Below, in pieces: positions 1-64,000 of a DNA stretch of 64,000 bases. Source of the stretch: Paraburkholderia antibiotica (GTDB lineage Bacteria; Pseudomonadota; Gammaproteobacteria; Burkholderiales; Burkholderiaceae); assembly GCF_012927125.1 (NCBI RefSeq), contig NZ_JABBFZ010000004.1, forward strand, positions 1 through 64,000, read 5' to 3'. The translations under genes were made by a program, and so were the position numbers. The first letter of the stretch is position 1, and every line of letters starts with the position of its first letter. The notes beneath the pieces are model-generated. The model searched no databases. It saw only the letters and a list, made by a program, of their open reading frames with translations, and was not told the DNA's origin.

Positions 1-21
1 AATTTCGGCAAACGCACCTTC

Positions 22-252
22 CTACGGTTCGAACAGAACGGTGATCGAGGTCCCGGCGTCTTCGCCGCCACTACAACGCGGGCAGCAAACTGCGCGATGC
101 GCAGGAAGCGGGTTGTGCAGACCTTCCCTAAAGGTGGCAGTTGCATGCTTCCCATCATATTCCAGCATCACAATAAGTTTGTGTCTGTCTCGAACGGCGA
201 GGGCATTGATATTCCAGTCGTGGAAGTAGTCAGATTCCTTTAGCTTATCCAT
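22..252 (-). CDS. Small hypothetical protein, 76 aa
   Basis: I do not recognise this protein. The start is supported by a good ribosome-binding site (AAAAGG, about 8 nt upstream of the ATG on the minus strand). The N-terminal half is acidic and hydrophobic (DWNINALAVRDRHKLIVML) and reads like a genuine conserved small protein. The second half contains a CCPRC cysteine cluster and looks much less protein-like, so the C-terminus may have been changed by a frameshift. It is alone on its strand beyond cynR and no function can be proposed. Confidence 0.45.
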   Translation of the reverse strand: MDKLKESDYFHDWNINALAVRDRHKLIVMLEYDGKHATATFREGLHNPLPAHRAVCCPRCSGGEDAGTSITVLFEP

Positions 253-443
253 CCAAATATCCTTTTAAGCTCGCCGCAGTAATGAGCCGACGCCCATCGC
301 ACGCATCGCCACACAAAGGATCACCACGATATTCCCGCCGGGCGTAGAGCGTGCAGCTTGGGGCGCCGTGAATAAAGGGATTCTTTCGTACGCCAGTCGC
401 TCGGGGCGTGCGCGGCGAGCGTCGCCGATCAACCTCCTATAGC

Positions 444-1355
444 TCATTCGCCACTCTGCTCGCGGCCGTCCGGCTCAGCCTTGCTTTCCTCAAGCGCCAG
501 CGTGATGAATGCCTGTGCTGCCGCGCTTCGGTAAGCGCCTTGGCGCAGCAGCAACGCAGCGGTTCGCCGCGGCAGGGCCGGCTCCAGGTCCACCAGACAC
601 AGTTCGGTGTGTTCACGCGCAATGGCGGCCGGTAGCAACGTGGCGAGCGCGCTGCGCTGCACGATCGCGATGACCGCGCTGATCGAATTGACCTCCATCG
701 CAATGCGCGGAGCAATGCCATGTTGTCTGCAATATCGATCGATGTAGTGACGCGTCGCAAACTCTTCGTTGAGCAGCACGAGTGCTTCGCGCTCAAACTC
801 GTGCGGTGTCAACGTGGTGTGCTTCTGCGCATACGGATGTGACTTGCCGACCATCATCGCCAAGGCTTCGACGAAAAGCACGTTGGTTTCGATGTCGGTG
901 GTGTGCGTATCGTTGAACGCGATACCGACGTCGAGCGCATCTTCGCTCAACAACGCCTCCATCCGTTCCTGCGACATTTCGCGGATGTTCAGCGTAATGT
1001 TCGGATAGAGGCGGTTGTACTTCTCCAGCAATGGACCGATCAGATACGCGATGAACGTCGGCGTCATCCCCAGGCGCAGTGAGCCGCGGTTCAATTCCTG
1101 CACGTCGTGGATCGCCCGCGTTCCAGCCTCGAGGTCGTGCAGCGCGCGCTGCGCGTAGCGCGCATAGACCACGCCGGCGTCAGTCAATTGGATCGTCCGA
1201 CCTGACCGGTCGAGCAGTTGCACCTGCAGCGTGTCCTCGAACTGCCTGATCTGTTGCGACAGCGTCGGCTGCGATACGTGCAGCGCCTCGGCCGCCCGCG
1301 TGAAATTGCGGTATTCCGCGACCGCCAGAAAGTAACGAATGTGCCGGAGCAGCAT
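444..1355 (-). CDS. cynR: CynR, LysR-family regulator of the cyanate operon
   Basis: This 303-aa protein has the LysR layout: an N-terminal winged helix-turn-helix (FTRAAEALHVSQPTLSQQIR, about residues 18-37) followed by a two-lobed effector domain. It closely matches what I know of E. coli CynR (DRSGRTIQLTDAG, EMSQE, NSISAV and LLPAAIA blocks). In E. coli CynR binds cyanate and activates cynTS while repressing itself. Here it is divergent from cynT with 122 bp between the two starts, which fits that control. The gene is intact and of usual length. Azide responsiveness, known in E. coli, cannot be judged from the sequence. Confidence 0.93.
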   Translation of the reverse strand: MLLRHIRYFLAVAEYRNFTRAAEALHVSQPTLSQQIRQFEDTLQVQLLDRSGRTIQLTDAGVVYARYAQRALHDLEAGTRAIHDVQELNRGSLRLGMTPTFIAYLIGPLLEKYNRLYPNITLNIREMSQERMEALLSEDALDVGIAFNDTHTTDIETNVLFVEALAMMVGKSHPYAQKHTTLTPHEFEREALVLLNEEFATRHYIDRYCRQHGIAPRIAMEVNSISAVIAIVQRSALATLLPAAIAREHTELCLVDLEPALPRRTAALLLRQGAYRSAAAQAFITLALEESKAEPDGREQSGE

Positions 1356-1368
1356 AGGCCCTCTAAAA

Positions 1369-1387
1369 CTATTGGTGTTGCCTATAG
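1369..1387. promoter_or_regulatory. Candidate CynR operator (CTAT-N11-ATAG)
   Basis: A palindrome CTAT-N11-ATAG lies in the divergent cynR-cynT spacer, 14 bp upstream of the cynR start codon. It contains the T-N11-A core typical of LysR-type binding sites, and its position would allow CynR to repress its own gene and activate cynT. The match is short, so this is a candidate only. Confidence 0.45.
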
Positions 1388-1477
1388 AGAGAATAATAAA
1401 TCGGTCTTGGAAAATATAGTTTGATCAGCGCATTCTTCGTCCATCGGTTCTCAGGCAACACCCAGATGGAGTGAAAT

Positions 1478-2137
1478 ATGCGAGAAGTCATTGACGGCTT
1501 TCTGAAGTTTCAACGCGATGTGTTTCCGCAACGTTCAAAGCTATTCAAGCGGTTGGCCACGAGCCAGCACCCGCATACGTTGTTCATCTCGTGCTCGGAC
1601 AGTCGGCTCGTGCCGGAACTCGTCACGCAGCGTGAGCCGGGCGACCTGTTCGTCATTCGCAACGCAGGCAACATTGTGCCGTCGTACGGCCCAGAACCGG
1701 GCGGCGTGACCGCCACGGTCGAATACGCGGTCGCCGCCCTCGGCGTCACGGATGTGGTGATCTGCGGCCACTCCGATTGAGGTGCGATGACGGCCATTGC
1801 GACCTGCAAATGCATGGACCACATGCCGGCAGTGCGCAACTGGCTGCATTACGCGGATTCCGCAAAGGTCGTCAATGAGGCACGTCAACACGAGAGCGAA
1901 CGCGACCGGGTCGAATCGATGGTGCGCGAAAACGTGATCGCCCAGCTCGCGAACATCAGGACTCATCCTTCCGTGCGGCTTGCGCTCGAACAGGGACGCC
2001 TGGTTCTGCACGGCTGGGTGTACGACATCGAAACCGGCTCGATCGATACGCTCGATGGCACGACCAACCGCTTCGTTTCTCTTGCTGACCATCCGCGCGT
2101 TTGTGCAACCCCCGCTCGATTCACTGTCGCTGCCTGA
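1478..2137 (+). pseudogene. cynT: CynT-type beta-carbonic anhydrase with an in-frame UGA at zinc ligand Cys101
   Basis: Reading through one TGA gives a 219-residue protein, the same length as E. coli CynT and nearly collinear with it. CynT recycles the bicarbonate that cyanase consumes. The first zinc ligand (Cys39 in CSDSR, with the Asp41-Arg43 pair) and the second (His98) are present. The third ligand, normally Cys in the CGHSxCGAM motif, is a TGA codon at 1778-1780; TGC to TGA is a single-base change. The downstream 118 codons remain fully conserved ([40 protein letters not shown]) with no further damage, so the lesion is recent, a sequence error, or recoded as selenocysteine. Without readthrough the product ends after 100 residues and would be inactive. 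A nonsense mutation or base-call error is the simplest explanation. Confidence 0.88.
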
Positions 2138-2179
2138 ACAACGGCTTTTCAACGTTATTTCATCTGAAGGAGCATCATC

Positions 2180-2650
2180 ATGACGCAATCTCAATATAGC
2201 CAGGCCCCCCGTGAAGCGTTGACCGACGCCATTGTTGACGCGAAGGTCCGCAAGAACCTGTCCTTCGAGCAGATCAACGAAGGTACGGGCCTCAGCCTGG
2301 CATTCGTCACTGCTGCGCTGCTCGGCCAGCATCCATTGCCAGCCGACGCCGCGAAGATGGTGGCCGACAGGCTGGATCTCGGCGAAGACGCAGTCCGGCT
2401 GTTGCAAACCATCCCTCTGCGCGGCAGCATCCCGGGCGGTGTGCCGACCGATCCAACGATTTATCGGTTTTACGAAATAGTGCAGATCTACGGTTCGACG
2501 CTGAAGGCGCTGGTTCATGAGAAGTTCGGCGACGGTATCATCAGCGCAATCAATTTCAAACTCGACATCAAGAAAGTCGACGATCCGGAAGGCGGCTCGC
2601 GCGCGGTGATCACGCTCGACGGAAAATATCTGCCGACCAGGCCGTTCTGA
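2180..2650 (+). CDS. cynS: Cyanate hydratase (cyanase)
   Basis: Cyanase converts cyanate plus bicarbonate to ammonia and carbon dioxide (via carbamate). The 156-residue length equals the E. coli enzyme and the catalytic triad falls at the standard numbering: Arg96 and Glu99 in PTIYRFYE, and Ser122 in GIISAIN. The N-terminal helical domain and C-terminal decamer-forming segment ([11 protein letters not shown]) are intact. A strong ribosome-binding site AAGGAG at 2167-2172 sets the ATG. It follows cynT by 42 bp in the same transcription unit. With cynT interrupted, cyanase would depend on another carbonic anhydrase for bicarbonate. Confidence 0.97.
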
Positions 2651-3215
2651 GGTGGCTGGTGAGGGGAGCCGTTCTTACATGAAGGGCCCCACCAGAATAC
2701 GTATCGGGCAACCGAAACCATGACGGCATTGGTCGGTCAGCTACGCCCGGTCCCGCGGCGAGAGCGCGAACTGCAGGGTGGGGTGGGAGCGCCGGGTTCC
2801 CACTTTGCAGCCAATCGCCATCTGCTATCGCGGTACGGGGTCGGAGCCGACGATATAACTATCACGAACCCATATCGCGTACCGCAGGAGAATGCATCCC
2901 TAAATTGTCAGCGAATCACGTAGTACTCCCTGGCAGGCCTGACGGCGTGCTGTGCCGCGATTCGCAGTGCCTTTGCGACATCGTGGAAGACTGTCAACTG
3001 AACGGCTAGCCAACACTCCGCGCGATGTGCGCAGACGTAACCTAACCCCTCGGCCAATCCGCTCGCTCGATCGCGCCCGGCAACTCCGGCCAATCCCGCT
3101 CATCAAACCCCCCGCCAACCCCGTTCCACCCGCTCGCGTCATTCCGTGACGAAGCCAGGGTAAACACAGGTGTTTCTCACCGGTCTCGCCGTCCTAGAAT
3201 TCTCTTAATTCGTAA
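2651..3215. other. Intergenic region without a recognisable gene
   Basis: About 565 bp separate cynS from the monooxygenase promoter. Short open frames occur on both strands, but none has a convincing ribosome-binding site or recognisable protein motif. I see no rho-independent terminator with a U-tract directly after cynS. The last 50 bp become AT-rich where the next promoter lies. Confidence 0.5.
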
Positions 3216-3235
3216 ATAGCAATATGACTTGCTAT
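3216..3235. promoter_or_regulatory. Inverted repeat ATAGCAA-N6-TTGCTAT, probable IclR operator
   Basis: A perfect 7-bp inverted repeat with a 6-bp spacer sits 26 bp upstream of the monooxygenase start codon in an AT-rich promoter. The same arrangement, with one base changed, is found at 7131-7150 in front of an IclR gene, which points to common control by one of the two IclR regulators in the cluster. Confidence 0.65.
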
Positions 3236-3261
3236 AAATTAATTTCAATTCAGGAGACGTC

Positions 3262-4968
3262 ATGTCGATCGACTACCAGAAACTGCGCTTCGACTATGTT
3301 CGAGCCGCCGAGCACGATGCCCCCGCGGCCGCCTTGCTGCCGGTCGTGGTGGTGGGGGCGGGGCCGGTCGGCCTGTCGGCGGCGATCGATCTCGCGCAGC
3401 AGGGCGTGAACGTGGTGCTGGTGGACAACGACGACACGCTGTCGAGCGGCTCACGCGCGATCTGCTTCGCCAAACGGACACTGGAAATCTTCGACCGGCT
3501 GGGTTGCGGCGACCGGATGGTCGAGAAGGGCGTCAGCTGGAACGTCGGCAAGGTGTTTCTGCAGGACGAGCTGATCTACACGTTCGACCTGTTGCCCGAA
3601 ACGGGGCACGCGCGGCCGGCGTTCATCAACCTGCAGCAGTACTACGTCGAGGGTTATCTCGCCGAACGCGCGCTGCAACTCGACAACCTCCAGATGCGCT
3701 GGAAGAGCAGCGTCGCCGGGCTCACGCAATACGACGATCACGTCGAACTGCTGATCGACACGCCCGACGGCACCTATCCGCTGCGCGCGCAATACGTGGT
3801 TGCGGCCGACGGTTCGCGCAGCGCGATGCGCAACATGCTCGGCCTCGACAGTCGCGGCCGCACATTCAAGGATCGCTTCCTGATCGCCGACGTGAAGATG
3901 AAGGCGCCGTTCCCGACCGAGCGCTGGTTCTGGTTCGATCCGCCGTTCCATCGCAATCAGTCGGTGCTGTTGCATCGTCAGCCGGACAACGTCTGGCGCA
4001 TCGATTTCCAGCTCGGCTGGGACGCTGACCCGATCGCCGAAAAGGCCCCCGAGCGCGTGATTCCGCGCGTGAAGGCGCTGCTCGGCGAGGACGTCGAATT
4101 CGAACTCGAATGGGTCAGCGTGTATACGTTTTCGTGTCTGCGGATGGATTCGTTTCGCCACGGCCGCGTGTTGTTCGCCGGCGATTCGGCGCATGGCGTG
4201 TCGCCGTTCGGCGCGCGCGGCGCGAACAGCGGCGTGCAGGATGCCGATAACCTGGTCTGGAAGCTGCGCCTCGTCGCGAACGGCGACGCACCGCCCGAAT
4301 TGCTCGACACGTATGCGAGCGAACGCGAATACGCGGCCGACGAAAACATCCTGAATTCGACCCGCGCCACCGACTTCATCACGCCGAAGAGCGCGGTGTC
4401 GCGGCTGTTCCGCGACGCGACGCTGAAGCTCGCGAAAGACTGCGCGTTTGCGCGACGTATCGTGAACAGCGGCAGACTGTCGATGCCCGCGGTGCTGGCC
4501 ACCTCTACGTTGAACACGCCCGATCGAACCGCCGATACGTTCTCGTGCGCGATGGTGCCGGGCGCCGTGTGCGCCGATGCGCCGGTTGCGATCGACGGCA
4601 AATCGGCGTGGCTGCTCAAGCAGACCGCGGGTGGCCAGTTCACGGGCATCCATTTTTGCGGCCCCGATCAGAACGTCGACGAATTTGCCGCGGGCTTCGC
4701 TGCGCACTTCGCCGCGCTCGCGCGTCTGCCGATCCCGGTGCGCGCGTTGGTGGTCGTCCCGCCAGGGGCGAACGTGCCGACGTTGCCCGGCGTGACGATC
4801 GTCGAGGACGTCGACGGTATCGTTCAGCAGCGTTTCGATGCGCGCCCCGGCACCTTCTATCTGCTGCGTCCCGATCAGCACGTGTGCGCGCGCTGGCGTG
4901 AGCTGGATCTCGCATCCGTCGCCGCGGCAGTCGATCGCGCTACCTGCAACGTCACCCTGAACGCTTGA
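3262..4968 (+). CDS. FAD-dependent aromatic-ring monooxygenase (class A flavoprotein)
   Basis: A 568-residue flavoprotein of the p-hydroxybenzoate-hydroxylase fold, within the size range of MhpA/phenol-hydroxylase-like enzymes. It has a dinucleotide-binding GAGPVG at residues 32-37, the DG motif (ADGSRSAMRN, Asp183-Gly184), and the FAD-ribityl GDSAH motif at 307-311 followed by FGARGANSGVQDADNLVWKL. A thioredoxin-like C-terminal region follows. Such enzymes hydroxylate phenolic substrates with NAD(P)H and oxygen. The start is supported by AGGAGA about 7 nt upstream. The DUF2783 gene follows immediately, and IclR, MBL and MFS genes complete a likely aromatic-compound catabolic cluster. The substrate cannot be read from the sequence. 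Confidence 0.88.
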   Translation: MSIDYQKLRFDYVRAAEHDAPAAALLPVVVVGAGPVGLSAAIDLAQQGVNVVLVDNDDTLSSGSRAICFAKRTLEIFDRLGCGDRMVEKGVSWNVGKVFLQDELIYTFDLLPETGHARPAFINLQQYYVEGYLAERALQLDNLQMRWKSSVAGLTQYDDHVELLIDTPDGTYPLRAQYVVAADGSRSAMRNMLGLDSRGRTFKDRFLIADVKMKAPFPTERWFWFDPPFHRNQSVLLHRQPDNVWRIDFQLGWDADPIAEKAPERVIPRVKALLGEDVEFELEWVSVYTFSCLRMDSFRHGRVLFAGDSAHGVSPFGARGANSGVQDADNLVWKLRLVANGDAPPELLDTYASEREYAADENILNSTRATDFITPKSAVSRLFRDATLKLAKDCAFARRIVNSGRLSMPAVLATSTLNTPDRTADTFSCAMVPGAVCADAPVAIDGKSAWLLKQTAGGQFTGIHFCGPDQNVDEFAAGFAAHFAALARLPIPVRALVVVPPGANVPTLPGVTIVEDVDGIVQQRFDARPGTFYLLRPDQHVCARWRELDLASVAAAVDRATCNVTLNA

Positions 4969-4979
4969 GCCACAACACC

Positions 4980-5240
4980 ATGAGCCATCTGAATCTCGAA
5001 CCCAACATCGCGGACGTCGACGCATTCTACGAGCATCTGATCGACACGCACAACGGACTCGTCGATGCCGACAGCCACGCGCTGAACGCGCGGCTCGTGC
5101 TGCTGCTGGCGAATCACATCGGCGATATGACGGTGCTGGCGGAGGCGTTGGCGAAAGCGCGCGCGGGTTTCGCGGGCACGGTGCCGCGTCAGCAAGATCC
5201 GCGAGACCAGCAAGACCCGAGAAACTCACACACGGCCTGA
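4980..5240 (+). CDS. DUF2783-type small protein
   Basis: An 86-residue acidic protein starting MSHLNLEPNIADVDAFYEHL. I recognise the DUF2783 pattern (helical, with DTHNGL and LNARLVLLLANHIGD), a family commonly found directly after flavin monooxygenases in Burkholderiaceae. The ATG at 4980, 11 bp past the monooxygenase stop, is preferred over an in-frame TTG overlapping that stop. It is probably co-transcribed and translationally linked with the monooxygenase. Its biochemical role is unknown; an accessory role to the oxygenase is inference from context. The C-terminal tail (QQDPRDQQDPRN) is a short low-complexity duplication. Confidence 0.75.
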   Translation: MSHLNLEPNIADVDAFYEHLIDTHNGLVDADSHALNARLVLLLANHIGDMTVLAEALAKARAGFAGTVPRQQDPRDQQDPRNSHTA

Positions 5241-5347
5241 CAGGCGCGACGACCGATCCCGCGCCACGCACGAAGCCGGCTCCGTTACGTTGGCCCGGGA
5301 CGCAGCCGGCACGTCCGCGCGCAGCGCTCGCTCAGAACAGCCTCAAG

Positions 5348-6229
5348 TTACCCGCGAGCCGCACCGCCCGAGCCCGCTCCGAACAGCCCGAAACGCCACG
5401 ACAGCCGCTGCGTCGCCGCCAGCAACGCGCGCCCGATCGCGCCTTCCGGACTGCGATCGAATCCGCTCGACGGGCCGATCACCGCGATTACGAGCCGGAT
5501 GCTGTTGGTGTGATCGAACACCGGCGCGGCCAGCGTGCCGATGCCGGGCACCGGCGTATCGAATGCATCGTCGATGCCGGTCTCGCGGATGCGTGCGAGG
5601 CGCGCGCGGTAGTCGCGTGAGAGCGCCGGTTTCGCCGCGGTGCCCGCGCTCGCGCCCGCGAGCCGGATTGGCTCCTGCGCGAGCCAGCCTTCGAGTTCGT
5701 CTTCCGGCATCTGCGCGGCGAACACACGGCCGATCGCCGTGTTGACGAAGGACATCACCGTGCCGACGCGCAGGCTCACGTGCTGCGGTCGCGCCGATTC
5801 TTCGAGCCGGATCACCGTCGGACCCAGCGGCCCGAGCGTCGCGGCCGCGACCGACATCCCGGTCGATACCGCCAGCGACGCGATTTCCGGCTCGGCGTCG
5901 CGCGTCGGCGACAGCCGTTGCAGCGCGATCAGGCCCAGTTCGAAACTGAGCGGTCCGGTCGCGAAACAGCCATCGTCCTTACGCGAGAGCAGGCCGATCT
6001 TCAGCAGACTCACCAGATGCGGAAACGCTTTCGCGGGCGGCATGCCGGCCGCCGCCGCGAGGTCGCGCAGACTCAGCGGCTGGCCGGCCGCCGCGAGCGC
6101 CATCAACAGCTCGCCGGTGCTGTCGAGCGCGTTGATGCCGCGTTGCGCCTTGGCTTCCACGATGGCGCCACTATCGCCGCTCTGGTTCGCGCCACTGCGG
6201 TTCGAATTTGCCGCGGAATCAGCTTGCAT
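5348..6229 (-). CDS. IclR-family transcriptional regulator (first of a tandem pair)
   Basis: IclR regulators combine an N-terminal winged helix with a C-terminal ligand-binding GAF-like domain. The helix-turn-helix is seen in LSLRDLAAAAGMPPAKAFPH and the effector domain in GTVMSFVNTAIGRVFAAQ and PGIGTLAAPVFD. The start at 6229 (MQADSAANS) overlaps the end of the upstream IclR gene by 11 bp and gives 293 aa; a longer in-frame start at 6316 would run deep into that gene and is unlikely. It lies downstream of, and is probably co-expressed with, its paralogue. Probable target: the monooxygenase and MBL-MFS genes flanking the pair. Confidence 0.88.
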   Translation of the reverse strand: MQADSAANSNRSGANQSGDSGAIVEAKAQRGINALDSTGELLMALAAAGQPLSLRDLAAAAGMPPAKAFPHLVSLLKIGLLSRKDDGCFATGPLSFELGLIALQRLSPTRDAEPEIASLAVSTGMSVAAATLGPLGPTVIRLEESARPQHVSLRVGTVMSFVNTAIGRVFAAQMPEDELEGWLAQEPIRLAGASAGTAAKPALSRDYRARLARIRETGIDDAFDTPVPGIGTLAAPVFDHTNSIRLVIAVIGPSSGFDRSPEGAIGRALLAATQRLSWRFGLFGAGSGGAARG

Positions 6230-7094
6230 GGGTCGGGCTCCGGTGAGGCAGGGCTTGCGCGATGTGTTGAGCGACCTCGCGTAGCTCGCGCGCGATCGCA
6301 CCGTTCCAGCCGACATCCATCGTGCCCGACGGCCCGATCACGGTCAGCGCGAGCAACAGCTCGCGCTGCGCATCGAGCACCGGCACGCTCATGCTGCTGA
6401 TGCCGGGGCTCGGCACGTCGACGCTACGCGCGATGCCGCGGCGGCGCGCATCGTCGACGCCGGCCTGCCATTGCGCGGGCTCGTTCGGATCCAACGACGC
6501 CTCTTCGGCACCCACGTGCGGCGGCGTCAGCCCCTGGCGCTCCATCATCGCGGCAAGCTCGGCGGCGCGCAGAAACGCGCTGAATACGCGGCCGGTGGCG
6601 GTGGTGCGCAGCGACATCACGGTGCCAACGTGCAGGTTCACATGCAGCGGATAACCGCCGCGCTCATAGCGCACGATCGTCGGTCCCTGCGCGCCGGCCA
6701 CGCATACCGCGACGCTGAAGCCGATGCGTTGCGCGAGTTGCGTCGCGTGCGGCGCGGCGATCCGGTAAGCGGGTTGTTGCTCGACATCCATCATGCCGAG
6801 GCGCAGCGAGAGCGGCCCTGGTTCGTAGTAGCCGGTGAGCGCGTCGCGTTTGACGAGGCCGAGCTTCGTCAGGCTGACCAGATAGGTGTGCGCCTGCGCG
6901 GTCGACAGCTCGGCCGCGGCCGCCAGTTCGCTCAGCGCGGCCGGCTCGCGCCGTCGCGCGAGCGCGTCGAGCACGCGCCCCGCGACTTCGACGCTCTGAA
7001 TGCCGCGTTGCGTTTTTTCGGTTGCTTCTTTCAATTGAGAGGTCCACTCCTGCAGGCTCGCGCCATCGCGCTCGATCGTAGCGCATTGTGCCAT
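6219..7094 (-). CDS. IclR-family transcriptional regulator (second of a tandem pair)
   Basis: A 291-residue IclR protein, homologous along its length to the neighbouring regulator. The winged helix is in ALSELAAAAELSTAQAHTYL and the effector domain carries GTVMSLRTTATGRVFSAFL and PGISSMSVPVLD. It is transcribed divergently from the MBL-fold gene. A 20-bp inverted repeat lies 37 bp upstream of its ATG, so autoregulation and control of the divergent operon are likely. No strong ribosome-binding site is visible at this ATG, so the true start could be slightly downstream. Paired IclR genes may form heteromers or answer to different ligands; the sequence does not decide. Confidence 0.88.
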   Translation of the reverse strand: MAQCATIERDGASLQEWTSQLKEATEKTQRGIQSVEVAGRVLDALARRREPAALSELAAAAELSTAQAHTYLVSLTKLGLVKRDALTGYYEPGPLSLRLGMMDVEQQPAYRIAAPHATQLAQRIGFSVAVCVAGAQGPTIVRYERGGYPLHVNLHVGTVMSLRTTATGRVFSAFLRAAELAAMMERQGLTPPHVGAEEASLDPNEPAQWQAGVDDARRRGIARSVDVPSPGISSMSVPVLDAQRELLLALTVIGPSGTMDVGWNGAIARELREVAQHIAQALPHRSPTHAS

Positions 7095-7130
7095 CGCGCC
7101 CGGGCACAGGGGTTTTCCCGTGTTTTATAT

Positions 7131-7150
7131 ATAGCAAGCAAATTTGTTAT
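7131..7150. promoter_or_regulatory. Inverted repeat ATAGCAA-N6-TTGTTAT, probable IclR operator
   Basis: This 7-6-7 inverted repeat lies between the divergent IclR and MBL-fold genes. It repeats the arm sequence and spacing of the site at 3216-3235 with one base change in the right arm. A second, overlapping repeat (ATTTGT-N5-ACAAAT, 7142-7158) follows. The shared pattern supports one regulator acting on both promoters. Confidence 0.65.
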
Positions 7151-7213
7151 TGACAAATATTGGCGACGACGCGACCATGCGTCATCCCCCGCCGATTTAC
7201 GGAGACAGACAAC

Positions 7214-8173
7214 ATGGCTAAAGCATTCGCATCGCAGGCAGACCTCGAAGAAAAGAAGATCACGTGGACGCAGTTGTCCGAGAACGCGTATGCGTACACC
7301 GCCGAAGGCGATCCGAACTCGGGCGTGATCGTCGGCGACGACGGCGTGCTGATCGTCGACACCACCGCGACGCCCGCGATGGCGCAGGACCTGATCGCGA
7401 AGATTCGCAGCGTGACCGACAAGCCGATCAAATACGTGGTGCTGTCGCATTACCACGCGGTGCGCGTGCTTGGCGCGTCCGCGTATTTTGCCGAGGGCGC
7501 GCAGCAGATCATCGCGAGTCGCGGCACCTACGAGATGATCGTCGAGCGCGGCGAGCAGGATATGAAGTCGGAGATCGAGCGCTTTCCGCGTCTGTTTGCC
7601 GGCGTCGAGACGGTGCCGGGGCTGACGTGGCCGACGCTCGTGTTCGAGAAGGAGATCACGCTGTGGCTCGGCAAGCTCGAAGTGAAGATCGCGCATCTGG
7701 GCTCGGGCCATACGAAGGGCGATACGGTCGTGTGGCTGCCGTCGCAGAAGGTGTTGTTCTCGGGCGACCTCGTCGAATACGACGCGGCCTGCTATTGCGG
7801 CGACGCGCAGCTCGAACAGTGGCCCGCGACGCTCGAAGCGCTGCGCGCCTTGGGCGCCGGGAAGCTGGTACCGGGGCGCGGTCCCGCGCTGCTGTCGCCA
7901 GCGGAAGTGGACAAGGGCCTCGACTACACGAAGGATTTCGTCACGACGTTGTTGCAGGCCGGCCATGACGCGGTCGCCGAAAAGCTCGACCTGAAGGGCG
8001 CGATGGCGCTGACCCGCAAGAGCATGGACCCGAAGTTCGGCCACGTATTCATCTACGAGCATTGCCTGCCGTTCGACGTGTCGCGCGCATTCGACGAAGC
8101 GAGCGGCCTCACGCATCCGCGTATCTGGACCGCGCAGCGCGACAAGGAGATGTGGAGCGCGTTGCAGGATTGA
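7214..8173 (+). CDS. MBL-fold hydrolase-like protein with incomplete metal motif
   Basis: A 319-residue metallo-beta-lactamase-fold protein. The fold is visible in GVIVGDDGVLIVDT, the motif-2 region YVVLSHYHAVRVLGA, GSGHTKGDTVVWLP (His166) and LFSGDLVEY (Asp185). The usual HxHxDH is here H79-Y-H81-A-V-R84, so the Asp and third His of the metal-2 site are absent. It may bind one metal, or act in a way unlike standard hydrolases. The ATG at 7214 follows GGAGA and is preferred over an upstream in-frame start at 7160. It precedes the MFS carrier and sits opposite the IclR pair, so a role in the same catabolic pathway is likely. Confidence 0.82.
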   Translation: MAKAFASQADLEEKKITWTQLSENAYAYTAEGDPNSGVIVGDDGVLIVDTTATPAMAQDLIAKIRSVTDKPIKYVVLSHYHAVRVLGASAYFAEGAQQIIASRGTYEMIVERGEQDMKSEIERFPRLFAGVETVPGLTWPTLVFEKEITLWLGKLEVKIAHLGSGHTKGDTVVWLPSQKVLFSGDLVEYDAACYCGDAQLEQWPATLEALRALGAGKLVPGRGPALLSPAEVDKGLDYTKDFVTTLLQAGHDAVAEKLDLKGAMALTRKSMDPKFGHVFIYEHCLPFDVSRAFDEASGLTHPRIWTAQRDKEMWSALQD

Positions 8174-8191
8174 ACGCTAGCCCGGTAGCAG

Positions 8192-8215
8192 CAAAGGTCC
8201 CGTGCGGGACCTTTG
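8192..8215 (+). terminator. Strong hairpin between the MBL and MFS genes
   Basis: A perfect 10-bp stem (CAAAGGTCCC / GGGACCTTTG) with a GTGC loop begins 18 bp after the MBL-fold stop codon. It lacks a following U-tract, so it may be a processing or stability element rather than a full terminator. Confidence 0.5.
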
Positions 8216-8297
8216 TGCATGAATCAACGATGAAGGCGCGCAAGACGCCGGAATACGAGCGATCCGCCGTGAACAGGCGGCGCCATGGAGACAGACG

Positions 8298-9683
8298 ATG
8301 GAAAAGAGCTTCGAGTTCGGCTTGTCGAGCGCATCGAATGCGACGGCCGACGACCAGCAGATCTTCACGAAGGTCGCCTGGCGCATTATCCCGTTCCTGT
8401 TCCTGTGTTATGTCGTGTCGTTTCTCGACCGCATCAACATTGGCTTCGCGCAGTTACAGATGAAGCACGACCTGGGCTTCAGCGACGCGATGTACGGCCT
8501 TGGCGCAGCGGTTTTCTATATCGGCTACGTGTTGTGCGAAGTGCCGAGCAATCTGCTGCTGGCGAAGTTCGGCGCACGCAGGACCTTTACGCGGATCATG
8601 CTGCTGTGGGGCATCGCTTCCGTGTGCATGATGTTCGTGTCGACGCCCGCGCATTTTTACGTGCTGCGCTTCATGCTCGGCGTATTCGAAGCAGGTTTCT
8701 TTCCCGGCATCGTGCTGTATCTGACGTACTGGTTTCCGGTCAATCGGCGCGCGGCGGTCATGTCGATTTTCTTCGCGGGCGTCGCGGTGGCGGGCGTGCT
8801 CGGTGGTCTCGTGTCCGGCTGGATCATGCGCGACATGAGCGGTGTGATGGGACTCTACGGCTGGCAGTGGATGTTCGCGCTGGAGGGCATTCCGGCGGTA
8901 CTGCTCGGCGTCGTCGCGTTCTTCTATCTGGTCGACCGGCCTCAGGATGCGCCGTGGCTCGACGAATCGGAAAAGACCCGCCTGATCGCGTTGTGCGCGC
9001 AGGAGCGCATGGTGCCGGTCGATTCGCAACAACGCACGAGCAACATGCGCGCACCGGGCGGTACGGCACACAGTGCGCATAGCGCGCGTGGCATCGCCGC
9101 GGCACTCGCCGATCCGCGTGTGTATCTGTTTGCCTTCATCTATTTCTCGCTGACCTGTGCGTCGCTGACGCTGAACTTCTGGATGCCGTTGATGATCCGT
9201 GACTTCGGCATCAAGGACGTGATGCAGGTGAGTCTCTTTACCGTGATTCCCAATGCGATCGGCGCGGTCGGGCTGATTCTGATTGCGCGCCGTTCCGATC
9301 GGATGGGCGAGCGTCGCAAGCACTTTGCGTTCTGCACGATCGTGGGCGGTCTTGCGCTGGCCGCGCTGACGCTGCATCTGAGCAGCTTTGCTGCGATGCT
9401 CGCGATCCTGTCGGTTGCTGCCGTGCTGATCTTCGCCGCGCTGCCGATCTTCTGGGCCGTGCCGCCGAGCTATCTGCCGGTCAACACGGCGGCGGCGGGT
9501 ATTGCATTGATCAGCAGTATCGGCATAACGAGTGGCATCGTCAGCCCTTGGGTGATCGGGCAGATCCGCACGACCACCGGCAGCATGGATCTCGCGTTCT
9601 ATCTGCTTGCGGCATTGCTCGTGGTGAGCGGCATCGCGTTGATGATGGGCGTCGGTAAGGACACGGTCCAGTCGCACAGATGA
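8298..9683 (+). CDS. MFS transporter, anion:cation symporter family
   Basis: A 461-residue, 12-helix major facilitator of the ACS type that carries organic anions such as phthalate, tartrate or aromatic acids with protons. The family motif after helix 1 (FLDRINIGFAQLQM, then FYIGYVLCEVPSNLLLAKFGARR) is clear, and a long central loop near residues 220-265 separates the two six-helix halves. GGAGA precedes the ATG. The position after the MBL gene and close to the monooxygenase suggests uptake of the pathway substrate. Substrate identity is inference. Confidence 0.87.
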   Translation: MEKSFEFGLSSASNATADDQQIFTKVAWRIIPFLFLCYVVSFLDRINIGFAQLQMKHDLGFSDAMYGLGAAVFYIGYVLCEVPSNLLLAKFGARRTFTRIMLLWGIASVCMMFVSTPAHFYVLRFMLGVFEAGFFPGIVLYLTYWFPVNRRAAVMSIFFAGVAVAGVLGGLVSGWIMRDMSGVMGLYGWQWMFALEGIPAVLLGVVAFFYLVDRPQDAPWLDESEKTRLIALCAQERMVPVDSQQRTSNMRAPGGTAHSAHSARGIAAALADPRVYLFAFIYFSLTCASLTLNFWMPLMIRDFGIKDVMQVSLFTVIPNAIGAVGLILIARRSDRMGERRKHFAFCTIVGGLALAALTLHLSSFAAMLAILSVAAVLIFAALPIFWAVPPSYLPVNTAAAGIALISSIGITSGIVSPWVIGQIRTTTGSMDLAFYLLAALLVVSGIALMMGVGKDTVQSHR

Positions 9684-9736
9684 TTCGCGACGACGGCTGT
9701 GGATGCCGTTGCTCTTGAGCGCCTGGTGGCTCGTTC

Positions 9737-9985
9737 ATGAAGGGCAAATCGATCAATATCGCTCGCGCGATCGAGGAGGGCGTGCCGCCGGGCGTCTTCA
9801 ACGTCGTGACCGGCGGCGGAGAAGGCGGGGCGGCGCCTGGCGCCCATCGCGACGTCGCGAAGATTTCGTTCACCGGCTCGACGCCGACCGGCAAGCTGAT
9901 CGGCGCGGCGTCGGTGCAGAACATGACGCGCTTCTCGCTGGAGCTGGGTGGCAAGAATCCCGCCGTGATGCTCGCCGGCGTGTGA
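9737..9985 (+). pseudogene. Aldehyde dehydrogenase remnant
   Basis: An isolated 82-codon stretch matches the middle of the NAD-dependent aldehyde dehydrogenase fold: [14 protein letters not shown], then [17 protein letters not shown] and [14 protein letters not shown], which spans the cofactor loop and the catalytic Glu region. The N-terminal third, the catalytic cysteine region and the C-terminus are missing, and the frame stops at TGA directly after. It is a truncated gene fragment left between the MFS gene and the Liv cluster. Confidence 0.85.
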
Positions 9986-10005
9986 GTCGAACCCCCGCTA
10001 CGCGC

Positions 10006-10713
10006 TCAATGCTGCGACACCGCCAGCAACGTATCGATCTTCTCGTCCTGCGCGAGCAGTTCGGCCGCCGTGCTCGCATGAATGACCGAGCCGCGCTCCA
10101 GCACCACCGCGTGGTGCGTAATGCTCAGCGCCTTGCGGGCATTCTGTTCGACCAGAATCACCGACAGCCCTTCGTCGCGAATGATGTCCGACAGAATCCG
10201 CATCAGCTCCTGCACGATGATCGGCGCGAGGCCTTCGAGCGGTTCGTCGAGCAGCAGTACTTTCGGATTGAGCATCAGCGCGCGGCCGATCGCCAGCATC
10301 TGTTGCTCGCCGCCGGACAGCTGATTGCCCATGTTCGCGCGGCGCTCCTGCAAACGCGGAAACATCCGGTAGATGCGCGCCAGATCCCACGGACCTGGCA
10401 CCGCGATCGCGGTCAGGTTTTCCTCGACTGTCAGCGACTTGAAGATATTGCGCTCCTGCGGCACCCAGCCGATGCCGGCCAACGCGCGCTGATGCGGCTT
10501 GAGCGCGGTGACGTCCTTGCCGTCGAGCCAGATGCGCCCGGCAAAGCGCCGCGTATGACCGACGATGGTATTGATCAGCGTGGTCTTGCCGGTGCCGTTG
10601 CGGCCCAGCAGCGCGAGCGCCTGAGCCTGCTCTAGCGACAGATCGATGCCCATCAGCACCTTGGCCTCGCCATAGCCCGCGACGACGCCTTCCAGTTTCA
10701 ACAGTTCAGACAT
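10006..10713 (-). CDS. livF: Branched-chain amino acid-type ABC transporter ATPase LivF
   Basis: A 235-residue ABC ATPase with Walker A LLGRNGTGKTTLIN, signature LSGGEQQ and Walker B VLLLDEPLEGLAP, the last typical of LivF. The ATG at 10713 (MSELLKLEG) is chosen over a TTG at 10725. It overlaps the end of livG by 8 bp, so it is the last gene of a five-gene minus-strand operon. It would pair with LivG to power the LivH-LivM channel in the inner membrane. The cluster could import a branched-chain amino acid or, as in many Liv systems near catabolic genes, an aromatic acid or amide. Confidence 0.92.
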   Translation of the reverse strand: MSELLKLEGVVAGYGEAKVLMGIDLSLEQAQALALLGRNGTGKTTLINTIVGHTRRFAGRIWLDGKDVTALKPHQRALAGIGWVPQERNIFKSLTVEENLTAIAVPGPWDLARIYRMFPRLQERRANMGNQLSGGEQQMLAIGRALMLNPKVLLLDEPLEGLAPIIVQELMRILSDIIRDEGLSVILVEQNARKALSITHHAVVLERGSVIHASTAAELLAQDEKIDTLLAVSQH

Positions 10714-11470
10714 GCTCGCTCCCAACCAACTCTTCGCCCAGATATACGGCCTTCACGCGCGGGTCGCGGGCGATCTCGGCGCATGAGCCTTCGGTCAGCA
10801 GCGCGCCGCTGACCAGCACCGAAATGCGGTTGGCGAAACTGAACACCAGGTCCATGTCGTGTTCGATCAGAACGATGGTCACGTCGTCGGGCAACGCGGC
10901 CACCGTATGGAGAATCTCGCGACGCTCGCCGTCCGGCACGCCGGCCACCGGTTCGTCGAGTAGCAGCACGCGCGGCTTCGCCGCCAGCGCCAGCGCGATT
11001 TCGAGCAGGCGCTGTTTGCCGTAGGGCAGCACGTGGGTCTCGCGATGCATCGCGTCGGCGAGCTTGCACTGTTCGAGCAGCGCCGCGACTTCGTCCATCA
11101 CTTCGCCGCGATGACCCAGCGCGCGCCAGAAGCGCGCGCCGAGACCGTCGCGCTCGGAGATGGCGACGGCGAGCGACTCGGCCGGCGTCATGTGTTTGAA
11201 CAGCTGGTTGATCTGGAACGTGCGCACGAGGCCCGCGCGAGCCCGCTGATGTACCGACAGCGACGTGATGTCGCGACCTTCGAGTTCGATGCGGCCGGAG
11301 CTTGCCGTCAGCACGCCGGTCAACTGGTTGATCAGCGTGGTCTTGCCGGCGCCGTTCGGTCCGATCAGCGCCTGGCGCGCGCCTTTCTCGACCGCGATCG
11401 ATACGTCGTTGGTGGCGACGAGGCCGCCGAAGCGTTTGACGAGGTTGAAGGTCTGCAGGGCGATCGTCAT
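10706..11470 (-). CDS. livG: Branched-chain amino acid-type ABC transporter ATPase LivG
   Basis: A 254-residue ABC ATPase with Walker A LIGPNGAGKTTLIN, the LivG-type signature region LPYGKQRLLEIALAL and Walker B VLLLDEPVAGVPDGE. The ATG at 11470 (MTIALQTFNLVKRFGG) overlaps the livM stop as ATGA, so translation is coupled; an upstream in-frame start at 11503 lies inside livM and is rejected. The C-terminal segment RDPRVKAVYLGEE is the conserved LivG ending. Confidence 0.92.
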   Translation of the reverse strand: MTIALQTFNLVKRFGGLVATNDVSIAVEKGARQALIGPNGAGKTTLINQLTGVLTASSGRIELEGRDITSLSVHQRARAGLVRTFQINQLFKHMTPAESLAVAISERDGLGARFWRALGHRGEVMDEVAALLEQCKLADAMHRETHVLPYGKQRLLEIALALAAKPRVLLLDEPVAGVPDGERREILHTVAALPDDVTIVLIEHDMDLVFSFANRISVLVSGALLTEGSCAEIARDPRVKAVYLGEELVGSEHV

Positions 11471-12480
11471 GCGTTGCCTCCGCTGCGACGGAACCACGTC
11501 CACGGACGCACCAGCCGCTCATGACCGACGATCACGATGACCACCAGCAGCAGCCCGATCCAGAATTGCCAGTATTGCGGCGTGATGTCCGCGAGCCGGT
11601 CCTGCATGAAGCGGAATACGAGCGCGCCGATGATGCCGCCGTACAGATAGCCCGCACCGCCGATCATCAGCATCAGCAGCACGTCGGCCGAGCGGTGGAA
11701 ATCGAGCACGTCGAGCGACGCGAAGCCGGTGGTCTGCGCGAGCAGCGCGCCGGCCACGCCCGCGTATGCCGCGCTCAGCGTGTACACGGCGGTGCGGCGC
11801 AGGTTGACCGGCACGCCCATCGCCGCCGCGCGCAGCGGATTCTGACGGATCACCTGCAGCGACATCCCGAACGGCGACTTCACCACCGCGCGCGCCAGCA
11901 CGAACAGCACGAACAGCGTGACGATCGAATAGGTATAGGCCGCCTTGCCGAACATATCGAACTCGATGTGCCCGAAGAGCGGCACCATCGGCACGCCGGT
12001 CAGGCCGTCGGCGCCGCCGGTGAGCCAGCTCATCTTGTTGGCGAGTTCATGCAGGATCGACGCGACGCCGAGCGTCACCATCAGACGCGTGAGGTCGGAG
12101 CCGCGCATCACCAGCACGCTGGTGACGAGGCCGGTGAACGCCGCGACCCCGCACGAGACCAGCATGCCGAGCAGCGGGTCCATCGCGAAGTACTTGGCGA
12201 GCAGCGCCGCCGTATATGCGCCGAGCCCGAAAAACGCCGCATGACCGAGCGAGACGATGCCGGTGTAGCCGAGAATCAGATCGAGCGAGACCGCGAACAG
12301 CGCGAGGATCGCCATCTCGTTGAGCAGCAGGAAGTTATCGAGCGGGGCGACGCATGCGCCCAGCGCCACGATCCAGAAGACGATTTCCGCGGGACGCCAG
12401 CGCGACCAGCGTCGGCCGAGGTTGCGGACTTCGGGCGCCAGTGCCGGCGTACCCGTTTGGCTGGACGTTGCCGGCTTCAT
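11467..12480 (-). CDS. livM: Liv-type ABC transporter permease LivM
   Basis: A 337-residue permease of the LivM family with about ten membrane segments after a 40-residue polar N-terminus. Family blocks include GYTGIVSLGHAAFFGLGAY and ALRAAAMGV-like LRAAAMGVPVNLRRTAVYTL. The ATG at 12480 overlaps the livH stop as ATGA. The open frame continues far upstream in this phase, but that part is a shadow of livH. It forms the transmembrane channel with LivH. Confidence 0.92.
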   Translation of the reverse strand: MKPATSSQTGTPALAPEVRNLGRRWSRWRPAEIVFWIVALGACVAPLDNFLLLNEMAILALFAVSLDLILGYTGIVSLGHAAFFGLGAYTAALLAKYFAMDPLLGMLVSCGVAAFTGLVTSVLVMRGSDLTRLMVTLGVASILHELANKMSWLTGGADGLTGVPMVPLFGHIEFDMFGKAAYTYSIVTLFVLFVLARAVVKSPFGMSLQVIRQNPLRAAAMGVPVNLRRTAVYTLSAAYAGVAGALLAQTTGFASLDVLDFHRSADVLLMLMIGGAGYLYGGIIGALVFRFMQDRLADITPQYWQFWIGLLLVVIVIVGHERLVRPWTWFRRSGGNA

Positions 12481-13337
12481 TTGCCCCCCGCCCGTGCGAA
12501 AAGACCCTGCGGCCGCCACATCAGCGTGACGATCATCACGCCGTAGATGATGAAGGCCCCCAGATCGGGGATGTAGTACTTGCCCGCGACGTCGGCGATG
12601 CCGAGCAGCAGCGATGCGAGTAGCGGACCGGTCAGGGAGGTGGTGCCGCCGACCGCGACCACCACGAGGAAATAGATCATGAATTTGAGCGGAAAGATCG
12701 GATCGAGGCCCAGCATGTTCGCGCCGAGTGCGCCGCCGAGGCCGGCGAGGCCCGAGCCGAATGCGAAGGTAGTCAGGAACACGAAGTTGATGTTGATGCC
12801 GAGGCCGCTCGCCGCGCGCGGATCGTCGACCGATGCGCGCAGACGGCTGCCGAAGCGCGTTCTGTTGAGGATCAGCTGAAGCGCGATCACGAGCACCACG
12901 CACACGAGGATCACGAACAGGCGGTAATAGCCGATCCCGATGCCGGCGATCACCGTGCGTCCCTGCAGCCATTGCGGCAGATTCAGGAACTGCTGGGTCG
13001 AGCCCATGAAGTAGTCGACCGTCGCGATCGCCATGAAGGTCAGGCCGATCGTGAACAGCACCTGGTTGAGTTCGGACTGCCCATACACGCGCTTGTACAG
13101 CGTGCGTTCGAGAATGCCGCCCAGCACCGCGCTGACGATGAACGCAATCGGCAACGCCCCGAAGAAGGGCACGCCCAGACGCGACATCGCGAGGACGGTG
13201 GCGTAGCCGCCCACCATCGCGAACGCGCCGTGCGCGAGGTTGACGAAGTTCATCAACCCCAGCGTGATCGCGAGGCCGCTCGCCAGCACGAACAGCAGCA
13301 TGCCGTAGGCAATACCGTCGAAGAGAATGGTTAGCAT
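12477..13337 (-). CDS. livH: Liv-type ABC transporter permease LivH
   Basis: A 286-residue permease with the LivH signature GLAITLGLMNFVNLAHGAF near the N-terminus and the conserved RASVDDPRAASGLGIN loop that contacts the ATPases. It has eight or so hydrophobic helices. It is the first of four tightly coupled permease/ATPase genes; a 177-bp gap separates it from the substrate-binding protein gene upstream. Confidence 0.92.
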   Translation of the reverse strand: MLTILFDGIAYGMLLFVLASGLAITLGLMNFVNLAHGAFAMVGGYATVLAMSRLGVPFFGALPIAFIVSAVLGGILERTLYKRVYGQSELNQVLFTIGLTFMAIATVDYFMGSTQQFLNLPQWLQGRTVIAGIGIGYYRLFVILVCVVLVIALQLILNRTRFGSRLRASVDDPRAASGLGININFVFLTTFAFGSGLAGLGGALGANMLGLDPIFPLKFMIYFLVVVAVGGTTSLTGPLLASLLLGIADVAGKYYIPDLGAFIIYGVMIVTLMWRPQGLFARAGGK

Positions 13338-13514
13338 AAGTGTCGTATACCGGTGTTGGACACCGAAACGCCGCGTCGCTCGCGAGGCGGGTGGCGCGGC
13401 GGGTCCATCGAAAAAGCCGGCAAGCCCGGATGCGGCTTGCCTTGCAGCAACGGCCTGATTTGCGTCCTGATTTGCGTCCTGATTGGCAGCCTGGTTGACG
13501 TCCTGACGCGCCGC

Positions 13515-14690
13515 TTACTTGATCTTGGCCGGATCCTTGACGGCCTCGATCTTGTCGAACGGCACGTTGAACAGCTGGCCGTTCACGCGTTCCGTGCGGG
13601 TGATGTAGACGTTCTGGATCATTTCGCGCGTCTGCGGATCGAGTTGCACCGGGCCGCGCGGGCTGTTCCATTTCTGGCCCTTCATCGCGGCGAGCAGTTT
13701 GTCGCCGTTGGTGTCGCCCTTGGTGGCCTGCAGCGCCGCGTAGATCACCTGCATGCCGTCATAGCCGCCGACGCTATGGAAGTTCGGGCGCAGGTTCGGG
13801 TTGGCTTTCTCGAACGCCGATACGTATGCGCGGTTCTCGGGGTTGTCGAGCGCGGCCGTGTAGTGCATCGACGTCACCGTGCCGAGCGCGACGTCGCCCA
13901 TGCTGTTGAGGATGTCATCGTCGACCACGTCGCCGGTGCCGATCAGCTTGATGCCCTGTTTGGCGAGGCCGCGCTCGGCGAACTGCTTCATGAACACGGC
14001 GCCCGCGCCCGACGGCACGAAGATGAACAGCGCGTCCGGCTTCAGGTCGGCGACCTTTTGCAGGAACGGCGAGAAATCGGGATTGGCGACCGGCACGCGC
14101 AGTTGCTCGACGACGTTGCCGCCTTCGGATTCGAACACTTTCTTGAACGAGTTCTGCGCGTCGATGCCGGGACCGTAGTCGGCGACCAGCGTCACGACCT
14201 TCTTGATGCCGTTCTTCGGTGCCCAGCGGGCGATGCCCAGCGTGTTTTGCGGCAGCGTGAAGCCGGTGCGCACGATATACGGCGACTGCTCGGTGATCAT
14301 CGCGGTGGCCGCGGCCATCACGATCATCGGCACCTTGGCCTGGGTCGCGAGCGGCGCGGCGGCGAGCGCGAGCGGCGTCAGGCCGAAGCCGGCCAGCACG
14401 GCGACGTGATCCTTGACGATCAGCTCCTGCGCGAGACGCTTGGTGGTGTCCGGGACGTTGGTGTCGTCCTTCAGAATGATCTGGATTTTCTTGCCGGCGA
14501 CGGTGTCGCCATGCTGAGCCATATACAGCTTGACCGCCGCGTCGATCTGCCGGCCGGTGGACGCGAACGGACCGCTCATCGGTACGATCAGGCCGATCTT
14601 GACGACATCGTCCGCATGGGCGAGCACGCTCGAACCCGCCAGCATCAGTGCGGCCGCGGCCTTCAGCAAAGTGCGCTTGTTGATTTCCAT
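13515..14690 (-). CDS. Periplasmic substrate-binding protein of the Liv-type importer
   Basis: A 391-residue type-I periplasmic binding protein. The signal peptide (KRTLLKAAAALMLAGSSVLAHA) ends near residue 26. The mature protein opens with VVKIGLIVPMSGPFASTGRQ, the family start, and holds GKKIQIILKDDTNVPDTTKRLAQELI. It captures the ligand for LivHMGF. GGAGA stands 5 nt upstream of the ATG. It leads the operon, so its promoter should lie just beyond 14700. Ligand not predictable; aromatic acids, amides or branched-chain amino acids are all possible. Confidence 0.9.
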   Translation of the reverse strand: MEINKRTLLKAAAALMLAGSSVLAHADDVVKIGLIVPMSGPFASTGRQIDAAVKLYMAQHGDTVAGKKIQIILKDDTNVPDTTKRLAQELIVKDHVAVLAGFGLTPLALAAAPLATQAKVPMIVMAAATAMITEQSPYIVRTGFTLPQNTLGIARWAPKNGIKKVVTLVADYGPGIDAQNSFKKVFESEGGNVVEQLRVPVANPDFSPFLQKVADLKPDALFIFVPSGAGAVFMKQFAERGLAKQGIKLIGTGDVVDDDILNSMGDVALGTVTSMHYTAALDNPENRAYVSAFEKANPNLRPNFHSVGGYDGMQVIYAALQATKGDTNGDKLLAAMKGQKWNSPRGPVQLDPQTREMIQNVYITRTERVNGQLFNVPFDKIEAVKDPAKIK

Positions 14691-15700
14691 CAGGTCTCCT
14701 GGCTAATAAATATCACGTCACAACGATTGAAAATCGGACCCCGGGGTTCATTGTTCTCGCGTGGTGTCGGTGGGGGCCGGCGTAATGGTGCGGTTTCTGG
14801 TGCGCGATTCGATGCGTGAACCCGAAGCCGGGGGCACGGCGGGTCGATAGGTTGCTGCGCACGCGCGACGAGCCGGGCTATGTCCAGTCCACGCGCGGTG
14901 ATAGATCGTGTCGGCTGTTCTCGCGGCGAGCGCGTGAGGGTCGGACGGGGCCATCGTGGGAGTCGTCGCGCTGTCGATAGGTCAGGGGCGGGCGATCCGC
15001 TCGGGCCGCACGCGCGGCTGGCCGGCGAGGCGCCGCTCGTGACCCGCTCCGCATGCGCGACCGCAGACCGGCGTGTGGCCGGCTCGGGCGGTGAACGGCT
15101 CGCTAGTCATCTCGCATCCGAACATCTGTTGTCCCCTCTGTACTTGTCGTCCTCTCTACGGAGGCCTCTCGATGATGGCCATGGCGGCGCGCCCGCTTGC
15201 GGTTGCTCCGGCGGCGCGCAGGCTGCGGTTCGCTTTTCTTCGGTACCGCTCCCGGTATGCCGATGGGACTCGCTGGTCGCCGCCGCGGCGCGTCAGGTGC
15301 CGTTCTGTGTACGAACTGCGCAGCCAGCCGCGCGCACCCCGCACGATAAGCACGCGCGGCACGGCTTGAAAGAGCGGGTTAACCACATACGTAATTTTTC
15401 TCGCGGGGAAAGGAGGGCCGCGCGTGCGCTTGGGCGCTGCCGATGCAGGCTGCTGGAGCCGCGTCGCGCAAGGCTCGCGAGCGTATCGCGAGGCGCGAAG
15501 CGGGGTTCCCGGTGACGTGGGTCGCGGTCGACCCGATAAACAGATTCGATTCCCCCGGAAAGGAATCGCAACCCCGTCAGATCGGATGCAGGCTGCGTCG
15601 CCCGGCCGTGAGAGATGGCCTGCTAATCAGGCGATCCGGCAATCCGGCGGCCATGCGGTCTGGCGATCCGCCGCATACCGCGCGACGCACGCCGCGCCCC
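14691..15700. other. About 1 kb without a recognisable gene
   Basis: The first 60 bp (AATAAATATCACG, around 14705) are AT-rich and probably hold the promoter of the Liv operon. The remaining DNA is GC-rich. Its open frames (for example 14880-15515 on the plus strand) have arginine-rich, protein-unlike translations and no ribosome-binding sites. I see no RNA gene, mobile element or conserved fragment. Confidence 0.5.
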
Positions 15701-16663
15701 TCACTCGCGCAACTGCGCCTCCAGCGCATGCAGCACCTCATAGCAGGGCAACACCTGGGCGACGCTCGCGTTAGGCTCGCGCCCTTCGAGGATGGCGGCG
15801 ACGAACTCGCGGTCCTGCAACTCGATGCCGTTCATCGACACGTCCACCTTCGACACGTCGATCGCTGCATCGCGGCCGTCGAACAGATCGTCGTAACGCG
15901 CGACGTAGGTGCCGCTGTCGCCGATGTAGCGGAAGAACGTGCCGAGCGGCCCATCGTTATTGAACGACAGACTCAGCGTGCAGATCGCGCCGTTCGCGGC
16001 CTTCAGCTGGATCGACATATCCATCGCGATGCCGAGCGTCGGATGGATCGGCCCGGCGATCGCGTTGGCCTTCACGATCGGGCTCGCGCATTGATACGCG
16101 AACAGATCGACCGTGTGCGCGGCGTGATGCCAGAGCAGGTGATCGGTCCAGCTGCGCGGCTGGCCGAGCGCATTGATGTTGCTACGACGCAGGAAGTAGG
16201 TTTGCACGTCCATCTGCTGCAACTGAAATTCGCCGCGCGCGATGCGTTGGCGCACCCATTGATGGCTCGGATTGAAGCGGCGCGTGTGTCCGCACATCGC
16301 GACGAGGCCACTGTCGCGTTGCAGGCTCGCGACCTCCCGCGCATCCCGCAGCGAATCGGCCAGCGGGATTTCCACCTGCACGTGCTTGCCGGCTCTCAGA
16401 CAGGCCAATGCCTGGTTGGCGTGAATCGGTGTGGGTGTGCAGAGGATCACCGCATCGACGTCGTCGCGGCCCAGCGCGTCGTTCAGATCGTCGCTCGCGT
16501 GGCGGATGCCGTAGCGTTGCGCGATGGCGCGGGCTTCGTCCAGGTCGTGACTCACCAGCGACGTGACTTCGGCACGGTCGATCTGGCGCAGTCCATCCAG
16601 ATGCTTGAGGCCGAATGCGCCGGCTCCGACGAGCGCGATCCGGACTTTGGGGAGGCTTTTCAT
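15701..16663 (-). CDS. Gfo/Idh/MocA-family NAD(P)-dependent oxidoreductase
   Basis: A 320-residue two-domain oxidoreductase. The N-terminal Rossmann fold starts VRIALVGAGAFGLKHLDGL and includes AVILCTPTPIHANQALACL and the family EKP-like step GKHVQVEIPLADS, where the usual EKP is EIP, so the catalytic lysine is replaced. The C-terminal domain holds DHLLWHHAAHTVDLFAY. The ATG at 16663 is chosen because the protein starts directly before the Rossmann fold; the upstream extension has no family match. Such enzymes oxidise sugars, inositols or related hydroxy compounds. The last residues are separated by a long gap from the Liv cluster, so it is probably a single-gene unit. Confidence 0.82.
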   Translation of the reverse strand: MKSLPKVRIALVGAGAFGLKHLDGLRQIDRAEVTSLVSHDLDEARAIAQRYGIRHASDDLNDALGRDDVDAVILCTPTPIHANQALACLRAGKHVQVEIPLADSLRDAREVASLQRDSGLVAMCGHTRRFNPSHQWVRQRIARGEFQLQQMDVQTYFLRRSNINALGQPRSWTDHLLWHHAAHTVDLFAYQCASPIVKANAIAGPIHPTLGIAMDMSIQLKAANGAICTLSLSFNNDGPLGTFFRYIGDSGTYVARYDDLFDGRDAAIDVSKVDVSMNGIELQDREFVAAILEGREPNASVAQVLPCYEVLHALEAQLRE

Positions 16664-16768
16664 GAGCGAAGCGTTCTCGGTTTTTCGGTGAAGGAAGTCA
16701 GCGCAGAGTCTATGGCGCACAAGATTACCAAGGCCGCGACCGCCGCGCAGCATCGTGCGATCCCCGCG

Positions 16769-18064
16769 CTATTTCTGTGCCGCCACCTCCATCCGCCGAC
16801 GCTGCAGGAACCGCCGCGCGGCCGGATCGCGTTCGAGGCCGATCGCGAGATCGTATGCGTCGAGCGCCTCGGCCGTGGCGCCCGCGCGTGCGAGCAGATC
16901 GGCGCGCGCGGCCCAGTACGGCTGATAGTCGGCGAGGCGCGGATCGTCCGCATACGGCGCGAGCGCATCGAGCGCCGCGCGTGGGCCGTCGCGTTCGGCC
17001 AGCGCGAGCGCGCGGTTCATCGCGACCACCGGCGACGCCGCGAGCGCGAACAGCGCATCGTAGAGCTGCACGATCTCGTCCCAGTTCACGCGACGCGTGC
17101 GGCAGCGATGCACATGCGCCGACTGCAGCGCGGCCTCCAGCTGGAAGCGACCGATCGCGTTGAACGCGCTCGCGCGCCGCAGCAGCGCGTCGGCGGCATC
17201 GATCATCGGCAGATCCCAACTCGCCGGGTTCTGCGCCGACAGCGGCACGTAGTCGCCGGCCGCATCGCGGCGGGCCGCGCGGCGCGCGTGCGCATACAGC
17301 ATCAGCGCGAGCAGGCCCAGCGTCTCCGGTTCGTCAGGCAGCAGCTCGGTCAGCAGTTGCGCGAGAAACAGCGCTTCGCCGGTCAGATCGCGTCGCTCGA
17401 CATCGTCGCCGAGCGGATCGGTCCAACCTTCCGCATACGCCGCATAGACCGCTTCGAGCACGGCGGCGAGCCGCTCGGGCCACGCTTCGCGCTCGGGCAC
17501 GCTGAACGGAATGGCCGCCGCGCGGATCTTGTGCTTGGCGCGCACGAGGCGCTTGCCGATCGCGGCGGGCGACATCCGGAACGCCGACGCGATCGTCTTC
17601 GCGTCGAGTCCGAGCACGACCTGCAGCATCAGCGGCGTGCGGATCGCGGGTTCGAGCGCCGGGTGCGTGCAGGCGAACAGCAGCGCAAGCCGCTGATCGG
17701 GCAGCGCGCCGGCGTCGTGTTCGTCGATTTCATCGACGAGAATCGCGAGCTGGTTCGCGACCTCGTCGCCGGTTTGCCGATGACGCGCGCCGTCGATCGC
17801 ACGGCGGCGCGCCACCGTCAGCAGCCACGCTTCCGGGTTCGCGGGGCAGCCGCGCGCCGGCCAGTCGGCCAGCGCGGTCGCGAACGCATCGGCGAGCGCG
17901 TCTTCGGCCGCGGCGACGTCGCGCGTGCGCATCGCCAGCAGCGCGACGAGCTTGCCGTAGCTGCGGCGCGCGACCGCCTCCGTGACGGCATGTGCGGCGC
18001 GGTCGGCGGCGTTGGCGTCGGTGTTGGCGCGATCGGCGTCGGGCGCGGCGGCGGGCTGCGTCAT
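16769..18064 (-). CDS. ECF42-type RNA polymerase sigma factor with C-terminal extension
   Basis: A 431-residue ECF sigma factor, about twice the usual size. Sigma region 2 is in AAEDALADAFATALADWPAR plus NPEAWLLTVARRRAIDGAR; region 4 is in LDAKTIASAFRMSPAAIGKR. The C-terminal half is a helical, TPR-like extension containing GRFQLEAALQSAHVHR. This architecture and a YCII/DGPF gene next door define the ECF42 group, in which the extension, not a membrane anti-sigma factor, controls activity. The partner gene lies 38 bp upstream on the same strand. I found no clear ECF42-type promoter upstream of the pair. Confidence 0.9.
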   Translation of the reverse strand: MTQPAAAPDADRANTDANAADRAAHAVTEAVARRSYGKLVALLAMRTRDVAAAEDALADAFATALADWPARGCPANPEAWLLTVARRRAIDGARHRQTGDEVANQLAILVDEIDEHDAGALPDQRLALLFACTHPALEPAIRTPLMLQVVLGLDAKTIASAFRMSPAAIGKRLVRAKHKIRAAAIPFSVPEREAWPERLAAVLEAVYAAYAEGWTDPLGDDVERRDLTGEALFLAQLLTELLPDEPETLGLLALMLYAHARRAARRDAAGDYVPLSAQNPASWDLPMIDAADALLRRASAFNAIGRFQLEAALQSAHVHRCRTRRVNWDEIVQLYDALFALAASPVVAMNRALALAERDGPRAALDALAPYADDPRLADYQPYWAARADLLARAGATAEALDAYDLAIGLERDPAARRFLQRRRMEVAAQK

Positions 18065-18102
18065 CGGGCTTGGCCGGCTATCTGGCTATGCGGCTAGGCG
18101 GC

Positions 18103-18474
18103 TTATCCGGCGGAACGCGCTTCGTAGGGCGCGCTCCATACCGGGCGGACTTCCATCTGGCCGTGCGCCGCTCCAGGACAACGAGATGCCCACGCGATCG
18201 CCGCGTCGAGGTTGGGCACCTCGATCAGGTAGTAGCCGGCAAGCTGCTCCTTCGAGTCGGAAAACGGTCCGTCGAGCACCTGCGGCTTGCCGTCGACGAG
18301 TCGCACCGTGGTCGCGGTGCCGCTATGCTGCAGCCGGTTGGCACCGACCAGCGCGCCCGCTTTCTGCAACGCCTCGGTGTACGCGTGATACGCGGCGACG
18401 CCTTGTTGCCGCTCGCTGTCGGTCATCTGGTTCCAGCGGGTTTCTTCCGAATAGATCATCAACAGGTATTGCAT
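18103..18474 (-). CDS. YCII/DGPF-domain protein, partner of the ECF42 sigma factor
   Basis: A 123-residue alpha-beta protein of the YCII superfamily with the DGPF signature in QVLDGPFSDSKEQLAGYYLI and the family start MQYLLMIYSEETRW. A strong GGAGG 5 nt upstream fixes the ATG at 18474, not the in-frame start at 18522. DGPF proteins are the usual targets and neighbours of ECF42 sigma factors; their enzymatic role is unknown. It precedes the sigma gene in one operon. Confidence 0.9.
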   Translation of the reverse strand: MQYLLMIYSEETRWNQMTDSERQQGVAAYHAYTEALQKAGALVGANRLQHSGTATTVRLVDGKPQVLDGPFSDSKEQLAGYYLIEVPNLDAAIAWASRCPGAAHGQMEVRPVWSAPYEARSAG

Positions 18475-18879
18475 GTGAGCCTCCGTCATGGGGTGAGGCG
18501 GTGAACGATATCGGTCCGCCACTTCAATGACGCGCGGGCCGCGTGTCGATGGACAGGGTATCGAAAAAAATTTCGGGCGGCGTGGTTGGGGATGGCTTGG
18601 CGTTGCGTGAACTGGGCGTTATACGAACCGGATGAGCTGCACGAACCTCATGAGCCGCGAGTCGACGCACTCATGGTAGTGCATTGAGCGGAGTGCAGGG
18701 CGGGGAGAGCACGGCGAGGAAAGCGCGGCGCGCGCCGACGGCGCAGGCGGGGCGAACCAGCGGGATGCGCGGGATCGGCGGAACTGCCCACGCGCCGCCC
18801 CCGACCAGTTACTTTCGGACACACTTCGTTGCGGATCGGAATATGGCCGCCTTCTACAATCGACACACGGAGAAAAAGC

Positions 18880-19059
18880 ATGATCAAAATTTTGTGTGTC
18901 GCCGCTCTTGCGGCCAGTCTGTCCGGATGTATCGTCGCGCCGCCGTATGGCTATGCGCCCGCGCCGGCCTACGGTTATGCGCCGACGTATTACGCGGCGC
19001 CGGTCGTCGATGTCGGAGTCGGCTTCGGTGGCGGTTACGGACGCGGCTGGCGTCGATAA
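18880..19059 (+). CDS. Small Tyr/Pro/Gly-rich lipoprotein
   Basis: A 59-residue protein with a lipoprotein signal peptide (MIKILCVAALAASLSGC; lipobox LSGC, Cys17). The mature part is a low-complexity chain of YGYAPAPAYGYAP and GFGGGYGRG repeats ending in WRR. It should be anchored in a membrane by Cys17. ACGGAG lies 6-7 nt upstream of the ATG. Similar tiny lipoproteins are common in Burkholderiaceae and have no known function. The 405 bp upstream of it hold no recognisable gene. Confidence 0.7.
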   Translation: MIKILCVAALAASLSGCIVAPPYGYAPAPAYGYAPTYYAAPVVDVGVGFGGGYGRGWRR

Positions 19060-19334
19060 ATCGCGCGGGCCATCGCGGGCCTGCCTGGTGCGTTCGACGT
19101 GCGCGTCGTGGCGGAGCTTTGTGCTTGAGCGGGATTGAGCCAGATTGAGCCCGCTTCAGCCTCATCGACGCGCGGCGATTCCGGTCGCCGCCTATTCATC
19201 CGCCCTTATCGTTCCCGTCTTCGGCTTTGCCATTCCGCTAACGGTGCATGGAGCCCCGAAGCCTTCTTCGCGCAGGCCGTCCCACGAACCGTGAGCGTGA
19301 CGGGAACGGCATCGCTGATCCAGGGAGAATCAAC

Positions 19335-19589
19335 ATGATAAAAAGGACGCGCGTTTCGCTCGTGCTGCTTGTACTGACCGCACTGAGTCCGCTCGCTCAC
19401 GCGAGCGTGGCGAGCGGCGCCCATACCTTCAAGAACGACGTGAAGACCGCCGGTCGGAACACCGGCCATGCGGTGCGCGATGCCACGCACGCGGTCGGTC
19501 ATGGCGTGAAATCGGCGGGGCACGCGGTGGCCGACGCGACCCGGCACGGCTATCACGCGACGAAAAAATTCGTGACCGGGCATGCCTGA
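19335..19589 (+). CDS. Small secreted His/Ala-rich protein
   Basis: An 84-residue protein with a signal peptide (RVSLVLLVLTALSPLAHA) and a mature part built of imperfect repeats of the form GHAVxDATxxxGH (residues 43-75), rich in His and Ala. The pattern suggests an amphipathic helix; metal binding through histidines is possible but not shown. GGGAG precedes the ATG at 19335. An upstream in-frame start at 19248 would remove the signal peptide from the N-terminus and is rejected. Confidence 0.65.
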   Translation: MIKRTRVSLVLLVLTALSPLAHASVASGAHTFKNDVKTAGRNTGHAVRDATHAVGHGVKSAGHAVADATRHGYHATKKFVTGHA

Positions 19590-20202
19590 CGTGCGTGATG
19601 CGGACGTCGGGTGTGCGACTTGAGGTCTCTGCTCGACCAGAGCCATTCGCGTGGCGCTCGCGCGAGCGCGACGATCGGCATGCCGAACTGGCCGGTGCCG
19701 AGTTCGGCGTGGCCGATGCCTCGGCCTTGATGATGGGCGGCGCAACGGAGGCCATCGCTAGCGAGTCGAAGCCGTCGATCGCGACGCCTATGCCGACCTG
19801 CGCGAGAATTCCGGGCTGGAATCGGCTCGACGGCGGGGCCTCCGCTGGCCCACGGCCGTACGCGCTTCGAGATGCTCGGCTTTTAACTCGAAGGTGACGG
19901 GCAGTGGCGTCTCACGGGTCATACGCCGCGTCAGTGGCCAGACGCCGCTTCGAGCCGGACGCAAATCACTATGCCGTAAGCGCAGGCCGTAGACCACATC
20001 GTTAGCGGTTTGCGCAACTGTGGCGCGAGTGCTCGAAGCGTCGAATGGGAGGCGACAAGGCGACGGCCGACCGGACAGACCCGCAACAGTCCCATAGCAG
20101 ACCGGCGGCATCGTGCAGAATGCTGTGATTCGGGCCGACGCCTTTACGCTGCCGCCACCGGCGCACGGGCCATAGCCTCGTCCAACCTCTTTCCTGCCTG
20201 CG
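19590..20202. other. Region without a recognisable gene
   Basis: About 610 bp between the small secreted protein and the TPR glycosyltransferase. Several short open frames exist on both strands but none shows a signal, a ribosome-binding site or a family motif that I recognise. It may contain the promoter of the adhesin-locus glycosyltransferase near its right end. Confidence 0.45.
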
Positions 20203-21990
20203 ATGACAGCATCCGATACACCGTTCTCGCGCCTCCAGCGTCGCCTCGCGCGAGGCGATCTGATCGCCGCGTCCCACGAGATTGCCGACTGGATGAAACG
20301 TCAGCCCGCCGATGCCGGCGCGTTGACCGCGCATGCCATCGTGCTGCGCGTGCTGGGCCGTTATCCGGAGGCGGCCGCGGCACTCGAATGCGCCGTTGCG
20401 ATCGCTCCGGAGTTCGCGCCGACGCTGGTCGAGCTGGCCCGCCTCGCGCGTCGCGACGGCCGGTTCGAGCAGGCCCTTGCATGGTACGAGCAGGCCCATC
20501 GCCACGCGCCCGACGAAACCGGCTGGTTCGAGGAGTGGTGCGAACTGCTGACGCGACTCGGACGCGCCGACTATGCTGCCGAAGTCGCGAGCGGCTGGTG
20601 CGAGCGGGAGCCGGCCTCGCCGCAAGCCTGGTTTCTGCTCGCACTGATCAGTCAGCAACGCGGTGCGTTGACGGCCGCGCTGGACGCCTATCAACGCGTC
20701 CGTGCGCTCGACCCGGATTATCCGATGCTGAGCAACAATCTGTCCGCGTTGCATATTTCGCTCGGCGATCACAAAGCCGCGCTGCGCTTTTGTGAGGACG
20801 CGATTCGTCGCGAGCCGAACTCCGCGTTGCCGTGGATCAATGCGGCGACCGCGTGGTTGCGGCGACGGCAACCGGAGAACGCGCTGCTCGCCGCGCAAAG
20901 GGCCTGCACGCTGTCGCCGGGTTCTGGGTCGGCGCTGCTTGCGCTGAGCAATACGCTGAAGGAGCTGCAGCGCCACGACGAAGCGTTGCAAGTCGTCACG
21001 CGGGCCGCGCAGATGGCGCCCAACGATGCCAAGGTGCAATGGTCGATCGCGATGCTGCAATTGCTGTTCGGCGACTATCCCCATGGCTGGTTGAATCACG
21101 AGGCGCGCTGGGCCGGTTCGCCTGAGTTGGAGCGAGCGTCGCAACCCGGCGACGACAGAAAATGGCGCGGCGAGAATCTGGCCGGCAAGACGCTGCTTGT
21201 GTGGGGCGAGCAGGGCTTCGGCGATGCGATCCAGTACGTGCGCTTCGTGCAGCAGATCGCCGCGCGAGTGCGCAGCGAGGGCGGCGATTTGACGTACTGC
21301 TGTTTTGCGCCGCTGCTGGCGTTGTTCGAGCGCATGCTTACACCGTATGGCGTGCGGGTGCTGCCCGAGGACATGCAGCCGTGGCCGCGGTTCGATTTTC
21401 ATCTGTCGGTGGGCAGTCTGCCGTTGGCGCTGGGCTGCACGCTCGACACGTTGCCGGCGCCGCGGCGCTACCTCGAACCCGATCCGGCGAAGCTGGCGAC
21501 GTGGCGCAACCGCCTGTCGAGGGACCGACGACTCAAGGTCGGGCTCGTGTGGAGCGGCAGTCGCACGCATCAGCGCAATCCGCTGCGCTCGGTGCCGCCC
21601 GCGTCATATGCGCAGACCTTTGCCGACCTGCCGGAGGTCGCGTTCTACAGCCTGCAAATCGATGGTGTGGCCGAGGTCCGCGAGATGGCCTCGGCCGGTC
21701 TGTCGTTGACGGATTACACTGGGGAACTCCACTCGTTCGACGACACGGCCGCGCTGATCGGCAATCTCGATGTCGTGATTACGGTCTGCACATCGCTCGC
21801 GCATCTATGCGGTGCGCTTGGCGTGCGCACGTGGTTGCTGCTCGACATCAATCCGCACTGGGCATGGATGCTGGCGCGTCGCGACAGTGCATGGTATCCG
21901 TCGTTGACGCTTTACCGGCAACAGCAGTACGAGGACTGGTCGCCGGTGCTGGCGCAGGTGCGCGCCGATCTGCTCGGGCTGCTGCCTTAG
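20203..21990 (+). CDS. TPR-containing glycosyltransferase-like protein
   Basis: A 595-residue cytoplasmic protein. Residues 1-300 are tandem tetratricopeptide repeats (for example EAAAALECAVAIAPEFAPTL, EQALAWYEQAHRHAPDE, ALDAYQRVRALDPDYPML). The C-terminal 290 residues resemble GT-B heptosyltransferase/OGT-like enzymes: KTLLVWGEQGFGDAIQYVRF, LKVGLVWSGSRTHQRNPLRS and NLDVVITVCTSLAHLCGALG, the last being a nucleotide-sugar-site pattern. TPR-glycosyltransferases of this type commonly modify large adhesins. It lies 960 bp upstream of the giant autotransporter on the same strand, which supports that role by context only. Confidence 0.82.
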   Translation: MTASDTPFSRLQRRLARGDLIAASHEIADWMKRQPADAGALTAHAIVLRVLGRYPEAAAALECAVAIAPEFAPTLVELARLARRDGRFEQALAWYEQAHRHAPDETGWFEEWCELLTRLGRADYAAEVASGWCEREPASPQAWFLLALISQQRGALTAALDAYQRVRALDPDYPMLSNNLSALHISLGDHKAALRFCEDAIRREPNSALPWINAATAWLRRRQPENALLAAQRACTLSPGSGSALLALSNTLKELQRHDEALQVVTRAAQMAPNDAKVQWSIAMLQLLFGDYPHGWLNHEARWAGSPELERASQPGDDRKWRGENLAGKTLLVWGEQGFGDAIQYVRFVQQIAARVRSEGGDLTYCCFAPLLALFERMLTPYGVRVLPEDMQPWPRFDFHLSVGSLPLALGCTLDTLPAPRRYLEPDPAKLATWRNRLSRDRRLKVGLVWSGSRTHQRNPLRSVPPASYAQTFADLPEVAFYSLQIDGVAEVREMASAGLSLTDYTGELHSFDDTAALIGNLDVVITVCTSLAHLCGALGVRTWLLLDINPHWAWMLARRDSAWYPSLTLYRQQQYEDWSPVLAQVRADLLGLLP

Positions 21991-22086
21991 TCGCGCGTGC
22001 ATGGGGCGCGTCGGGTCGGGTCGAGTCGCGCTGCGGCGGCGCAGCCATCCAGCAAGATCGTTAGCTATCCTGTCGATGATCGGCGT

Positions 22087-22161
22087 TCAGTCGTCGGGCT
22101 GCGGCTGCCGGTATAGACGCGCGACGCCGGGATACCACGGCGAATCGCCGCGCTCCTGCAA
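22087..22161 (-). pseudogene. C-terminal remnant of a second TPR-glycosyltransferase
   Basis: On the minus strand 24 codons before a TGA read LQERGDSPWYPGVARLYRQP and a short acidic end. This matches the characteristic C-terminus of TPR-glycosyltransferases; the intact gene at 20203-21990 has RRDSAWYPSLTLYRQQ in the corresponding place. A TAG lies directly upstream and no further homology is visible, so this is a decayed fragment in opposite orientation. Confidence 0.55.
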
Positions 22162-22439
22162 CTATTTTCGCGCGATCGCGTTGGCGAGAAGCTCGCCCGG
22201 TACGCGGATTGCCGGAGGAGCAGCCTCCTGGAGGGCACCGGCAGACCATCCTGGATCTTGCGCGCAATGGGTCTGCGCTCAGGGGTTTCTTATCGCGGGC
22301 TATTCATAAGAATCCAGGCAAGCCTACCCGATCCCAAGCCGATGACGTGTGCCGCGTGCCGGCACGCGTGAGTGCGGTGTCTGCCGCGATGACGATGTGC
22401 TGACCATCAAATCGGTTCGCCTGCGCGGCGCGCATTTTC

Positions 22440-22948
22440 GCGCTTTAGCCGTTTTCTTTCTAGGGGAATTCCTAATTAAACGCGATGAAATGCGCGCTCA
22501 CGACCTTGGCGTTCCGTTTCAATCACCTTATTCAAACAGGCGTCCAGTTTTTTAGAGCGGGGACTCGAAAATTTTATTGGCAACCGAGTGGCGAGATGAC
22601 CGGCGGGGGTATTTTTTTTGGTTGGTCTAATGAATTTGAAAGCCGGCAAAAAGGCGTGAATAGTTAAGCGAAACTTCAAATTACCGACCGAAAATCGTTA
22701 AATTTCATTAAATGTCGGTTTCAATAGGAAAAACATTATATTTTTCAATGACTTATCGCATTGAGAATTTGACGATATTTGACAAATTAGTTATCTCAAA
22801 TTTGCATTGTTTGGCAGTTTGAAAAAACTACCGACCATAGAATTCGTTCATCCGATCAAGCGCGTTCGATTCCGGTTCATATGATGGATCGGGAATTATT
22901 CTGAAAGAGACCTTCGGATCGATTAAGCGCGCACTTTAATAGAGATGT
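22440..22948 (+). promoter_or_regulatory. AT-rich leader of the giant adhesin gene
   Basis: The 500 bp before the adhesin gene are strikingly AT-rich compared with the rest of the window, with A/T runs such as TTATATTTTTCAATG and TTTGACAAATTAGTTATC. No gene is visible. Such tracts often bind H-NS-like silencers and hold several promoters, so regulated expression of the adhesin is likely. I could not define a transcription start. Confidence 0.45.
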
Positions 22949-22951
22949 GTG

Positions 22952-25900
22952 ATGAATAAGACATACCGCTCCATCTGGAACGAAGCGCTCGGCGCGTGGG
23001 TTGCCGCATCCGAGCTCGACTCCGCGCGCGGCAAGCCCAATCGTTCGGCAGTCGCCGCGAAGGGCGAGCGCGCCGGACCGAGCGTCGGCCTGCGTCTTCG
23101 TGTCATGAGTGCGCTTGTCGCGCTTGCGGCAGTGGGCGGGTATGCGTCGCCTGCCTATGCGGGCTACGGGATTTTCATCAATGACGGCACCGACGCCGCC
23201 TGTACCTGGACTTTCGACGCCGCTGGTGTATCGGTGATGGGCAACTACGGCGGCAGCAATCCGACGCCGCTCGGAGCGAACTCGATGTCGCTCGGCGGCC
23301 TGGGCGCTGCGACACCGGTGCCGACGGTCACGAACCTCGGCGGAGCGGCCTCGACGATGTGCGTCAGCACCGACAAGGCAACCCAAACCAACCGGGCGCT
23401 CTTTTACGGACCGTCGAGCGGTGTCGGGTCGAACTCGCTGTCGCTTGGCGGCGAGTTGTATGTGAACAGCGGCAATCTCGGTCTGGGCGGCGGCTCGTCG
23501 ACGGGCGCGATGCGCATCGGCAGTACGGCGACGCTGGCGGGCACGAGCGGCAGCAATGCGATTGCAATTGGCGCGGGCGCGGGCGCGACTGCAAGCGGTG
23601 ATAACTCCATTGCGGTGGGCACCGGCGCGGCGGCAAGCGCAGCCGGGGACGTCGCTGTCGGGGAAGGCGCGTCGGCGCAGGGTGGAACTGCCTTCTCAGC
23701 GACCGCCGTGGGTTTTGGTGCGAAGGCCAATGGCCAGGATGCGTCCGCGTTCGGCAATACGTCGCGTGCGGTAGCGAACTATGCGAGCGCGTTCGGCAAC
23801 TTCTCGTCGGCATCGGGGGCTAACTCGGTGGCCTTCGGGAATGCCGCGACTGCGTCCAATGCGGCAGCGACTTCTATCGGCAATTTCGCGACGGCGTCCG
23901 GGGTCGATTCCACAGCCATCGGGACGGGGGGGCAGTCGGGGACTTATGTCGGCCCGATTGCGTCGGGTGCGGGCGCCACGGCAATCGGCGGCAACACGAC
24001 GGTTGGCGCTGCCGCGGCTGCGTCCGACGCGATTGCAATCGGTGGACAGTCTTCCGTGGCAAGCGCGGCAACCTCGGGTATCGCGATTGGCCGTGGGGCA
24101 GCGACGACGGCCGCCTACGGTGTTGCCATGGGCGATGCGGCCAATGCGAGTGTTGCCGGATCGGTTGCCCTGGGCCAGAACGCGACGACGACGTCGACGC
24201 TGTCGGCGGTGACCGGCGGTACGGGAACGGTCAGCAACGCGACGATCGGCACGACGACGTACGGCACGTTTGCAGGCACGAGCTCGTCGGCCGGTGTGGT
24301 GAGCGTCGGCAAGCCCGGCGCCGAGCGTCGGATCCAGAACGTCGCAGCCGGACAGATCAGCGCTTCCAGTACCGATGCGATCAATGGCAGCCAGTTGTAT
24401 ACGGTTGCGAGTACGGTCGGCTCGAGTATCGCGAGTCTGTCGAGCTCGACGTCGACGGCGGTGGGTTCGTTGTCGACCGGTGTGAGCTCGCTGTCGACCG
24501 GATTGAGCACGACGAATAGCACGGTGAGCAGCCTGTCGAGCTCGACGTCGACGGCGGTGGGTTCGTTGTCGACCGGTGTGAGCTCGCTGTCGACCGGATT
24601 GAGCACGACGAATAGCACGGTGAGCAGCCTGTCGAGCTCGACGTCGACGGCAGTGGGATCGCTGTCGACGGGCGTGAGCTCGTTGTCGACTGGTTTGAGC
24701 ACGACGAATAGCACGGTGAGCAGCCTGTCGAGCTCGACGTCGACGGCAGTGGGTTCGTTGTCGACGGGTGTGAGCTCGTTGTCGACCGGTTTGAGCACGA
24801 CGAATAGCAAGGTGAGCAGCCTGTCGAGCTCGACGTCGACAGCGGAGGGTTCGTTGTCGACGGGGGTGAACTCGTTGTCGACGGGTCTGAGCACGACGAA
24901 TAGCACAGTGGGCAGTCTGTCGACGGGTGTGAGCTCGCTGTCGACCGGTTTGAGCACGACGAATAGCAACGTGAACAGTCTTTCGACGTCCACGTCGACG
25001 GGCCTGGCTTCGCTGTCGAGCTCGACGTCGACGACGGCCAGCTCGCTGTCGACGGGCGTGAGCTCGTTGTCGACCGGATTGAGCACGACGAATAGCAATG
25101 TGAGCAGCCTGTCGAGCTCGACGTCGACGGCGGTGGGTTCGTTGTCGACGGGTGTGAACTCGTTGTCGACTGGTTTGAGCACGACCAACAGCAATGTGAA
25201 CAGCCTTTCGACGTCGACGTCGACGGGCCTGGCTTCGCTGTCGAGCTCGACGTCGACGACGGCCAGCTCGCTGTCGACGGGCGTGAGCTCGTTGTCGACC
25301 GGATTGAGCACGACGAATAGCAATGTGAGCAGCCTGTCGAGCTCGACGTCGACGGCGGTGGGTTCGTTGTCGACGGGCGTGAGTTCGCTGTCGACTGGTT
25401 TGAGCACGACGAATAGCAACGTGAACAGCCTTTCGACGTCCACGTCGACGGGCCTGGCTTCGCTGTCGAGCTCGACGTCGACGACGGCCAGCTCGCTGTC
25501 GACGGGCGTGAGTTCGCTGTCGACTGGTTTGAGCACGACGAATAGCACGGTGGGCAGCCTGTCGAGCTCGACGTCGACGGCGGTGGGTTCGCTGTCGACG
25601 GGTGTGGGCTCGTTGTCGACTGGTTTGAGCACGACGAATAGCACGGTGAACAGCCTGTCGAGCTCGACGTCGACGGCGGTGGGTTCGCTGTCGACTGGCC
25701 TCGGTTCGTTGTCGACCAGCGTGGGTTCCCTGTCGACCGGATTGAGCACGACGAACAACACGGTGAGCAGCCTGTCCAGTTCGGCGTCGACGGGCATCGC
25801 CAACTCCGTGCAATACGACAATCCGCAGCACACCAGCGTCACGCTGGGCGGCGTCGGTGCGACCACGCCGGTGACGCTCACGAACGTCGCGCCGGGCGTG

Positions 25901-28900
25901 AACCCGACGGATGCGGTGAACGTCAGTCAGCTGACGTCGCTGTCGTCGTCCTACTCGACGGGCGTGGGTTCGATCTCCACTTCAACGTCGACCAGCATCA
26001 GTTCGCTGTCGACGAGCTTGAGCACGACCAACAGCACGGTGGATAGCCTTTCGACGTCCACGTCGACGGGTCTGGCTTCGCTGTCGACCTCGACATCGAC
26101 GACGGCCAGCTCGCTGTCGACGGGTGTGGGCTCGTTGTCGACTGGTTTGAGCACGACGAACAGCACGGTGGATAGCCTTTCGACGTCCACGTCGACGGGT
26201 CTGGTGTCGCTGTCGACCTCGACCTCGACGACGGCCAGCTCGCTCTCGACGGGTGTGGGCTCGTTGTCGACTGGTTTGAGCACGACGAACAGCACGGTGG
26301 ATAGCCTTTCGACGTCCACGTCGACGGGTCTGGCTTCGCTGTCGACTTCGACGTCGACGACGGCCAGCTCGCTGTCGACGGGTGTGAGCTCGTTGTCGAC
26401 TGGTTTGAGCACGACGAACAGCACAGTGGATAGCCTTTCGACGTCCACGTCGACGGGTCTGGCGTCGCTGTCGACTTCGACCTCGACGACGGCCAGCTCG
26501 CTGTCGACGGGTGTGGGCTCGTTGTCGACTGGTTTGAGCACGACGAACAGCACGGTGGATAGCCTTTCGACGTCCACGTCGACCGGTCTGGCTTCGCTGT
26601 CGACTTCGACATCGACGACGGCCAGCTCGCTGTCGACGGGTGTGGGCTCGTTGTCGACTGGTTTGAGCACGACGAACAGCACAGTGGATAGCCTTTCGAC
26701 GTCCACGTCGACGGGTCTCGCCTCGCTGTCGACTTCGACGTCGACGACGGCCAGCTCGCTGTCGACGGGTGTCAGCTCGCTGTCGACCGGTCTGAGCACG
26801 ACGAACAGCACGGTGGATAGTCTTTCGACGTCCACGTCGACGGGTCTGGCCTCGCTGTCGACTTCGACGTCGACGACGGCCAGCTCGCTGTCGACGGGCG
26901 TCAGCTCGCTGTCGACCGGCCTGAGCACGACGAACAGCACGGTGGATAGTCTTTCGACGTCCACGTCGACGGGTCTGGCCTCGCTGTCGACTTCGACGTC
27001 GACGACGGCCAGCTCGCTGTCGACCAGCGTCAATTCGCTGTCGACCGGCCTGAGCACGACGAACAGCACGGTAGACAGCCTCTCGACGTCCACGTCGACG
27101 GCAGTGGGTTCGCTCTCGACGGGTGTGAGCTCGTTGTCGACTGGCCTGAGCACGACGAATAGCACGGTGGATAGCCTCTCGACCTCCACGTCGACCGGTC
27201 TGGCTTCGCTGTCGACCTCGACATCGACGACGGCCAGCTCGCTGTCGACGGGCGTCAGCTCGTTGTCGACCGGCCTGAGCACGACGAACAGCACGGTGGA
27301 TAGCCTTTCGACGTCCACGTCGACGGGTCTGGCGTCGCTGTCGACTTCGACCTCGACGACGGCCAGCTCGCTGTCGACGGGCGTGAGCTCGCTGTCGACT
27401 GGTTTGAGCACGACGAACAGCACAGTGGATAGCCTTTCGACGTCCACGTCGACGGGTCTCGCTTCGCTGTCGACCTCGACCTCGACGACGGCCAGCTCGC
27501 TGTCGACGGGAGTCAGCTCGTTGTCGACCGGCCTGAGCACGACGAACAGCACGGTGGATAGCCTCTCGACCTCCACGTCGACGGGGCTGGTGTCGCTGTC
27601 GACTTCGACGTCGACGACGGCCAGCTCGCTGTCGACGGGAGTCAGCTCGTTGTCGACCGGCCTGAGCACGACGAACAGCACGGTGGACAGCCTCTCGACC
27701 TCCACGTCGACGGCAGTGGGTTCGCTGTCGACGGGCGTGAACTCGCTGTCGACTGGCCTGAGCACGACCAACAGCACGGTGGATAGTCTTTCGACGTCCA
27801 CGTCGACCGGTCTGGCGTCGCTGTCGACTTCGACGTCAACGACGGCCAGCTCGCTGTCGACCAGCGTCAATTCGCTGTCGACCGGCCTGAGTACGACGAA
27901 CAGCACGGTAGATAGCCTTTCGACGTCTACGTCGACCGGTCTGGCGTCGCTGTCGACCTCGACGTCAACGACGGCCAGCTCGCTGTCGACGGGTGTCAGC
28001 TCGCTGTCGACCGGTCTGAGTACGACCAACAGCACGGTGGACAGCCTCTCGACGTCCACGTCGACGGCAGTGGGTTCGCTCTCGACGGGTGTGAGCTCGT
28101 TGTCGACTGGCCTGAGCACGACGAACAGCACGGTAGACAGCCTCTCGACGTCCACGTCGACGGCAGTGGGTTCGCTCTCGACGGGCGTGAACTCGCTGTC
28201 GACTGGCCTGAGCACGACCAACAGCACGGTGGATAGCCTCTCGACCTCCACGTCGACCGGTCTGGCTTCGCTGTCGACCTCGACATCGACGACGGCCAGC
28301 TCGCTGTCGACCAGCGTCAATTCGCTGTCGACCGGCCTGAGCACGACCAACAGCACGGTGGATAGCCTCTCGACGTCCACGTCGACGGGTCTGGCGTCGC
28401 TGTCGACTTCGACGTCGACGACGGCTAGCTCGCTGTCGACGGGCGTCAGCTCGTTGTCGACCGGCCTGAGCACGACCAACAGCACGGTGGACAGCCTCTC
28501 GACCTCCACGTCGACGGCAGTGGGTTCGCTGTCGACGGGCGTGAACTCGCTGTCGACTGGCCTGAGCACGACGAACAGCACGGTGGATAGTCTTTCGACG
28601 TCCACGTCGACGGGTCTGGCGTCGCTGTCGACTTCGACGTCGACGACGGCCAGCTCGCTGTCGACCAGCGTCAATTCGCTGTCGACCGGCCTGAGCACGA
28701 CCAACAGCACGGTGGATAGCCTCTCGACGTCCACGTCGACGGCAGTGGGTTCGCTCTCGACGGGCGTGAACTCGCTGTCGACTGGCCTGAGCACGACCAA
28801 CAGCACGGTGGACAGCCTCTCGACCTCCACGTCGACGGGTCTGGCCTCGCTGTCGACCTCGACGTCGACGACGGCCAGCTCGCTGTCGACCAGCGTCAAT

Positions 28901-31900
28901 TCGCTGTCGACTGGCCTGAGCACGACCAACAGCACGGTGGATAGCCTCTCGACGTCCACGTCGACGGGGCTGGCGTCGCTGTCGACTTCGACGTCGACGA
29001 CGGCCAGCTCGCTGTCGACGGGCGTCAGCTCGTTGTCGACCGGCCTGAGCACGACGAACAGCACAGTGGACAGCCTCTCGACCTCCACGTCGACGGCAGT
29101 GGGTTCGCTGTCGACGGGCGTGAACTCGCTGTCGACTGGCCTGAGCACGACCAACAGCACGGTGGATAGCCTCTCGACCTCCACGTCGACCGGTCTGGCT
29201 TCGCTGTCGACCTCGACATCGACGACGGCCAGCTCGCTGTCGACCAGCGTCAATTCGCTGTCGACCGGTCTGAGCACGACGAACAGCACAGTGGACAGCC
29301 TCTCGACGTCCACGTCGACGGCAGTGGGTTCGCTCTCGACGGGTGTGAGCTCGTTGTCGACTGGCCTGAGCACGACCAACAGCACGGTGGATAGCCTCTC
29401 GACCTCCACGTCGACCGGTCTGGCTTCGCTGTCGACCTCGACGTCAACGACGGCCAGCTCGCTGTCGACCAGCGTCAATTCGCTGTCGACCGGTCTGAGC
29501 ACGACGAACAGCACGGTAGACAGCCTCTCGACGTCCACGTCGACGGCGGTGGGTTCGCTCTCGACGGGTGTGAGCTCGTTGTCGACTGGCCTGAGTACGA
29601 CGAACAGCACGGTAGATAGCCTTTCGACGTCTACGTCGACCGGTCTGGCTTCGCTGTCGACCTCGACGTCAACGACGGCCAGCTCGCTGTCGACCGGTCT
29701 GAGCACGACGAACAGCACGGTGGATAGTCTTTCGACGTCCACGTCGACGGGTCTGGCCTCGCTGTCGACCTCGACGTCAACGACGGCCAGCTCGCTGTCG
29801 ACCAGCGTCAATTCGCTGTCGACGGGCCTGAGCACGACCAACAGCACGGTAGACAGCCTCTCGACGTCCACGTCGACGGCGGTGGGTTCGCTGTCGACCG
29901 GCGTCAGCTCGTTGTCGACCGGCCTGAGCACGACCAACAGCACGGTAGACAGCCTCTCGACGTCCACGTCGACGGCAGTGGGTTCGCTGTCGACGGGTGT
30001 CAGCTCGTTGTCGACCGGCCTGAGCACGACGAACAGCACGGTGGACAGCCTCTCGACGTCCACCTCGACGGGTCTGGCTTCACTGTCGACCTCAACCTCG
30101 ACCACAGCCAGCTCGCTGTCGACCGGCGTCGTCTCGCTGTCCACCGGCCTGAGCACGACGAACAGCACGATGACCAGCCTGTCCACGTCGACCTCGACTG
30201 GCCTGAGCTCGCTGTCCACGGGTCTGAGCACGACCAACAGCACCGTAGATAGCCTCTCGAGCTCGACCTCGACCGGCCTGAGCTCGCTGTCGACCGGCGT
30301 CAGCTCGTTGTCCACCGGCCTGAGCACGACCAACAGCACGGTAGACAGCCTCTCGACGTCGACCTCGACCGGCCTGGCCTCACTGTCGACCTCGACGTCG
30401 ACGACAGCCAGCTCGTTGTCGACCAGCGTCAATTCGCTGTCGACCGGTCTGAGCACGACCAACAGCACGGTAGACAGTCTCTCGACGTCCACCTCGACGG
30501 GGCTGGCCTCGCTGTCCACGTCGACCTCGACCGGCATCAGTTCGCTGTCCACCGGCATCGACTCCCTGTCGACCGGCGTCAGCTCGCTGTCCACCGGCCT
30601 GAGCACGACGAACAGCACGATCGACAGCCTCTCGACGTCGACTTCGACCAGCCTCACGTCGCTGTCGACCGGCATCGGTTCGCTGTCCACCGGCCTCAGC
30701 ACGACGTTCAGCAATGTTGCGTCGCTGTCGACCGGGCTCGCCAATTCGGTGCAGTACGACAACCCGCAGCACACCAGCGTCACGCTCGGCGGTGCCGGCG
30801 CGACTGCGCCGGTGACGCTGACCAACGTCGCGGCGGGCGTCAACCCGACCGACGCGGTGAACTTCGGGCAACTGACTTCGCTGTCCACCTCGACGGTCTC
30901 GGGCCTCAGCTCGCTGTCGACCGGTCTGGTCACGACCAACAGCACGTTGAATTCGCTGTCGACGTCGACCTCGACGGGCCTCGGCTCGCTGTCGACGAGC
31001 ATCGCGACCACGAACAGCAACGTCAACTCGCTGTCGACCAGCATCGCGACGACCAACAGCAACGTCAGCATGCTGTCGACCGGCATCGCCAACGGCACTG
31101 TGGGTCTGGTGCAGCAGGTCGGCGGCGCGCCGGGCAATGGCGCGATTACGGTCGGTGCGAGCACCGGCGGCACGGTCGTCGACTTCACCGGCACCGACGG
31201 CGCACGCAAGCTGACCGGCGTCGCGGCGGGTACCAACCCGACCGACGCGGTCAACGTGAGCCAGTTGCAGTCGGTCGCATCGGTGGCGTCGAACGCGGTG
31301 CAGTACGACAACGCGAACCACACCAGCGTGACGCTCGGCGGCACCGGCGCCACCTCGGCCGTCGCGCTGACCAACGTCGCGGCCGGCACGGTCAGCTCGA
31401 CCAGCACCGACGCGATCAACGGCAGCCAGCTGTATCAGCTCGAAAGCCAGTTTGGCGCGCTGGTCACCCAGATGACACCGGCGATGCTGTCGGAAGAGGT
31501 CAGCTCGAAGTACGTCGCGGTGAATTCGACCGGCAGTGCGGCGGTCGCGTCGGGCACCGAATCGGTGTCGATCGGCGGCAACTCGCAGGCGAGCGGCACC
31601 AATGCGGTGGCGCTCGGCTCGGGGTCGCAGGCCACGGCGAACAACGCGACGGCGATCGGGGCGAACGCGGTGGTGTCGGCGACGAACTCGGTCGCGATCG
31701 GCGCGGGTTCGGTCGCGAGCCAGGCCAACACGGTGTCGGTGGGCTCGGTCGGCAACGAGCGGACCATTAGCAACGTGGCGCCAGGCGTGAACCCCACCGA
31801 TGCTGCAAACGTTGCGCAGTTGCAGGGCGTACAGCAGAATATCGACAATGTTGCACGCAACGCCTACTCGGGTATCGCGATGGCCGGTGCGCTGGCCGGG

Positions 31901-32086
31901 CTGCCGCAGGTGGAACAGGGCAAGACGTTCCAGCTGGGCGCCGGTGTCGGTAACTACGGCGGCTATACCGCGCTGGCCGTGGGCGGCAGCGCCCGCGTCA
32001 CCGAGAACACCATCGTCAAGATGGGCGTGAGCGCGACGAACGGCAGCAAGCTGCTGATCAACGCCGGCGTCGGGTATTCCTGGTAA
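22952..32086 (+). CDS. Giant YadA-type trimeric autotransporter adhesin, 3,044 aa
   Basis: This is a type Vc secreted adhesin. An extended signal region (MNKTYRSIWNEALGAWV) leads to cleavage after SPAYA near residue 70. Residues about 200-413 are a YadA-like head of SIAVGTGAAAS-type left-handed beta-roll repeats. A neck (STDAINGSQLYTVAS) follows near 473. Residues about 494-2590 form a stalk of LSTGVSS/LSTSTSTGLAS coiled-coil repeats, broken by a VQYDNPQHTSVTLGG module near 949 and followed by near-copies at about 2596 and 2782. A second short head lies at about 2850-2935. The last 100 residues hold the neck-stalk and four-strand YadA membrane anchor, ending in GVGYSW. The ATG at 22952 is preferred over a GTG one codon earlier. 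Three identical chains should form a fibre anchored in the outer membrane. Glycosyltransferase-like genes surround it. Confidence 0.95.
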   Translation: MNKTYRSIWNEALGAWVAASELDSARGKPNRSAVAAKGERAGPSVGLRLRVMSALVALAAVGGYASPAYAGYGIFINDGTDAACTWTFDAAGVSVMGNYGGSNPTPLGANSMSLGGLGAATPVPTVTNLGGAASTMCVSTDKATQTNRALFYGPSSGVGSNSLSLGGELYVNSGNLGLGGGSSTGAMRIGSTATLAGTSGSNAIAIGAGAGATASGDNSIAVGTGAAASAAGDVAVGEGASAQGGTAFSATAVGFGAKANGQDASAFGNTSRAVANYASAFGNFSSASGANSVAFGNAATASNAAATSIGNFATASGVDSTAIGTGGQSGTYVGPIASGAGATAIGGNTTVGAAAAASDAIAIGGQSSVASAATSGIAIGRGAATTAAYGVAMGDAANASVAGSVALGQNATTTSTLSAVTGGTGTVSNATIGTTTYGTFAGTSSSAGVVSVGKPGAERRIQNVAAGQISASSTDAINGSQLYTVASTVGSSIASLSSSTSTAVGSLSTGVSSLSTGLSTTNSTVSSLSSSTSTAVGSLSTGVSSLSTGLSTTNSTVSSLSSSTSTAVGSLSTGVSSLSTGLSTTNSTVSSLSSSTSTAVGSLSTGVSSLSTGLSTTNSKVSSLSSSTSTAEGSLSTGVNSLSTGLSTTNSTVGSLSTGVSSLSTGLSTTNSNVNSLSTSTSTGLASLSSSTSTTASSLSTGVSSLSTGLSTTNSNVSSLSSSTSTAVGSLSTGVNSLSTGLSTTNSNVNSLSTSTSTGLASLSSSTSTTASSLSTGVSSLSTGLSTTNSNVSSLSSSTSTAVGSLSTGVSSLSTGLSTTNSNVNSLSTSTSTGLASLSSSTSTTASSLSTGVSSLSTGLSTTNSTVGSLSSSTSTAVGSLSTGVGSLSTGLSTTNSTVNSLSSSTSTAVGSLSTGLGSLSTSVGSLSTGLSTTNNTVSSLSSSASTGIANSVQYDNPQHTSVTLGGVGATTPVTLTNVAPGVNPTDAVNVSQLTSLSSSYSTGVGSISTSTSTSISSLSTSLSTTNSTVDSLSTSTSTGLASLSTSTSTTASSLSTGVGSLSTGLSTTNSTVDSLSTSTSTGLVSLSTSTSTTASSLSTGVGSLSTGLSTTNSTVDSLSTSTSTGLASLSTSTSTTASSLSTGVSSLSTGLSTTNSTVDSLSTSTSTGLASLSTSTSTTASSLSTGVGSLSTGLSTTNSTVDSLSTSTSTGLASLSTSTSTTASSLSTGVGSLSTGLSTTNSTVDSLSTSTSTGLASLSTSTSTTASSLSTGVSSLSTGLSTTNSTVDSLSTSTSTGLASLSTSTSTTASSLSTGVSSLSTGLSTTNSTVDSLSTSTSTGLASLSTSTSTTASSLSTSVNSLSTGLSTTNSTVDSLSTSTSTAVGSLSTGVSSLSTGLSTTNSTVDSLSTSTSTGLASLSTSTSTTASSLSTGVSSLSTGLSTTNSTVDSLSTSTSTGLASLSTSTSTTASSLSTGVSSLSTGLSTTNSTVDSLSTSTSTGLASLSTSTSTTASSLSTGVSSLSTGLSTTNSTVDSLSTSTSTGLVSLSTSTSTTASSLSTGVSSLSTGLSTTNSTVDSLSTSTSTAVGSLSTGVNSLSTGLSTTNSTVDSLSTSTSTGLASLSTSTSTTASSLSTSVNSLSTGLSTTNSTVDSLSTSTSTGLASLSTSTSTTASSLSTGVSSLSTGLSTTNSTVDSLSTSTSTAVGSLSTGVSSLSTGLSTTNSTVDSLSTSTSTAVGSLSTGVNSLSTGLSTTNSTVDSLSTSTSTGLASLSTSTSTTASSLSTSVNSLSTGLSTTNSTVDSLSTSTSTGLASLSTSTSTTASSLSTGVSSLSTGLSTTNSTVDSLSTSTSTAVGSLSTGVNSLSTGLSTTNSTVDSLSTSTSTGLASLSTSTSTTASSLSTSVNSLSTGLSTTNSTVDSLSTSTSTAVGSLSTGVNSLSTGLSTTNSTVDSLSTSTSTGLASLSTSTSTTASSLSTSVNSLSTGLSTTNSTVDSLSTSTSTGLASLSTSTSTTASSLSTGVSSLSTGLSTTNSTVDSLSTSTSTAVGSLSTGVNSLSTGLSTTNSTVDSLSTSTSTGLASLSTSTSTTASSLSTSVNSLSTGLSTTNSTVDSLSTSTSTAVGSLSTGVSSLSTGLSTTNSTVDSLSTSTSTGLASLSTSTSTTASSLSTSVNSLSTGLSTTNSTVDSLSTSTSTAVGSLSTGVSSLSTGLSTTNSTVDSLSTSTSTGLASLSTSTSTTASSLSTGLSTTNSTVDSLSTSTSTGLASLSTSTSTTASSLSTSVNSLSTGLSTTNSTVDSLSTSTSTAVGSLSTGVSSLSTGLSTTNSTVDSLSTSTSTAVGSLSTGVSSLSTGLSTTNSTVDSLSTSTSTGLASLSTSTSTTASSLSTGVVSLSTGLSTTNSTMTSLSTSTSTGLSSLSTGLSTTNSTVDSLSSSTSTGLSSLSTGVSSLSTGLSTTNSTVDSLSTSTSTGLASLSTSTSTTASSLSTSVNSLSTGLSTTNSTVDSLSTSTSTGLASLSTSTSTGISSLSTGIDSLSTGVSSLSTGLSTTNSTIDSLSTSTSTSLTSLSTGIGSLSTGLSTTFSNVASLSTGLANSVQYDNPQHTSVTLGGAGATAPVTLTNVAAGVNPTDAVNFGQLTSLSTSTVSGLSSLSTGLVTTNSTLNSLSTSTSTGLGSLSTSIATTNSNVNSLSTSIATTNSNVSMLSTGIANGTVGLVQQVGGAPGNGAITVGASTGGTVVDFTGTDGARKLTGVAAGTNPTDAVNVSQLQSVASVASNAVQYDNANHTSVTLGGTGATSAVALTNVAAGTVSSTSTDAINGSQLYQLESQFGALVTQMTPAMLSEEVSSKYVAVNSTGSAAVASGTESVSIGGNSQASGTNAVALGSGSQATANNATAIGANAVVSATNSVAIGAGSVASQANTVSVGSVGNERTISNVAPGVNPTDAANVAQLQGVQQNIDNVARNAYSGIAMAGALAGLPQVEQGKTFQLGAGVGNYGGYTALAVGGSARVTENTIVKMGVSATNGSKLLINAGVGYSW
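24427..25790 (+). repeat. First stalk repeat block of the adhesin (SSLSSSTSTAVGS type)
   Basis: About 1.36 kb of near-identical in-frame repeats within the adhesin gene. The main unit is 96 bp (32 codons), built from an 11-residue piece (LSSSTSTAVGS), a 7-residue piece (LSTGVSS) and a 14-residue piece (LSTGLSTTNSTVSS). Longer 129-bp variants are interspersed. It is separated from the larger array by the VQYDN module. Confidence 0.85.
26036..30166 (+). repeat. Main stalk array: 35 tandem 32/43-codon units
   Basis: Counting units in the translation gives 23 long units of 43 codons (129 bp), 11 short units of 32 codons (96 bp) and one of 36 codons, which sum to exactly 4,131 bp, the length of this interval. 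Long units are 11+11+7+14 residues, short ones 11+7+14, so the array mixes hendecads and heptads, as in coiled coils. Each unit starts TVDSLSTSTST. Copies are almost identical in DNA, which makes length change by recombination likely and assembly from short reads unreliable. Confidence 0.92.
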
Positions 32087-32136
32087 GCGGCACGCGGCGA
32101 GGCAGACGCGGCGCGGTTTGCCTCGCGGTGCAGGAC

Positions 32137-32174
32137 AAAGGCAGGCTCTTGCGGCAACGCGGGAGCCTGTCTTT
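32137..32174 (+). terminator. Hairpin after the adhesin gene
   Basis: A 12-bp stem with one G-U pair (AAAGGCAGGCTC / GAGCCTGTCTTT) and a 14-nt loop starts 50 bp after the adhesin stop codon and ends 18 bp before the first DUF2827 gene. The 3' arm ends in TTT but the U-tract is short, so partial termination that lowers expression of the downstream genes is more likely than a full stop. Confidence 0.5.
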
Positions 32175-32192
32175 ACAACTTATGAACTGAAC

Positions 32193-33359
32193 ATGCGCAT
32201 CGGGATCTCCGTCCTTACTCATGCCGGCCAGAACATCTGGCAGAACGGTCTTGGGCAGAACGTCATCTTTCTGGCCGAGCTGTTTCAACGCCTGCCGTTC
32301 GTGCAATCCGTTGTCCTGATCGATGCGGGCGACCAGGCGGCGATGCCGCCGCAGGTCGACACGAACGCGAAGGCGCTGCGCGTGATGACCCGCGCCGACG
32401 CGACCGATCAGGTCGACGTCATCTTCGAAATGGGCGGCGCGCTCGACGTGCAATGGCTCGATCTGATGCGCAAGCGCGGCAAGAAGGTGGTGTTCTATTG
32501 CTGCGGGCAGCCGTTTGTCGCGCTGGCCGAACCGGCCGTATTCGATAAGCCCACCCATGCGTCGCGCCCGGATCGCTGCGACGAAGTCTGGTATCTGCCG
32601 AAAGACGCGGCGTTCGCGCCGATGCTGCGCATGCTGCATCGTTGCGACGTCCACGAGGTGCCGTTCATCTGGCATCCGCAATTCATCGAGCAGCGCATTC
32701 GGGAAGTCGCGGACATCACCGGGCTGCACTATGGTTTCAAGGCAAGCGAGGGAAGTGGGGCCGGCACTGACGCCGCGCGCGGTTTGCGCGTCGCGATCTT
32801 CGAGCCGAACATCTCGGTCGTGAAGACATCGAGTGTGCCGATGCTGATCTGCGAGGAAGCCTATCGCGCCGATCCGAACTCGGTGCGCATGATGCATGTG
32901 CTGAACACGCTGCACATGAAAGATCATCCGACCATGCTGTATCTCGCGAACTCGCTGAACCTCGTGCGCGAGCACAAGGCGACGTTTCATGGGCGCCACG
33001 ATATCGTCGGCTTCATGGTGCAGCATGCGGACACGGTCGTCTCGCACCAGTGGCAGAACGAGCAGAACTACAGCTACCTCGATGCGCTGTACGGCGACTA
33101 TCCGCTGATCCACAACTCCGCGTGGCTGAAAGACGCCGGCTACTATTACCCGGCCTTTGAAATCCGCCAGGGCGCGGCGCAATTGCGGCAGGCGCTCCAG
33201 CAGCACGCGGCGCAGCTCGACGACTATCGCGCGCGCTCGCAACGCGTGTTCGACGCGGTCGATCCGTTCAGCCAGCGCAATCTCGATGCGCACGCCGAGC
33301 GGCTGCTGCATCTGTGCCGCGGCACGACCTTTATCGCCAACCGCCCGAGCCATTCATGA
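32193..33359 (+). CDS. DUF2827 protein, probable glycosyltransferase (copy 1)
   Basis: A 388-residue cytoplasmic protein that I place in the DUF2827 family from its start (RIGISVLTHAGQNIWQNGLG). The C-terminal half has a GT-B-like donor-site pattern: VAIFEPNISVVKTSSVPMLI, TVVSHQWQNEQNYSYLDAL and YGDYPLIHNSAWLKDAGYYY. The ATG at 32193 starts just at the conserved region; an in-frame start at 32118 would lie in the hairpin area. It is the first of three paralogues directly after the giant adhesin and overlaps the next by ATGA. A role in adhesin glycosylation is inference from context and fold features. Confidence 0.78.
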   Translation: MRIGISVLTHAGQNIWQNGLGQNVIFLAELFQRLPFVQSVVLIDAGDQAAMPPQVDTNAKALRVMTRADATDQVDVIFEMGGALDVQWLDLMRKRGKKVVFYCCGQPFVALAEPAVFDKPTHASRPDRCDEVWYLPKDAAFAPMLRMLHRCDVHEVPFIWHPQFIEQRIREVADITGLHYGFKASEGSGAGTDAARGLRVAIFEPNISVVKTSSVPMLICEEAYRADPNSVRMMHVLNTLHMKDHPTMLYLANSLNLVREHKATFHGRHDIVGFMVQHADTVVSHQWQNEQNYSYLDALYGDYPLIHNSAWLKDAGYYYPAFEIRQGAAQLRQALQQHAAQLDDYRARSQRVFDAVDPFSQRNLDAHAERLLHLCRGTTFIANRPSHS

Positions 33360-34510
33360 ACTCCGCATCAAGCCCATTGTCCGGTGCCCGCAAGCTGCGG
33401 GTCGGCGTGTCGATTTTTGTGCGCAAGGGCGAGCAGTCGCTGTGGGAAAACGGCATCTACCAGAACTGTATTTTCCTGGTGATGCTGCTGATGCGCTCGC
33501 CGCTCGTCGAGTCGACCTGCCTCGTGGCGGGCGGCGGTGGCGGCGAACCCGCCGACGCGAAGAAGTTTCTCGCCGATTCGCCGGTGCCGCTGATCGACAT
33601 GAACGAAGCGGCGAACACGCTCGATGTGATGATCGAAATGAGCGCGCAGCTGTCGCGCGAATGGGTTATCGCGTTTCGCGAGCGCGGCGGCAAGGTCGTG
33701 TCGATGCGGGTCGGCAACGACTACGTGATCGACATCGAGCGGATGGTGTTCGACAAATCCCACGGACTGCTGATTACCGGCGCGCCTTATCATGAGATCT
33801 GGACGCTGCCCGAGTACGAGGTGACCTGTCAGCCGTATTTCGAAAGCCTGTTCCGCTGCCCGGTGCGGCTGATGCCTCATCTGTGGAGTCCGCTGGTACT
33901 GGAGCGCGAAGCGGCGAAGCTGCCGGAGGGCAAGCGCTTCGGCTACCAGCCGGGTCGCCGGCGTTGGCGCGCGGGCGTGTTCGAGCCGAACATCTGCATG
34001 GTGAAAACGAGCTACGTGCCGTTGCTCGCCTGCGAGGCCGCGCATCGCGACAATCCGGACATGCTCGAACACGTGTTCGCCTACAACACGTTTCATCTGA
34101 AGGAGCACGTGGGCTTCCACGGCTTCGCGCGCAGCCTCGATATCGTGCGGCATGGGCTCGCGTCGTTCGAGGGGCGCTTTCCGTTCTGTCAGGTGGTCGC
34201 GTCGGACGTCGACGTGGTCGTGAGCCATCAGTGGGAAAACGCGCAGAATTACGTCTACTACGAAGCGCTGTACGGCGGCTATCCGTTGATCCACAATTCG
34301 CATCTGATCGGCGACTGCGGGTATCGCTATCATGGGTTCGATTGCGAGGAGGGCGGTCAGGCACTGCAGCGCGCGTATGCCGAGCACGACGCCAATTTCG
34401 ATGCGTACCGGCGCACCGCGAATGCACTCATCGCGCAACTCGACCCGGAAAGCGACGCTAACGTCGCCCTTTATACCGACGCCATCGCCAGGCTTTTCGA
34501 TCCCAGCTAA
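33356..34510 (+). CDS. DUF2827 protein, probable glycosyltransferase (copy 2)
   Basis: A 384-residue paralogue of the preceding gene (LRVGVSIFVRKGEQSLWENG at the start, VFEPNICMVKTSYVPLLACE, VVVSHQWENAQNYVYYEALY and GGYPLIHNSHLIGDCGYRY). Its ATG overlaps the preceding stop (ATGA), so the two are translated together. Divergence between the copies is substantial, which suggests separate substrate or linkage specificities rather than a recent duplication. Confidence 0.78.
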   Translation: MNSASSPLSGARKLRVGVSIFVRKGEQSLWENGIYQNCIFLVMLLMRSPLVESTCLVAGGGGGEPADAKKFLADSPVPLIDMNEAANTLDVMIEMSAQLSREWVIAFRERGGKVVSMRVGNDYVIDIERMVFDKSHGLLITGAPYHEIWTLPEYEVTCQPYFESLFRCPVRLMPHLWSPLVLEREAAKLPEGKRFGYQPGRRRWRAGVFEPNICMVKTSYVPLLACEAAHRDNPDMLEHVFAYNTFHLKEHVGFHGFARSLDIVRHGLASFEGRFPFCQVVASDVDVVVSHQWENAQNYVYYEALYGGYPLIHNSHLIGDCGYRYHGFDCEEGGQALQRAYAEHDANFDAYRRTANALIAQLDPESDANVALYTDAIARLFDPS

Positions 34511-34560
34511 GGCCGGCCGGCGTTGCTCGACTCTTATCGACACAGGCGGCGAAATCAGTC

Positions 34561-35139
34561 ATGAACAGGTTCAGTCCACGCGCAACGACCGTCGGCAAAC
34601 TGCTGGCCGCGGGCGCGCTTCTGTCGACGCTTGCGGCGTCTTTCCCGGCGGCGTTCGCACAGGGCGTGCTGGTGCCGCAGGCCGACCAGGGGCCGCGCAA
34701 TTCGCTGATGCAGGCAGCCAGTGCGATCGGCGCGCGACAATGCGCGCCGGCGCTCAACGAGTTGTCGTCGCTGGGCGTGAAAGGCACCACCAATAACGAC
34801 GTGCTGTTCGACTGGGATCGCGCGCGCGGCGGCAATAGCGCGATTTTTTCGCTGATCGGACTGGAGTCGGCGAACGGCAATGCGGCGATGTCGCTGACCG
34901 GTGTGCCCGAGGCGGATGGTTCGTGCTCGGTGTCGGCCGAGCGCATTTCGGTCGAGCCAGCCGATTGCGCGGCGGTGGCCCGCAAGCAGTTGCCCGGTTA
35001 TCAGGGCACGCGCCTGCTGTCGCATATGATGGTCTATACAGACGGCAAAACGCCGGGCTCGTCGGTGTCGCTGATCGATTCGAAGCCGGGCTGTCTGGTG
35101 ATTCGCCGCTATGTGATGTTTCGCAAGGCGCAGCAGTAA
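34561..35139 (+). CDS. Secreted protein with four cysteines, adhesin-locus partner of unknown function
   Basis: A 192-residue protein with a signal peptide (LLAAGALLSTLAASFPAAFA, cleavage near residue 33). The mature part has four cysteines (in RQCAP, GSCSV, PADCAAV and PGCLV), which could form two disulfides in the periplasm. I recognise no domain. It sits between two DUF2827 genes in the same direction, so it is probably made together with the adhesin. A chaperone or assembly role for the adhesin, analogous to SadB for SadA, is possible but speculative. No lipobox is visible. Confidence 0.7.
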   Translation: MNRFSPRATTVGKLLAAGALLSTLAASFPAAFAQGVLVPQADQGPRNSLMQAASAIGARQCAPALNELSSLGVKGTTNNDVLFDWDRARGGNSAIFSLIGLESANGNAAMSLTGVPEADGSCSVSAERISVEPADCAAVARKQLPGYQGTRLLSHMMVYTDGKTPGSSVSLIDSKPGCLVIRRYVMFRKAQQ

Positions 35140-35218
35140 GCAACAGCACGTCAATGCAGTCGGGTGACTGTAGCAGGGCCCGGCGTGAAACCGGAACAAT
35201 CGCGGGGAAAATCAGATC

Positions 35219-36346
35219 ATGAACGGCTTGCGTATCGGCATCACCATTGGCTTGCATCAGCCGAACGAAACGCTCTGGAATAACGGCATCAAACAGAACG
35301 CGGCGTTTCTCGCGGATGCATTGCGTCATTGTCCGAACGTGGCGTCGGTGGCGCTCGTCAATACGACCGCGGTGCCGATTACGCCGGCGCTGCCGTGGGA
35401 CCAGACGCGCTTTCCGACCATCACGTTCGACGCCGCCAAAGACGCGCTCGACGTGCTGATCGAACTCGGCGGTCAGGTCAACGCGGTGCAAACCGACTAT
35501 CTGAAGCAGCGCGGCGTGCGGCTCGTGTCGTATTGCTGCGGCTTCGAGTACATCCATGCGATGGAATCGGTGCTGTTTCGCAAGCCGACCTGGGGCGAGA
35601 ACCTGTTCGTCAACCAGCGCTATGACGATATCTGGATGATCCCGCAGGTCGACCATATCAGCCGCTCGTATTTCGAGGTGCTGCGCCGGCAGACCGCGCG
35701 GGCGGTGCCGTTCGTCTGGAGTCCGATGTTTCTCGACGAGCGCGTGAAGCACCTCGCGAACGCGGGCGTCTACCAGCCGCGCAGCGGTGCGAAGCGTCTG
35801 AGCGTGATGGAGCCGAACATCAACGTGGTGAAGTTCTGTCTCTATCCGGCGCTGATCGCGGAGCTCGTCTACCGGCAGCGGCCGGATAGCGTCGCGTTGT
35901 TGCAGGTCACCAATGCGGACGGCATTGCGCGTGAAAGCAAGGAATTCATCGCGCTGATGAACCAGCTCGACATCGTGCGCAATCACAAGGCCGTGTTTCT
36001 CGGGCGGCACGAAACGCCGGTGTTTCTGGCGGAGAACACCGATATCGTGATCTCCCATCAGCTCGAAAACCCGCTCAATTACTTCTACCTCGAAGTGTGC
36101 TGGCAGGGCTATCCGCTCGTGCACAACGCGCATCTGTGCACGGACCTCGGTTACTACTATCGGGGCAACGACGTGGAAGAGGGCGCGCGCAAGGTGGTCG
36201 AGGCGATCGAAAGTCATGACGCGCATGCGTCGTGGTATCGCGAGAAGCAACGCGCCGCGATTGCCCGTTATCTGCCGGACGATCGCCAACTGGTCGCTAC
36301 CTATGCCGCGTTGCTCGACGATCTGATCGCGCGGCCGTTGCGATAG
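35219..36346 (+). CDS. DUF2827 protein, probable glycosyltransferase (copy 3)
   Basis: A 375-residue third paralogue (LRIGITIGLHQPNETLWNNG; LSVMEPNINVVKFCLYPALI; IVISHQLENPLNYFYLEVCW; GYPLVHNAHLCTDLGYYYRG). It keeps the EPN and SHQ blocks of the other copies but replaces the KTS after EPNIxVV with KFC. GGGGA precedes the ATG. It is separated from copy 2 by the secreted-protein gene. Confidence 0.78.
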   Translation: MNGLRIGITIGLHQPNETLWNNGIKQNAAFLADALRHCPNVASVALVNTTAVPITPALPWDQTRFPTITFDAAKDALDVLIELGGQVNAVQTDYLKQRGVRLVSYCCGFEYIHAMESVLFRKPTWGENLFVNQRYDDIWMIPQVDHISRSYFEVLRRQTARAVPFVWSPMFLDERVKHLANAGVYQPRSGAKRLSVMEPNINVVKFCLYPALIAELVYRQRPDSVALLQVTNADGIARESKEFIALMNQLDIVRNHKAVFLGRHETPVFLAENTDIVISHQLENPLNYFYLEVCWQGYPLVHNAHLCTDLGYYYRGNDVEEGARKVVEAIESHDAHASWYREKQRAAIARYLPDDRQLVATYAALLDDLIARPLR

Positions 36347-36437
36347 TCGCCGGGAGAGCGTCGCGGAGTCCACCGCGAGTGACCGATCCGCTCGCGCGCG
36401 CGTTTGCGCGCGCATCCGTCTGCCAGGGTCTTGCATC

Positions 36438-37778
36438 GTGATCGTACTGAGTCTCTTCTGTCGTGAGGCGCCCGCCAGCCTCGCGAATCATCGGTTTTAC
36501 GCGACGTCGCGCGGCTATCGCCACGAATGGATCGACGCGTCCGCGATGACGGACCAGCTGCAATTGCGCTGCCTGTACAAATACGAGGTCCTGCTCGGCA
36601 CGTTGCGGCGTGCGGGCGACGACGAACTCGTGCTGCTGCTCAGCGAGGATGCGGCGATCGTCGAACCGGTCGCGTTGGACGTGTTGATGCAGGGCCGCGA
36701 CTACCTGCTGGTGACGACGTCCGCGCATCCGCTGCCGCAAACCGACGTGCAGATCTGGCGCAATACGCGAGCCGTTCGCGACAGCGTGCTGCAACTGGTG
36801 AAGCGCTGCCGTCTCGGCGGTACGGCGCTCGAAGCGGAGGCCGGACTGTTCGCCGACTTCGACACGCATCACTTCCTCGAGACGATCGACGACATCTGCC
36901 CGGTCATGCAGACCGGCTACAACTTCGATCCCGCGTGGACCCGCGTGCCGACGTTCGCGGTCAGTATCGACAATATGACTGGCGAGGTGCGCGAAAAGGC
37001 CGCGTGTCCGCGCTTCTCAAACGCGCTGGTCGAGCACCTCAACCGGCACCAGCGCTCGGGTGCGCCGCTGTTTGCGGATTTCATGCCGAGCCGCATTCTG
37101 GCACTCGCGCCGGGCGACGACGCTGCCGCCGGGCGCAGCACTTACAACCCCGGCCATCCGATCGCGCTGATGACGCTCTACACGCCGAATATCGGTGTCT
37201 ATGCGGGCATCGCCGAGCGCAATTTCCGGCGCTATTGCGAACTGCACGGCTACACGCTGTACGTGTATCGCGAGATTCCGCACGAGGTCGGACTGAATGC
37301 CAGCGGCAACTGGTTCAAGCCATGGTTGTTGTACGGCTATATGCAGCATCACGACTGGGTCGTGTGGCTCGATGCGGACGTGCTGATCGGCAATATGCAG
37401 CAGAAACTTGAACCGCTGATGGCAGGCCGCGACACGTTGCTCGCGCACGATGTCGGGCAATGGTCGTTCAATTCGGGCGTGATGGGGTTTCGTCGCACGG
37501 AGCGCAACGCGGCGCTGCTGGATGAGCTGATGCACGAGATCGTGCAGCTGCACGATACGTCGTCCGTCTATGCGAGCAATGGCGACCAGCTGCATTTCAT
37601 CCACGCGCTCGAACGCGCAGGGCTGCTCGACCACGACGCGTTGCTCGACATGGTCACACTCAATACGCCATGGAATTTCCGGCGGCCGGACAGCTTCGCC
37701 GTGCATTACTACGGCATGTGGACGCAGATGCGCGCGCTAATGATGGCGCACGATGAGGCGGGCGGAGTCGAATCCTAG
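36438..37778 (+). CDS. GT34-like (GMA12/MNN10-type) glycosyltransferase
   Basis: A 446-residue protein. The C-terminal 210 residues look like a galactosyl/mannosyltransferase of the GMA12/MNN10 type: IALMTLYTPNIGVYAGIAER, ELHGYTLYVYREIP, NWFKPWLLYGYM, the DxD-type metal/nucleotide-sugar motif VVWLDADVLIGN, and FNSGVMGFRRTERN. The N-terminal 230 residues are unrecognised. The start appears to be GTG at 36438, preceded by AGGG. It is the last gene of the plus-strand adhesin locus. It probably transfers a hexose, perhaps onto the adhesin or an existing glycan. Confidence 0.8.
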   Translation: MIVLSLFCREAPASLANHRFYATSRGYRHEWIDASAMTDQLQLRCLYKYEVLLGTLRRAGDDELVLLLSEDAAIVEPVALDVLMQGRDYLLVTTSAHPLPQTDVQIWRNTRAVRDSVLQLVKRCRLGGTALEAEAGLFADFDTHHFLETIDDICPVMQTGYNFDPAWTRVPTFAVSIDNMTGEVREKAACPRFSNALVEHLNRHQRSGAPLFADFMPSRILALAPGDDAAAGRSTYNPGHPIALMTLYTPNIGVYAGIAERNFRRYCELHGYTLYVYREIPHEVGLNASGNWFKPWLLYGYMQHHDWVVWLDADVLIGNMQQKLEPLMAGRDTLLAHDVGQWSFNSGVMGFRRTERNAALLDELMHEIVQLHDTSSVYASNGDQLHFIHALERAGLLDHDALLDMVTLNTPWNFRRPDSFAVHYYGMWTQMRALMMAHDEAGGVES

Positions 37779-37896
37779 CGGCGGTTCGGCGCGTTGGTTC
37801 GCCGCACGGGCGGCCGAAGCATCGATCGGGCTTTATTGTCCGCAATGGGCAAACCGTCCGCCGGATGGCGCCCCTTTTTTACAGCATACGCTTCTA

Positions 37897-37916
37897 TACT
37901 GTATGAATATACAGTA
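37897..37916. promoter_or_regulatory. Perfect LexA (SOS) box
   Basis: TACTGTATGAATATACAGTA matches the CTGT-N8-ACAG LexA consensus with complete CTGT/ACAG arms and flanking TA symmetry. It lies 69 bp upstream of the 2H-phosphoesterase start codon and no other gene starts nearby, so LexA control of that gene is the natural reading. Confidence 0.85.
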
Positions 37917-37985
37917 TCATCGTTGGAAAGGGCTGACCGCGCGGCGGTGTGCGGATCGGCAAAACCAGCGAAGGAACGAGGCACG

Positions 37986-38573
37986 ATGCCTGAACAACTG
38001 TGGCTGCCCGGGCTCGAGGCGCCGCCTGCGCTTACGGACGGGCTCTTTTTCGCGGTCTATCCCGACAGCAACACGGCGGCCGGCATCGCGAAGTTCGCGC
38101 AGCGCTTGTGCGCCGAGGCGCGCGTGCGCAGCAAGCCGCTTGCGGCAAACCGTTTGCACGTGACGCTGCGCCACCTGGGAAATTTTGCAGGCGGCCTGCC
38201 GGAAGACTATGTCGCTGCGGCGACGCGGGCCGCCGCGGCGGTCAGCATGGCGCCGTTTACGGTTGAGTTCGACGCGGTTACGAGCTTTGCGAAAAAGCCC
38301 CGACCTGGGCCCGCGGTCATGGTCGGAGAAGACGGCGTGCTCGGCTTGCATGCGCTTCACGATGCATTGGAGGCGGCGCTAAAGGACGTCGGTATTGCGC
38401 CTAACGCGCGTTTCACGCCGCACGTCACGCTCGCCTATGGGATGCCGTGGGCCGAGCGTCGGCCTGCCGAGTCGGCGTGCTGGAACGTGCGGGAGTTTGC
38501 GCTGATCCATAGTCTGGTCGGGCGGACCAAACATAGCGTGCTGGCGCGCTGGCCTTTGGTGGGGACGGCGTGA
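37986..38573 (+). CDS. thpR: 2H phosphoesterase (RNA 2',3'-cyclic phosphodiesterase, ThpR/LigT-like)
   Basis: A 195-residue protein with the two HxT motifs of the 2H phosphoesterase fold: HVTLRHLG near residue 58 and HVTLAYG near residue 144. Family members open 2',3'-cyclic phosphates at RNA ends and can ligate 2'-5' RNA. The N-terminus EQLWLPGLE resembles a sliding-clamp-binding QLxLF-type peptide, an unusual addition. The ATG at 37986 is chosen because the upstream open frame has no family match. The LexA box upstream suggests induction by DNA damage. Confidence 0.85.
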   Translation: MPEQLWLPGLEAPPALTDGLFFAVYPDSNTAAGIAKFAQRLCAEARVRSKPLAANRLHVTLRHLGNFAGGLPEDYVAAATRAAAAVSMAPFTVEFDAVTSFAKKPRPGPAVMVGEDGVLGLHALHDALEAALKDVGIAPNARFTPHVTLAYGMPWAERRPAESACWNVREFALIHSLVGRTKHSVLARWPLVGTA

Positions 38574-38680
38574 CGGAGAGGCCGCGTTGCATCCGCGCCG
38601 GCCTTCCTGCCGTTGCCAGCGTGTGCCCGTTACTGTGGTGAGCGTGCTCGGGTGAGCGTGTCCTCACCGGTACGTGGCCG

Positions 38681-38917
38681 CTAGAACCGCACGCTGGTTC
38701 CGCAGCCGGCGGCAAAGGCGCCGCCACTTGCGCCCGCGCCGGCGCAGAACACCCCGCAGCCGGAGAGCAGTGCTGCGGCCGCCAGGGCCGCCAGCGTTGC
38801 ACGCAGACCCGCGCCGAACACGCGCGAGCCGGGTCGTTGCAGCGCGTGCCCGGCGAAAGTCCGACGAGGATTCGATGCGCTTGGGGCGCGGCATCGGTCG
38901 TTGGTTGGGAATGACAT
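38681..38917 (-). CDS. Small cysteine- and glycine-rich lipoprotein
   Basis: The minus strand encodes LAALAAAALLSGCGVFCAGA followed by a Gly-rich tail and CGTSVRF. This pattern (signal peptide, lipobox LSGC, Cys-rich Gly-rich mature part ending in RF) is familiar from short lipoproteins in Burkholderiaceae. The start is uncertain: the ATG at 38917 gives an overly long N-region, and a GTG at 38821 would fit the signal peptide better. Function unknown. Confidence 0.6.
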   Translation of the reverse strand: MSFPTNDRCRAPSASNPRRTFAGHALQRPGSRVFGAGLRATLAALAAAALLSGCGVFCAGAGASGGAFAAGCGTSVRF

Positions 38918-39153
38918 GAGGGTGCGTGGTGATGGAGGAAATTCGGTAACGGTACAACAGCCTGCAAGTTGCCGGGCGTGGCGTGCGCAAAGCGTCAGGT
39001 TTGCTGCGCAACCGGATGATTTACTCTAGTCCATGGCGGGACGCCGTCAAATGCGCAAAAGCCAGTAGGGCGGCGCTTTCGGGGCGGTGCGCGGTGCTGA
39101 ACGCTCGTGCGCTCCCTGATAGAATGCACGGGCCGCAACGTAGTGGATTGCAG

Positions 39154-40601
<1,448 letters not shown>

Positions 40602-40627
40602 AACAACCACTTCCAACGGGTCCTGCC

Positions 40628-41554
40628 ATGACCGCTCATCGCACCATCGAACTGATCGCGCCGTCCGGTTATCCGCATGATCCCGAGGTGTTGCATCGCG
40701 CGTTGCATCGGCTGCGGGCGCAAGGACATCGCGTCGACGGCGAGGCGGCAGCGTGGCGGCGCTTTCAACGCTTCGCCGGCACCGACGGCGAGCGCGCGGC
40801 CGATCTGAACCGGCTCGCCGATCCGTCGCGCGATCTGCCCGACGTGGTGCTCGCCGTGCGCGGCGGCTACGGCGCGGTGCGGATCCTGCACGGTCTCGAT
40901 TACGAAGGACTGCAGCGGCGCCTCGCCGATCAGCCGATCGCGCTGGTCGGCCATAGCGACTTCACCGCGATCCAGATGGCGCTGCTCGCGCGCGCCGGCG
41001 TGAAGACCTTCGGCGGTCCGATGCTGATGAGCGATTTCGGCGCCGAGGAGCCGAGCGAGTTCACGATGCATCACTTCTGGTCGGCGCTGACGAAGCCGAC
41101 CATGACGGTGACGGGCCACACGCCGCAGACGCAGAGCGTCGACGTTTCCGGCATGCTGTGGGGCGGCAATCTGGCGGTGCTGGCGTCGCTGGTTGGCACG
41201 CCGTATATGCCGCCGGTGCAGGGCGGCATCCTGTTTCTCGAAGACGTCAACGAGCAGCCGTTCCGGATCGAGCGGATGATCTATCAGTTGCATCTGGCCG
41301 GCATTCTTGCGCAGCAGCAGGCGCTCGTGCTCGGCGATTTCTCGGGCGGCAAACAGTACGACTACGACAACGGCTATGACCTGCACTCGGTGATCGAGCA
41401 GGTGCGCGCGCTGATCGGTATTCCGGTCATTACGGGACTGCAGTTCGGGCACATCCATAACATGCTGACGCTGCCGGTCGGCGCCGATGCGCATCTGGTC
41501 GCCAACGCACATGGATTCAGGATGACGTTGTCGGGTTATCCGTGTCTGGCGTGA
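40628..41554 (+). CDS. ldcA: LD-carboxypeptidase (peptidase family S66)
   Basis: This cytoplasmic enzyme trims the terminal D-alanine from murein tetrapeptides during cell-wall recycling. The 308-residue protein has the S66 catalytic set: Ser110 in LVGHSD, Glu205 in LFLEDVNE and a His near 275-277 in QFGHIHN. The start ELIAPSGYP is the family N-terminus. It follows tadA by 26 bp on the same strand and a terminator follows it, so it ends the DUF1992-tadA operon. Confidence 0.92.
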   Translation: MTAHRTIELIAPSGYPHDPEVLHRALHRLRAQGHRVDGEAAAWRRFQRFAGTDGERAADLNRLADPSRDLPDVVLAVRGGYGAVRILHGLDYEGLQRRLADQPIALVGHSDFTAIQMALLARAGVKTFGGPMLMSDFGAEEPSEFTMHHFWSALTKPTMTVTGHTPQTQSVDVSGMLWGGNLAVLASLVGTPYMPPVQGGILFLEDVNEQPFRIERMIYQLHLAGILAQQQALVLGDFSGGKQYDYDNGYDLHSVIEQVRALIGIPVITGLQFGHIHNMLTLPVGADAHLVANAHGFRMTLSGYPCLA

Positions 41555-41582
41555 TTCGGGTGGCACAGACGGGTAGGGTAGG

Positions 41583-41608
41583 AGCGGGCGGTTCGCCCGC
41601 TTTCTTTT
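41583..41608 (+). terminator. Rho-independent terminator after ldcA
   Basis: An 8-bp GC-rich stem (AGCGGGCG / CGCCCGCT) with a GTT loop is followed by TTCTTTTT, 28 bp after the LD-carboxypeptidase stop codon. Confidence 0.85.
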
Positions 41609-41678
41609 TGACCTGTAAAACGCAACTAACGGCCCTTGCTTTTCCCGTCCCTCCCTCACACCCCCATCGATGTTTTCA

Positions 41679-41696
41679 GTTTTTGTTGACAAAAAC
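41679..41696. promoter_or_regulatory. Palindromic operator, upstream copy (GTTTTTGT-TG-ACAAAAAC)
   Basis: A perfect 8-bp inverted repeat around a TG spacer, sharing the core TTGTTGACAA with the operator at 41817-41842. It lies about 180 bp upstream of the GntR gene. Two matching sites 142 bp apart fit a looping GntR regulator. Confidence 0.7.
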
Positions 41697-41816
41697 CGGC
41701 CTGCAATAAAGGGCCGAAGAGGTTTCAATCGAGGTAACATTCCTGTCGGATGGCCGTGCTGCAAGGATTTGCGAGTTTCTTGACCCACCCATCAGACCGA
41801 AAGTGTCAAAAATCTC

Positions 41817-41842
41817 CACAAAAATTGTTGACAATTTTTGTG
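41817..41842. promoter_or_regulatory. Palindromic operator, promoter-proximal copy
   Basis: A perfect 12-bp inverted repeat (arms CACAAAAATTGT and ACAATTTTTGTG) around a TG spacer, 37 bp upstream of the GntR start codon. It is the strongest palindrome of the intergenic region and very probably the binding site by which the regulator controls its own gene. Confidence 0.75.
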
Positions 41843-41879
41843 TCGATCCTATGATGACCAACATACCGAGACGCACATC

Positions 41880-42581
41880 ATGTCCGACACCGATTCTGCC
41901 GCGAACAGTTCGAAACCCGAAGCGATTGCCGAACGTATCCGTGCCGCGATCCTCGAGCATCGGCTGGCCCCCGGAGCGAAGCTGACCGAAGCTCAGTTAT
42001 GCGAAGTATTTGGCGTGAAGCGTGGACCGATCCGCCAGGCGTTGTCGCAACTGGCGGGCGAACGACTCGTCGATCTCGAGCCGAATCGCGGCGCGTTCGT
42101 CGCGAGTCCATCGCTGCAGGAGGTGCACGAGGTGTTCGAAATGCGCCGCATCATCGAGCTGGCCGTCGTCGAGAAGATCTGTAACGGACACGGCATGCGG
42201 CGTCTGAAGAACATCGGCGGCATGATCGGCCGCGAACGCAAGGCGTTCGAAACGCGGGATTTTCCGGCGTGGATCCGCTTGTCGGGCGAGTTTCACACCG
42301 AGCTTGCGAGCCTGACCGGCAACATGGTGTTGTGCGATTGTCTGAATGGACTGGTGGCGCGCTCCACGTTGATTTCCGCGTTGTACGAGTCGCTCGGACG
42401 CAGCCCGTGCTCGTTCGAGGACCACGAAGCGATTCTCGCCGCGCTCGACGCTGGCGATGCGAAAGAGGCGACGGCGCTGATGGCGCGTCATCTGCAAAGC
42501 GTCGAGTTGAAGATGCTGGAGCGCCCCGCGCGCGGGGCAGCGGATCTGCACGAAGTATTCGGCGCATTGGCGTCGAAATAA
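41880..42581 (+). CDS. GntR-family regulator (FCD/FadR type) of the ureide cluster
   Basis: A 233-residue repressor-type protein with a winged helix (KLTEAQLCEVFGVKRGPIRQ near residues 38-57) and an FCD ligand-binding domain whose metal-site histidines are suggested by GEFHTELASLTGN, EDHEAILAAL and ARHLQSVE. The ATG at 41880 is used because the earlier in-frame start at 41838 lies on the operator. It heads the purine/ureide gene cluster in the same direction and probably responds to allantoin or a related ureide; that ligand is inference. Confidence 0.88.
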   Translation: MSDTDSAANSSKPEAIAERIRAAILEHRLAPGAKLTEAQLCEVFGVKRGPIRQALSQLAGERLVDLEPNRGAFVASPSLQEVHEVFEMRRIIELAVVEKICNGHGMRRLKNIGGMIGRERKAFETRDFPAWIRLSGEFHTELASLTGNMVLCDCLNGLVARSTLISALYESLGRSPCSFEDHEAILAALDAGDAKEATALMARHLQSVELKMLERPARGAADLHEVFGALASK

Positions 42582-42951
42582 ACGCCCGCGAAACGTCCAC
42601 GCAGGCAGCCGGAGTGGCTCCACTCCGGGCCGACGCAGGTGGCCGGCGAGCGCCCGTTCGTGGTGCGCGCCGCACTGAATTGAACTGACCATATCACGCA
42701 AGGCAAGGCCGCACTCCCGCGAGTGCAGCCGGCCCGACCACGCACGTTCGTCGCCAGCCGGTGGATTTCGCGCAGTGACCGCGCAGTGACAGAGTAGTGA
42801 CGCATCGCCGGAAGTCCGCGGCGGCCGCCGATGCGACAAGCACAAGTACCTCAGTACGGAGACACCCGCGGCTCGGCCAAAACGCATGGCGCCGACTTCT
42901 TCGCCCGCACGCAGGGCGGCAAGCGAGCGACTGGCATGGCCGATGCAATGT

Positions 42952-42971
42952 CCGTCGATGTTTATCGACGG
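42952..42971 (+). promoter_or_regulatory. Stem-loop just before the NCS1 permease ribosome-binding site
   Basis: A perfect 8-bp inverted repeat (CCGTCGAT-GTTT-ATCGACGG) ends 9 bp before the AAAGGAGG ribosome-binding site of the permease gene. It may act as an RNA hairpin affecting translation or as a protein operator. It differs from the GntR-type operators. Confidence 0.5.
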
Positions 42972-42992
42972 TCCCCATCCAAAGGAGGAATC

Positions 42993-44492
42993 ATGGCTCA
43001 GTTCAGTGCAGCGTCAGGCAGTCACTCACTCTCTACCTATCCGGACGGTACCGCGCAGCCGGACCCATCCGCGCCAGCCGATGCGTCGATGCCGGCCGGC
43101 TACAGCGAACGGCTCTACAACGAAGACCTCGCGCCGCTACGCGCGCAGAACTGGACCGCGTACAACATCTTCGCGTTCTGGATGTCCGACGTGCACAGCG
43201 TCGGCGGCTACGTGTTCGCGGGCAGCCTGTTTGCGCTCGGTCTGACGAGCTGGCAGGTGCTGGTGTCGCTGCTCGTCGGCATCACGATCGTCAACGTGCT
43301 GTGCAACCTGATCGCGAAGCCGAGCCAACTGAACGGCGTCCCGTATCCGGTCGCTTGCCGGGCGACCTTCGGTGTGCTCGGCGCGAATCTTCCCGCGGTG
43401 ATTCGCGGCCTGATCGCGGTCGCGTGGTACGGCATTCAGACCTATCTGGCGTCGAGCGCGCTCGTGATCGTCGTGCTGAAGTTCGTGCCGCAGTTGTTGC
43501 CCTATGCGGACGTGCATCGGCATGGACTGTTCGGTCTGTCGACGCTCGGCTGGGCCGGCTTCATGCTGCTGTGGGTGCTGCAGGCGCTGGTGTTCTGGCA
43601 CGGCATGGAGACGATCAAGAAGTTCATCGACTTCGCCGGTCCCGCCGTCTATGTGGTGATGTTCATTCTCGCCGGCTACATGGTGTATCGCGCGGGGTGG
43701 CGCAACATCGGCATCAATCTCGGCGGCGTCAAATATCACGGCATGGAAGTGGTGCCGGTGATGATCACGGCGATCTCGCTGGTGGTGTCGTACTTCTCGG
43801 GACCGATGCTGAATTTCGGTGACTTCTCGCGCTACGGCAAGAGTTTTCGCAGCGTCAAGCGCGGCAACTTCTGGGGACTGCCGGTCAACTTCCTCGCGTT
43901 CTCGCTCGTCACGGTCATCACGACCGCGGCCACGCTGCCGGTATTCGGCGAACTGATCACCGATCCGGTCGAAACGGTAGGGCGCATCGACTATCCGATG
44001 GCCGTGATTCTCGGCGCGCTGACCTTCACGATCGCGACGATCGGCATCAACATCGTCGCAAACTTCGTGTCGCCGGCATTCGATTTCTCGAACGTCGCGC
44101 CGCGCCTGATCAGCTGGCGCATGGGCGGCATGCTCGCGGCCGTCGCTTCGGTGTTCATCACGCCGTGGAACCTGTTCAACAATCCGGCCGTGATTCACTA
44201 CACGCTCGACGTGCTCGGCAGTTTCATCGGACCTTTGTACGGTGTCCTGATCGTCGACTTTTATCTCGTGAAGCGCCAGAAGATCGTGCTCGATGACCTG
44301 TACACGGTCGCACCGAGCGGCACGTACTGGTATCGCAACGGCGTCAACTATCGTGCGGTGGCCGCGTTGCTGCCGGCCGCGCTGATCGCGGTGATCTGCG
44401 TGATGGTGCCGGGGCTCGACGGCTGCGCGAACTTTTCGTGGTTCATCGGCGCGGGGCTTGCGGCGTTGTTCTATCGGCTGCTGGTCCGCTGA
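42993..44492 (+). CDS. NCS1-family nucleobase/allantoin:cation symporter
   Basis: A 499-residue, 12-helix symporter of the NCS1 family. The family block (RAQNWTAYNIFAFWMSDVHS) lies near residue 50, and GVPYPVACRATFGVLGANLP and GPMLNFGDFSRYGKSF are also diagnostic. NCS1 proteins import uracil, hydantoin, cytosine or allantoin. The AAAGGAGG signal fixes the ATG at 42993; the upstream frame is noncoding. Its position before the racemase and allantoinase genes points to allantoin or a hydantoin as substrate. Confidence 0.88.
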   Translation: MAQFSAASGSHSLSTYPDGTAQPDPSAPADASMPAGYSERLYNEDLAPLRAQNWTAYNIFAFWMSDVHSVGGYVFAGSLFALGLTSWQVLVSLLVGITIVNVLCNLIAKPSQLNGVPYPVACRATFGVLGANLPAVIRGLIAVAWYGIQTYLASSALVIVVLKFVPQLLPYADVHRHGLFGLSTLGWAGFMLLWVLQALVFWHGMETIKKFIDFAGPAVYVVMFILAGYMVYRAGWRNIGINLGGVKYHGMEVVPVMITAISLVVSYFSGPMLNFGDFSRYGKSFRSVKRGNFWGLPVNFLAFSLVTVITTAATLPVFGELITDPVETVGRIDYPMAVILGALTFTIATIGINIVANFVSPAFDFSNVAPRLISWRMGGMLAAVASVFITPWNLFNNPAVIHYTLDVLGSFIGPLYGVLIVDFYLVKRQKIVLDDLYTVAPSGTYWYRNGVNYRAVAALLPAALIAVICVMVPGLDGCANFSWFIGAGLAALFYRLLVR

Positions 44493-44571
44493 GTCGTACC
44501 GGGTTATCGCTGGCGCGCGCCAGTCTTTGCCGGCTTTGGCCGCAGCAATCGGCAGTCGAACAGGAGTTGCC

Positions 44572-45360
44572 ATGCGTATCAAACTCATCAATCCGAACAC
44601 GACGCGTCGCATGACCGACGCGATGGGACGCTGCGCGCGCGAAGTCGCCGCGCCCGGCACCGAAGTGATCGCCGTCAATCCGACGATGGGGCCGCCGTCG
44701 ATCGAAGGCTATTACGACGAGGCGCTCGCGACGCCGGGTTTGCTCGCCGAAGTCGCGGCGGGCGAGCGGGACGGCTACGACGGCTACGTGATCGCCTGCT
44801 TCGGCGATCCGGGGCTGTATGCCGCCCGCGAGCTGGCACGCGGTCCGGTGATCGGCATCGCCGAGGCGGCGATGCATGCGGCGAGCGTGCTCGCGCCGGG
44901 CTTCTCGGTCGTGACGACGCTTGCGCGCACGTGTGGCATGGCCTGGCATCTGGCCGAGCGCTACGGCATGAAGCGTTTCTGCCGCAACGTGCGGGCAACC
45001 GATGTCGCCGTGCTCGAACTCGACAAGCCGGGCTCGGCCGCGCGCCGTCTTATCCTCGACGAATGTCGGCGTGCGCTGGACGAGGACGGCGCGGAGGCGA
45101 TCGTGCTCGGCTGCGCGGGCATGGTCGAACTGTGCGCGGAGCTCGAGGACGCGCTCGGCGCACCGGTGATCGAGGGCGTGACCGCGGCGGTGAAATGGAC
45201 CGAGGCGCTGGTCGCGCTGCGGCTCGCGACGGCCAAGCGCGGCGACTACGCGCGGCCGCTCGCGAAGCGCTACGACGGCGCGCTGGCGTCGTTCAGCCCC
45301 GGCGGCCCCGAGCCGGTCGCGGAGCCGCTCGGCGGGCTGGTTGCCGAACAGGGGTACTGA
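44572..45360 (+). CDS. Hydantoin/allantoin racemase (Asp/Glu racemase family)
   Basis: A 262-residue protein with the N-terminus of hydantoin racemases (MRIKLINPNTTRRMTDAM) and the two catalytic cysteines in VIACFGDPGL and VLGCAGMVEL. The context with puuE, uraD and alc argues for racemising allantoin, since the (S)- and (R)-forms are used unequally downstream. The start at 44572 follows AGGAG. It lies 79 bp after the permease. Confidence 0.87.
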   Translation: MRIKLINPNTTRRMTDAMGRCAREVAAPGTEVIAVNPTMGPPSIEGYYDEALATPGLLAEVAAGERDGYDGYVIACFGDPGLYAARELARGPVIGIAEAAMHAASVLAPGFSVVTTLARTCGMAWHLAERYGMKRFCRNVRATDVAVLELDKPGSAARRLILDECRRALDEDGAEAIVLGCAGMVELCAELEDALGAPVIEGVTAAVKWTEALVALRLATAKRGDYARPLAKRYDGALASFSPGGPEPVAEPLGGLVAEQGY

Positions 45361-45775
45361 GGTGGGAGTACTGAGCCGGAGTGACTGCCCAACAACCTGA
45401 CAACCGACGCGGATCGCCGTGCGTGGACACACCATGCGCGGCATTCGAGCGGGATGGCGTTGCCATATTGCGGGTAAACACGGAATCCGCGGCCACGCAC
45501 ATACATTCCGCGTAACACGCACTATCTGTACCGCTGTATGGGCGCACCGGGGTGTTTTCGCTACACTGGCTCAACTCGGCGGGGTTGCTTCGGCGGGCGC
45601 CGAAGCCGCTGTCCGGGCGATGTCAGGCGCGAAATCCGCCGGCCATCGCCAGCGCGTTTCAAGCCGTGGCTGTCCACGTCGCGAACGTGCAAAACGCGTG
45701 GACCGCGCGAGCTTCAAATGAATTCCCGGTCCCATCCGATTCTGTCCGGTTCTGCCATAACGCATCCGTCAAACC
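45361..45775. other. Intergenic stretch between racemase and puuE
   Basis: About 415 bp with short GC-rich open frames on both strands but no recognisable gene, terminator or repeat. It may hold a separate promoter for the puuE-uraD-alc-allA genes. Confidence 0.45.
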
Positions 45776-46726
45776 ATGCCATTCGACCCGAACTACCCAC
45801 GCGATCTGATCGGCTACGGCCGCCACCCGGTGCAGGCGAACTGGCCCGGGCGAGCGCGCATCGCGGTGCAATTCGTCCTGAACTACGAAGAGGGCGGCGA
45901 AAACTGCGTGCTGCACGGCGATCCTGCTTCGGAGCAGTTTCTGTCGGAGATCGTCGGCGCGGCGGCCTATCCGGCGCGTCATATGAGCATGGAGTCGATC
46001 TACGAATACGGGTCGCGCGCGGGCGTGTGGCGCATCCTGCGCGAATTCGAAAAGCGTGACCTGCCGCTGACGGTGTTCGGCGTCGGCATGGCGATCGAAC
46101 GGCATCCGGAAGTCGCGCAGGCGTTCGTCGAACTCGGACATGAGATCGCGTGCCACGGCTATCGCTGGATTCACTATCAGGACATGACGCCGGAGAAAGA
46201 GGCGGAGCATATGCGTCTCGGTATGGAGGCGATCGAGCGCGTGACCGGCGTGCGGCCGCTCGGCTGGTACACCGGCCGCGACAGCCCGAACACGCATCGC
46301 CTCGTCGCCGAATACGGCGGCTTCCTGTACGACTCCGATTACTACGGCGACGACCTGCCGTTCTGGATGGACGTCGAGGTAACGGGCGGCAAGCGCGTGC
46401 CGCAACTGATCGTGCCGTACACGCTCGACACCAACGACATGCGCTTCGCCACTCCGCAAGGCTTCAATACCGCGGACCACTTCTTCACCTACCTGCGCGA
46501 CGCGTTCGACGTGCTGTACGAAGAGGGCGACGAGGTACCGAAGATGCTGTCGATCGGCATGCACTGCCGGCTGCTCGGGCGGCCGGGGCGTTTTCGCGCG
46601 CTGCAGCGTTTTCTCGATCACATCGAGCAGTACGATCGTGTGTGGGTGTCGCGGCGCGTCGACATCGCGAGACACTGGCACGACACTCATCCTTACCAAC
46701 CAGACAACCGCGAGGCTGCGGCATGA
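45776..46726 (+). CDS. puuE: Allantoinase PuuE (polysaccharide-deacetylase-fold)
   Basis: A 316-residue protein of the PuuE type, a metal-light allantoinase unrelated to the amidohydrolase AllB, which opens allantoin to allantoate. Diagnostic segments are MPFDPNYPRDLIGYGRHPV, NYEEGGENCVLHGD, the fold motif IACHGYRWIHYQDM, and GWYTGRDSPNTHRL. It overlaps uraD by ATGA. The start is at the family N-terminus although its ribosome-binding site is weak. Confidence 0.94.
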   Translation: MPFDPNYPRDLIGYGRHPVQANWPGRARIAVQFVLNYEEGGENCVLHGDPASEQFLSEIVGAAAYPARHMSMESIYEYGSRAGVWRILREFEKRDLPLTVFGVGMAIERHPEVAQAFVELGHEIACHGYRWIHYQDMTPEKEAEHMRLGMEAIERVTGVRPLGWYTGRDSPNTHRLVAEYGGFLYDSDYYGDDLPFWMDVEVTGGKRVPQLIVPYTLDTNDMRFATPQGFNTADHFFTYLRDAFDVLYEEGDEVPKMLSIGMHCRLLGRPGRFRALQRFLDHIEQYDRVWVSRRVDIARHWHDTHPYQPDNREAAA

Positions 46727-47244
46727 AGGCGATGCAATACACCCTGGACCAACTCAACGACATCTCCACCGACGCCTTCGTCGCGGCGCTGTCGGGCATC
46801 TTCGAGCACTCGCCATGGGTCGCGGAAATCGCGGCGCGCGAGCGGCCGTTTGCGAGCATCGATGCGCTGCATCGCCGGATGTCGCAGATCGTCGAAACCT
46901 CGGGAGACGAGAAGCAGCTCGCGCTGATCAATGCGCACCCGGAGCTGGCCGGCAAGGCCGCGGTGCGCGGCGAGCTGACCGCCGAATCGACGCGCGAGCA
47001 AAGCGGCGCGGGTCTCGCGCAATGCACGCAGGAAGAGTTCGACCGGCTGCATGCGCTGAACTACGCGTATCGCGAGAAATTCGGCTTTCCGTTCATTCTC
47101 GCGGTGCGCGGCTACGACCGTCACGGCATCATCGCGAACTTCGAGGCGCGCGTGAACAATAGCCGCGCCGACGAAATGCGCGCGAGCCTCGATCAGATCT
47201 ATCGCATTGCACGTTTCCGGCTCGACGATCTGATCGGCGCGTGA
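46723..47244 (+). CDS. uraD: 2-oxo-4-hydroxy-4-carboxy-5-ureidoimidazoline decarboxylase UraD
   Basis: UraD decarboxylates OHCU to (S)-allantoin in the urate pathway. The 173-residue helical protein contains the catalytic-His segment [13 protein letters not shown] and the C-terminal [20 protein letters not shown]. The ATG overlaps the puuE stop (ATGA), so translation is coupled. Length is typical for the family. Confidence 0.94.
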
Positions 47245-47327
47245 CGCGTAGCGTCCAGCGTCAGAACTCGACCCGCAACGTTTTTCCGGCGGTTTATCCG
47301 CCCCAACCGATATCAAGGACGACCACG

Positions 47328-48338
47328 ATGGCACTTCCGATTCTCGACCCCAACGCACCGGAATTCACGCGCCGCTACGTGAACCTGGCGGACCCGCGTC
47401 TGGGCGCGCAGGCGCTCGAGGCCAGCGACGAATTCTTCGCGCCGAAGGACCGCATGCTGAATCCGGAGCCGGCGGTCTTTATTCCTGGCAAGTACGACAA
47501 CAACGGCAAGTGGATGGACGGCTGGGAAACGCGCCGCAAGCGCATCACCGGCTACGACTGGTGCATCGTCAAGCTCGCGCGGCCGGGCGTGATCAAGGGG
47601 CTCGACCTCGACACCAGCCACTTCACCGGCAACTTCCCGCCGGCGGCATCGGTGGAAGCGGCGCGCGTCGTCGATGGGCAACCGAACCAGTCGACCCAAT
47701 GGACCGAGATCGTGCCGTCCACGACCTTGCAGGGCAATAGCCATCACTACCTCGAAGTCGGCGACGCGAACGCGTACACGCATCTGCGCGTGAACATCTA
47801 TCCGGACGGCGGTATCGCGCGTCTGCGGGTGTACGGTCAGCCGCAGGTCGACTGGGCCGGCGCGAGCCGTACCGAGCAGTTCGATCTGGCCGCGATGGAA
47901 AACGGCGCGTATCTGGTCGGCGCGAACAATCAGCATTTCGGCGCGGCCTCGACACTGCTGATGCCGGGCCGCGGCGTGAACATGGGCGACGGCTGGGAAA
48001 CGCGGCGCCGTCGCGAGCCGGGCAACGACTGGGCGATCGTCGCGCTCGCGCAGCCCGGCGTGATCCGCAAGATCGAAGTCGATACCGCGCACTTCAAGGG
48101 CAATTATCCGGACCGCTGCTCGATCCAGGCCGCGTACGTGAAGGGCGGCACCGACAGCTCGCTCGTCACGCAGGCGATGTTCTGGCCGGTGCTGCTCGGC
48201 GAACAGAAGCTGCAGATGGACAAGCAGCATTTCTTCGAGAGCGAGATCGCGGCGCTCGGGCCCGTTACGCATGTGCGCTTCAACATCTATCCGGACGGCG
48301 GCGTGTCGCGTCTGCGTCTGTGGGGTACGCTCGAATGA
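47328..48338 (+). CDS. alc: Allantoicase
   Basis: Allantoicase hydrolyses allantoate to ureidoglycolate and urea. The 336-residue protein consists of two homologous halves, visible as DGWETRRKR with [11 protein letters not shown] in the first and DGWETRRRR with [11 protein letters not shown] in the second, each ending in VNIYPDGG- or [12 protein letters not shown] sequence followed by RLRVYG or RLRLWG. AAGGA precedes the ATG at 47328. It overlaps allA by ATGA. Confidence 0.95.
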
Positions 48339-48847
48339 AAACGCTCGCGATCGAACCGCTGACGAAACAGGCATTCGCCGCCTTCGGCGACGTGATCGAA
48401 CTCGACGGCGCGAAGCAGATTCCGATCAACCTCGGCACCACGATCCGCTATCACGATCTCGCCAAAGTGGACGTCGCCGATCAGGATGGCCGCACGCTCG
48501 TGAATCTGTTTCGCGGCCAGCCGCGCACGCTGCCGTTCGAAGTGAAGATGCTCGAGCGTCATCCGCTCGGTAGCCAGGCGTTCGTGCCGCTGAACGACAA
48601 GCCGTATCTGGTCGTCGTCGCGCCGGCGGGCGAGCTCGACGTGACGAAGATCCGCGCGTTCGTGACGAGCGGCTGGCAGGGCGTCAACTATGCGAAGGGC
48701 GTGTGGCACCATCCGCTGATCGCGTTGGGCGAGGTGAGCGACTTTATCGTCGTCGATCGCGGCGGGGAGGGGCTCAATCTGAACGAGCTGGATCTGGCGG
48801 AGTCGCTGTGGCTCACCGAAGATGCGTTGAGCGCGGTGGCGGTTTGA
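48335..48847 (+). CDS. allA: Ureidoglycolate lyase
   Basis: This cupin-like enzyme splits ureidoglycolate to glyoxylate and urea, the last step of the route here. The 170-residue protein has the family segments [38 protein letters not shown] and [10 protein letters not shown]. The ATG overlaps the alc stop (ATGA). A terminator follows after about 100 bp. Confidence 0.95.
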
Positions 48848-48888
48848 TACGTGTGAGGTTGTTGCCGCCGACGTAGTGCTGGCGGCGC

Positions 48889-48936
48889 TTTCCGCGCGGT
48901 GATTCCCGCGCGGTGCTTTCCGCGCAGTGCTTTCCG
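48889..48936. repeat. Three-copy 14-bp tandem repeat
   Basis: Three nearly identical 14-bp units (TTTCCGCGCGGTGA, TTCCCGCGCGGTGC, TTTCCGCGCAGTGC) and a partial fourth lie between allA and its terminator. No function is apparent. Confidence 0.7.
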
Positions 48937-48945
48937 ATTAAAGCA

Positions 48946-48981
48946 AAAGCCCACGACAGTACGACTGCCGTGGGCTTTTTT
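48946..48981. terminator. Bidirectional terminator between allA and hipA
   Basis: A 10-bp stem (AAAGCCCACG / CGTGGGCTTT) encloses an inner CAGT-ACG-ACTG hairpin and is followed by TTT; the opposite arm begins with an A-tract, so it can stop transcription from both convergent genes. Confidence 0.88.
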
Positions 48982-49035
48982 ACGTGGTGCGCACGGGAAA
49001 GTTATCGCAGCGATCTCGCCGCGCCGCTTGCGCGC

Positions 49036-50382
49036 TTAACTTCGTCGGCCGAGCAGCGGCGAATGCCCGATCACTTCCCGCGTCCGCTCGGGCGGCTCGG
49101 CAGCCGAAAAGCCCGCTGCTTCGATCGCCGGTTTGAGGCCCGTGAACGGCAGGCTTTTCTTCGGCGAGCGCAGCGAAGTCATGCCGTCGTCCCACGCATG
49201 CAGCATCTGTTTCGCGACCGTGCGCCACTGCGGCTCGTTGCGCGCCGCTTCGATCATCTCGCCGCCCACCGCAACCGCCGAGTCGCATAGCGCTTCGACC
49301 ATCTGCGCGTATTGTCGCGGCGCGATGCCCATGCGCGTGTTGAAAAAGCGCTCCAACGTTTTACCCGCCGCCCAGGTTTTGCGGCCGTCGATGGCAAGCC
49401 CCGGCGGATTGGCGGCGAAGCGCGGATAAGCCTGCGTCGTCACGATGTCGTAGACCGGCGTGAACGAGACATCGTCGACCGACGTATAGAACAGCGCGAC
49501 GTTCTTCGTGTGGCAGTCCGCATTGCGTACGACGTAGTTCGTCAGCAGATGCCAGCCGAGCTGCTGGAGTTGCGCGCGCATCGTGTCGCGATCGAGCAGA
49601 TACGCGCGGGCCGCGTTGAGCATTTTCTCGCTCGTGGCATTGTATTTTTCGTGCGGCGGCAAACCCAGCAGGCCGCACATATCTTCGACGCCATATGCCG
49701 GCAGGCCTTGCGCGTCGACGTCGAAACGCTCGACGAGCAGCGCGCGGCCGTCGTCCGACATCTGCGTGCGCGCGACGGGCGCCACGCCGAGCCGCTCCAG
49801 CACGCGCATCGAATAGAACTCGTTGAAGCCGAGAAACGGCGTGTTGTCGTCCGAACCTTTGACGATATGACGGCTCGTGCGAAGAGTGGGCTTGCCGAGC
49901 TGCAGCGCCGGCGCCGCGGCGGCCTGCGCCTGCGGTGCGATGAACTTCGGCACCACGCCCGAAATTGCCGCGCGCGCGTATTCGCGCACGAGTTGCGCGA
50001 AATGTTCGGCGGAATTGTCGCCGTGCAGGATGTTTTCGACGTCGAGCGCCTGGAGTTCGGTGCCCGGCGCGACCCCTTCGGGCGTGACGGTGACCCGGCC
50101 GATCCCCATCGAGCCCACGACCGCGAGCAGCGACAGATCCGTGCCGTCGAGCAGGGGTCCGAACTGTTCGCGGATCAGGTTCAGCAGATAGCCCTCGGGC
50201 AGGTTCTGCCGGAAAAACGGATGCAGGTCGCGCGGCCAGCGCCAGGCCTCTTCGCGCACCGGCATCGTCAGACTGACGAAGTCGGCCGCGCTCGCGTCGC
50301 GGTTGTATTTGAGGACGTAGTCGTCGCGCTCGCGAAACAGCGTGGCGACGTTCCGGCCGAGGACCTGAACGTCGAGCTTCAT
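49036..50382 (-). CDS. hipA: HipA-type serine/threonine kinase toxin
   Basis: HipA toxins phosphorylate a cytoplasmic target (GltX in E. coli) and cause growth arrest or persistence. This 448-residue protein has the HipA N-terminal domain, SGVVPKF (141-147, the flexible phosphorylated-serine loop region), the catalytic segment RNADCHTKN with Asp289 and Asn294, and the metal-binding YDIV with Asp312. Key catalytic residues are intact. It overlaps hipB by ATGA. The target cannot be predicted. It lies between the ureide genes and puuD on the minus strand. Confidence 0.92.
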   Translation of the reverse strand: MKLDVQVLGRNVATLFRERDDYVLKYNRDASAADFVSLTMPVREEAWRWPRDLHPFFRQNLPEGYLLNLIREQFGPLLDGTDLSLLAVVGSMGIGRVTVTPEGVAPGTELQALDVENILHGDNSAEHFAQLVREYARAAISGVVPKFIAPQAQAAAAPALQLGKPTLRTSRHIVKGSDDNTPFLGFNEFYSMRVLERLGVAPVARTQMSDDGRALLVERFDVDAQGLPAYGVEDMCGLLGLPPHEKYNATSEKMLNAARAYLLDRDTMRAQLQQLGWHLLTNYVVRNADCHTKNVALFYTSVDDVSFTPVYDIVTTQAYPRFAANPPGLAIDGRKTWAAGKTLERFFNTRMGIAPRQYAQMVEALCDSAVAVGGEMIEAARNEPQWRTVAKQMLHAWDDGMTSLRSPKKSLPFTGLKPAIEAAGFSAAEPPERTREVIGHSPLLGRRS

Positions 50383-50645
50383 GACTGCGCGTCCGGGCTA
50401 CGCTGTTCGGCGAGGATGTCCTCGAGCGTGCGGCCATGTCCGTGCGCGACGAATTTGAGGTCGTAACCGGCCGCTTCGAGCAGACGCACGAGCACGGACA
50501 CGCTCATATCGTTTTTGGCGAGCGTTTCCATTCGCGCGACGGTGGTGCGGGCGACGCCCGCGCGGCGCGCCAGTTCTTCCTGCGATAGCTTGCTGTCGCG
50601 CCGGAGAGTTTTGAGCATGTCCGAGACGTCGGCGAGATTGGTCAT
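50379..50645 (-). CDS. hipB: HipB-type antitoxin, XRE-family DNA-binding protein
   Basis: An 88-residue Cro/CI-type helix-turn-helix protein (LSQEELARRAGVARTTVARM, residues 20-39) with a C-terminal extension that would bind HipA. It precedes and overlaps the toxin gene by ATGA, the standard antitoxin-first order. Four related operator sites lie immediately upstream, the first abutting its start codon, which fits autorepression by the HipB-HipA complex. Confidence 0.92.
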   Translation of the reverse strand: MTNLADVSDMLKTLRRDSKLSQEELARRAGVARTTVARMETLAKNDMSVSVLVRLLEAAGYDLKFVAHGHGRTLEDILAEQRSPDAQS

Positions 50646-50782
50646 TTGTAGCCCCAGGGCATCAAAATCGGCAAATTTAAAATTAATTGTAGCCCTTGAG
50701 GTACAAAAATACTATTTGTTTTTGTCGCCCAAGGGACACATTAATCTGGTTTTTTGGTGATTTTGTGGCTTATGGGCTACAA
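50646..50782. promoter_or_regulatory. Four-site operator region of hipBA
   Basis: The half-site TTGTAGCCC or a one-base variant occurs four times: at 50646, 50687 and 50722 (as TTGTCGCCC) on the plus strand, and at 50774-50782 on the minus strand. Each lies in a 20-bp imperfect palindrome (50646-50665, 50687-50706, 50722-50741, 50763-50782) spaced 41, 35 and 41 bp apart. The regular arrangement resembles the four-operator layout of E. coli hipBA, although the sequence differs. Confidence 0.8.
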
Positions 50783-50830
50783 AAATCATAAATCCCGTCC
50801 AAACTCCCGCCTCGCCATCCCAAACGACAA

Positions 50831-50858
50831 CGGGCTTGGCGCGAAAGCGCCAAGCCCG
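50831..50858. terminator. 12-bp hairpin downstream of puuD
   Basis: A perfect 12-bp stem (CGGGCTTGGCGC / GCGCCAAGCCCG) with a GAAA loop lies between hipBA and puuD, 57 bp beyond the puuD stop on the minus strand. U-tracts are weak (TTGTCGTTT), so it is probably a terminator with a poor tail. Confidence 0.6.
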
Positions 50859-50875
50859 TCTCATCACGCTATCGC

Positions 50876-50900
50876 GGCACCGGCCTTCGGCGCCGGTGCC
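50876..50900. terminator. Second hairpin next to puuD
   Basis: A 9-bp stem (GGCACCGGC / GCCGGTGCC) with a 7-nt loop lies 14 bp beyond the puuD stop, directly before the stronger hairpin. The pair may form a double terminator. Confidence 0.5.
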
Positions 50901-50914
50901 ATACATCTACGCTC

Positions 50915-52108
50915 TTACTTCGCCGCGCCTCCTTCGAACCACGCGGCGATCTTCATGCGCTCGTCGTCGGTCATATGCGTGACGTTGCCGAGCGGCATCG
51001 CCTTCAGCGTGACCGCCTGCTGGTAAATACGCTGAGCGTTCTGCGAGATTTCATCGGGCGTATCCATCAGCACGCCGGCGGGCGCGCTGCCCATCATCGT
51101 CGGATGCGCGGAGTGGCAGGCCGCGCAGCGTTGCTGCAACACCGGCGCGATGTCGGCGACTTTCAGCGTCGGCGCGTTGGCGGCCTGCGCCTGCGCCACC
51201 ACCGGACGCGGCATGGTCCACACGAGCGCGGTGCACATCAGTGCGACGCCGACGAGCGGCAGATACCACAGCACCTGGCCGCGATGACGCATCACGAAGA
51301 ACTGCCGGATCAGCGCGCCGGCCAGCATGATGACGACCAGCACCGCCCAGTTGTACGGATGCGTGTAGGTCATCGCGTAGTGATTCGACAGCATCGCGAA
51401 CACGACCGGTAGGGTGAAATAGGTGTTGTGCACCGAGCGCTGCTTGCCGCGCTTGCCGTAGATCGGGTTCGGCGTGTCGCCCTTCAACATCGCATCGACC
51501 ATCTTGCGTTGGCCGGGGATGATCACGAAGAACACGTTGGCCGACATGATCGTCGCCAGCATCGCGCCCATGATCAGGTACGCGGCGCGGCCCGCGAAGA
51601 TATGGCACACGAGATACGCGGCGATCAGCACATAAATGCCGACGCAGATGCCGAGCAGTTTGTCGCGGGTGCCGAGAATGCGGCACAGCGAGTCGTAGAC
51701 GATCCAGCCGGCCGCGAGAAAGCCGATCGCCGATGCGACGGCGACCACCGGCCCCATGTCGAGCACGTTTTTATCGATCAGATAGGTGCTCGGCGAGAAC
51801 AGATACAGCACGGTGAAGAGACCGAAGCCCGACAGCCACGTCGTGTACGACGGCCACTTCGACCAGTGCAGATCGTCGGGCATCTCGGGCGGTGCGACCG
51901 TGTACTTCTGCATGTTGTAGAAGCCGCCGCCGTGCACGTGCCACAGTTCGCCGAACACGCCGCGGCGACGCTGGTTCGGATCGGTCGGTGGTTTCAGGCT
52001 GTTGTCGAGCGCGACGAAATAGAACGATTCGCCGATCCATGCAATCGCGGCGATGACGTGGAACCAGCGAATCGCGAGGTTCAGCCAGTCGGTGATAAAG
52101 CCTTCCAT
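50915..52108 (-). CDS. puuD: Urate hydroxylase PuuD (membrane urate oxidase with cytochrome c domain)
   Basis: PuuD oxidises urate to 5-hydroxyisourate, feeding electrons to a C-terminal cytochrome c instead of making peroxide like soluble uricase. The 397-residue protein has about eight membrane segments, the family blocks FHVIAAIAWIGESFYFVALD and VFGELWHVHGGGFYNMQKY, and a class I haem site CAACH at 328-332. GGAGGAG precedes the ATG at 52108, which is preferred over an earlier in-frame start. The gene is on the opposite strand from the other ureide genes. Confidence 0.94.
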   Translation of the reverse strand: MEGFITDWLNLAIRWFHVIAAIAWIGESFYFVALDNSLKPPTDPNQRRRGVFGELWHVHGGGFYNMQKYTVAPPEMPDDLHWSKWPSYTTWLSGFGLFTVLYLFSPSTYLIDKNVLDMGPVVAVASAIGFLAAGWIVYDSLCRILGTRDKLLGICVGIYVLIAAYLVCHIFAGRAAYLIMGAMLATIMSANVFFVIIPGQRKMVDAMLKGDTPNPIYGKRGKQRSVHNTYFTLPVVFAMLSNHYAMTYTHPYNWAVLVVIMLAGALIRQFFVMRHRGQVLWYLPLVGVALMCTALVWTMPRPVVAQAQAANAPTLKVADIAPVLQQRCAACHSAHPTMMGSAPAGVLMDTPDEISQNAQRIYQQAVTLKAMPLGNVTHMTDDERMKIAAWFEGGAAK

Positions 52109-52432
52109 GAAACTCCTCCACTTCTGATTCATTGCGCACGCGATGACGTTCGAGCTTGCCGGTCATCGCGTCGACTGCGGGGTAAAGGACGCAGCGCGCG
52201 GGTTTTTATCGGTATCGCGGGGCCCTGGGGCCGGGTTTGTGCTTCGGGTTGGCGTCTCGGTTTGTATCTCGGGTCGGTGTCCGATTCCGCGCTGTTTAAG
52301 GCCGCGTCATTCAGCATCCAGCGCGTTTCGCACGGGTTCGCCGGTCGTGGCCGTTGTCTCCTCCGCATGACCGGCGAGCCTCCACACGATCCACACCATT
52401 CGCGCGACCCGTTTCCGTATCCGGCGAATGAG

Positions 52433-52786
52433 TTAGCTGCCCCGATACGTGCTGTACGACCACGGCGACACCAGCAGCGGCACGTGATAGTGCGCGCCGG
52501 CATCCGCGATGCCGAAACGCAGCACCACGCGATCGACGAAACGCGGCTCGGGCACTTTGGTGCCGATCGACGCGAAGTAGTCGCCCGCGCCGAACACAAG
52601 TTCGTATTCGCCCGCGACGAGCGCGTCGCCTTCGAGCAGCGGCTCGTCGCAGCGGCCGTCGTGGTTGGTGGTGGTGGTTTTGAGCGTGCGGCGCGTGTCG
52701 CCTGCGAGCGCGAAGAGTTCGACCTTGATGCCCGCGCCGGGACGGCCGTTCGCGGTGTCGAGCACGTGGGTAGTGAGCTTGCCCAT
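52433..52786 (-). CDS. uraH: 5-hydroxyisourate hydrolase
   Basis: This transthyretin-related enzyme hydrolyses 5-hydroxyisourate to OHCU, between PuuD and UraD. The 117-residue protein has the active-site set His7 (LTTHVLDTANG), Arg45 (NHDGRCDEPL) and His101 (YHVPLL), and ends in the family signature YRGS. AAGGAC precedes the ATG at 52786. It is upstream of puuD on the same strand; the 324-bp spacer between them holds no recognisable gene. Confidence 0.95.
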   Translation of the reverse strand: MGKLTTHVLDTANGRPGAGIKVELFALAGDTRRTLKTTTTNHDGRCDEPLLEGDALVAGEYELVFGAGDYFASIGTKVPEPRFVDRVVLRFGIADAGAHYHVPLLVSPWSYSTYRGS

Positions 52787-53391
52787 TCGCAATTGTCCTT
52801 GTGTGAATGCGAGGTGTCGGTGGCGGCCCGATCCATGATGTTGGCGGCGGATCGAGGCTCCACGTCAGTGGCTACATACCCGTCGGCGAACTGAAGCGAG
52901 CGCCGTGGCAGCCATTGTAAAAAGGATGGCCCATCCAGCGCGCGAGCGATAGGAAAGATAAGGGTTCGCGCATGATGGACAGCCGATCGAAAGCCGCGCG
53001 GCGCGACTGGCGGGCGCAAGACGCGGCACGCCGGCTCATCGGCCGATCGTACCGGCGCCAAAAAAGCGCCACTATATCGACGGCGTGAAGCCGGGTATCG
53101 CAGCCGCGCGAGTTGTCAGCGGGATTTTGGCAACCGAAGGTGACGGCTGTGCGCCGCGGCCGGAATGGAAGCCGAAGCCGAAGCGGTTCGCTTCGGCTTC
53201 GTGCGAAACCGGATGCGGCGCATTCCCGAAGACGGCGCAATCACGCTGGGTAACCGGGCCTGGGGCGTTCGACCGGACGCGACGGCACGGTGCGTGCCGC
53301 CGCATCGCGTTCGAACGGCTTTGCATGCACGCCAGCAAGGTACCGGCAGGTACCAGCGGGCACCAGTAAGCGCAATCAGGCGGAGAGACGA
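52787..53391. other. Divergent uraH/deaminase spacer with a long hairpin
   Basis: About 600 bp hold the divergent promoters of uraH and the guanine-type deaminase. The clearest structure is a 13-bp perfect inverted repeat at 53173-53201 (CGAAGCCGAAGCG / CGCTTCGGCTTCG, GTT loop), placed 190 bp before the deaminase start. Open frames here have arginine-rich, unconvincing translations. Confidence 0.5.
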
Positions 53392-54849
53392 ATGACGATG
53401 AACGAAGCAGCGCAACAGCGAGCACCGCAGCAAACAAAACCGCAAGCAGGACCGCAGGAAAAATCGCAGGAAAAACCGCAAACGCGACAGCCCGGCAAAA
53501 CGATGCTGGTCAAACACGCGGACGTGCTGGTCACGATGGACGGCGCGCGCCGCGAACTGCGCGACGCCGGCCTGTATATCGAGGACAACCGCATCGTCGC
53601 GGTCGGACCGACGGCCGAACTGCCGGGCAGCGCCGACGAGGTGCTCGACCTGCGCGGCCACCTGGTGATACCGGGCCTCGTCAATACGCATCACCACATG
53701 TACCAGAGCCTGACGCGCGCGATTCCCGCCGCGCAGAACGCCGAGCTGTTCGGCTGGCTGACGAATCTCTACAAGGTGTGGGCGAACCTGACGCCCGAAA
53801 TGATCGAAGTCTCGACGCTGACCGCGATGGCCGAACTGCTGCTGTCCGGCTGCACGACCTCGAGCGACCATCTGTATATCTACCCGAACGGCAGCCGCCT
53901 CGACGACAGCATCGCCGCCGCGCAGCGCATCGGCATGCGTTTTCATGCGGCGCGCGGCAGCATGAGCGTCGGCCAGAAGGAGGGTGGGCTGCCGCCCGAT
54001 TCGGTGGTCGAGCGCGAAGCGGACATCCTGACCGACACGCAGCGTCTGATCGAGACGTATCACGACGACGGCCGCTACGCGATGCTGCGCGTCGTGGTGG
54101 CACCGTGTTCGCCGTTTTCGGTGAGCCGCGATCTGATGCGCGAATCGGCGCTGCTGGCGCGCCAGTACGGCGTGTCGCTGCATACGCATCTGGCGGAGAA
54201 TCTCAACGACGTCGCGTACAGCCGCGAGAAGTTCGGCATGACGCCGGCCGAGTACGCGCACGATCTCGGCTGGGTCGGCCGCGACGTATGGCATGCGCAC
54301 TGCGTGCAACTCGACGACGCGGGCATCGCACTGTTCGCGCGCACCGGCACCGGCGTCGCGCATTGCCCGTGCTCGAACATGCGGCTCGCGTCGGGCATCG
54401 CGCCGGTCAGACGCATGCGGCTCGCGGGCGTGCCGGTCGGGCTGGGCGTCGACGGTTCGGCCTCGAACGACGGCGCGCAGATGGTTGCCGAAGTGCGTCA
54501 GGCGCTGCTGTTGCAGCGCGTCGGTTTCGGCCCCGATGCGATGACCGCGCGTGACGCGCTCGAAATCGCCACGCTCGGCGGCGCGCGCGTGCTCAATCGC
54601 GACGACATCGGCGCGCTGGCCCCCGGCATGGCGGCGGATTTCGTCGCGTTCGATCTGCGCGCGCCGCATTTTGCCGGCGCGTTGCACGATCCGGTGGCGG
54701 CTCTGGTATTCTGCGCGCCTTCGCAGGTGAGCTATAGCGTGATCGACGGCAAGGTGGTCGTGAAGGACGGGCAACTGGCGACGCTCGAACTCGGGCCAGT
54801 GATCGAGCGGCATAACCGGCTCGCGCACGAGCTTTATCAGGCGGCGTAG
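53392..54849 (+). CDS. 8-oxoguanine deaminase-like amidohydrolase
   Basis: A 485-residue zinc amidohydrolase of the AtzA/TrzN/8-oxoguanine deaminase group, which turns 8-oxoguanine into urate. Metal-binding residues are His100 and His102 in NTHHHMYQSLTRA, His in LHTHLAENLND, His in VWHAHCVQLDD, and Asp in GVDGSASNDGAQM. GGAGA precedes the ATG at 53392. The first 37 residues are Gln/Lys/Pro-rich and unlike the family; an internal ATG at 53503 (MLVKHADVLVTMDG) gives the usual length. The neighbourhood with uraH and puuD favours 8-oxoguanine; guanine or a similar base remains possible. Confidence 0.86.
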   Translation: MTMNEAAQQRAPQQTKPQAGPQEKSQEKPQTRQPGKTMLVKHADVLVTMDGARRELRDAGLYIEDNRIVAVGPTAELPGSADEVLDLRGHLVIPGLVNTHHHMYQSLTRAIPAAQNAELFGWLTNLYKVWANLTPEMIEVSTLTAMAELLLSGCTTSSDHLYIYPNGSRLDDSIAAAQRIGMRFHAARGSMSVGQKEGGLPPDSVVEREADILTDTQRLIETYHDDGRYAMLRVVVAPCSPFSVSRDLMRESALLARQYGVSLHTHLAENLNDVAYSREKFGMTPAEYAHDLGWVGRDVWHAHCVQLDDAGIALFARTGTGVAHCPCSNMRLASGIAPVRRMRLAGVPVGLGVDGSASNDGAQMVAEVRQALLLQRVGFGPDAMTARDALEIATLGGARVLNRDDIGALAPGMAADFVAFDLRAPHFAGALHDPVAALVFCAPSQVSYSVIDGKVVVKDGQLATLELGPVIERHNRLAHELYQAA

Positions 54850-54962
54850 GGCGGGAGGCGTAGGTTGGGCTGCGGCGAGGGGCGCAACTAACGGGCTATG
54901 CGGACCACGCGAACCATGCGGACCGCGTGGTCCACGCGCCGTCATCCGGCGCGCATGTGGCC

Positions 54963-55895
54963 CTACGGCTTGTCGATCAGCGTCCGGGTCGCCTCGGCGA
55001 CCAGCCCGCGCAGCCAGCGCACTTCGTCGGAGTAATGCACACGCTCGTGCCACAGCTGGTAGTACTGCATCGGCGGAAAATCGAGCGGCGCGGGCACCAC
55101 GGTCAGCGGCAGGAACTTCGCGTAGTAGTCGGCAAAAAGGCGCGTCGTCGTGAAGATCAGATCGGATTTGATCAGCACGTACGGCGCGAGATTGAAGTAC
55201 GGCAGCGTGACGACCACCTGACGCTTCAGGCGTTCGCGCGCGAGGTGCACGTCGATCGCGCCGCGCTGGCCGACCGAGTACGGCGTCGGCGCGAGATGCG
55301 GGGCGTTCAGGTACTGGTCGAGCGTGAGCCCGCCGCGCCTGGCGAACGGATGCGTGTTGCTCATCAGGCAGACGATCTGATCGACGAACAGGTTCGACAG
55401 ATGCAACTGCTCGGGCGGCTCCGGCCAGTTGCCGACGACGATGTCGAGCTTGCCGTCCTCGAGCGCGAGTTCGTAGTCGAACGCGGGACCGAGCGAATGG
55501 AATTCGAGCGTCGCGTTCGGCGCGGCCTGGCGGAAGCGTTCGACGACCGTCGGCACGAACAGCACGTTCAGATAGTCGGGACAGCCGATCCGGTAGCAGC
55601 GGATCGACGTGGCGGGATCGAAGTTGTGCTGCTGGAACTTGATGCGCTCGATTTCACGCAGCGCGTTCTGCACCGGTTCGAGCAGGCGCAGACCGTACTC
55701 GGTCGGCACCATGCCGGACTTGCCGCGCACGAGCAGCGGGTCGCCGGTGATGTCGCGCAGACGGCGCAGCGCCGCGCTGATCGCGGGTTGGGACTGGTTC
55801 AGTTTGACGGCCGCGCGTGTGACGCTGCGCTCCATCAATAGCGTGTGCAACACGCGCAGCAGGTACGTGTCGATCGCCTCGCGTTGCTGGCTCAT
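54963..55895 (-). CDS. LysR-family regulator near the purine genes
   Basis: A 310-residue LysR protein with helix-turn-helix SVTRAAVKLNQSQPAISAAL and a PBP2-type effector domain (YRIGCPDYLNVLFVPTVVER). It is convergent with the deaminase gene and divergent from the BMP-ABC importer genes, with 342 bp between the starts. It probably regulates the importer. The ligand is unknown, but purines or urate are plausible. Confidence 0.88.
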   Translation of the reverse strand: MSQQREAIDTYLLRVLHTLLMERSVTRAAVKLNQSQPAISAALRRLRDITGDPLLVRGKSGMVPTEYGLRLLEPVQNALREIERIKFQQHNFDPATSIRCYRIGCPDYLNVLFVPTVVERFRQAAPNATLEFHSLGPAFDYELALEDGKLDIVVGNWPEPPEQLHLSNLFVDQIVCLMSNTHPFARRGGLTLDQYLNAPHLAPTPYSVGQRGAIDVHLARERLKRQVVVTLPYFNLAPYVLIKSDLIFTTTRLFADYYAKFLPLTVVPAPLDFPPMQYYQLWHERVHYSDEVRWLRGLVAEATRTLIDKP

Positions 55896-56237
55896 GGACT
55901 CTCCGAAATATATGTGCTGGCTGATCGAACGAACGTGGGGGTATATGGGTTTTAATATGGACGAAAAACGACGTCAAGCCAGGCATACCCGCAGCGCTTG
56001 CTGTGGCGCGGGTTTGCGAAATTTTGTCGGCTCGACTGAGTGGGTCGAATTAGGTATCGTCATCCGGTTGTGGTGACGGATCGTCCGCCGGGGCGGCGGA
56101 TCGATAGCGGTGAACCATCCGGCGGCTATTGCGTGGCCATCATGCGGTCATGACGTGGCCATTGCATGGCAATTACTACGCGGCGATCACGCGATGATCG
56201 GTCCGCAAGCGGCGTCACGAACGCACTACGGAATCTC

Positions 56238-57836
56238 ATGAGCGACTCTCCACATAGCGACGGCGCGCGTATCGCCGGCGAGGCGGTGCCCCGGCTCGTG
56301 CTCACCGGCATCACCAAGCAATACCCGGCCGTGCGCGCCAACGACGATGTCACGCTGGTCGTCGCGCCCGGCGAAATCCGCGCGGTGCTCGGCGAGAACG
56401 GCGCGGGCAAGAGCACGCTGATGAAGATCATCTACGGCGCGGTGCGCCCCGACGCCGGCGAGATCCGCTGGGAGGGCGAGACGGTCGAGATCGCGAGTCC
56501 GGCGGCCGCGCGCAAGCTCGGCGTCGGCATGGTGTTCCAGCACTTCTCGCTGTTCGAGACGCTGACGGTCGGCGAAAACATCGCGCTCGCGCTCGACGAA
56601 CCGTTCGATCTGAAGACGCTCGGCAAACGCATTCGCGAAGTCTCCGCCGACTACGGCCTCGACATCGACCCGCAACGTCACGTGCACAGCCTGACGGTCG
56701 GCGAGCGGCAACGCGTCGAAATCGTGCGCTGCCTGCTGCAGAATCCGCGTCTCCTGATCATGGACGAGCCGACCTCGGTGCTGACGCCGCAGGCGGTGCG
56801 CAAGCTCTTCACGACGCTGCGCCGGCTCGCGGCCGAAGGCTGCAGCATCCTCTACATCAGCCACAAACTCGACGAAATCCAGGAACTGTGCGACACCGCG
56901 ACGGTGATGCGCGGTGGTCGCGTGACCGGTCACGTGAGCCCGAAGAACGAGACGCAGGCATCGCTCGCGCAACTGATGGTCGGCCATTCGCTGCCCGACT
57001 ACACGCGCCGCGAGCATAAGCCGGGGGCGGTGCTGCTCGACGTGAAGCAGTTGTCGGTGGCGAGCGATGATCCCTTCGGCACCTCGTTGCGCGACGTGTC
57101 GTTCAGCGTGCATGCGGGCGAGATCTTCGGCATAGCCGGCGTATCGGGCAACGGCCAGGCGGAACTGCTGGCTGCGTTGTCCGGCGAAAAGCGCACCGAA
57201 AAACGCAGCGTGCCCGCCGATGCGATCACGATCTGTGGCAAGCCGGCCGCGCGTCTGAGCGCGGGCGCGCGGCGCGCGCTCGGTTTCGGCTTCGTGCCCG
57301 AAGAGCGGCTCGGCCGTGGCGCGGTGCCGGCGATGAGCCTCGCCGACAACGCGCTGTTGACCGCGCATCGGCAGGGCATGGTGAGCTCGGGCTGGATCAG
57401 GGCGGGCGCGATGCGCGCGTTCGCGAAGCGCTGCATCGACGCATTCGACGTGCGCTGCGGCGGCTCCGACGCGCTCGCGCAGAGTTTGTCGGGCGGCAAT
57501 CTGCAGAAATACATCATGGGCCGCGAGATCCTGCAGGCGCCGAAGGTGCTGGTGGTCGCGCAGCCCACGTGGGGCGTCGACGTCGGCGCGGCCGCGTTCA
57601 TCCGCCAGCAGTTGCTCGATCTGTCGGCACGCGGCGTCGCGATTCTGGTGATCTCGGAGGAGCTGGAAGAGCTGTTCGATATCTGCGATCGTCTTGCGGT
57701 GCTCGCGGGCGGGCGGCTCTCGCCGGTGCGCGCGACCGGCGCGACCAATGCGGAGGAGATCGGTCGCTGGATGGCGGGGCTGTTCGGCGATCGCGAAGGC
57801 GCGGCGCCGGCGGCGGATCAGCCGGCGCATGCGTGA
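56238..57836 (+). CDS. Nucleoside/purine ABC importer ATPase (double-domain)
   Basis: A 532-residue protein with two ABC domains in tandem, as in sugar/nucleoside importers of the BMP group. Domain 1 has Walker A GENGAGKSTLM, signature LTVGERQRVEIVR and Walker B LLIMDEPTSVL. Domain 2 has GVSGNGQAELL in place of a consensus Walker A, signature LSGGNLQKYIMGRE and VVAQPTWGVDVGA. Degenerate second sites are usual in this family. The start at 56238 (MSDSPHSDGAR) is chosen over 56166. It leads the four-gene importer operon. Confidence 0.9.
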   Translation: MSDSPHSDGARIAGEAVPRLVLTGITKQYPAVRANDDVTLVVAPGEIRAVLGENGAGKSTLMKIIYGAVRPDAGEIRWEGETVEIASPAAARKLGVGMVFQHFSLFETLTVGENIALALDEPFDLKTLGKRIREVSADYGLDIDPQRHVHSLTVGERQRVEIVRCLLQNPRLLIMDEPTSVLTPQAVRKLFTTLRRLAAEGCSILYISHKLDEIQELCDTATVMRGGRVTGHVSPKNETQASLAQLMVGHSLPDYTRREHKPGAVLLDVKQLSVASDDPFGTSLRDVSFSVHAGEIFGIAGVSGNGQAELLAALSGEKRTEKRSVPADAITICGKPAARLSAGARRALGFGFVPEERLGRGAVPAMSLADNALLTAHRQGMVSSGWIRAGAMRAFAKRCIDAFDVRCGGSDALAQSLSGGNLQKYIMGREILQAPKVLVVAQPTWGVDVGAAAFIRQQLLDLSARGVAILVISEELEELFDICDRLAVLAGGRLSPVRATGATNAEEIGRWMAGLFGDREGAAPAADQPAHA

Positions 57837-57953
57837 CGTCTATGACGCGAAGCGCCGGCCTGCCGCTTCATCACGCCTACCCAGCCCACCAAGCTCACCA
57901 CGCACGCGCATGCGGACCTTGAAGAACAGAACCCGAACAATGACACGCCACTC

Positions 57954-59060
57954 ATGATGCTTCCCTATCGACTCGAAGCGCGCACCTCACCGTCCCGCGC
58001 GATGCAGCTGGCGGTGCCGCTGATCGCCGCGGTGCTGACGCTCGCGATCGGCTTCCTGATCTTCGGCCTCGTCGGCCGCGACCCGCTGCAGGCGATGCAC
58101 GCGTTCTTCATCGAGCCGCTGTCCAGCGTCAACGGCTGGTCCGAGCTGCTGCTGAAAGCGTCGCCGCTGTGCCTGATCGGCCTCGGCCTCGCGCTCGGTT
58201 ATCGCGCGAACGTGTGGAACATCGGCGCTGAAGGGCAAATGCTGCTCGGCGGCATCGCCGCGAGCGGCGTCGCGATCTATTTCGATCAGGCGAGCGGCTG
58301 GTGGATCCTGCCGACGATGATGCTCGCCGGCATCCTCGGCGGGATGGCATGGGCCGCGATTCCCGCGTTCCTGAAGAGCCGCTTCAACACCAACGAAATC
58401 CTCGTGAGCCTGATGCTCACCTATGTCGCGACGCAGTTGCTGATCTACCTCGTGAGTGGGCCGTGGCGCGATCCACAGGGGATGAATTTCCCGCTGTCGG
58501 AAATGTTCAGCGGCGACGCGCTGTACCCGACGCTGTACGGCGACTGGCACTGGAAGTTTCTGCGCGGCACGCGCCTGAACGCGTCGATCTTCGTCACGCT
58601 GATCGCGATTCCGCTCGTGTGGCTGTTCATGCGCAAGAGCTTCGCGGGCTACCGGATGAACGTCGGCGGACTCGCGCCGCTCGCTGCACGCTATGCCGGT
58701 TTCTCCGACACGAAAACCATCTGGACGTCACTGCTGATCAGCGGCGGCCTCGCGGGCCTCGCCGGCATGGGCGAGATCGCCGGCCCGATCGGCCAGTTGC
58801 AGGCGACGTGGTCGCCGGGCTATGGCTTTACCGCGATCATCGTCGTGTTCGTCGGCCGGCTGCATCCGCTCGGCATCGTGCTCGCGAGTCTGCTGATGGC
58901 GCTGCTGTATCTCGGCGGCGAAGCGGTGCAGACCTCGCTGCAGCTGCCGCAGGCGCTGTCCGGCGTATTCCAGGGGCTGCTGCTGTTCTGCCTGCTCGGC
59001 GCCGACCTGTTCGTGAACTACCGCGTGCGGCGCCGTTCGGCGGCCGCCGCGGTCCGTTAA
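57954..59060 (+). CDS. BMP-type ABC importer permease 1
   Basis: A 368-residue inner-membrane permease of the branched-chain/ribose-like family, with the block LGLALGYRANVWNIGAEGQM and KSRFNTNEILVSLMLTYVA, typical of nucleoside (YufP/NupB-like) permeases. About ten hydrophobic helices are visible. It precedes the second permease by 29 bp. An adjacent second ATG makes the exact start uncertain by one codon. Confidence 0.88.
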   Translation: MMLPYRLEARTSPSRAMQLAVPLIAAVLTLAIGFLIFGLVGRDPLQAMHAFFIEPLSSVNGWSELLLKASPLCLIGLGLALGYRANVWNIGAEGQMLLGGIAASGVAIYFDQASGWWILPTMMLAGILGGMAWAAIPAFLKSRFNTNEILVSLMLTYVATQLLIYLVSGPWRDPQGMNFPLSEMFSGDALYPTLYGDWHWKFLRGTRLNASIFVTLIAIPLVWLFMRKSFAGYRMNVGGLAPLAARYAGFSDTKTIWTSLLISGGLAGLAGMGEIAGPIGQLQATWSPGYGFTAIIVVFVGRLHPLGIVLASLLMALLYLGGEAVQTSLQLPQALSGVFQGLLLFCLLGADLFVNYRVRRRSAAAAVR

Positions 59061-59089
59061 GCTCGCTCATCCGCTTTCAGACTGCTTAT

Positions 59090-60019
59090 ATGGATATCCA
59101 GCAAGCCAGTGCGCTCACGTCGAGCGCCATTACCGCATCGATCCCGCTGATGTTCGCGGGCGCGGGCGAACTCGTCGCCGAAAAATCGGGCGTGCTCAAC
59201 CTCGGCGTGGAAGGGATGATGCTGATGGGCGCGGTGAGCGGCTACGCGGTCACCGCGATTACCGGCAACCCGTGGCTCGGCGTGCTCGCCGCGATCGGCG
59301 CCGGTCTCGCGATGTCGCTACTGTTCGGCTTCCTCACGCTGACGATGCTCGCCAACCAGGTCGCGACCGGTTTGTCGCTGACGATCTTCGGCATTGGCCT
59401 GTCCGCGTATGTCGGCAAGCCGTACACGTCGGCCGCGGTGCGCGCGACGATCGACACGTGGACCATTCCCGGGCTCTCGAAGATTCCGGTGCTCGGCCCC
59501 GCGCTCTTCACGCTCACGCCACTCGACTACCTCGCGTTCCTGATGTTCGCGGTAATCGGCTGGTTCCTGTATCGCACCCGCGCCGGGCTGGTGCTGCGCT
59601 CGGTCGGCGAATCGCCGCAGGTCGCGCATTCGGTCGGCTTTCCGGTGGTCGGCGTGCGCTATGGCGCGGTCGCGTTCGGCGGCGGCATGGCGGGGCTCGC
59701 GGGCGGCTACTATTCGATCGTCAATCTGCACCTGTGGCAGGAGAATCTGACTTCGGGCCGCGGCTGGATCGCGCTCGCGCTGGTTGTGTTCGCGACGTGG
59801 CGGCCGGGGCGTCTGTTGATCGGCTCGCTGCTGTTCGGCGCGGTGACGGGTCTGCAGTTCTACGCGCAGGCGATCGGCGTGCCGGTGCCGACCCAGTTCC
59901 TCGCGATGCTGCCGTACGTCGCGACGATCGTCGTGCTCGCGCTGATTTCGCGCAATCCGAACACGATCCGTCTGAATGCGCCCGCGTCGCTCGGCAAGCC
60001 GTTTTTCTCGGCCGGCTGA
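59090..60019 (+). CDS. BMP-type ABC importer permease 2
   Basis: A 309-residue permease with the YufQ/NupC-like pattern ([46 protein letters not shown] region) and eight or so helices. It would form the heterodimeric channel with permease 1. The gene ends 66 bp before the substrate-binding protein gene. Confidence 0.88.
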
Positions 60020-60085
60020 CGGCGCCGCGTTTTTATTCGCTCACTATCATTCCTTCAACACGAGTTCAACACGACAGGGGAAAAC

Positions 60086-61180
60086 ATGAAGAGAAGAAAT
60101 CTGCTGACCGCCTTCGCGTGGGGCGCGGCTTCGCTCGCGCTGGCAGCGCCGCTCTCGCAGACCGCGCAAGCGGCCGACGTGCCGGGCGTCGCGTTCGTCT
60201 ACATCGGCAATCCGGGCGACGCCGGCTGGACCTTCGCGCACGACCAGGGCTCGCGCGAAGTCGAGGCGAAATTCGGCAACAAGATCAAGATCACGCGCGT
60301 CGAGAACGTGCCAGAATCGGCCGACTCCGAGCGCGTGTTCCGCGATCTCGCCAACAAGGGCAACAAGATCATCTTCGGCACGAGCTTCGGCTTCCAGGAC
60401 TTCCAGCTGAAGGTCGCGAAGGACTTCCCGGACACCGTGTTCCTGCACGCGACCGGTTACAAGAAGGCGCCGAACTTCGGCACCTACGACGTGCGTATGT
60501 ACCAAGGCGCGTACCTTGCCGGCGTCGCTGCGGGCTACGTGACGAAGAGCAACACGCTCGGCTTCGTCGCGTCGGTGCCGATTCCGGAAGTGGTGCGCAA
60601 CATCAACGCGTTCACGCTCGGCGCGCGGTCGGTGAATCCGAAGGTGCACACCAAGGTTATCTGGATCAACAGCTGGTTCGATCCGGGCAAGGAGAAGCAG
60701 GCCGCCGAAACGCTGATCGGCCAGGGCGCCGACGTGCTGCTGCAGAACACCGATTCGAGCGCGACGCTCGCGACCGCGTCGGAGAAGCACGTGCACGCGT
60801 TCGGCTGGGATTCGGACATGAAGAAGTTCGGTCCGAATGCGCATCTGGGCTCGGTGGTCGCGCATTGGGGTGTGTACTACAACGCGGTGATCCAGCAGGT
60901 GCTCGACGGCAAGTGGAAGAACGATCCGGTGTGGTGGGGCATTCCGCAGAAGGCGGTCAACCTCGAGGATCTGAACACGTCGGTGATTCCGGCCGATGGA
61001 CAGAAGCAGGTCGCGGCGCAGCGCGACGAACTCGCGAGCGGCAAGCGTGATGTGTTCACGGGGCCGATCAAGGATCAGTCGGGCGCGGTCAAGGTGCCGG
61101 CCGGCAAGACGCTGACCGATCAGGAATTGCAGCGTTTGAACTGGTATGTCGAGGGTGTCGACGGTTCGTTGCCGAAGTAA
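60086..61180 (+). CDS. BMP-family periplasmic substrate-binding protein
   Basis: A 364-residue binding protein of the BMP/PnrA family, which captures nucleosides or purine bases. A signal peptide (RRNLLTAFAWGAASLALAAP) is cleaved near residue 29 (AQA-ADV). The mature start VPGVAFVYIGNPGDAGWTFA and KIIFGTSFGFQDFQLKVA, DVRMYQGAYLAGVAAGYVT are diagnostic. No lipobox is seen, so it is soluble. AGGGGAAA precedes the ATG. With the LysR gene and the purine enzymes nearby, a purine ligand is the best guess. Confidence 0.9.
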   Translation: MKRRNLLTAFAWGAASLALAAPLSQTAQAADVPGVAFVYIGNPGDAGWTFAHDQGSREVEAKFGNKIKITRVENVPESADSERVFRDLANKGNKIIFGTSFGFQDFQLKVAKDFPDTVFLHATGYKKAPNFGTYDVRMYQGAYLAGVAAGYVTKSNTLGFVASVPIPEVVRNINAFTLGARSVNPKVHTKVIWINSWFDPGKEKQAAETLIGQGADVLLQNTDSSATLATASEKHVHAFGWDSDMKKFGPNAHLGSVVAHWGVYYNAVIQQVLDGKWKNDPVWWGIPQKAVNLEDLNTSVIPADGQKQVAAQRDELASGKRDVFTGPIKDQSGAVKVPAGKTLTDQELQRLNWYVEGVDGSLPK

Positions 61181-61253
61181 GTTGCCTGCACGTTATGTGC
61201 GGGCGAAGCGGGTTCATGGCTTGAGCGCCTGAATTCCGCTTCACGTTCAAAAG

Positions 61254-61287
61254 GCTGCGTCCGATTCCGGTTGGACGCAGCTTTTTT
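61254..61287 (+). terminator. Rho-independent terminator of the importer operon
   Basis: A perfect 9-bp stem (GCTGCGTCC / GGACGCAGC) with a 10-nt loop, followed by six T residues, 73 bp after the substrate-binding protein stop. Confidence 0.92.
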
Positions 61288-61366
61288 GCAGCCGTTGCTT
61301 TCGCGTGGCGGCTGGGACGGCTGACAGCTAACGGCTGGCGCCGCTGTGACCGCTCAAGCTACCGCG

Positions 61367-61576
61367 TCAGTCCTCGATGCGCAGCCCGACCTTCAGCGTC
61401 ACCTGCCAGTACGCGACCTTGCCGTCTTCGATCTGGCCGCGCGTTTCCGTGACTTCGAACCAGTGTAGATTGCGCAACGTTGTCGATGCCTTGGCAATCG
61501 CGGTGGTGATCGCGTCGTCGATCGACTTGGTCGACGAGCCGGTCAGTTCGATCTTCTTGTAAACGTGCTCAGACAT
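61367..61576 (-). CDS. Dodecin
   Basis: A 69-residue dodecin, which forms a hollow dodecamer that stores flavins. The sequence [20 protein letters not shown], the flavin-stacking Trp in [20 protein letters not shown] and the end [13 protein letters not shown] are diagnostic. GGAGA precedes the ATG at 61576; an upstream in-frame start at 61633 adds an unrelated extension and is rejected. Confidence 0.94.
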
Positions 61577-61927
61577 GGATGTTCTCCTTGGTTGGCGCCG
61601 CGGGTCGAAAAAACGCTGTTCGGTGTTCGGCAATGCGTTGTTCAGAAAAGTATAGGTAACGGTTCGCGCCGGAAAACGACAGGCTGGATTGCATTGGTGC
61701 GGCGGTCATGTGTGGCGGTGCCTTTTGCGGCAAATGCAGCGGCAGATTCGACGACGGATTCGCGACGGATTCGGCGACAAGCGCGGCGCCACGTCGTGGC
61801 ACGCACTTTCGCGCTACGCCGTGACCGTCTGAAACGCCGCCGCCCGAATCGTCGTTGCCGCACGCCGCATGCCCGGTATGGCGCGACGGCGCGCGGCCGT
61901 TATCATGTCCGCGCGATGCGATCCTTC

Positions 61928-61963
61928 ATTCAATCCGCTATTCAATCCGCCCTTCAATCCGAT
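61928..61963. repeat. Three 12-bp tandem repeats (ATTCAATCCGCT type)
   Basis: Three adjacent 12-bp units, ATTCAATCCGCT, ATTCAATCCGCC and CTTCAATCCGAT, end 18 bp before the start of the following gene. They may affect its leader; no function is evident. Confidence 0.75.
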
Positions 61964-61981
61964 TACCGACGAGGTTCGAAC

Positions 61982-62884
61982 GTGGAAACTGGTTTTTGCG
62001 GCCCCGGCCTGATGGGCGCGCCGATGATCCGGCATCTGCTGCGCGCGGGGCATTCCGTGCATGTCTGGAACCGTACGCGGGCCAAAGCCGAGGCCTTGCA
62101 GGCCGACGGCGCGCAGGTCGTCGATACGCCGCGCGAGCTGGTCGGGCGCTGCGACGCGGTGCTGCTATGCGTCGCCGACGCGGCGGCGGTCGAACAGACC
62201 GTGTTCGGCCCGGCGGGGTTGCTCGACGGCGCTGCGGCGACGCCGCGCAGGCTGCGCTGGATCGTCGATCATTCAAGCATCCCGCCGGCGGCGACCCGGG
62301 CCTTGGCGCGGCGCGCGGCCGAGTTGTCGATCGGCTGGGTCGACGCGCCGGTTTCCGGCGGCGTCGGCGGCGCGACGGCCGGCATGCTCGCGATCATGGC
62401 GGGCGGCGCCGCGAGCGATATCGCCGCGGTACGCCCGTTACTCGATGCCTACGCCGCCCGCGTCACGCATATGGGCGAGGCCGGCGCGGGTCAGACCGCG
62501 AAGCTGTGCAATCAGGCGATCGTCACCGCGACCGTCGCGGCCATCGCCGAGGCGGTGAGCCTCGCGCAGCGCAGCGGCATCGACGCCGCGAAGCTCACCG
62601 AGGCGCTCGCCGGCGGCTGGGCCGATTCCGTGCTGCTGCAGACCTTCGTGCCGCGCATGACGCAAAGCGGCCAGCCGCCGATCGGCGCGTTGCGCACGTT
62701 CCAGAAGGACGTCGACACGGTCGCGGCGACGGCCTACGAGACCGGCACGCCGATGCCGGTGGCATCGACCGTGCAGCAGTTGCTGCGGCTCGGCGCGGCC
62801 ATGGGGCTCGCCGACGCGGATTTTTCGGCGTTCATCGACATTTTGCAGACGCCGCGCGACGCCCCGCGCGGGCCTGGCGGGTAA
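61982..62884 (+). CDS. 3-hydroxyisobutyrate dehydrogenase-like NAD(P)-dependent oxidoreductase
   Basis: A 300-residue beta-hydroxyacid dehydrogenase. The N-terminal Rossmann motif is [20 protein letters not shown], the substrate-binding block is [20 protein letters not shown], and the catalytic lysine is in [14 protein letters not shown] at 61982 is the likely start because it places the Rossmann fold directly at the N-terminus and is preceded by GAGG; an ATG at 61916 would add a peptide from the tandem repeats. The substrate could be tartronate semialdehyde or 3-hydroxyisobutyrate; nearby glyoxylate production by allA makes tartronate semialdehyde appealing, but this is inference. Confidence 0.87.
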
Positions 62885-62979
62885 AGGCAGCGGGGCGGCC
62901 CGGATTCTCGCCGGTTGAATTCTCTAAATCTGCTAAAATATTGGGTTTTTCGCCGATATCACATTCAAAGGGACGCGCC

Positions 62980-64000
62980 GTGCTGTCTACTGCCAACATC
63001 ACCATGCAATTCGGGCCGAAGCCCCTCTTCGAGAACATCTCGGTCAAATTCGGGGGAGGGAATCGCTACGGCCTGATCGGTGCGAACGGCTGCGGCAAGT
63101 CCACCTTCATGAAAATTCTGGGTTCCGACCTGGAACCGAGCTCGGGCAACGTGATGCTCGAGCCGAACATTCGCCTCGGCAAGCTGCGCCAGGACCAGTT
63201 CGCGTACGAAGACGTGCGCGTGCTCGACGTCGTCATGATGGGCCACGCCGAAATGTGGGCTGCGATGGCCGAGCGCGACGCGATCTACGCGAACCCCGAC
63301 GCAACCGACGACGACTACATGCACGCCGCCGAACTCGAAGCGAAGTTCGCCGAGTACGACGGCTACACCGCCGAAGCGCGCGCGGGCGAACTGCTGCTCG
63401 GCATCGGCATCGCGATCGAAGACCACAACGGCCCGATGAGCAATGTCGCGCCGGGCTGGAAGCTGCGCGTGCTGCTCGCGCAGGCGCTGTTCTCGAAGCC
63501 GGACGTGCTGCTGCTGGATGAGCCGACCAATAACCTGGACATCAACTCGATCCGCTGGCTGGAGGACGTGCTCAACCAGTACAACTCGACGATGATCATC
63601 ATCTCGCACGATCGACACTTCCTGAACCAGGTCTGCACGCACATGGCCGACATGGACTTCGGCACGCTGAAGGTCTATCCGGGCAACTACGACGACTACA
63701 TGCTCGCCAGCACGCAGGCGCGCGAGCGTCAGCAGAACGCCAACGCGAAGGCGAAGGAGCGCGTCGCCGACCTGCAGGACTTCGTGCGCCGCTTCTCGGC
63801 GAACAAGTCGAAGGCGCGTCAGGCCACCAGCCGTCTGAAGATGATCGACAAGATCAAGATCGAGGAATTCAAGCCGTCATCGCGGCAGAACCCGTTCATC
63901 CGCTTCGAGTTCGAGAAGAAGCTGCACAACATCGCGGTGGTCGCGGACAGCATTTCGAAGAAATACGAGCGCTCGATTTTCAACAACTTCAGCATCAGCG
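62980..64000 (+). CDS. YbiT-like ABC-F ATPase (partial, cut by the window edge)
   Basis: The visible 340 residues match the first part of E. coli YbiT, a ribosome-associated ABC-F protein. The start is a GTG giving [20 protein letters not shown]. Walker A is [17 protein letters not shown], Walker B is [13 protein letters not shown], and the switch His is in [11 protein letters not shown]. The first signature motif is degenerate ([10 protein letters not shown]), as in YbiT itself. A helical linker rich in charged residues then leads to the second ABC domain, of which only the beginning is present. It has no membrane segments. The frame is open to the right edge. Confidence 0.92.

What the first reader, a model, noticed from the sequence alone, without database searches (positions are those of the whole stretch)
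20203..37778. Dedicated glycosylation locus built around a giant trimeric autotransporter
One plus-strand block contains a TPR-glycosyltransferase, a 3,044-residue YadA-type adhesin, three divergent DUF2827 proteins with GT-B-like donor-site patterns, a secreted cysteine protein and a GT34-like enzyme with an LDAD motif. The number and variety of putative transferases around one Ser/Thr-rich surface fibre suggests stepwise O-glycosylation of the adhesin, similar in logic to serine-rich-repeat adhesin loci of Gram-positive bacteria. I do not know of a described system with this exact composition.
Basis: partly seen in the sequence, partly recalled or inferred. Interest (0 to 1): 0.8.

Follow-up and report, generated by a model that had tools for sequence, protein, structure and literature searches.

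The report
Sugar-coating locus for giant bacterial fibre
Next to the gene for a giant, hair-like surface adhesin whose long stalk is mostly serine and threonine lie three related genes of unknown function that are predicted to fold like sugar-attaching enzymes; in the two bacterial genera examined they almost always occur in the same genomes as such stalks, so they probably coat the stalk with sugars, which nobody has yet shown in the laboratory.

The parts
20203..21990 (+). TPR repeats plus a GT9-like C-terminal domain with VCTS; optional member of the cassette
   Evidence: Pfam TPR; PF01075 E 0.32, below cut-off; the family occurs in 12 of 33 genus loci, window included; VCTS in 12 of 17 members, xDT(A/G) in 4, domain absent in 1
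22952..32086 (+). Trimeric autotransporter adhesin, 3,044 aa: ESPR signal, YadA head repeats, stalk, YadA anchor; the probable acceptor
   Evidence: Pfam PF13018, PF05658, PF05662, PF03895; frame check
24413..30745 (+). SLST coiled-coil stalk, residues 488-2598: 61.3% Ser+Thr, 44 charged of 2,111 residues, hydrophobic period 3.57; DNA repeat units include 21, 33, 75, 96 and 129 bp
32193..33359 (+). DUF2827 subfamily A, predicted cytoplasmic GT-B glycosyltransferase
   Evidence: PF10933 E 5e-121; subfamily from tree of 81; 34-35% identical to the window's B; not modelled itself
33356..34510 (+). DUF2827 subfamily B, the modelled protein: GT-B fold; start overlaps the stop of A by 4 nt
34561..35139 (+). 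Small secreted or periplasmic protein with four invariant Cys; function unknown
   Evidence: no Pfam/NCBIfam family; family alignment; a homologue in 36 of 80 named DUF2827 loci
35219..36346 (+). DUF2827 subfamily C, predicted cytoplasmic GT-B glycosyltransferase
   Evidence: PF10933 E 8e-141; tree; nearest relative 95% identical in Burkholderia sp. SRS-W-2-2016; not modelled itself
36438..37778 (+). GT34-like protein with LDAD; occasional member of the cassette
   Evidence: PF05637 E 2e-9; homologues at DUF2827 loci L046 and L058 (L138 and L136 are the same contigs), L069 and L102 and L196

Best explanation
This is a dedicated adhesin-glycosylation cassette. The DUF2827 proteins are GT-B-fold glycosyltransferases, with no signal peptide that I can see, that add sugar from a nucleotide donor, in the cytoplasm, to the Ser/Thr-rich SLST stalk of the neighbouring trimeric autotransporter before Sec export, in the way that NGT and BAHT enzymes modify other type V proteins. 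A and B, the near-constant and often overlapping pair, most likely start or carry out the main transfer; C, the TPR/GT9-like and GT34-like proteins extend or vary the glycan from strain to strain. The sugar would give a nearly charge-free coiled-coil surface its solubility, stiffness and protease resistance. Shown here by computation: gene content, predicted fold of B, linkage, co-occurrence, stalk composition. Inferred: catalysis, cytoplasmic site, O-linkage, acceptor residues, sugars, order of steps, and the effect on the fibre.
Against: No experiment shows a glycan. The EX7E motif of GT4 enzymes (recalled) is N-x7-E/D here, no Pfam glycosyltransferase model matches any of 107 members, and hhalign gives the GT4 match only 14% probability, far below GT4 against GT4 (score 288). 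L067 is linked but has no SLST stalk (Ser+Thr 0.20). In the named set 13 of 56 linked TAAs are below 0.33: four Snodgrassella at 0.16-0.30, several short contig-cut pieces, and L105, an artefact of N runs. G037 and G056 have DUF2827 and no detected stalk; G048 has stalks and no DUF2827. In the stalk searches only the best 40-42 of about 100-430 candidates per genome were scored, so a stalk could be missed. Seven of 33 genus loci lack a nearby TAA, though two such genomes, G010 and G033, have SLST stalks elsewhere. Related genomes are not independent, and at least 12 of the 80 named loci are contigs of the genus sample (same lengths), so p-values overstate the evidence.
Confidence: 0.8

Rival explanations
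1. DUF2827 enzymes are glycosyltransferases, but their main acceptor is not the stalk: they build an exopolysaccharide, LPS part or lipid-linked glycan made by the same surface programme.
For: GT-B matches include enzymes with small-molecule and lipid acceptors such as BshA and PimA. Some DUF2827 genes stand away from any TAA in the fetched stretch (L045, L057, L059, L063, L190).
Against: Stalk composition, not just TAA presence, tracks DUF2827: 57 of 58 genomes of the own genus have a YadA anchor but only 20 a detected stalk. The two annotated plasmid loci list no polysaccharide genes beside the cassette; the other loci were not annotated for this.
Confidence: 0.09
2. A lipid-linked oligosaccharide and a general periplasmic O-oligosaccharyltransferase (PglL type) glycosylate the stalk; DUF2827 only helps to build or trim that glycan.
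For: A conserved O-glycosylation pathway of the genus Burkholderia is mentioned in passages of PMC13391677.
Against: A general pathway would not need a gene cassette next to each fibre: the own genome has three DUF2827 loci with eight genes, and plasmids typed as conjugative carry DUF2827 with the TAA. I did not search for PglL.
Confidence: 0.06
3. DUF2827 proteins keep a GT-B fold but act as dedicated chaperones or stabilisers of the repetitive stalk, not as enzymes (as GtfB does beside GtfA in serine-rich-repeat loci, recalled).
For: Altered EX7E motif; up to three paralogues close to the fibre gene.
Against: Nineteen columns, many polar, are invariant across all three subfamilies, which suits an active site better than a scaffold.
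Confidence: 0.03
4. No functional tie: TAA and DUF2827 are passengers of one mobile cassette, and the Ser/Thr-rich stalk comes from repeat expansion of the DNA.
For: Plasmid-borne copies; tandem repeats in the stalk DNA.
Against: Linkage and the SLST stalk persist in Paraburkholderia, Burkholderia, Caballeronia, Variovorax and Comamonas loci, with weaker SLST-like stalks in Snodgrassella, while repeats should turn over; two genomes whose DUF2827 loci have no TAA nearby still hold SLST stalks elsewhere (G010, G033).
Confidence: 0.02

Closest known systems
HMW1C/NGT N-glycosyltransferases of type V proteins (review PMC8151025, passages read)
   Same: Cytoplasmic transfer of single hexoses from UDP-hexose, gene often beside its type V substrate; some modify trimeric autotransporters
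   Different: N-linked to NX(S/T); here sequon density is much the same in linked (2.08 genus, 1.48 named) and unlinked TAAs (1.82-1.87), and no GT41 model matched DUF2827
BAHT autotransporter heptosyltransferases (Aah, TibC; review PMC8151025, passages read)
   Same: Cytoplasmic O-glycosylation of Ser/Thr of an autotransporter, often encoded beside it
   Different: Act on classical autotransporters such as TibA; DUF2827 is another Pfam family, usually two or three diverged paralogues per locus, with a trimeric coiled-coil target
Serine-rich-repeat adhesin loci of Gram-positives (Gtf enzymes; recalled)
   Same: Several glycosyltransferase genes beside one giant Ser-rich surface fibre; a GT-B pair next to each other
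   Different: Gram-negative, YadA anchor and ESPR; accessory Sec genes were not seen but not searched for; enzymes are DUF2827
SdgA/SdgB of Staphylococcus (SD-repeat adhesins; function recalled)
   Different: 10% identity; Gram-positive target
Burkholderia SLST-repeat TAAs: BoaA/BoaB (PMC2955633), BMA1027 and orthologues (PMC4021183), BCAM2418 (PMC7142374); passages read
   Same: The same SLST repeats; PMC7142374 suggests in its discussion that their Ser/Thr may be O-glycosylated
   Different: No enzyme or neighbouring DUF2827 gene appears in the passages I read
TpgA of Acinetobacter AtaA (review PMC8151025, passages read; OmpA-like nature recalled)
   Same: Peptidoglycan-associated protein encoded with a TAA, as OmpA-like genes are in several cassettes here
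   Different: The window has no such gene between TAA and DUF2827

Membership tests
GT-B-fold glycosyltransferases | structural match over the full length to solved GT-B enzymes | tested here: met
CAZy GT4 (BshA-like) | EX7E motif (recalled) | tested here: not met
   N295-x7-E/D303 instead; therefore not filed as GT4
CAZy GT4 (BshA-like) | match to Pfam Glycos_transf_1-type models | tested here: not met
   no such family among matches of 107 members at E up to 1; only a weak profile-profile match
YadA-type trimeric autotransporters | ESPR, head repeats, stalk, YadA anchor | tested here: met
   all four in Pfam
NGT/HMW1C (GT41) | GT41 sequence family | tested here: inconclusive
   no GT41 model among Pfam matches of 107 members; whether a Pfam model covers HMW1C-type enzymes was not checked
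NGT/HMW1C (GT41) | substrate enriched in NX(S/T) | tested here: not met
   medians per 100 residues: linked 2.08 (26) and 1.48 (56), unlinked 2.11 (17) and 2.08 (17); unlinked 1.83, 1.82, 1.87 (20 each)
BAHT | BAHT sequence family, iron-containing dodecamer | not tested
   no BAHT model was at hand; oligomeric state unknown
Serine-rich-repeat adhesin loci | accessory Sec (SecA2/SecY2) and wall-anchored SRR protein (recalled) | tested here: inconclusive
   substrate has a YadA anchor; no accessory Sec gene among the annotated or Pfam-scanned neighbours, but none was searched for by model
Protein O-glycosylation system | sugar on Ser/Thr of the substrate | not testable with these tools
   needs mass spectrometry

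The most novel reading that the evidence does not exclude
DUF2827 A, B and C are a third class of dedicated type V glycosyltransferases, besides NGT and BAHT. Together they build a short O-glycan on hundreds of exposed Ser/Thr per chain (the window's stalk has 1,295), turning a charge-free trimeric coiled coil, some 0.3 micrometre long if fully helical (0.15 nm per residue, recalled), into a mucin-like Gram-negative fibre that depends on its sugars to stay soluble. A-B is the initiating pair, the variable C, TPR-GT and GT34 genes set a strain-specific glycan, and the SLST repeat is the recognition motif.
Probability: 0.45. Interest if true: 0.86.

Novelty: new variant of a known kind. Interest (0 to 1): 0.78.

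Why it matters
It gives a testable function to a domain of unknown function found in 58 of 61 genomes of one genus sampled here, and would explain the SLST repeats of Burkholderia adhesins, described in 2010 (PMC2955633, passages). If true it adds a Gram-negative glycosylated coiled-coil fibre and a new enzyme set for protein glycoengineering, and it offers a way to ask how a charge-free coiled coil stays soluble.

Tried and rejected
Sequence search of the PDB with the DUF2827 profile found no relative (best E 0.71), and Pfam/NCBIfam gave no other credible family, so the fold rests on prediction for B alone. My first GT4 profile used wrong reading frames; redid it with 15 of 20 proteins (four dropped for lack of an ORF of the listed length in the locus, one over 600 aa). 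N-glycosylation was considered and set aside: sequon density is much the same. Filing under GT4 was rejected (EX7E not met). L105's low Ser/Thr value is an artefact of N runs. In one search only 17 of 20 unlinked TAAs were recovered in each of two sets because my anchor model missed three; one search recovered 20 of 20 in all three sets. The 60 unlinked TAAs were picked by hand from the truncated list, mostly long ones, 40 in DUF2827 genomes and 20 in others. Linked sets leave out TAAs over 8 kb from DUF2827 or with under 200 residues left after trimming (26 genus and 56 named used; one of two TAA ORFs in L037 left out). For the A/B/C models five of 81 tree rows were set aside as outliers or unplaced. 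The A-B start analysis picks the start codon nearest the stop of A, which favours overlap. The promoter/terminator scan was near the shuffled expectation and is not used. The structure job for the secreted protein was accepted and unfinished; its PDB sequence search found nothing credible (best E 0.15). Foldseek 'pdb' and 'viral' searches were never accepted; only the VIA-align second look ran. Literature: DUF2827 is in one held paper, a database of cysteines in DUFs (listing only); listings for TAA, glycosylation, Snodgrassella, SLST and Hep_Hag showed no title or abstract start naming a DUF2827 function. I could not check CAZy or Pfam clans. The Snodgrassella screen PMC5137728 is not held.
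Full report
WHAT IS THERE. The window lies at 1-64000 of contig 34 of a 7.4-Mb genome. Its DUF2827 C protein is 95% identical to one of Burkholderia sp. SRS-W-2-2016 and 89% to ones of Paraburkholderia. On the + strand run a TPR protein (20203-21990), a TAA (22952-32086, 3,044 aa), DUF2827 A (32193-33359), B (33356-34510), a secreted four-Cys protein (34561-35139), DUF2827 C (35219-36346) and a GT34-like protein (36438-37778). The TAA has ESPR, head, stalk and anchor domains. Its stalk, residues 488-2598, is 61.3% Ser+Thr and holds 44 charged residues among 2,111, with a hydrophobic period of 3.57 residues, near a coil of 25 residues in 7 turns (my reading). DNA repeat units include 21, 33, 75, 96 and 129 bp, that is 7, 11, 25, 32 and 43 residues.

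HOW CONSERVED THE LOCUS IS. DUF2827 occurs in 21 of 58 genomes of the own genus. I took 33 loci, window included; 26 have a YadA anchor within the fetched stretch of at most 20 kb, against an expectation of about 0.011 per 20-kb stretch (247 anchors in about 464 Mb). The usual order is TAA, optional OmpA-like and TPR-GT genes, A, B, often a small secreted protein, C, optional TPR-GT; in two loci the TAA is on the other strand and in one it lies downstream. A tree of 81 DUF2827 proteins holds clades A, B and C with a few unplaced or long rows, and the window has one of each. A pattern search of named genomes found 346 relatives and kept the best 80 loci, from Paraburkholderia, Burkholderia, Caballeronia, Variovorax, Xenophilus, Cupriavidus, Comamonas, Polaromonas, Noviherbaspirillum, Snodgrassella and other Neisseriaceae; at least 12 of them are contigs of the genus sample, judged by equal contig lengths. 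Of these, 63 of 80 have a YadA anchor and 8 of the 17 others have an ORF with an ESPR start and an SLST stalk cut by the locus edge. A and B are both found in 79 of 80; 49 of 80 have exactly one A, B and C, in the order A-B-C on one strand in 42 of 49. Distances among A, B and C correlate (Mantel r 0.86-0.93, 0 of 999 permutations as high). In samples from the whole order and phylum DUF2827 is rare (6 of 300 and 6 of 398, the own genome and G038 counted). Among the six other genomes found there, four have the anchor at the locus, one a Ser/Thr-rich ORF running off the contig, one neither. Cassettes with TAA, A, B and C sit on plasmids typed as conjugative in B. glumae and B. ambifaria, and a B. 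cenocepacia record has TAA, OmpA-like, A, B, a second B-like copy, TPR-GT, C and GT34-like genes.

IS THE STALK THE ACCEPTOR? If DUF2827 modifies Ser/Thr of the stalk, linked TAAs should be richer in Ser/Thr than other TAAs of the same genomes. Twenty-five of 26 linked TAAs of the genus sample have a Ser+Thr fraction of at least 0.33 (median 0.446), against 4 of 60 unlinked TAAs; all four are in G049, itself a DUF2827 genome. In 15 of 15 genomes with both kinds the linked mean is higher. In the named set 43 of 56 reach 0.33; the 13 below are four Snodgrassella TAAs, another Neisseriaceae TAA, several short contig-cut pieces, one artefact of N runs and a few others. Charged residues are 0.028 (genus) and 0.038 (named) against 0.097. 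Five or more SLST tetrapeptides occur in 25 of 26 and 51 of 56 linked TAAs, 5 of 40 unlinked in DUF2827 genomes and 0 of 20 in genomes without DUF2827. N-sequons differ little. A test free of my choice of TAAs followed: a stalk piece of the window was sought in the same 58 genomes. It was found in 20, of which 19 have DUF2827; DUF2827 alone in G037 and G056, stalk alone in G048, neither in 36. G010 and G033, which have A-B-C loci with no TAA nearby, have SLST stalks elsewhere. In a second, unnamed genus of 61 genomes DUF2827 is in 58 and the stalk in 57; the three genomes without DUF2827 all lack the stalk, and the one DUF2827-only genome, G764, has just one weak match (E 2e-6). Together: both 76, DUF2827 only 3, stalk only 1, neither 39. 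Two limits: in the stalk searches only the best 40-42 candidates per genome were scored, and related genomes are not independent; I read these as strong association, not as exact probabilities.

MECHANISM. No signal peptide was seen at the N-termini of A, B or C (by eye), so a cytoplasmic, nucleotide-sugar-dependent transfer before Sec export is the simplest reading, as known for NGT and BAHT (review PMC8151025, passages). A-B as the core pair is inferred from its constancy and from a possible 4-nt overlap in 45 of 74 pairs (by a method that favours overlap). C and the TPR-GT and GT34 genes vary and would extend the glycan. The secreted Cys protein may help periplasmic passage of the fibre; that is a guess.

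WHAT IS IN PRINT. SLST repeats are described for BoaA/BoaB, BMA1027 and orthologues, and BCAM2418, and for BCAM2418 the authors suggest possible O-glycosylation (passages of PMC2955633, PMC4021183, PMC7142374). In the passages read none names an enzyme. DUF2827 appears in one held paper (listing). Hence: the adhesins and the suspicion are known; the enzyme family's likely role, its fold and the near-obligate pairing look new within the library I could search.

VERDICT. Observation confirmed; interpretation supported, with catalysis, sugar, linkage type and order of steps still to be shown. New variant of a known kind; interest 0.78.

Noticed in passing
G000:C2 (L037, L201) and G000:C11 (L038): The window's genome has two more DUF2827 loci, one beside two tandem giant SLST TAAs (ORFs of 3,624 and 3,586 aa).
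   Followed up: partly
window 20203-21990 and its family in DUF2827 loci: Twelve of 17 TPR-GT family members have VCTS in the GT9-like domain, four have an xDT(A/G) form at the same place (second copies in L042, L053 and L065, and one in L038): a possible split in donor or function.
   Followed up: no
L046, L058: A-B-C type loci with a large sensor kinase and a GT34-like gene (L046 also a response regulator) but no TAA nearby; SLST stalks lie on other contigs of the same genomes.
   Followed up: partly
G049 (L160, L211, L212, L214): At least four SLST-stalk TAAs lie away from this genome's only DUF2827 locus, as if one enzyme set served many fibres in trans.
   Followed up: partly
G048: The only genome of 119 with SLST-stalk matches (two, best E 5e-17) and no DUF2827.
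   Followed up: no
L191:10472-13057: A Ser/Thr-rich coiled ORF (42%) directly before DUF2827 genes with no YadA anchor at its end; possibly another fibre type or a sequence error.
   Followed up: no
L088, L096: dufC appears as two shorter ORFs in two Caballeronia loci.
   Followed up: no
L195 (B. glumae plasmid), L197 (B. ambifaria plasmid): Cassettes on plasmids typed as conjugative; the first is followed by a peptidyl-prolyl isomerase, an OmpA family gene and two more TAAs, the second by type VI secretion genes.
   Followed up: partly
L111, L122, L127, L128 (Snodgrassella): Bee-gut symbionts carry TAA-A-B-C with less Ser/Thr-rich stalks that still show SLST-like stretches.
   Followed up: partly
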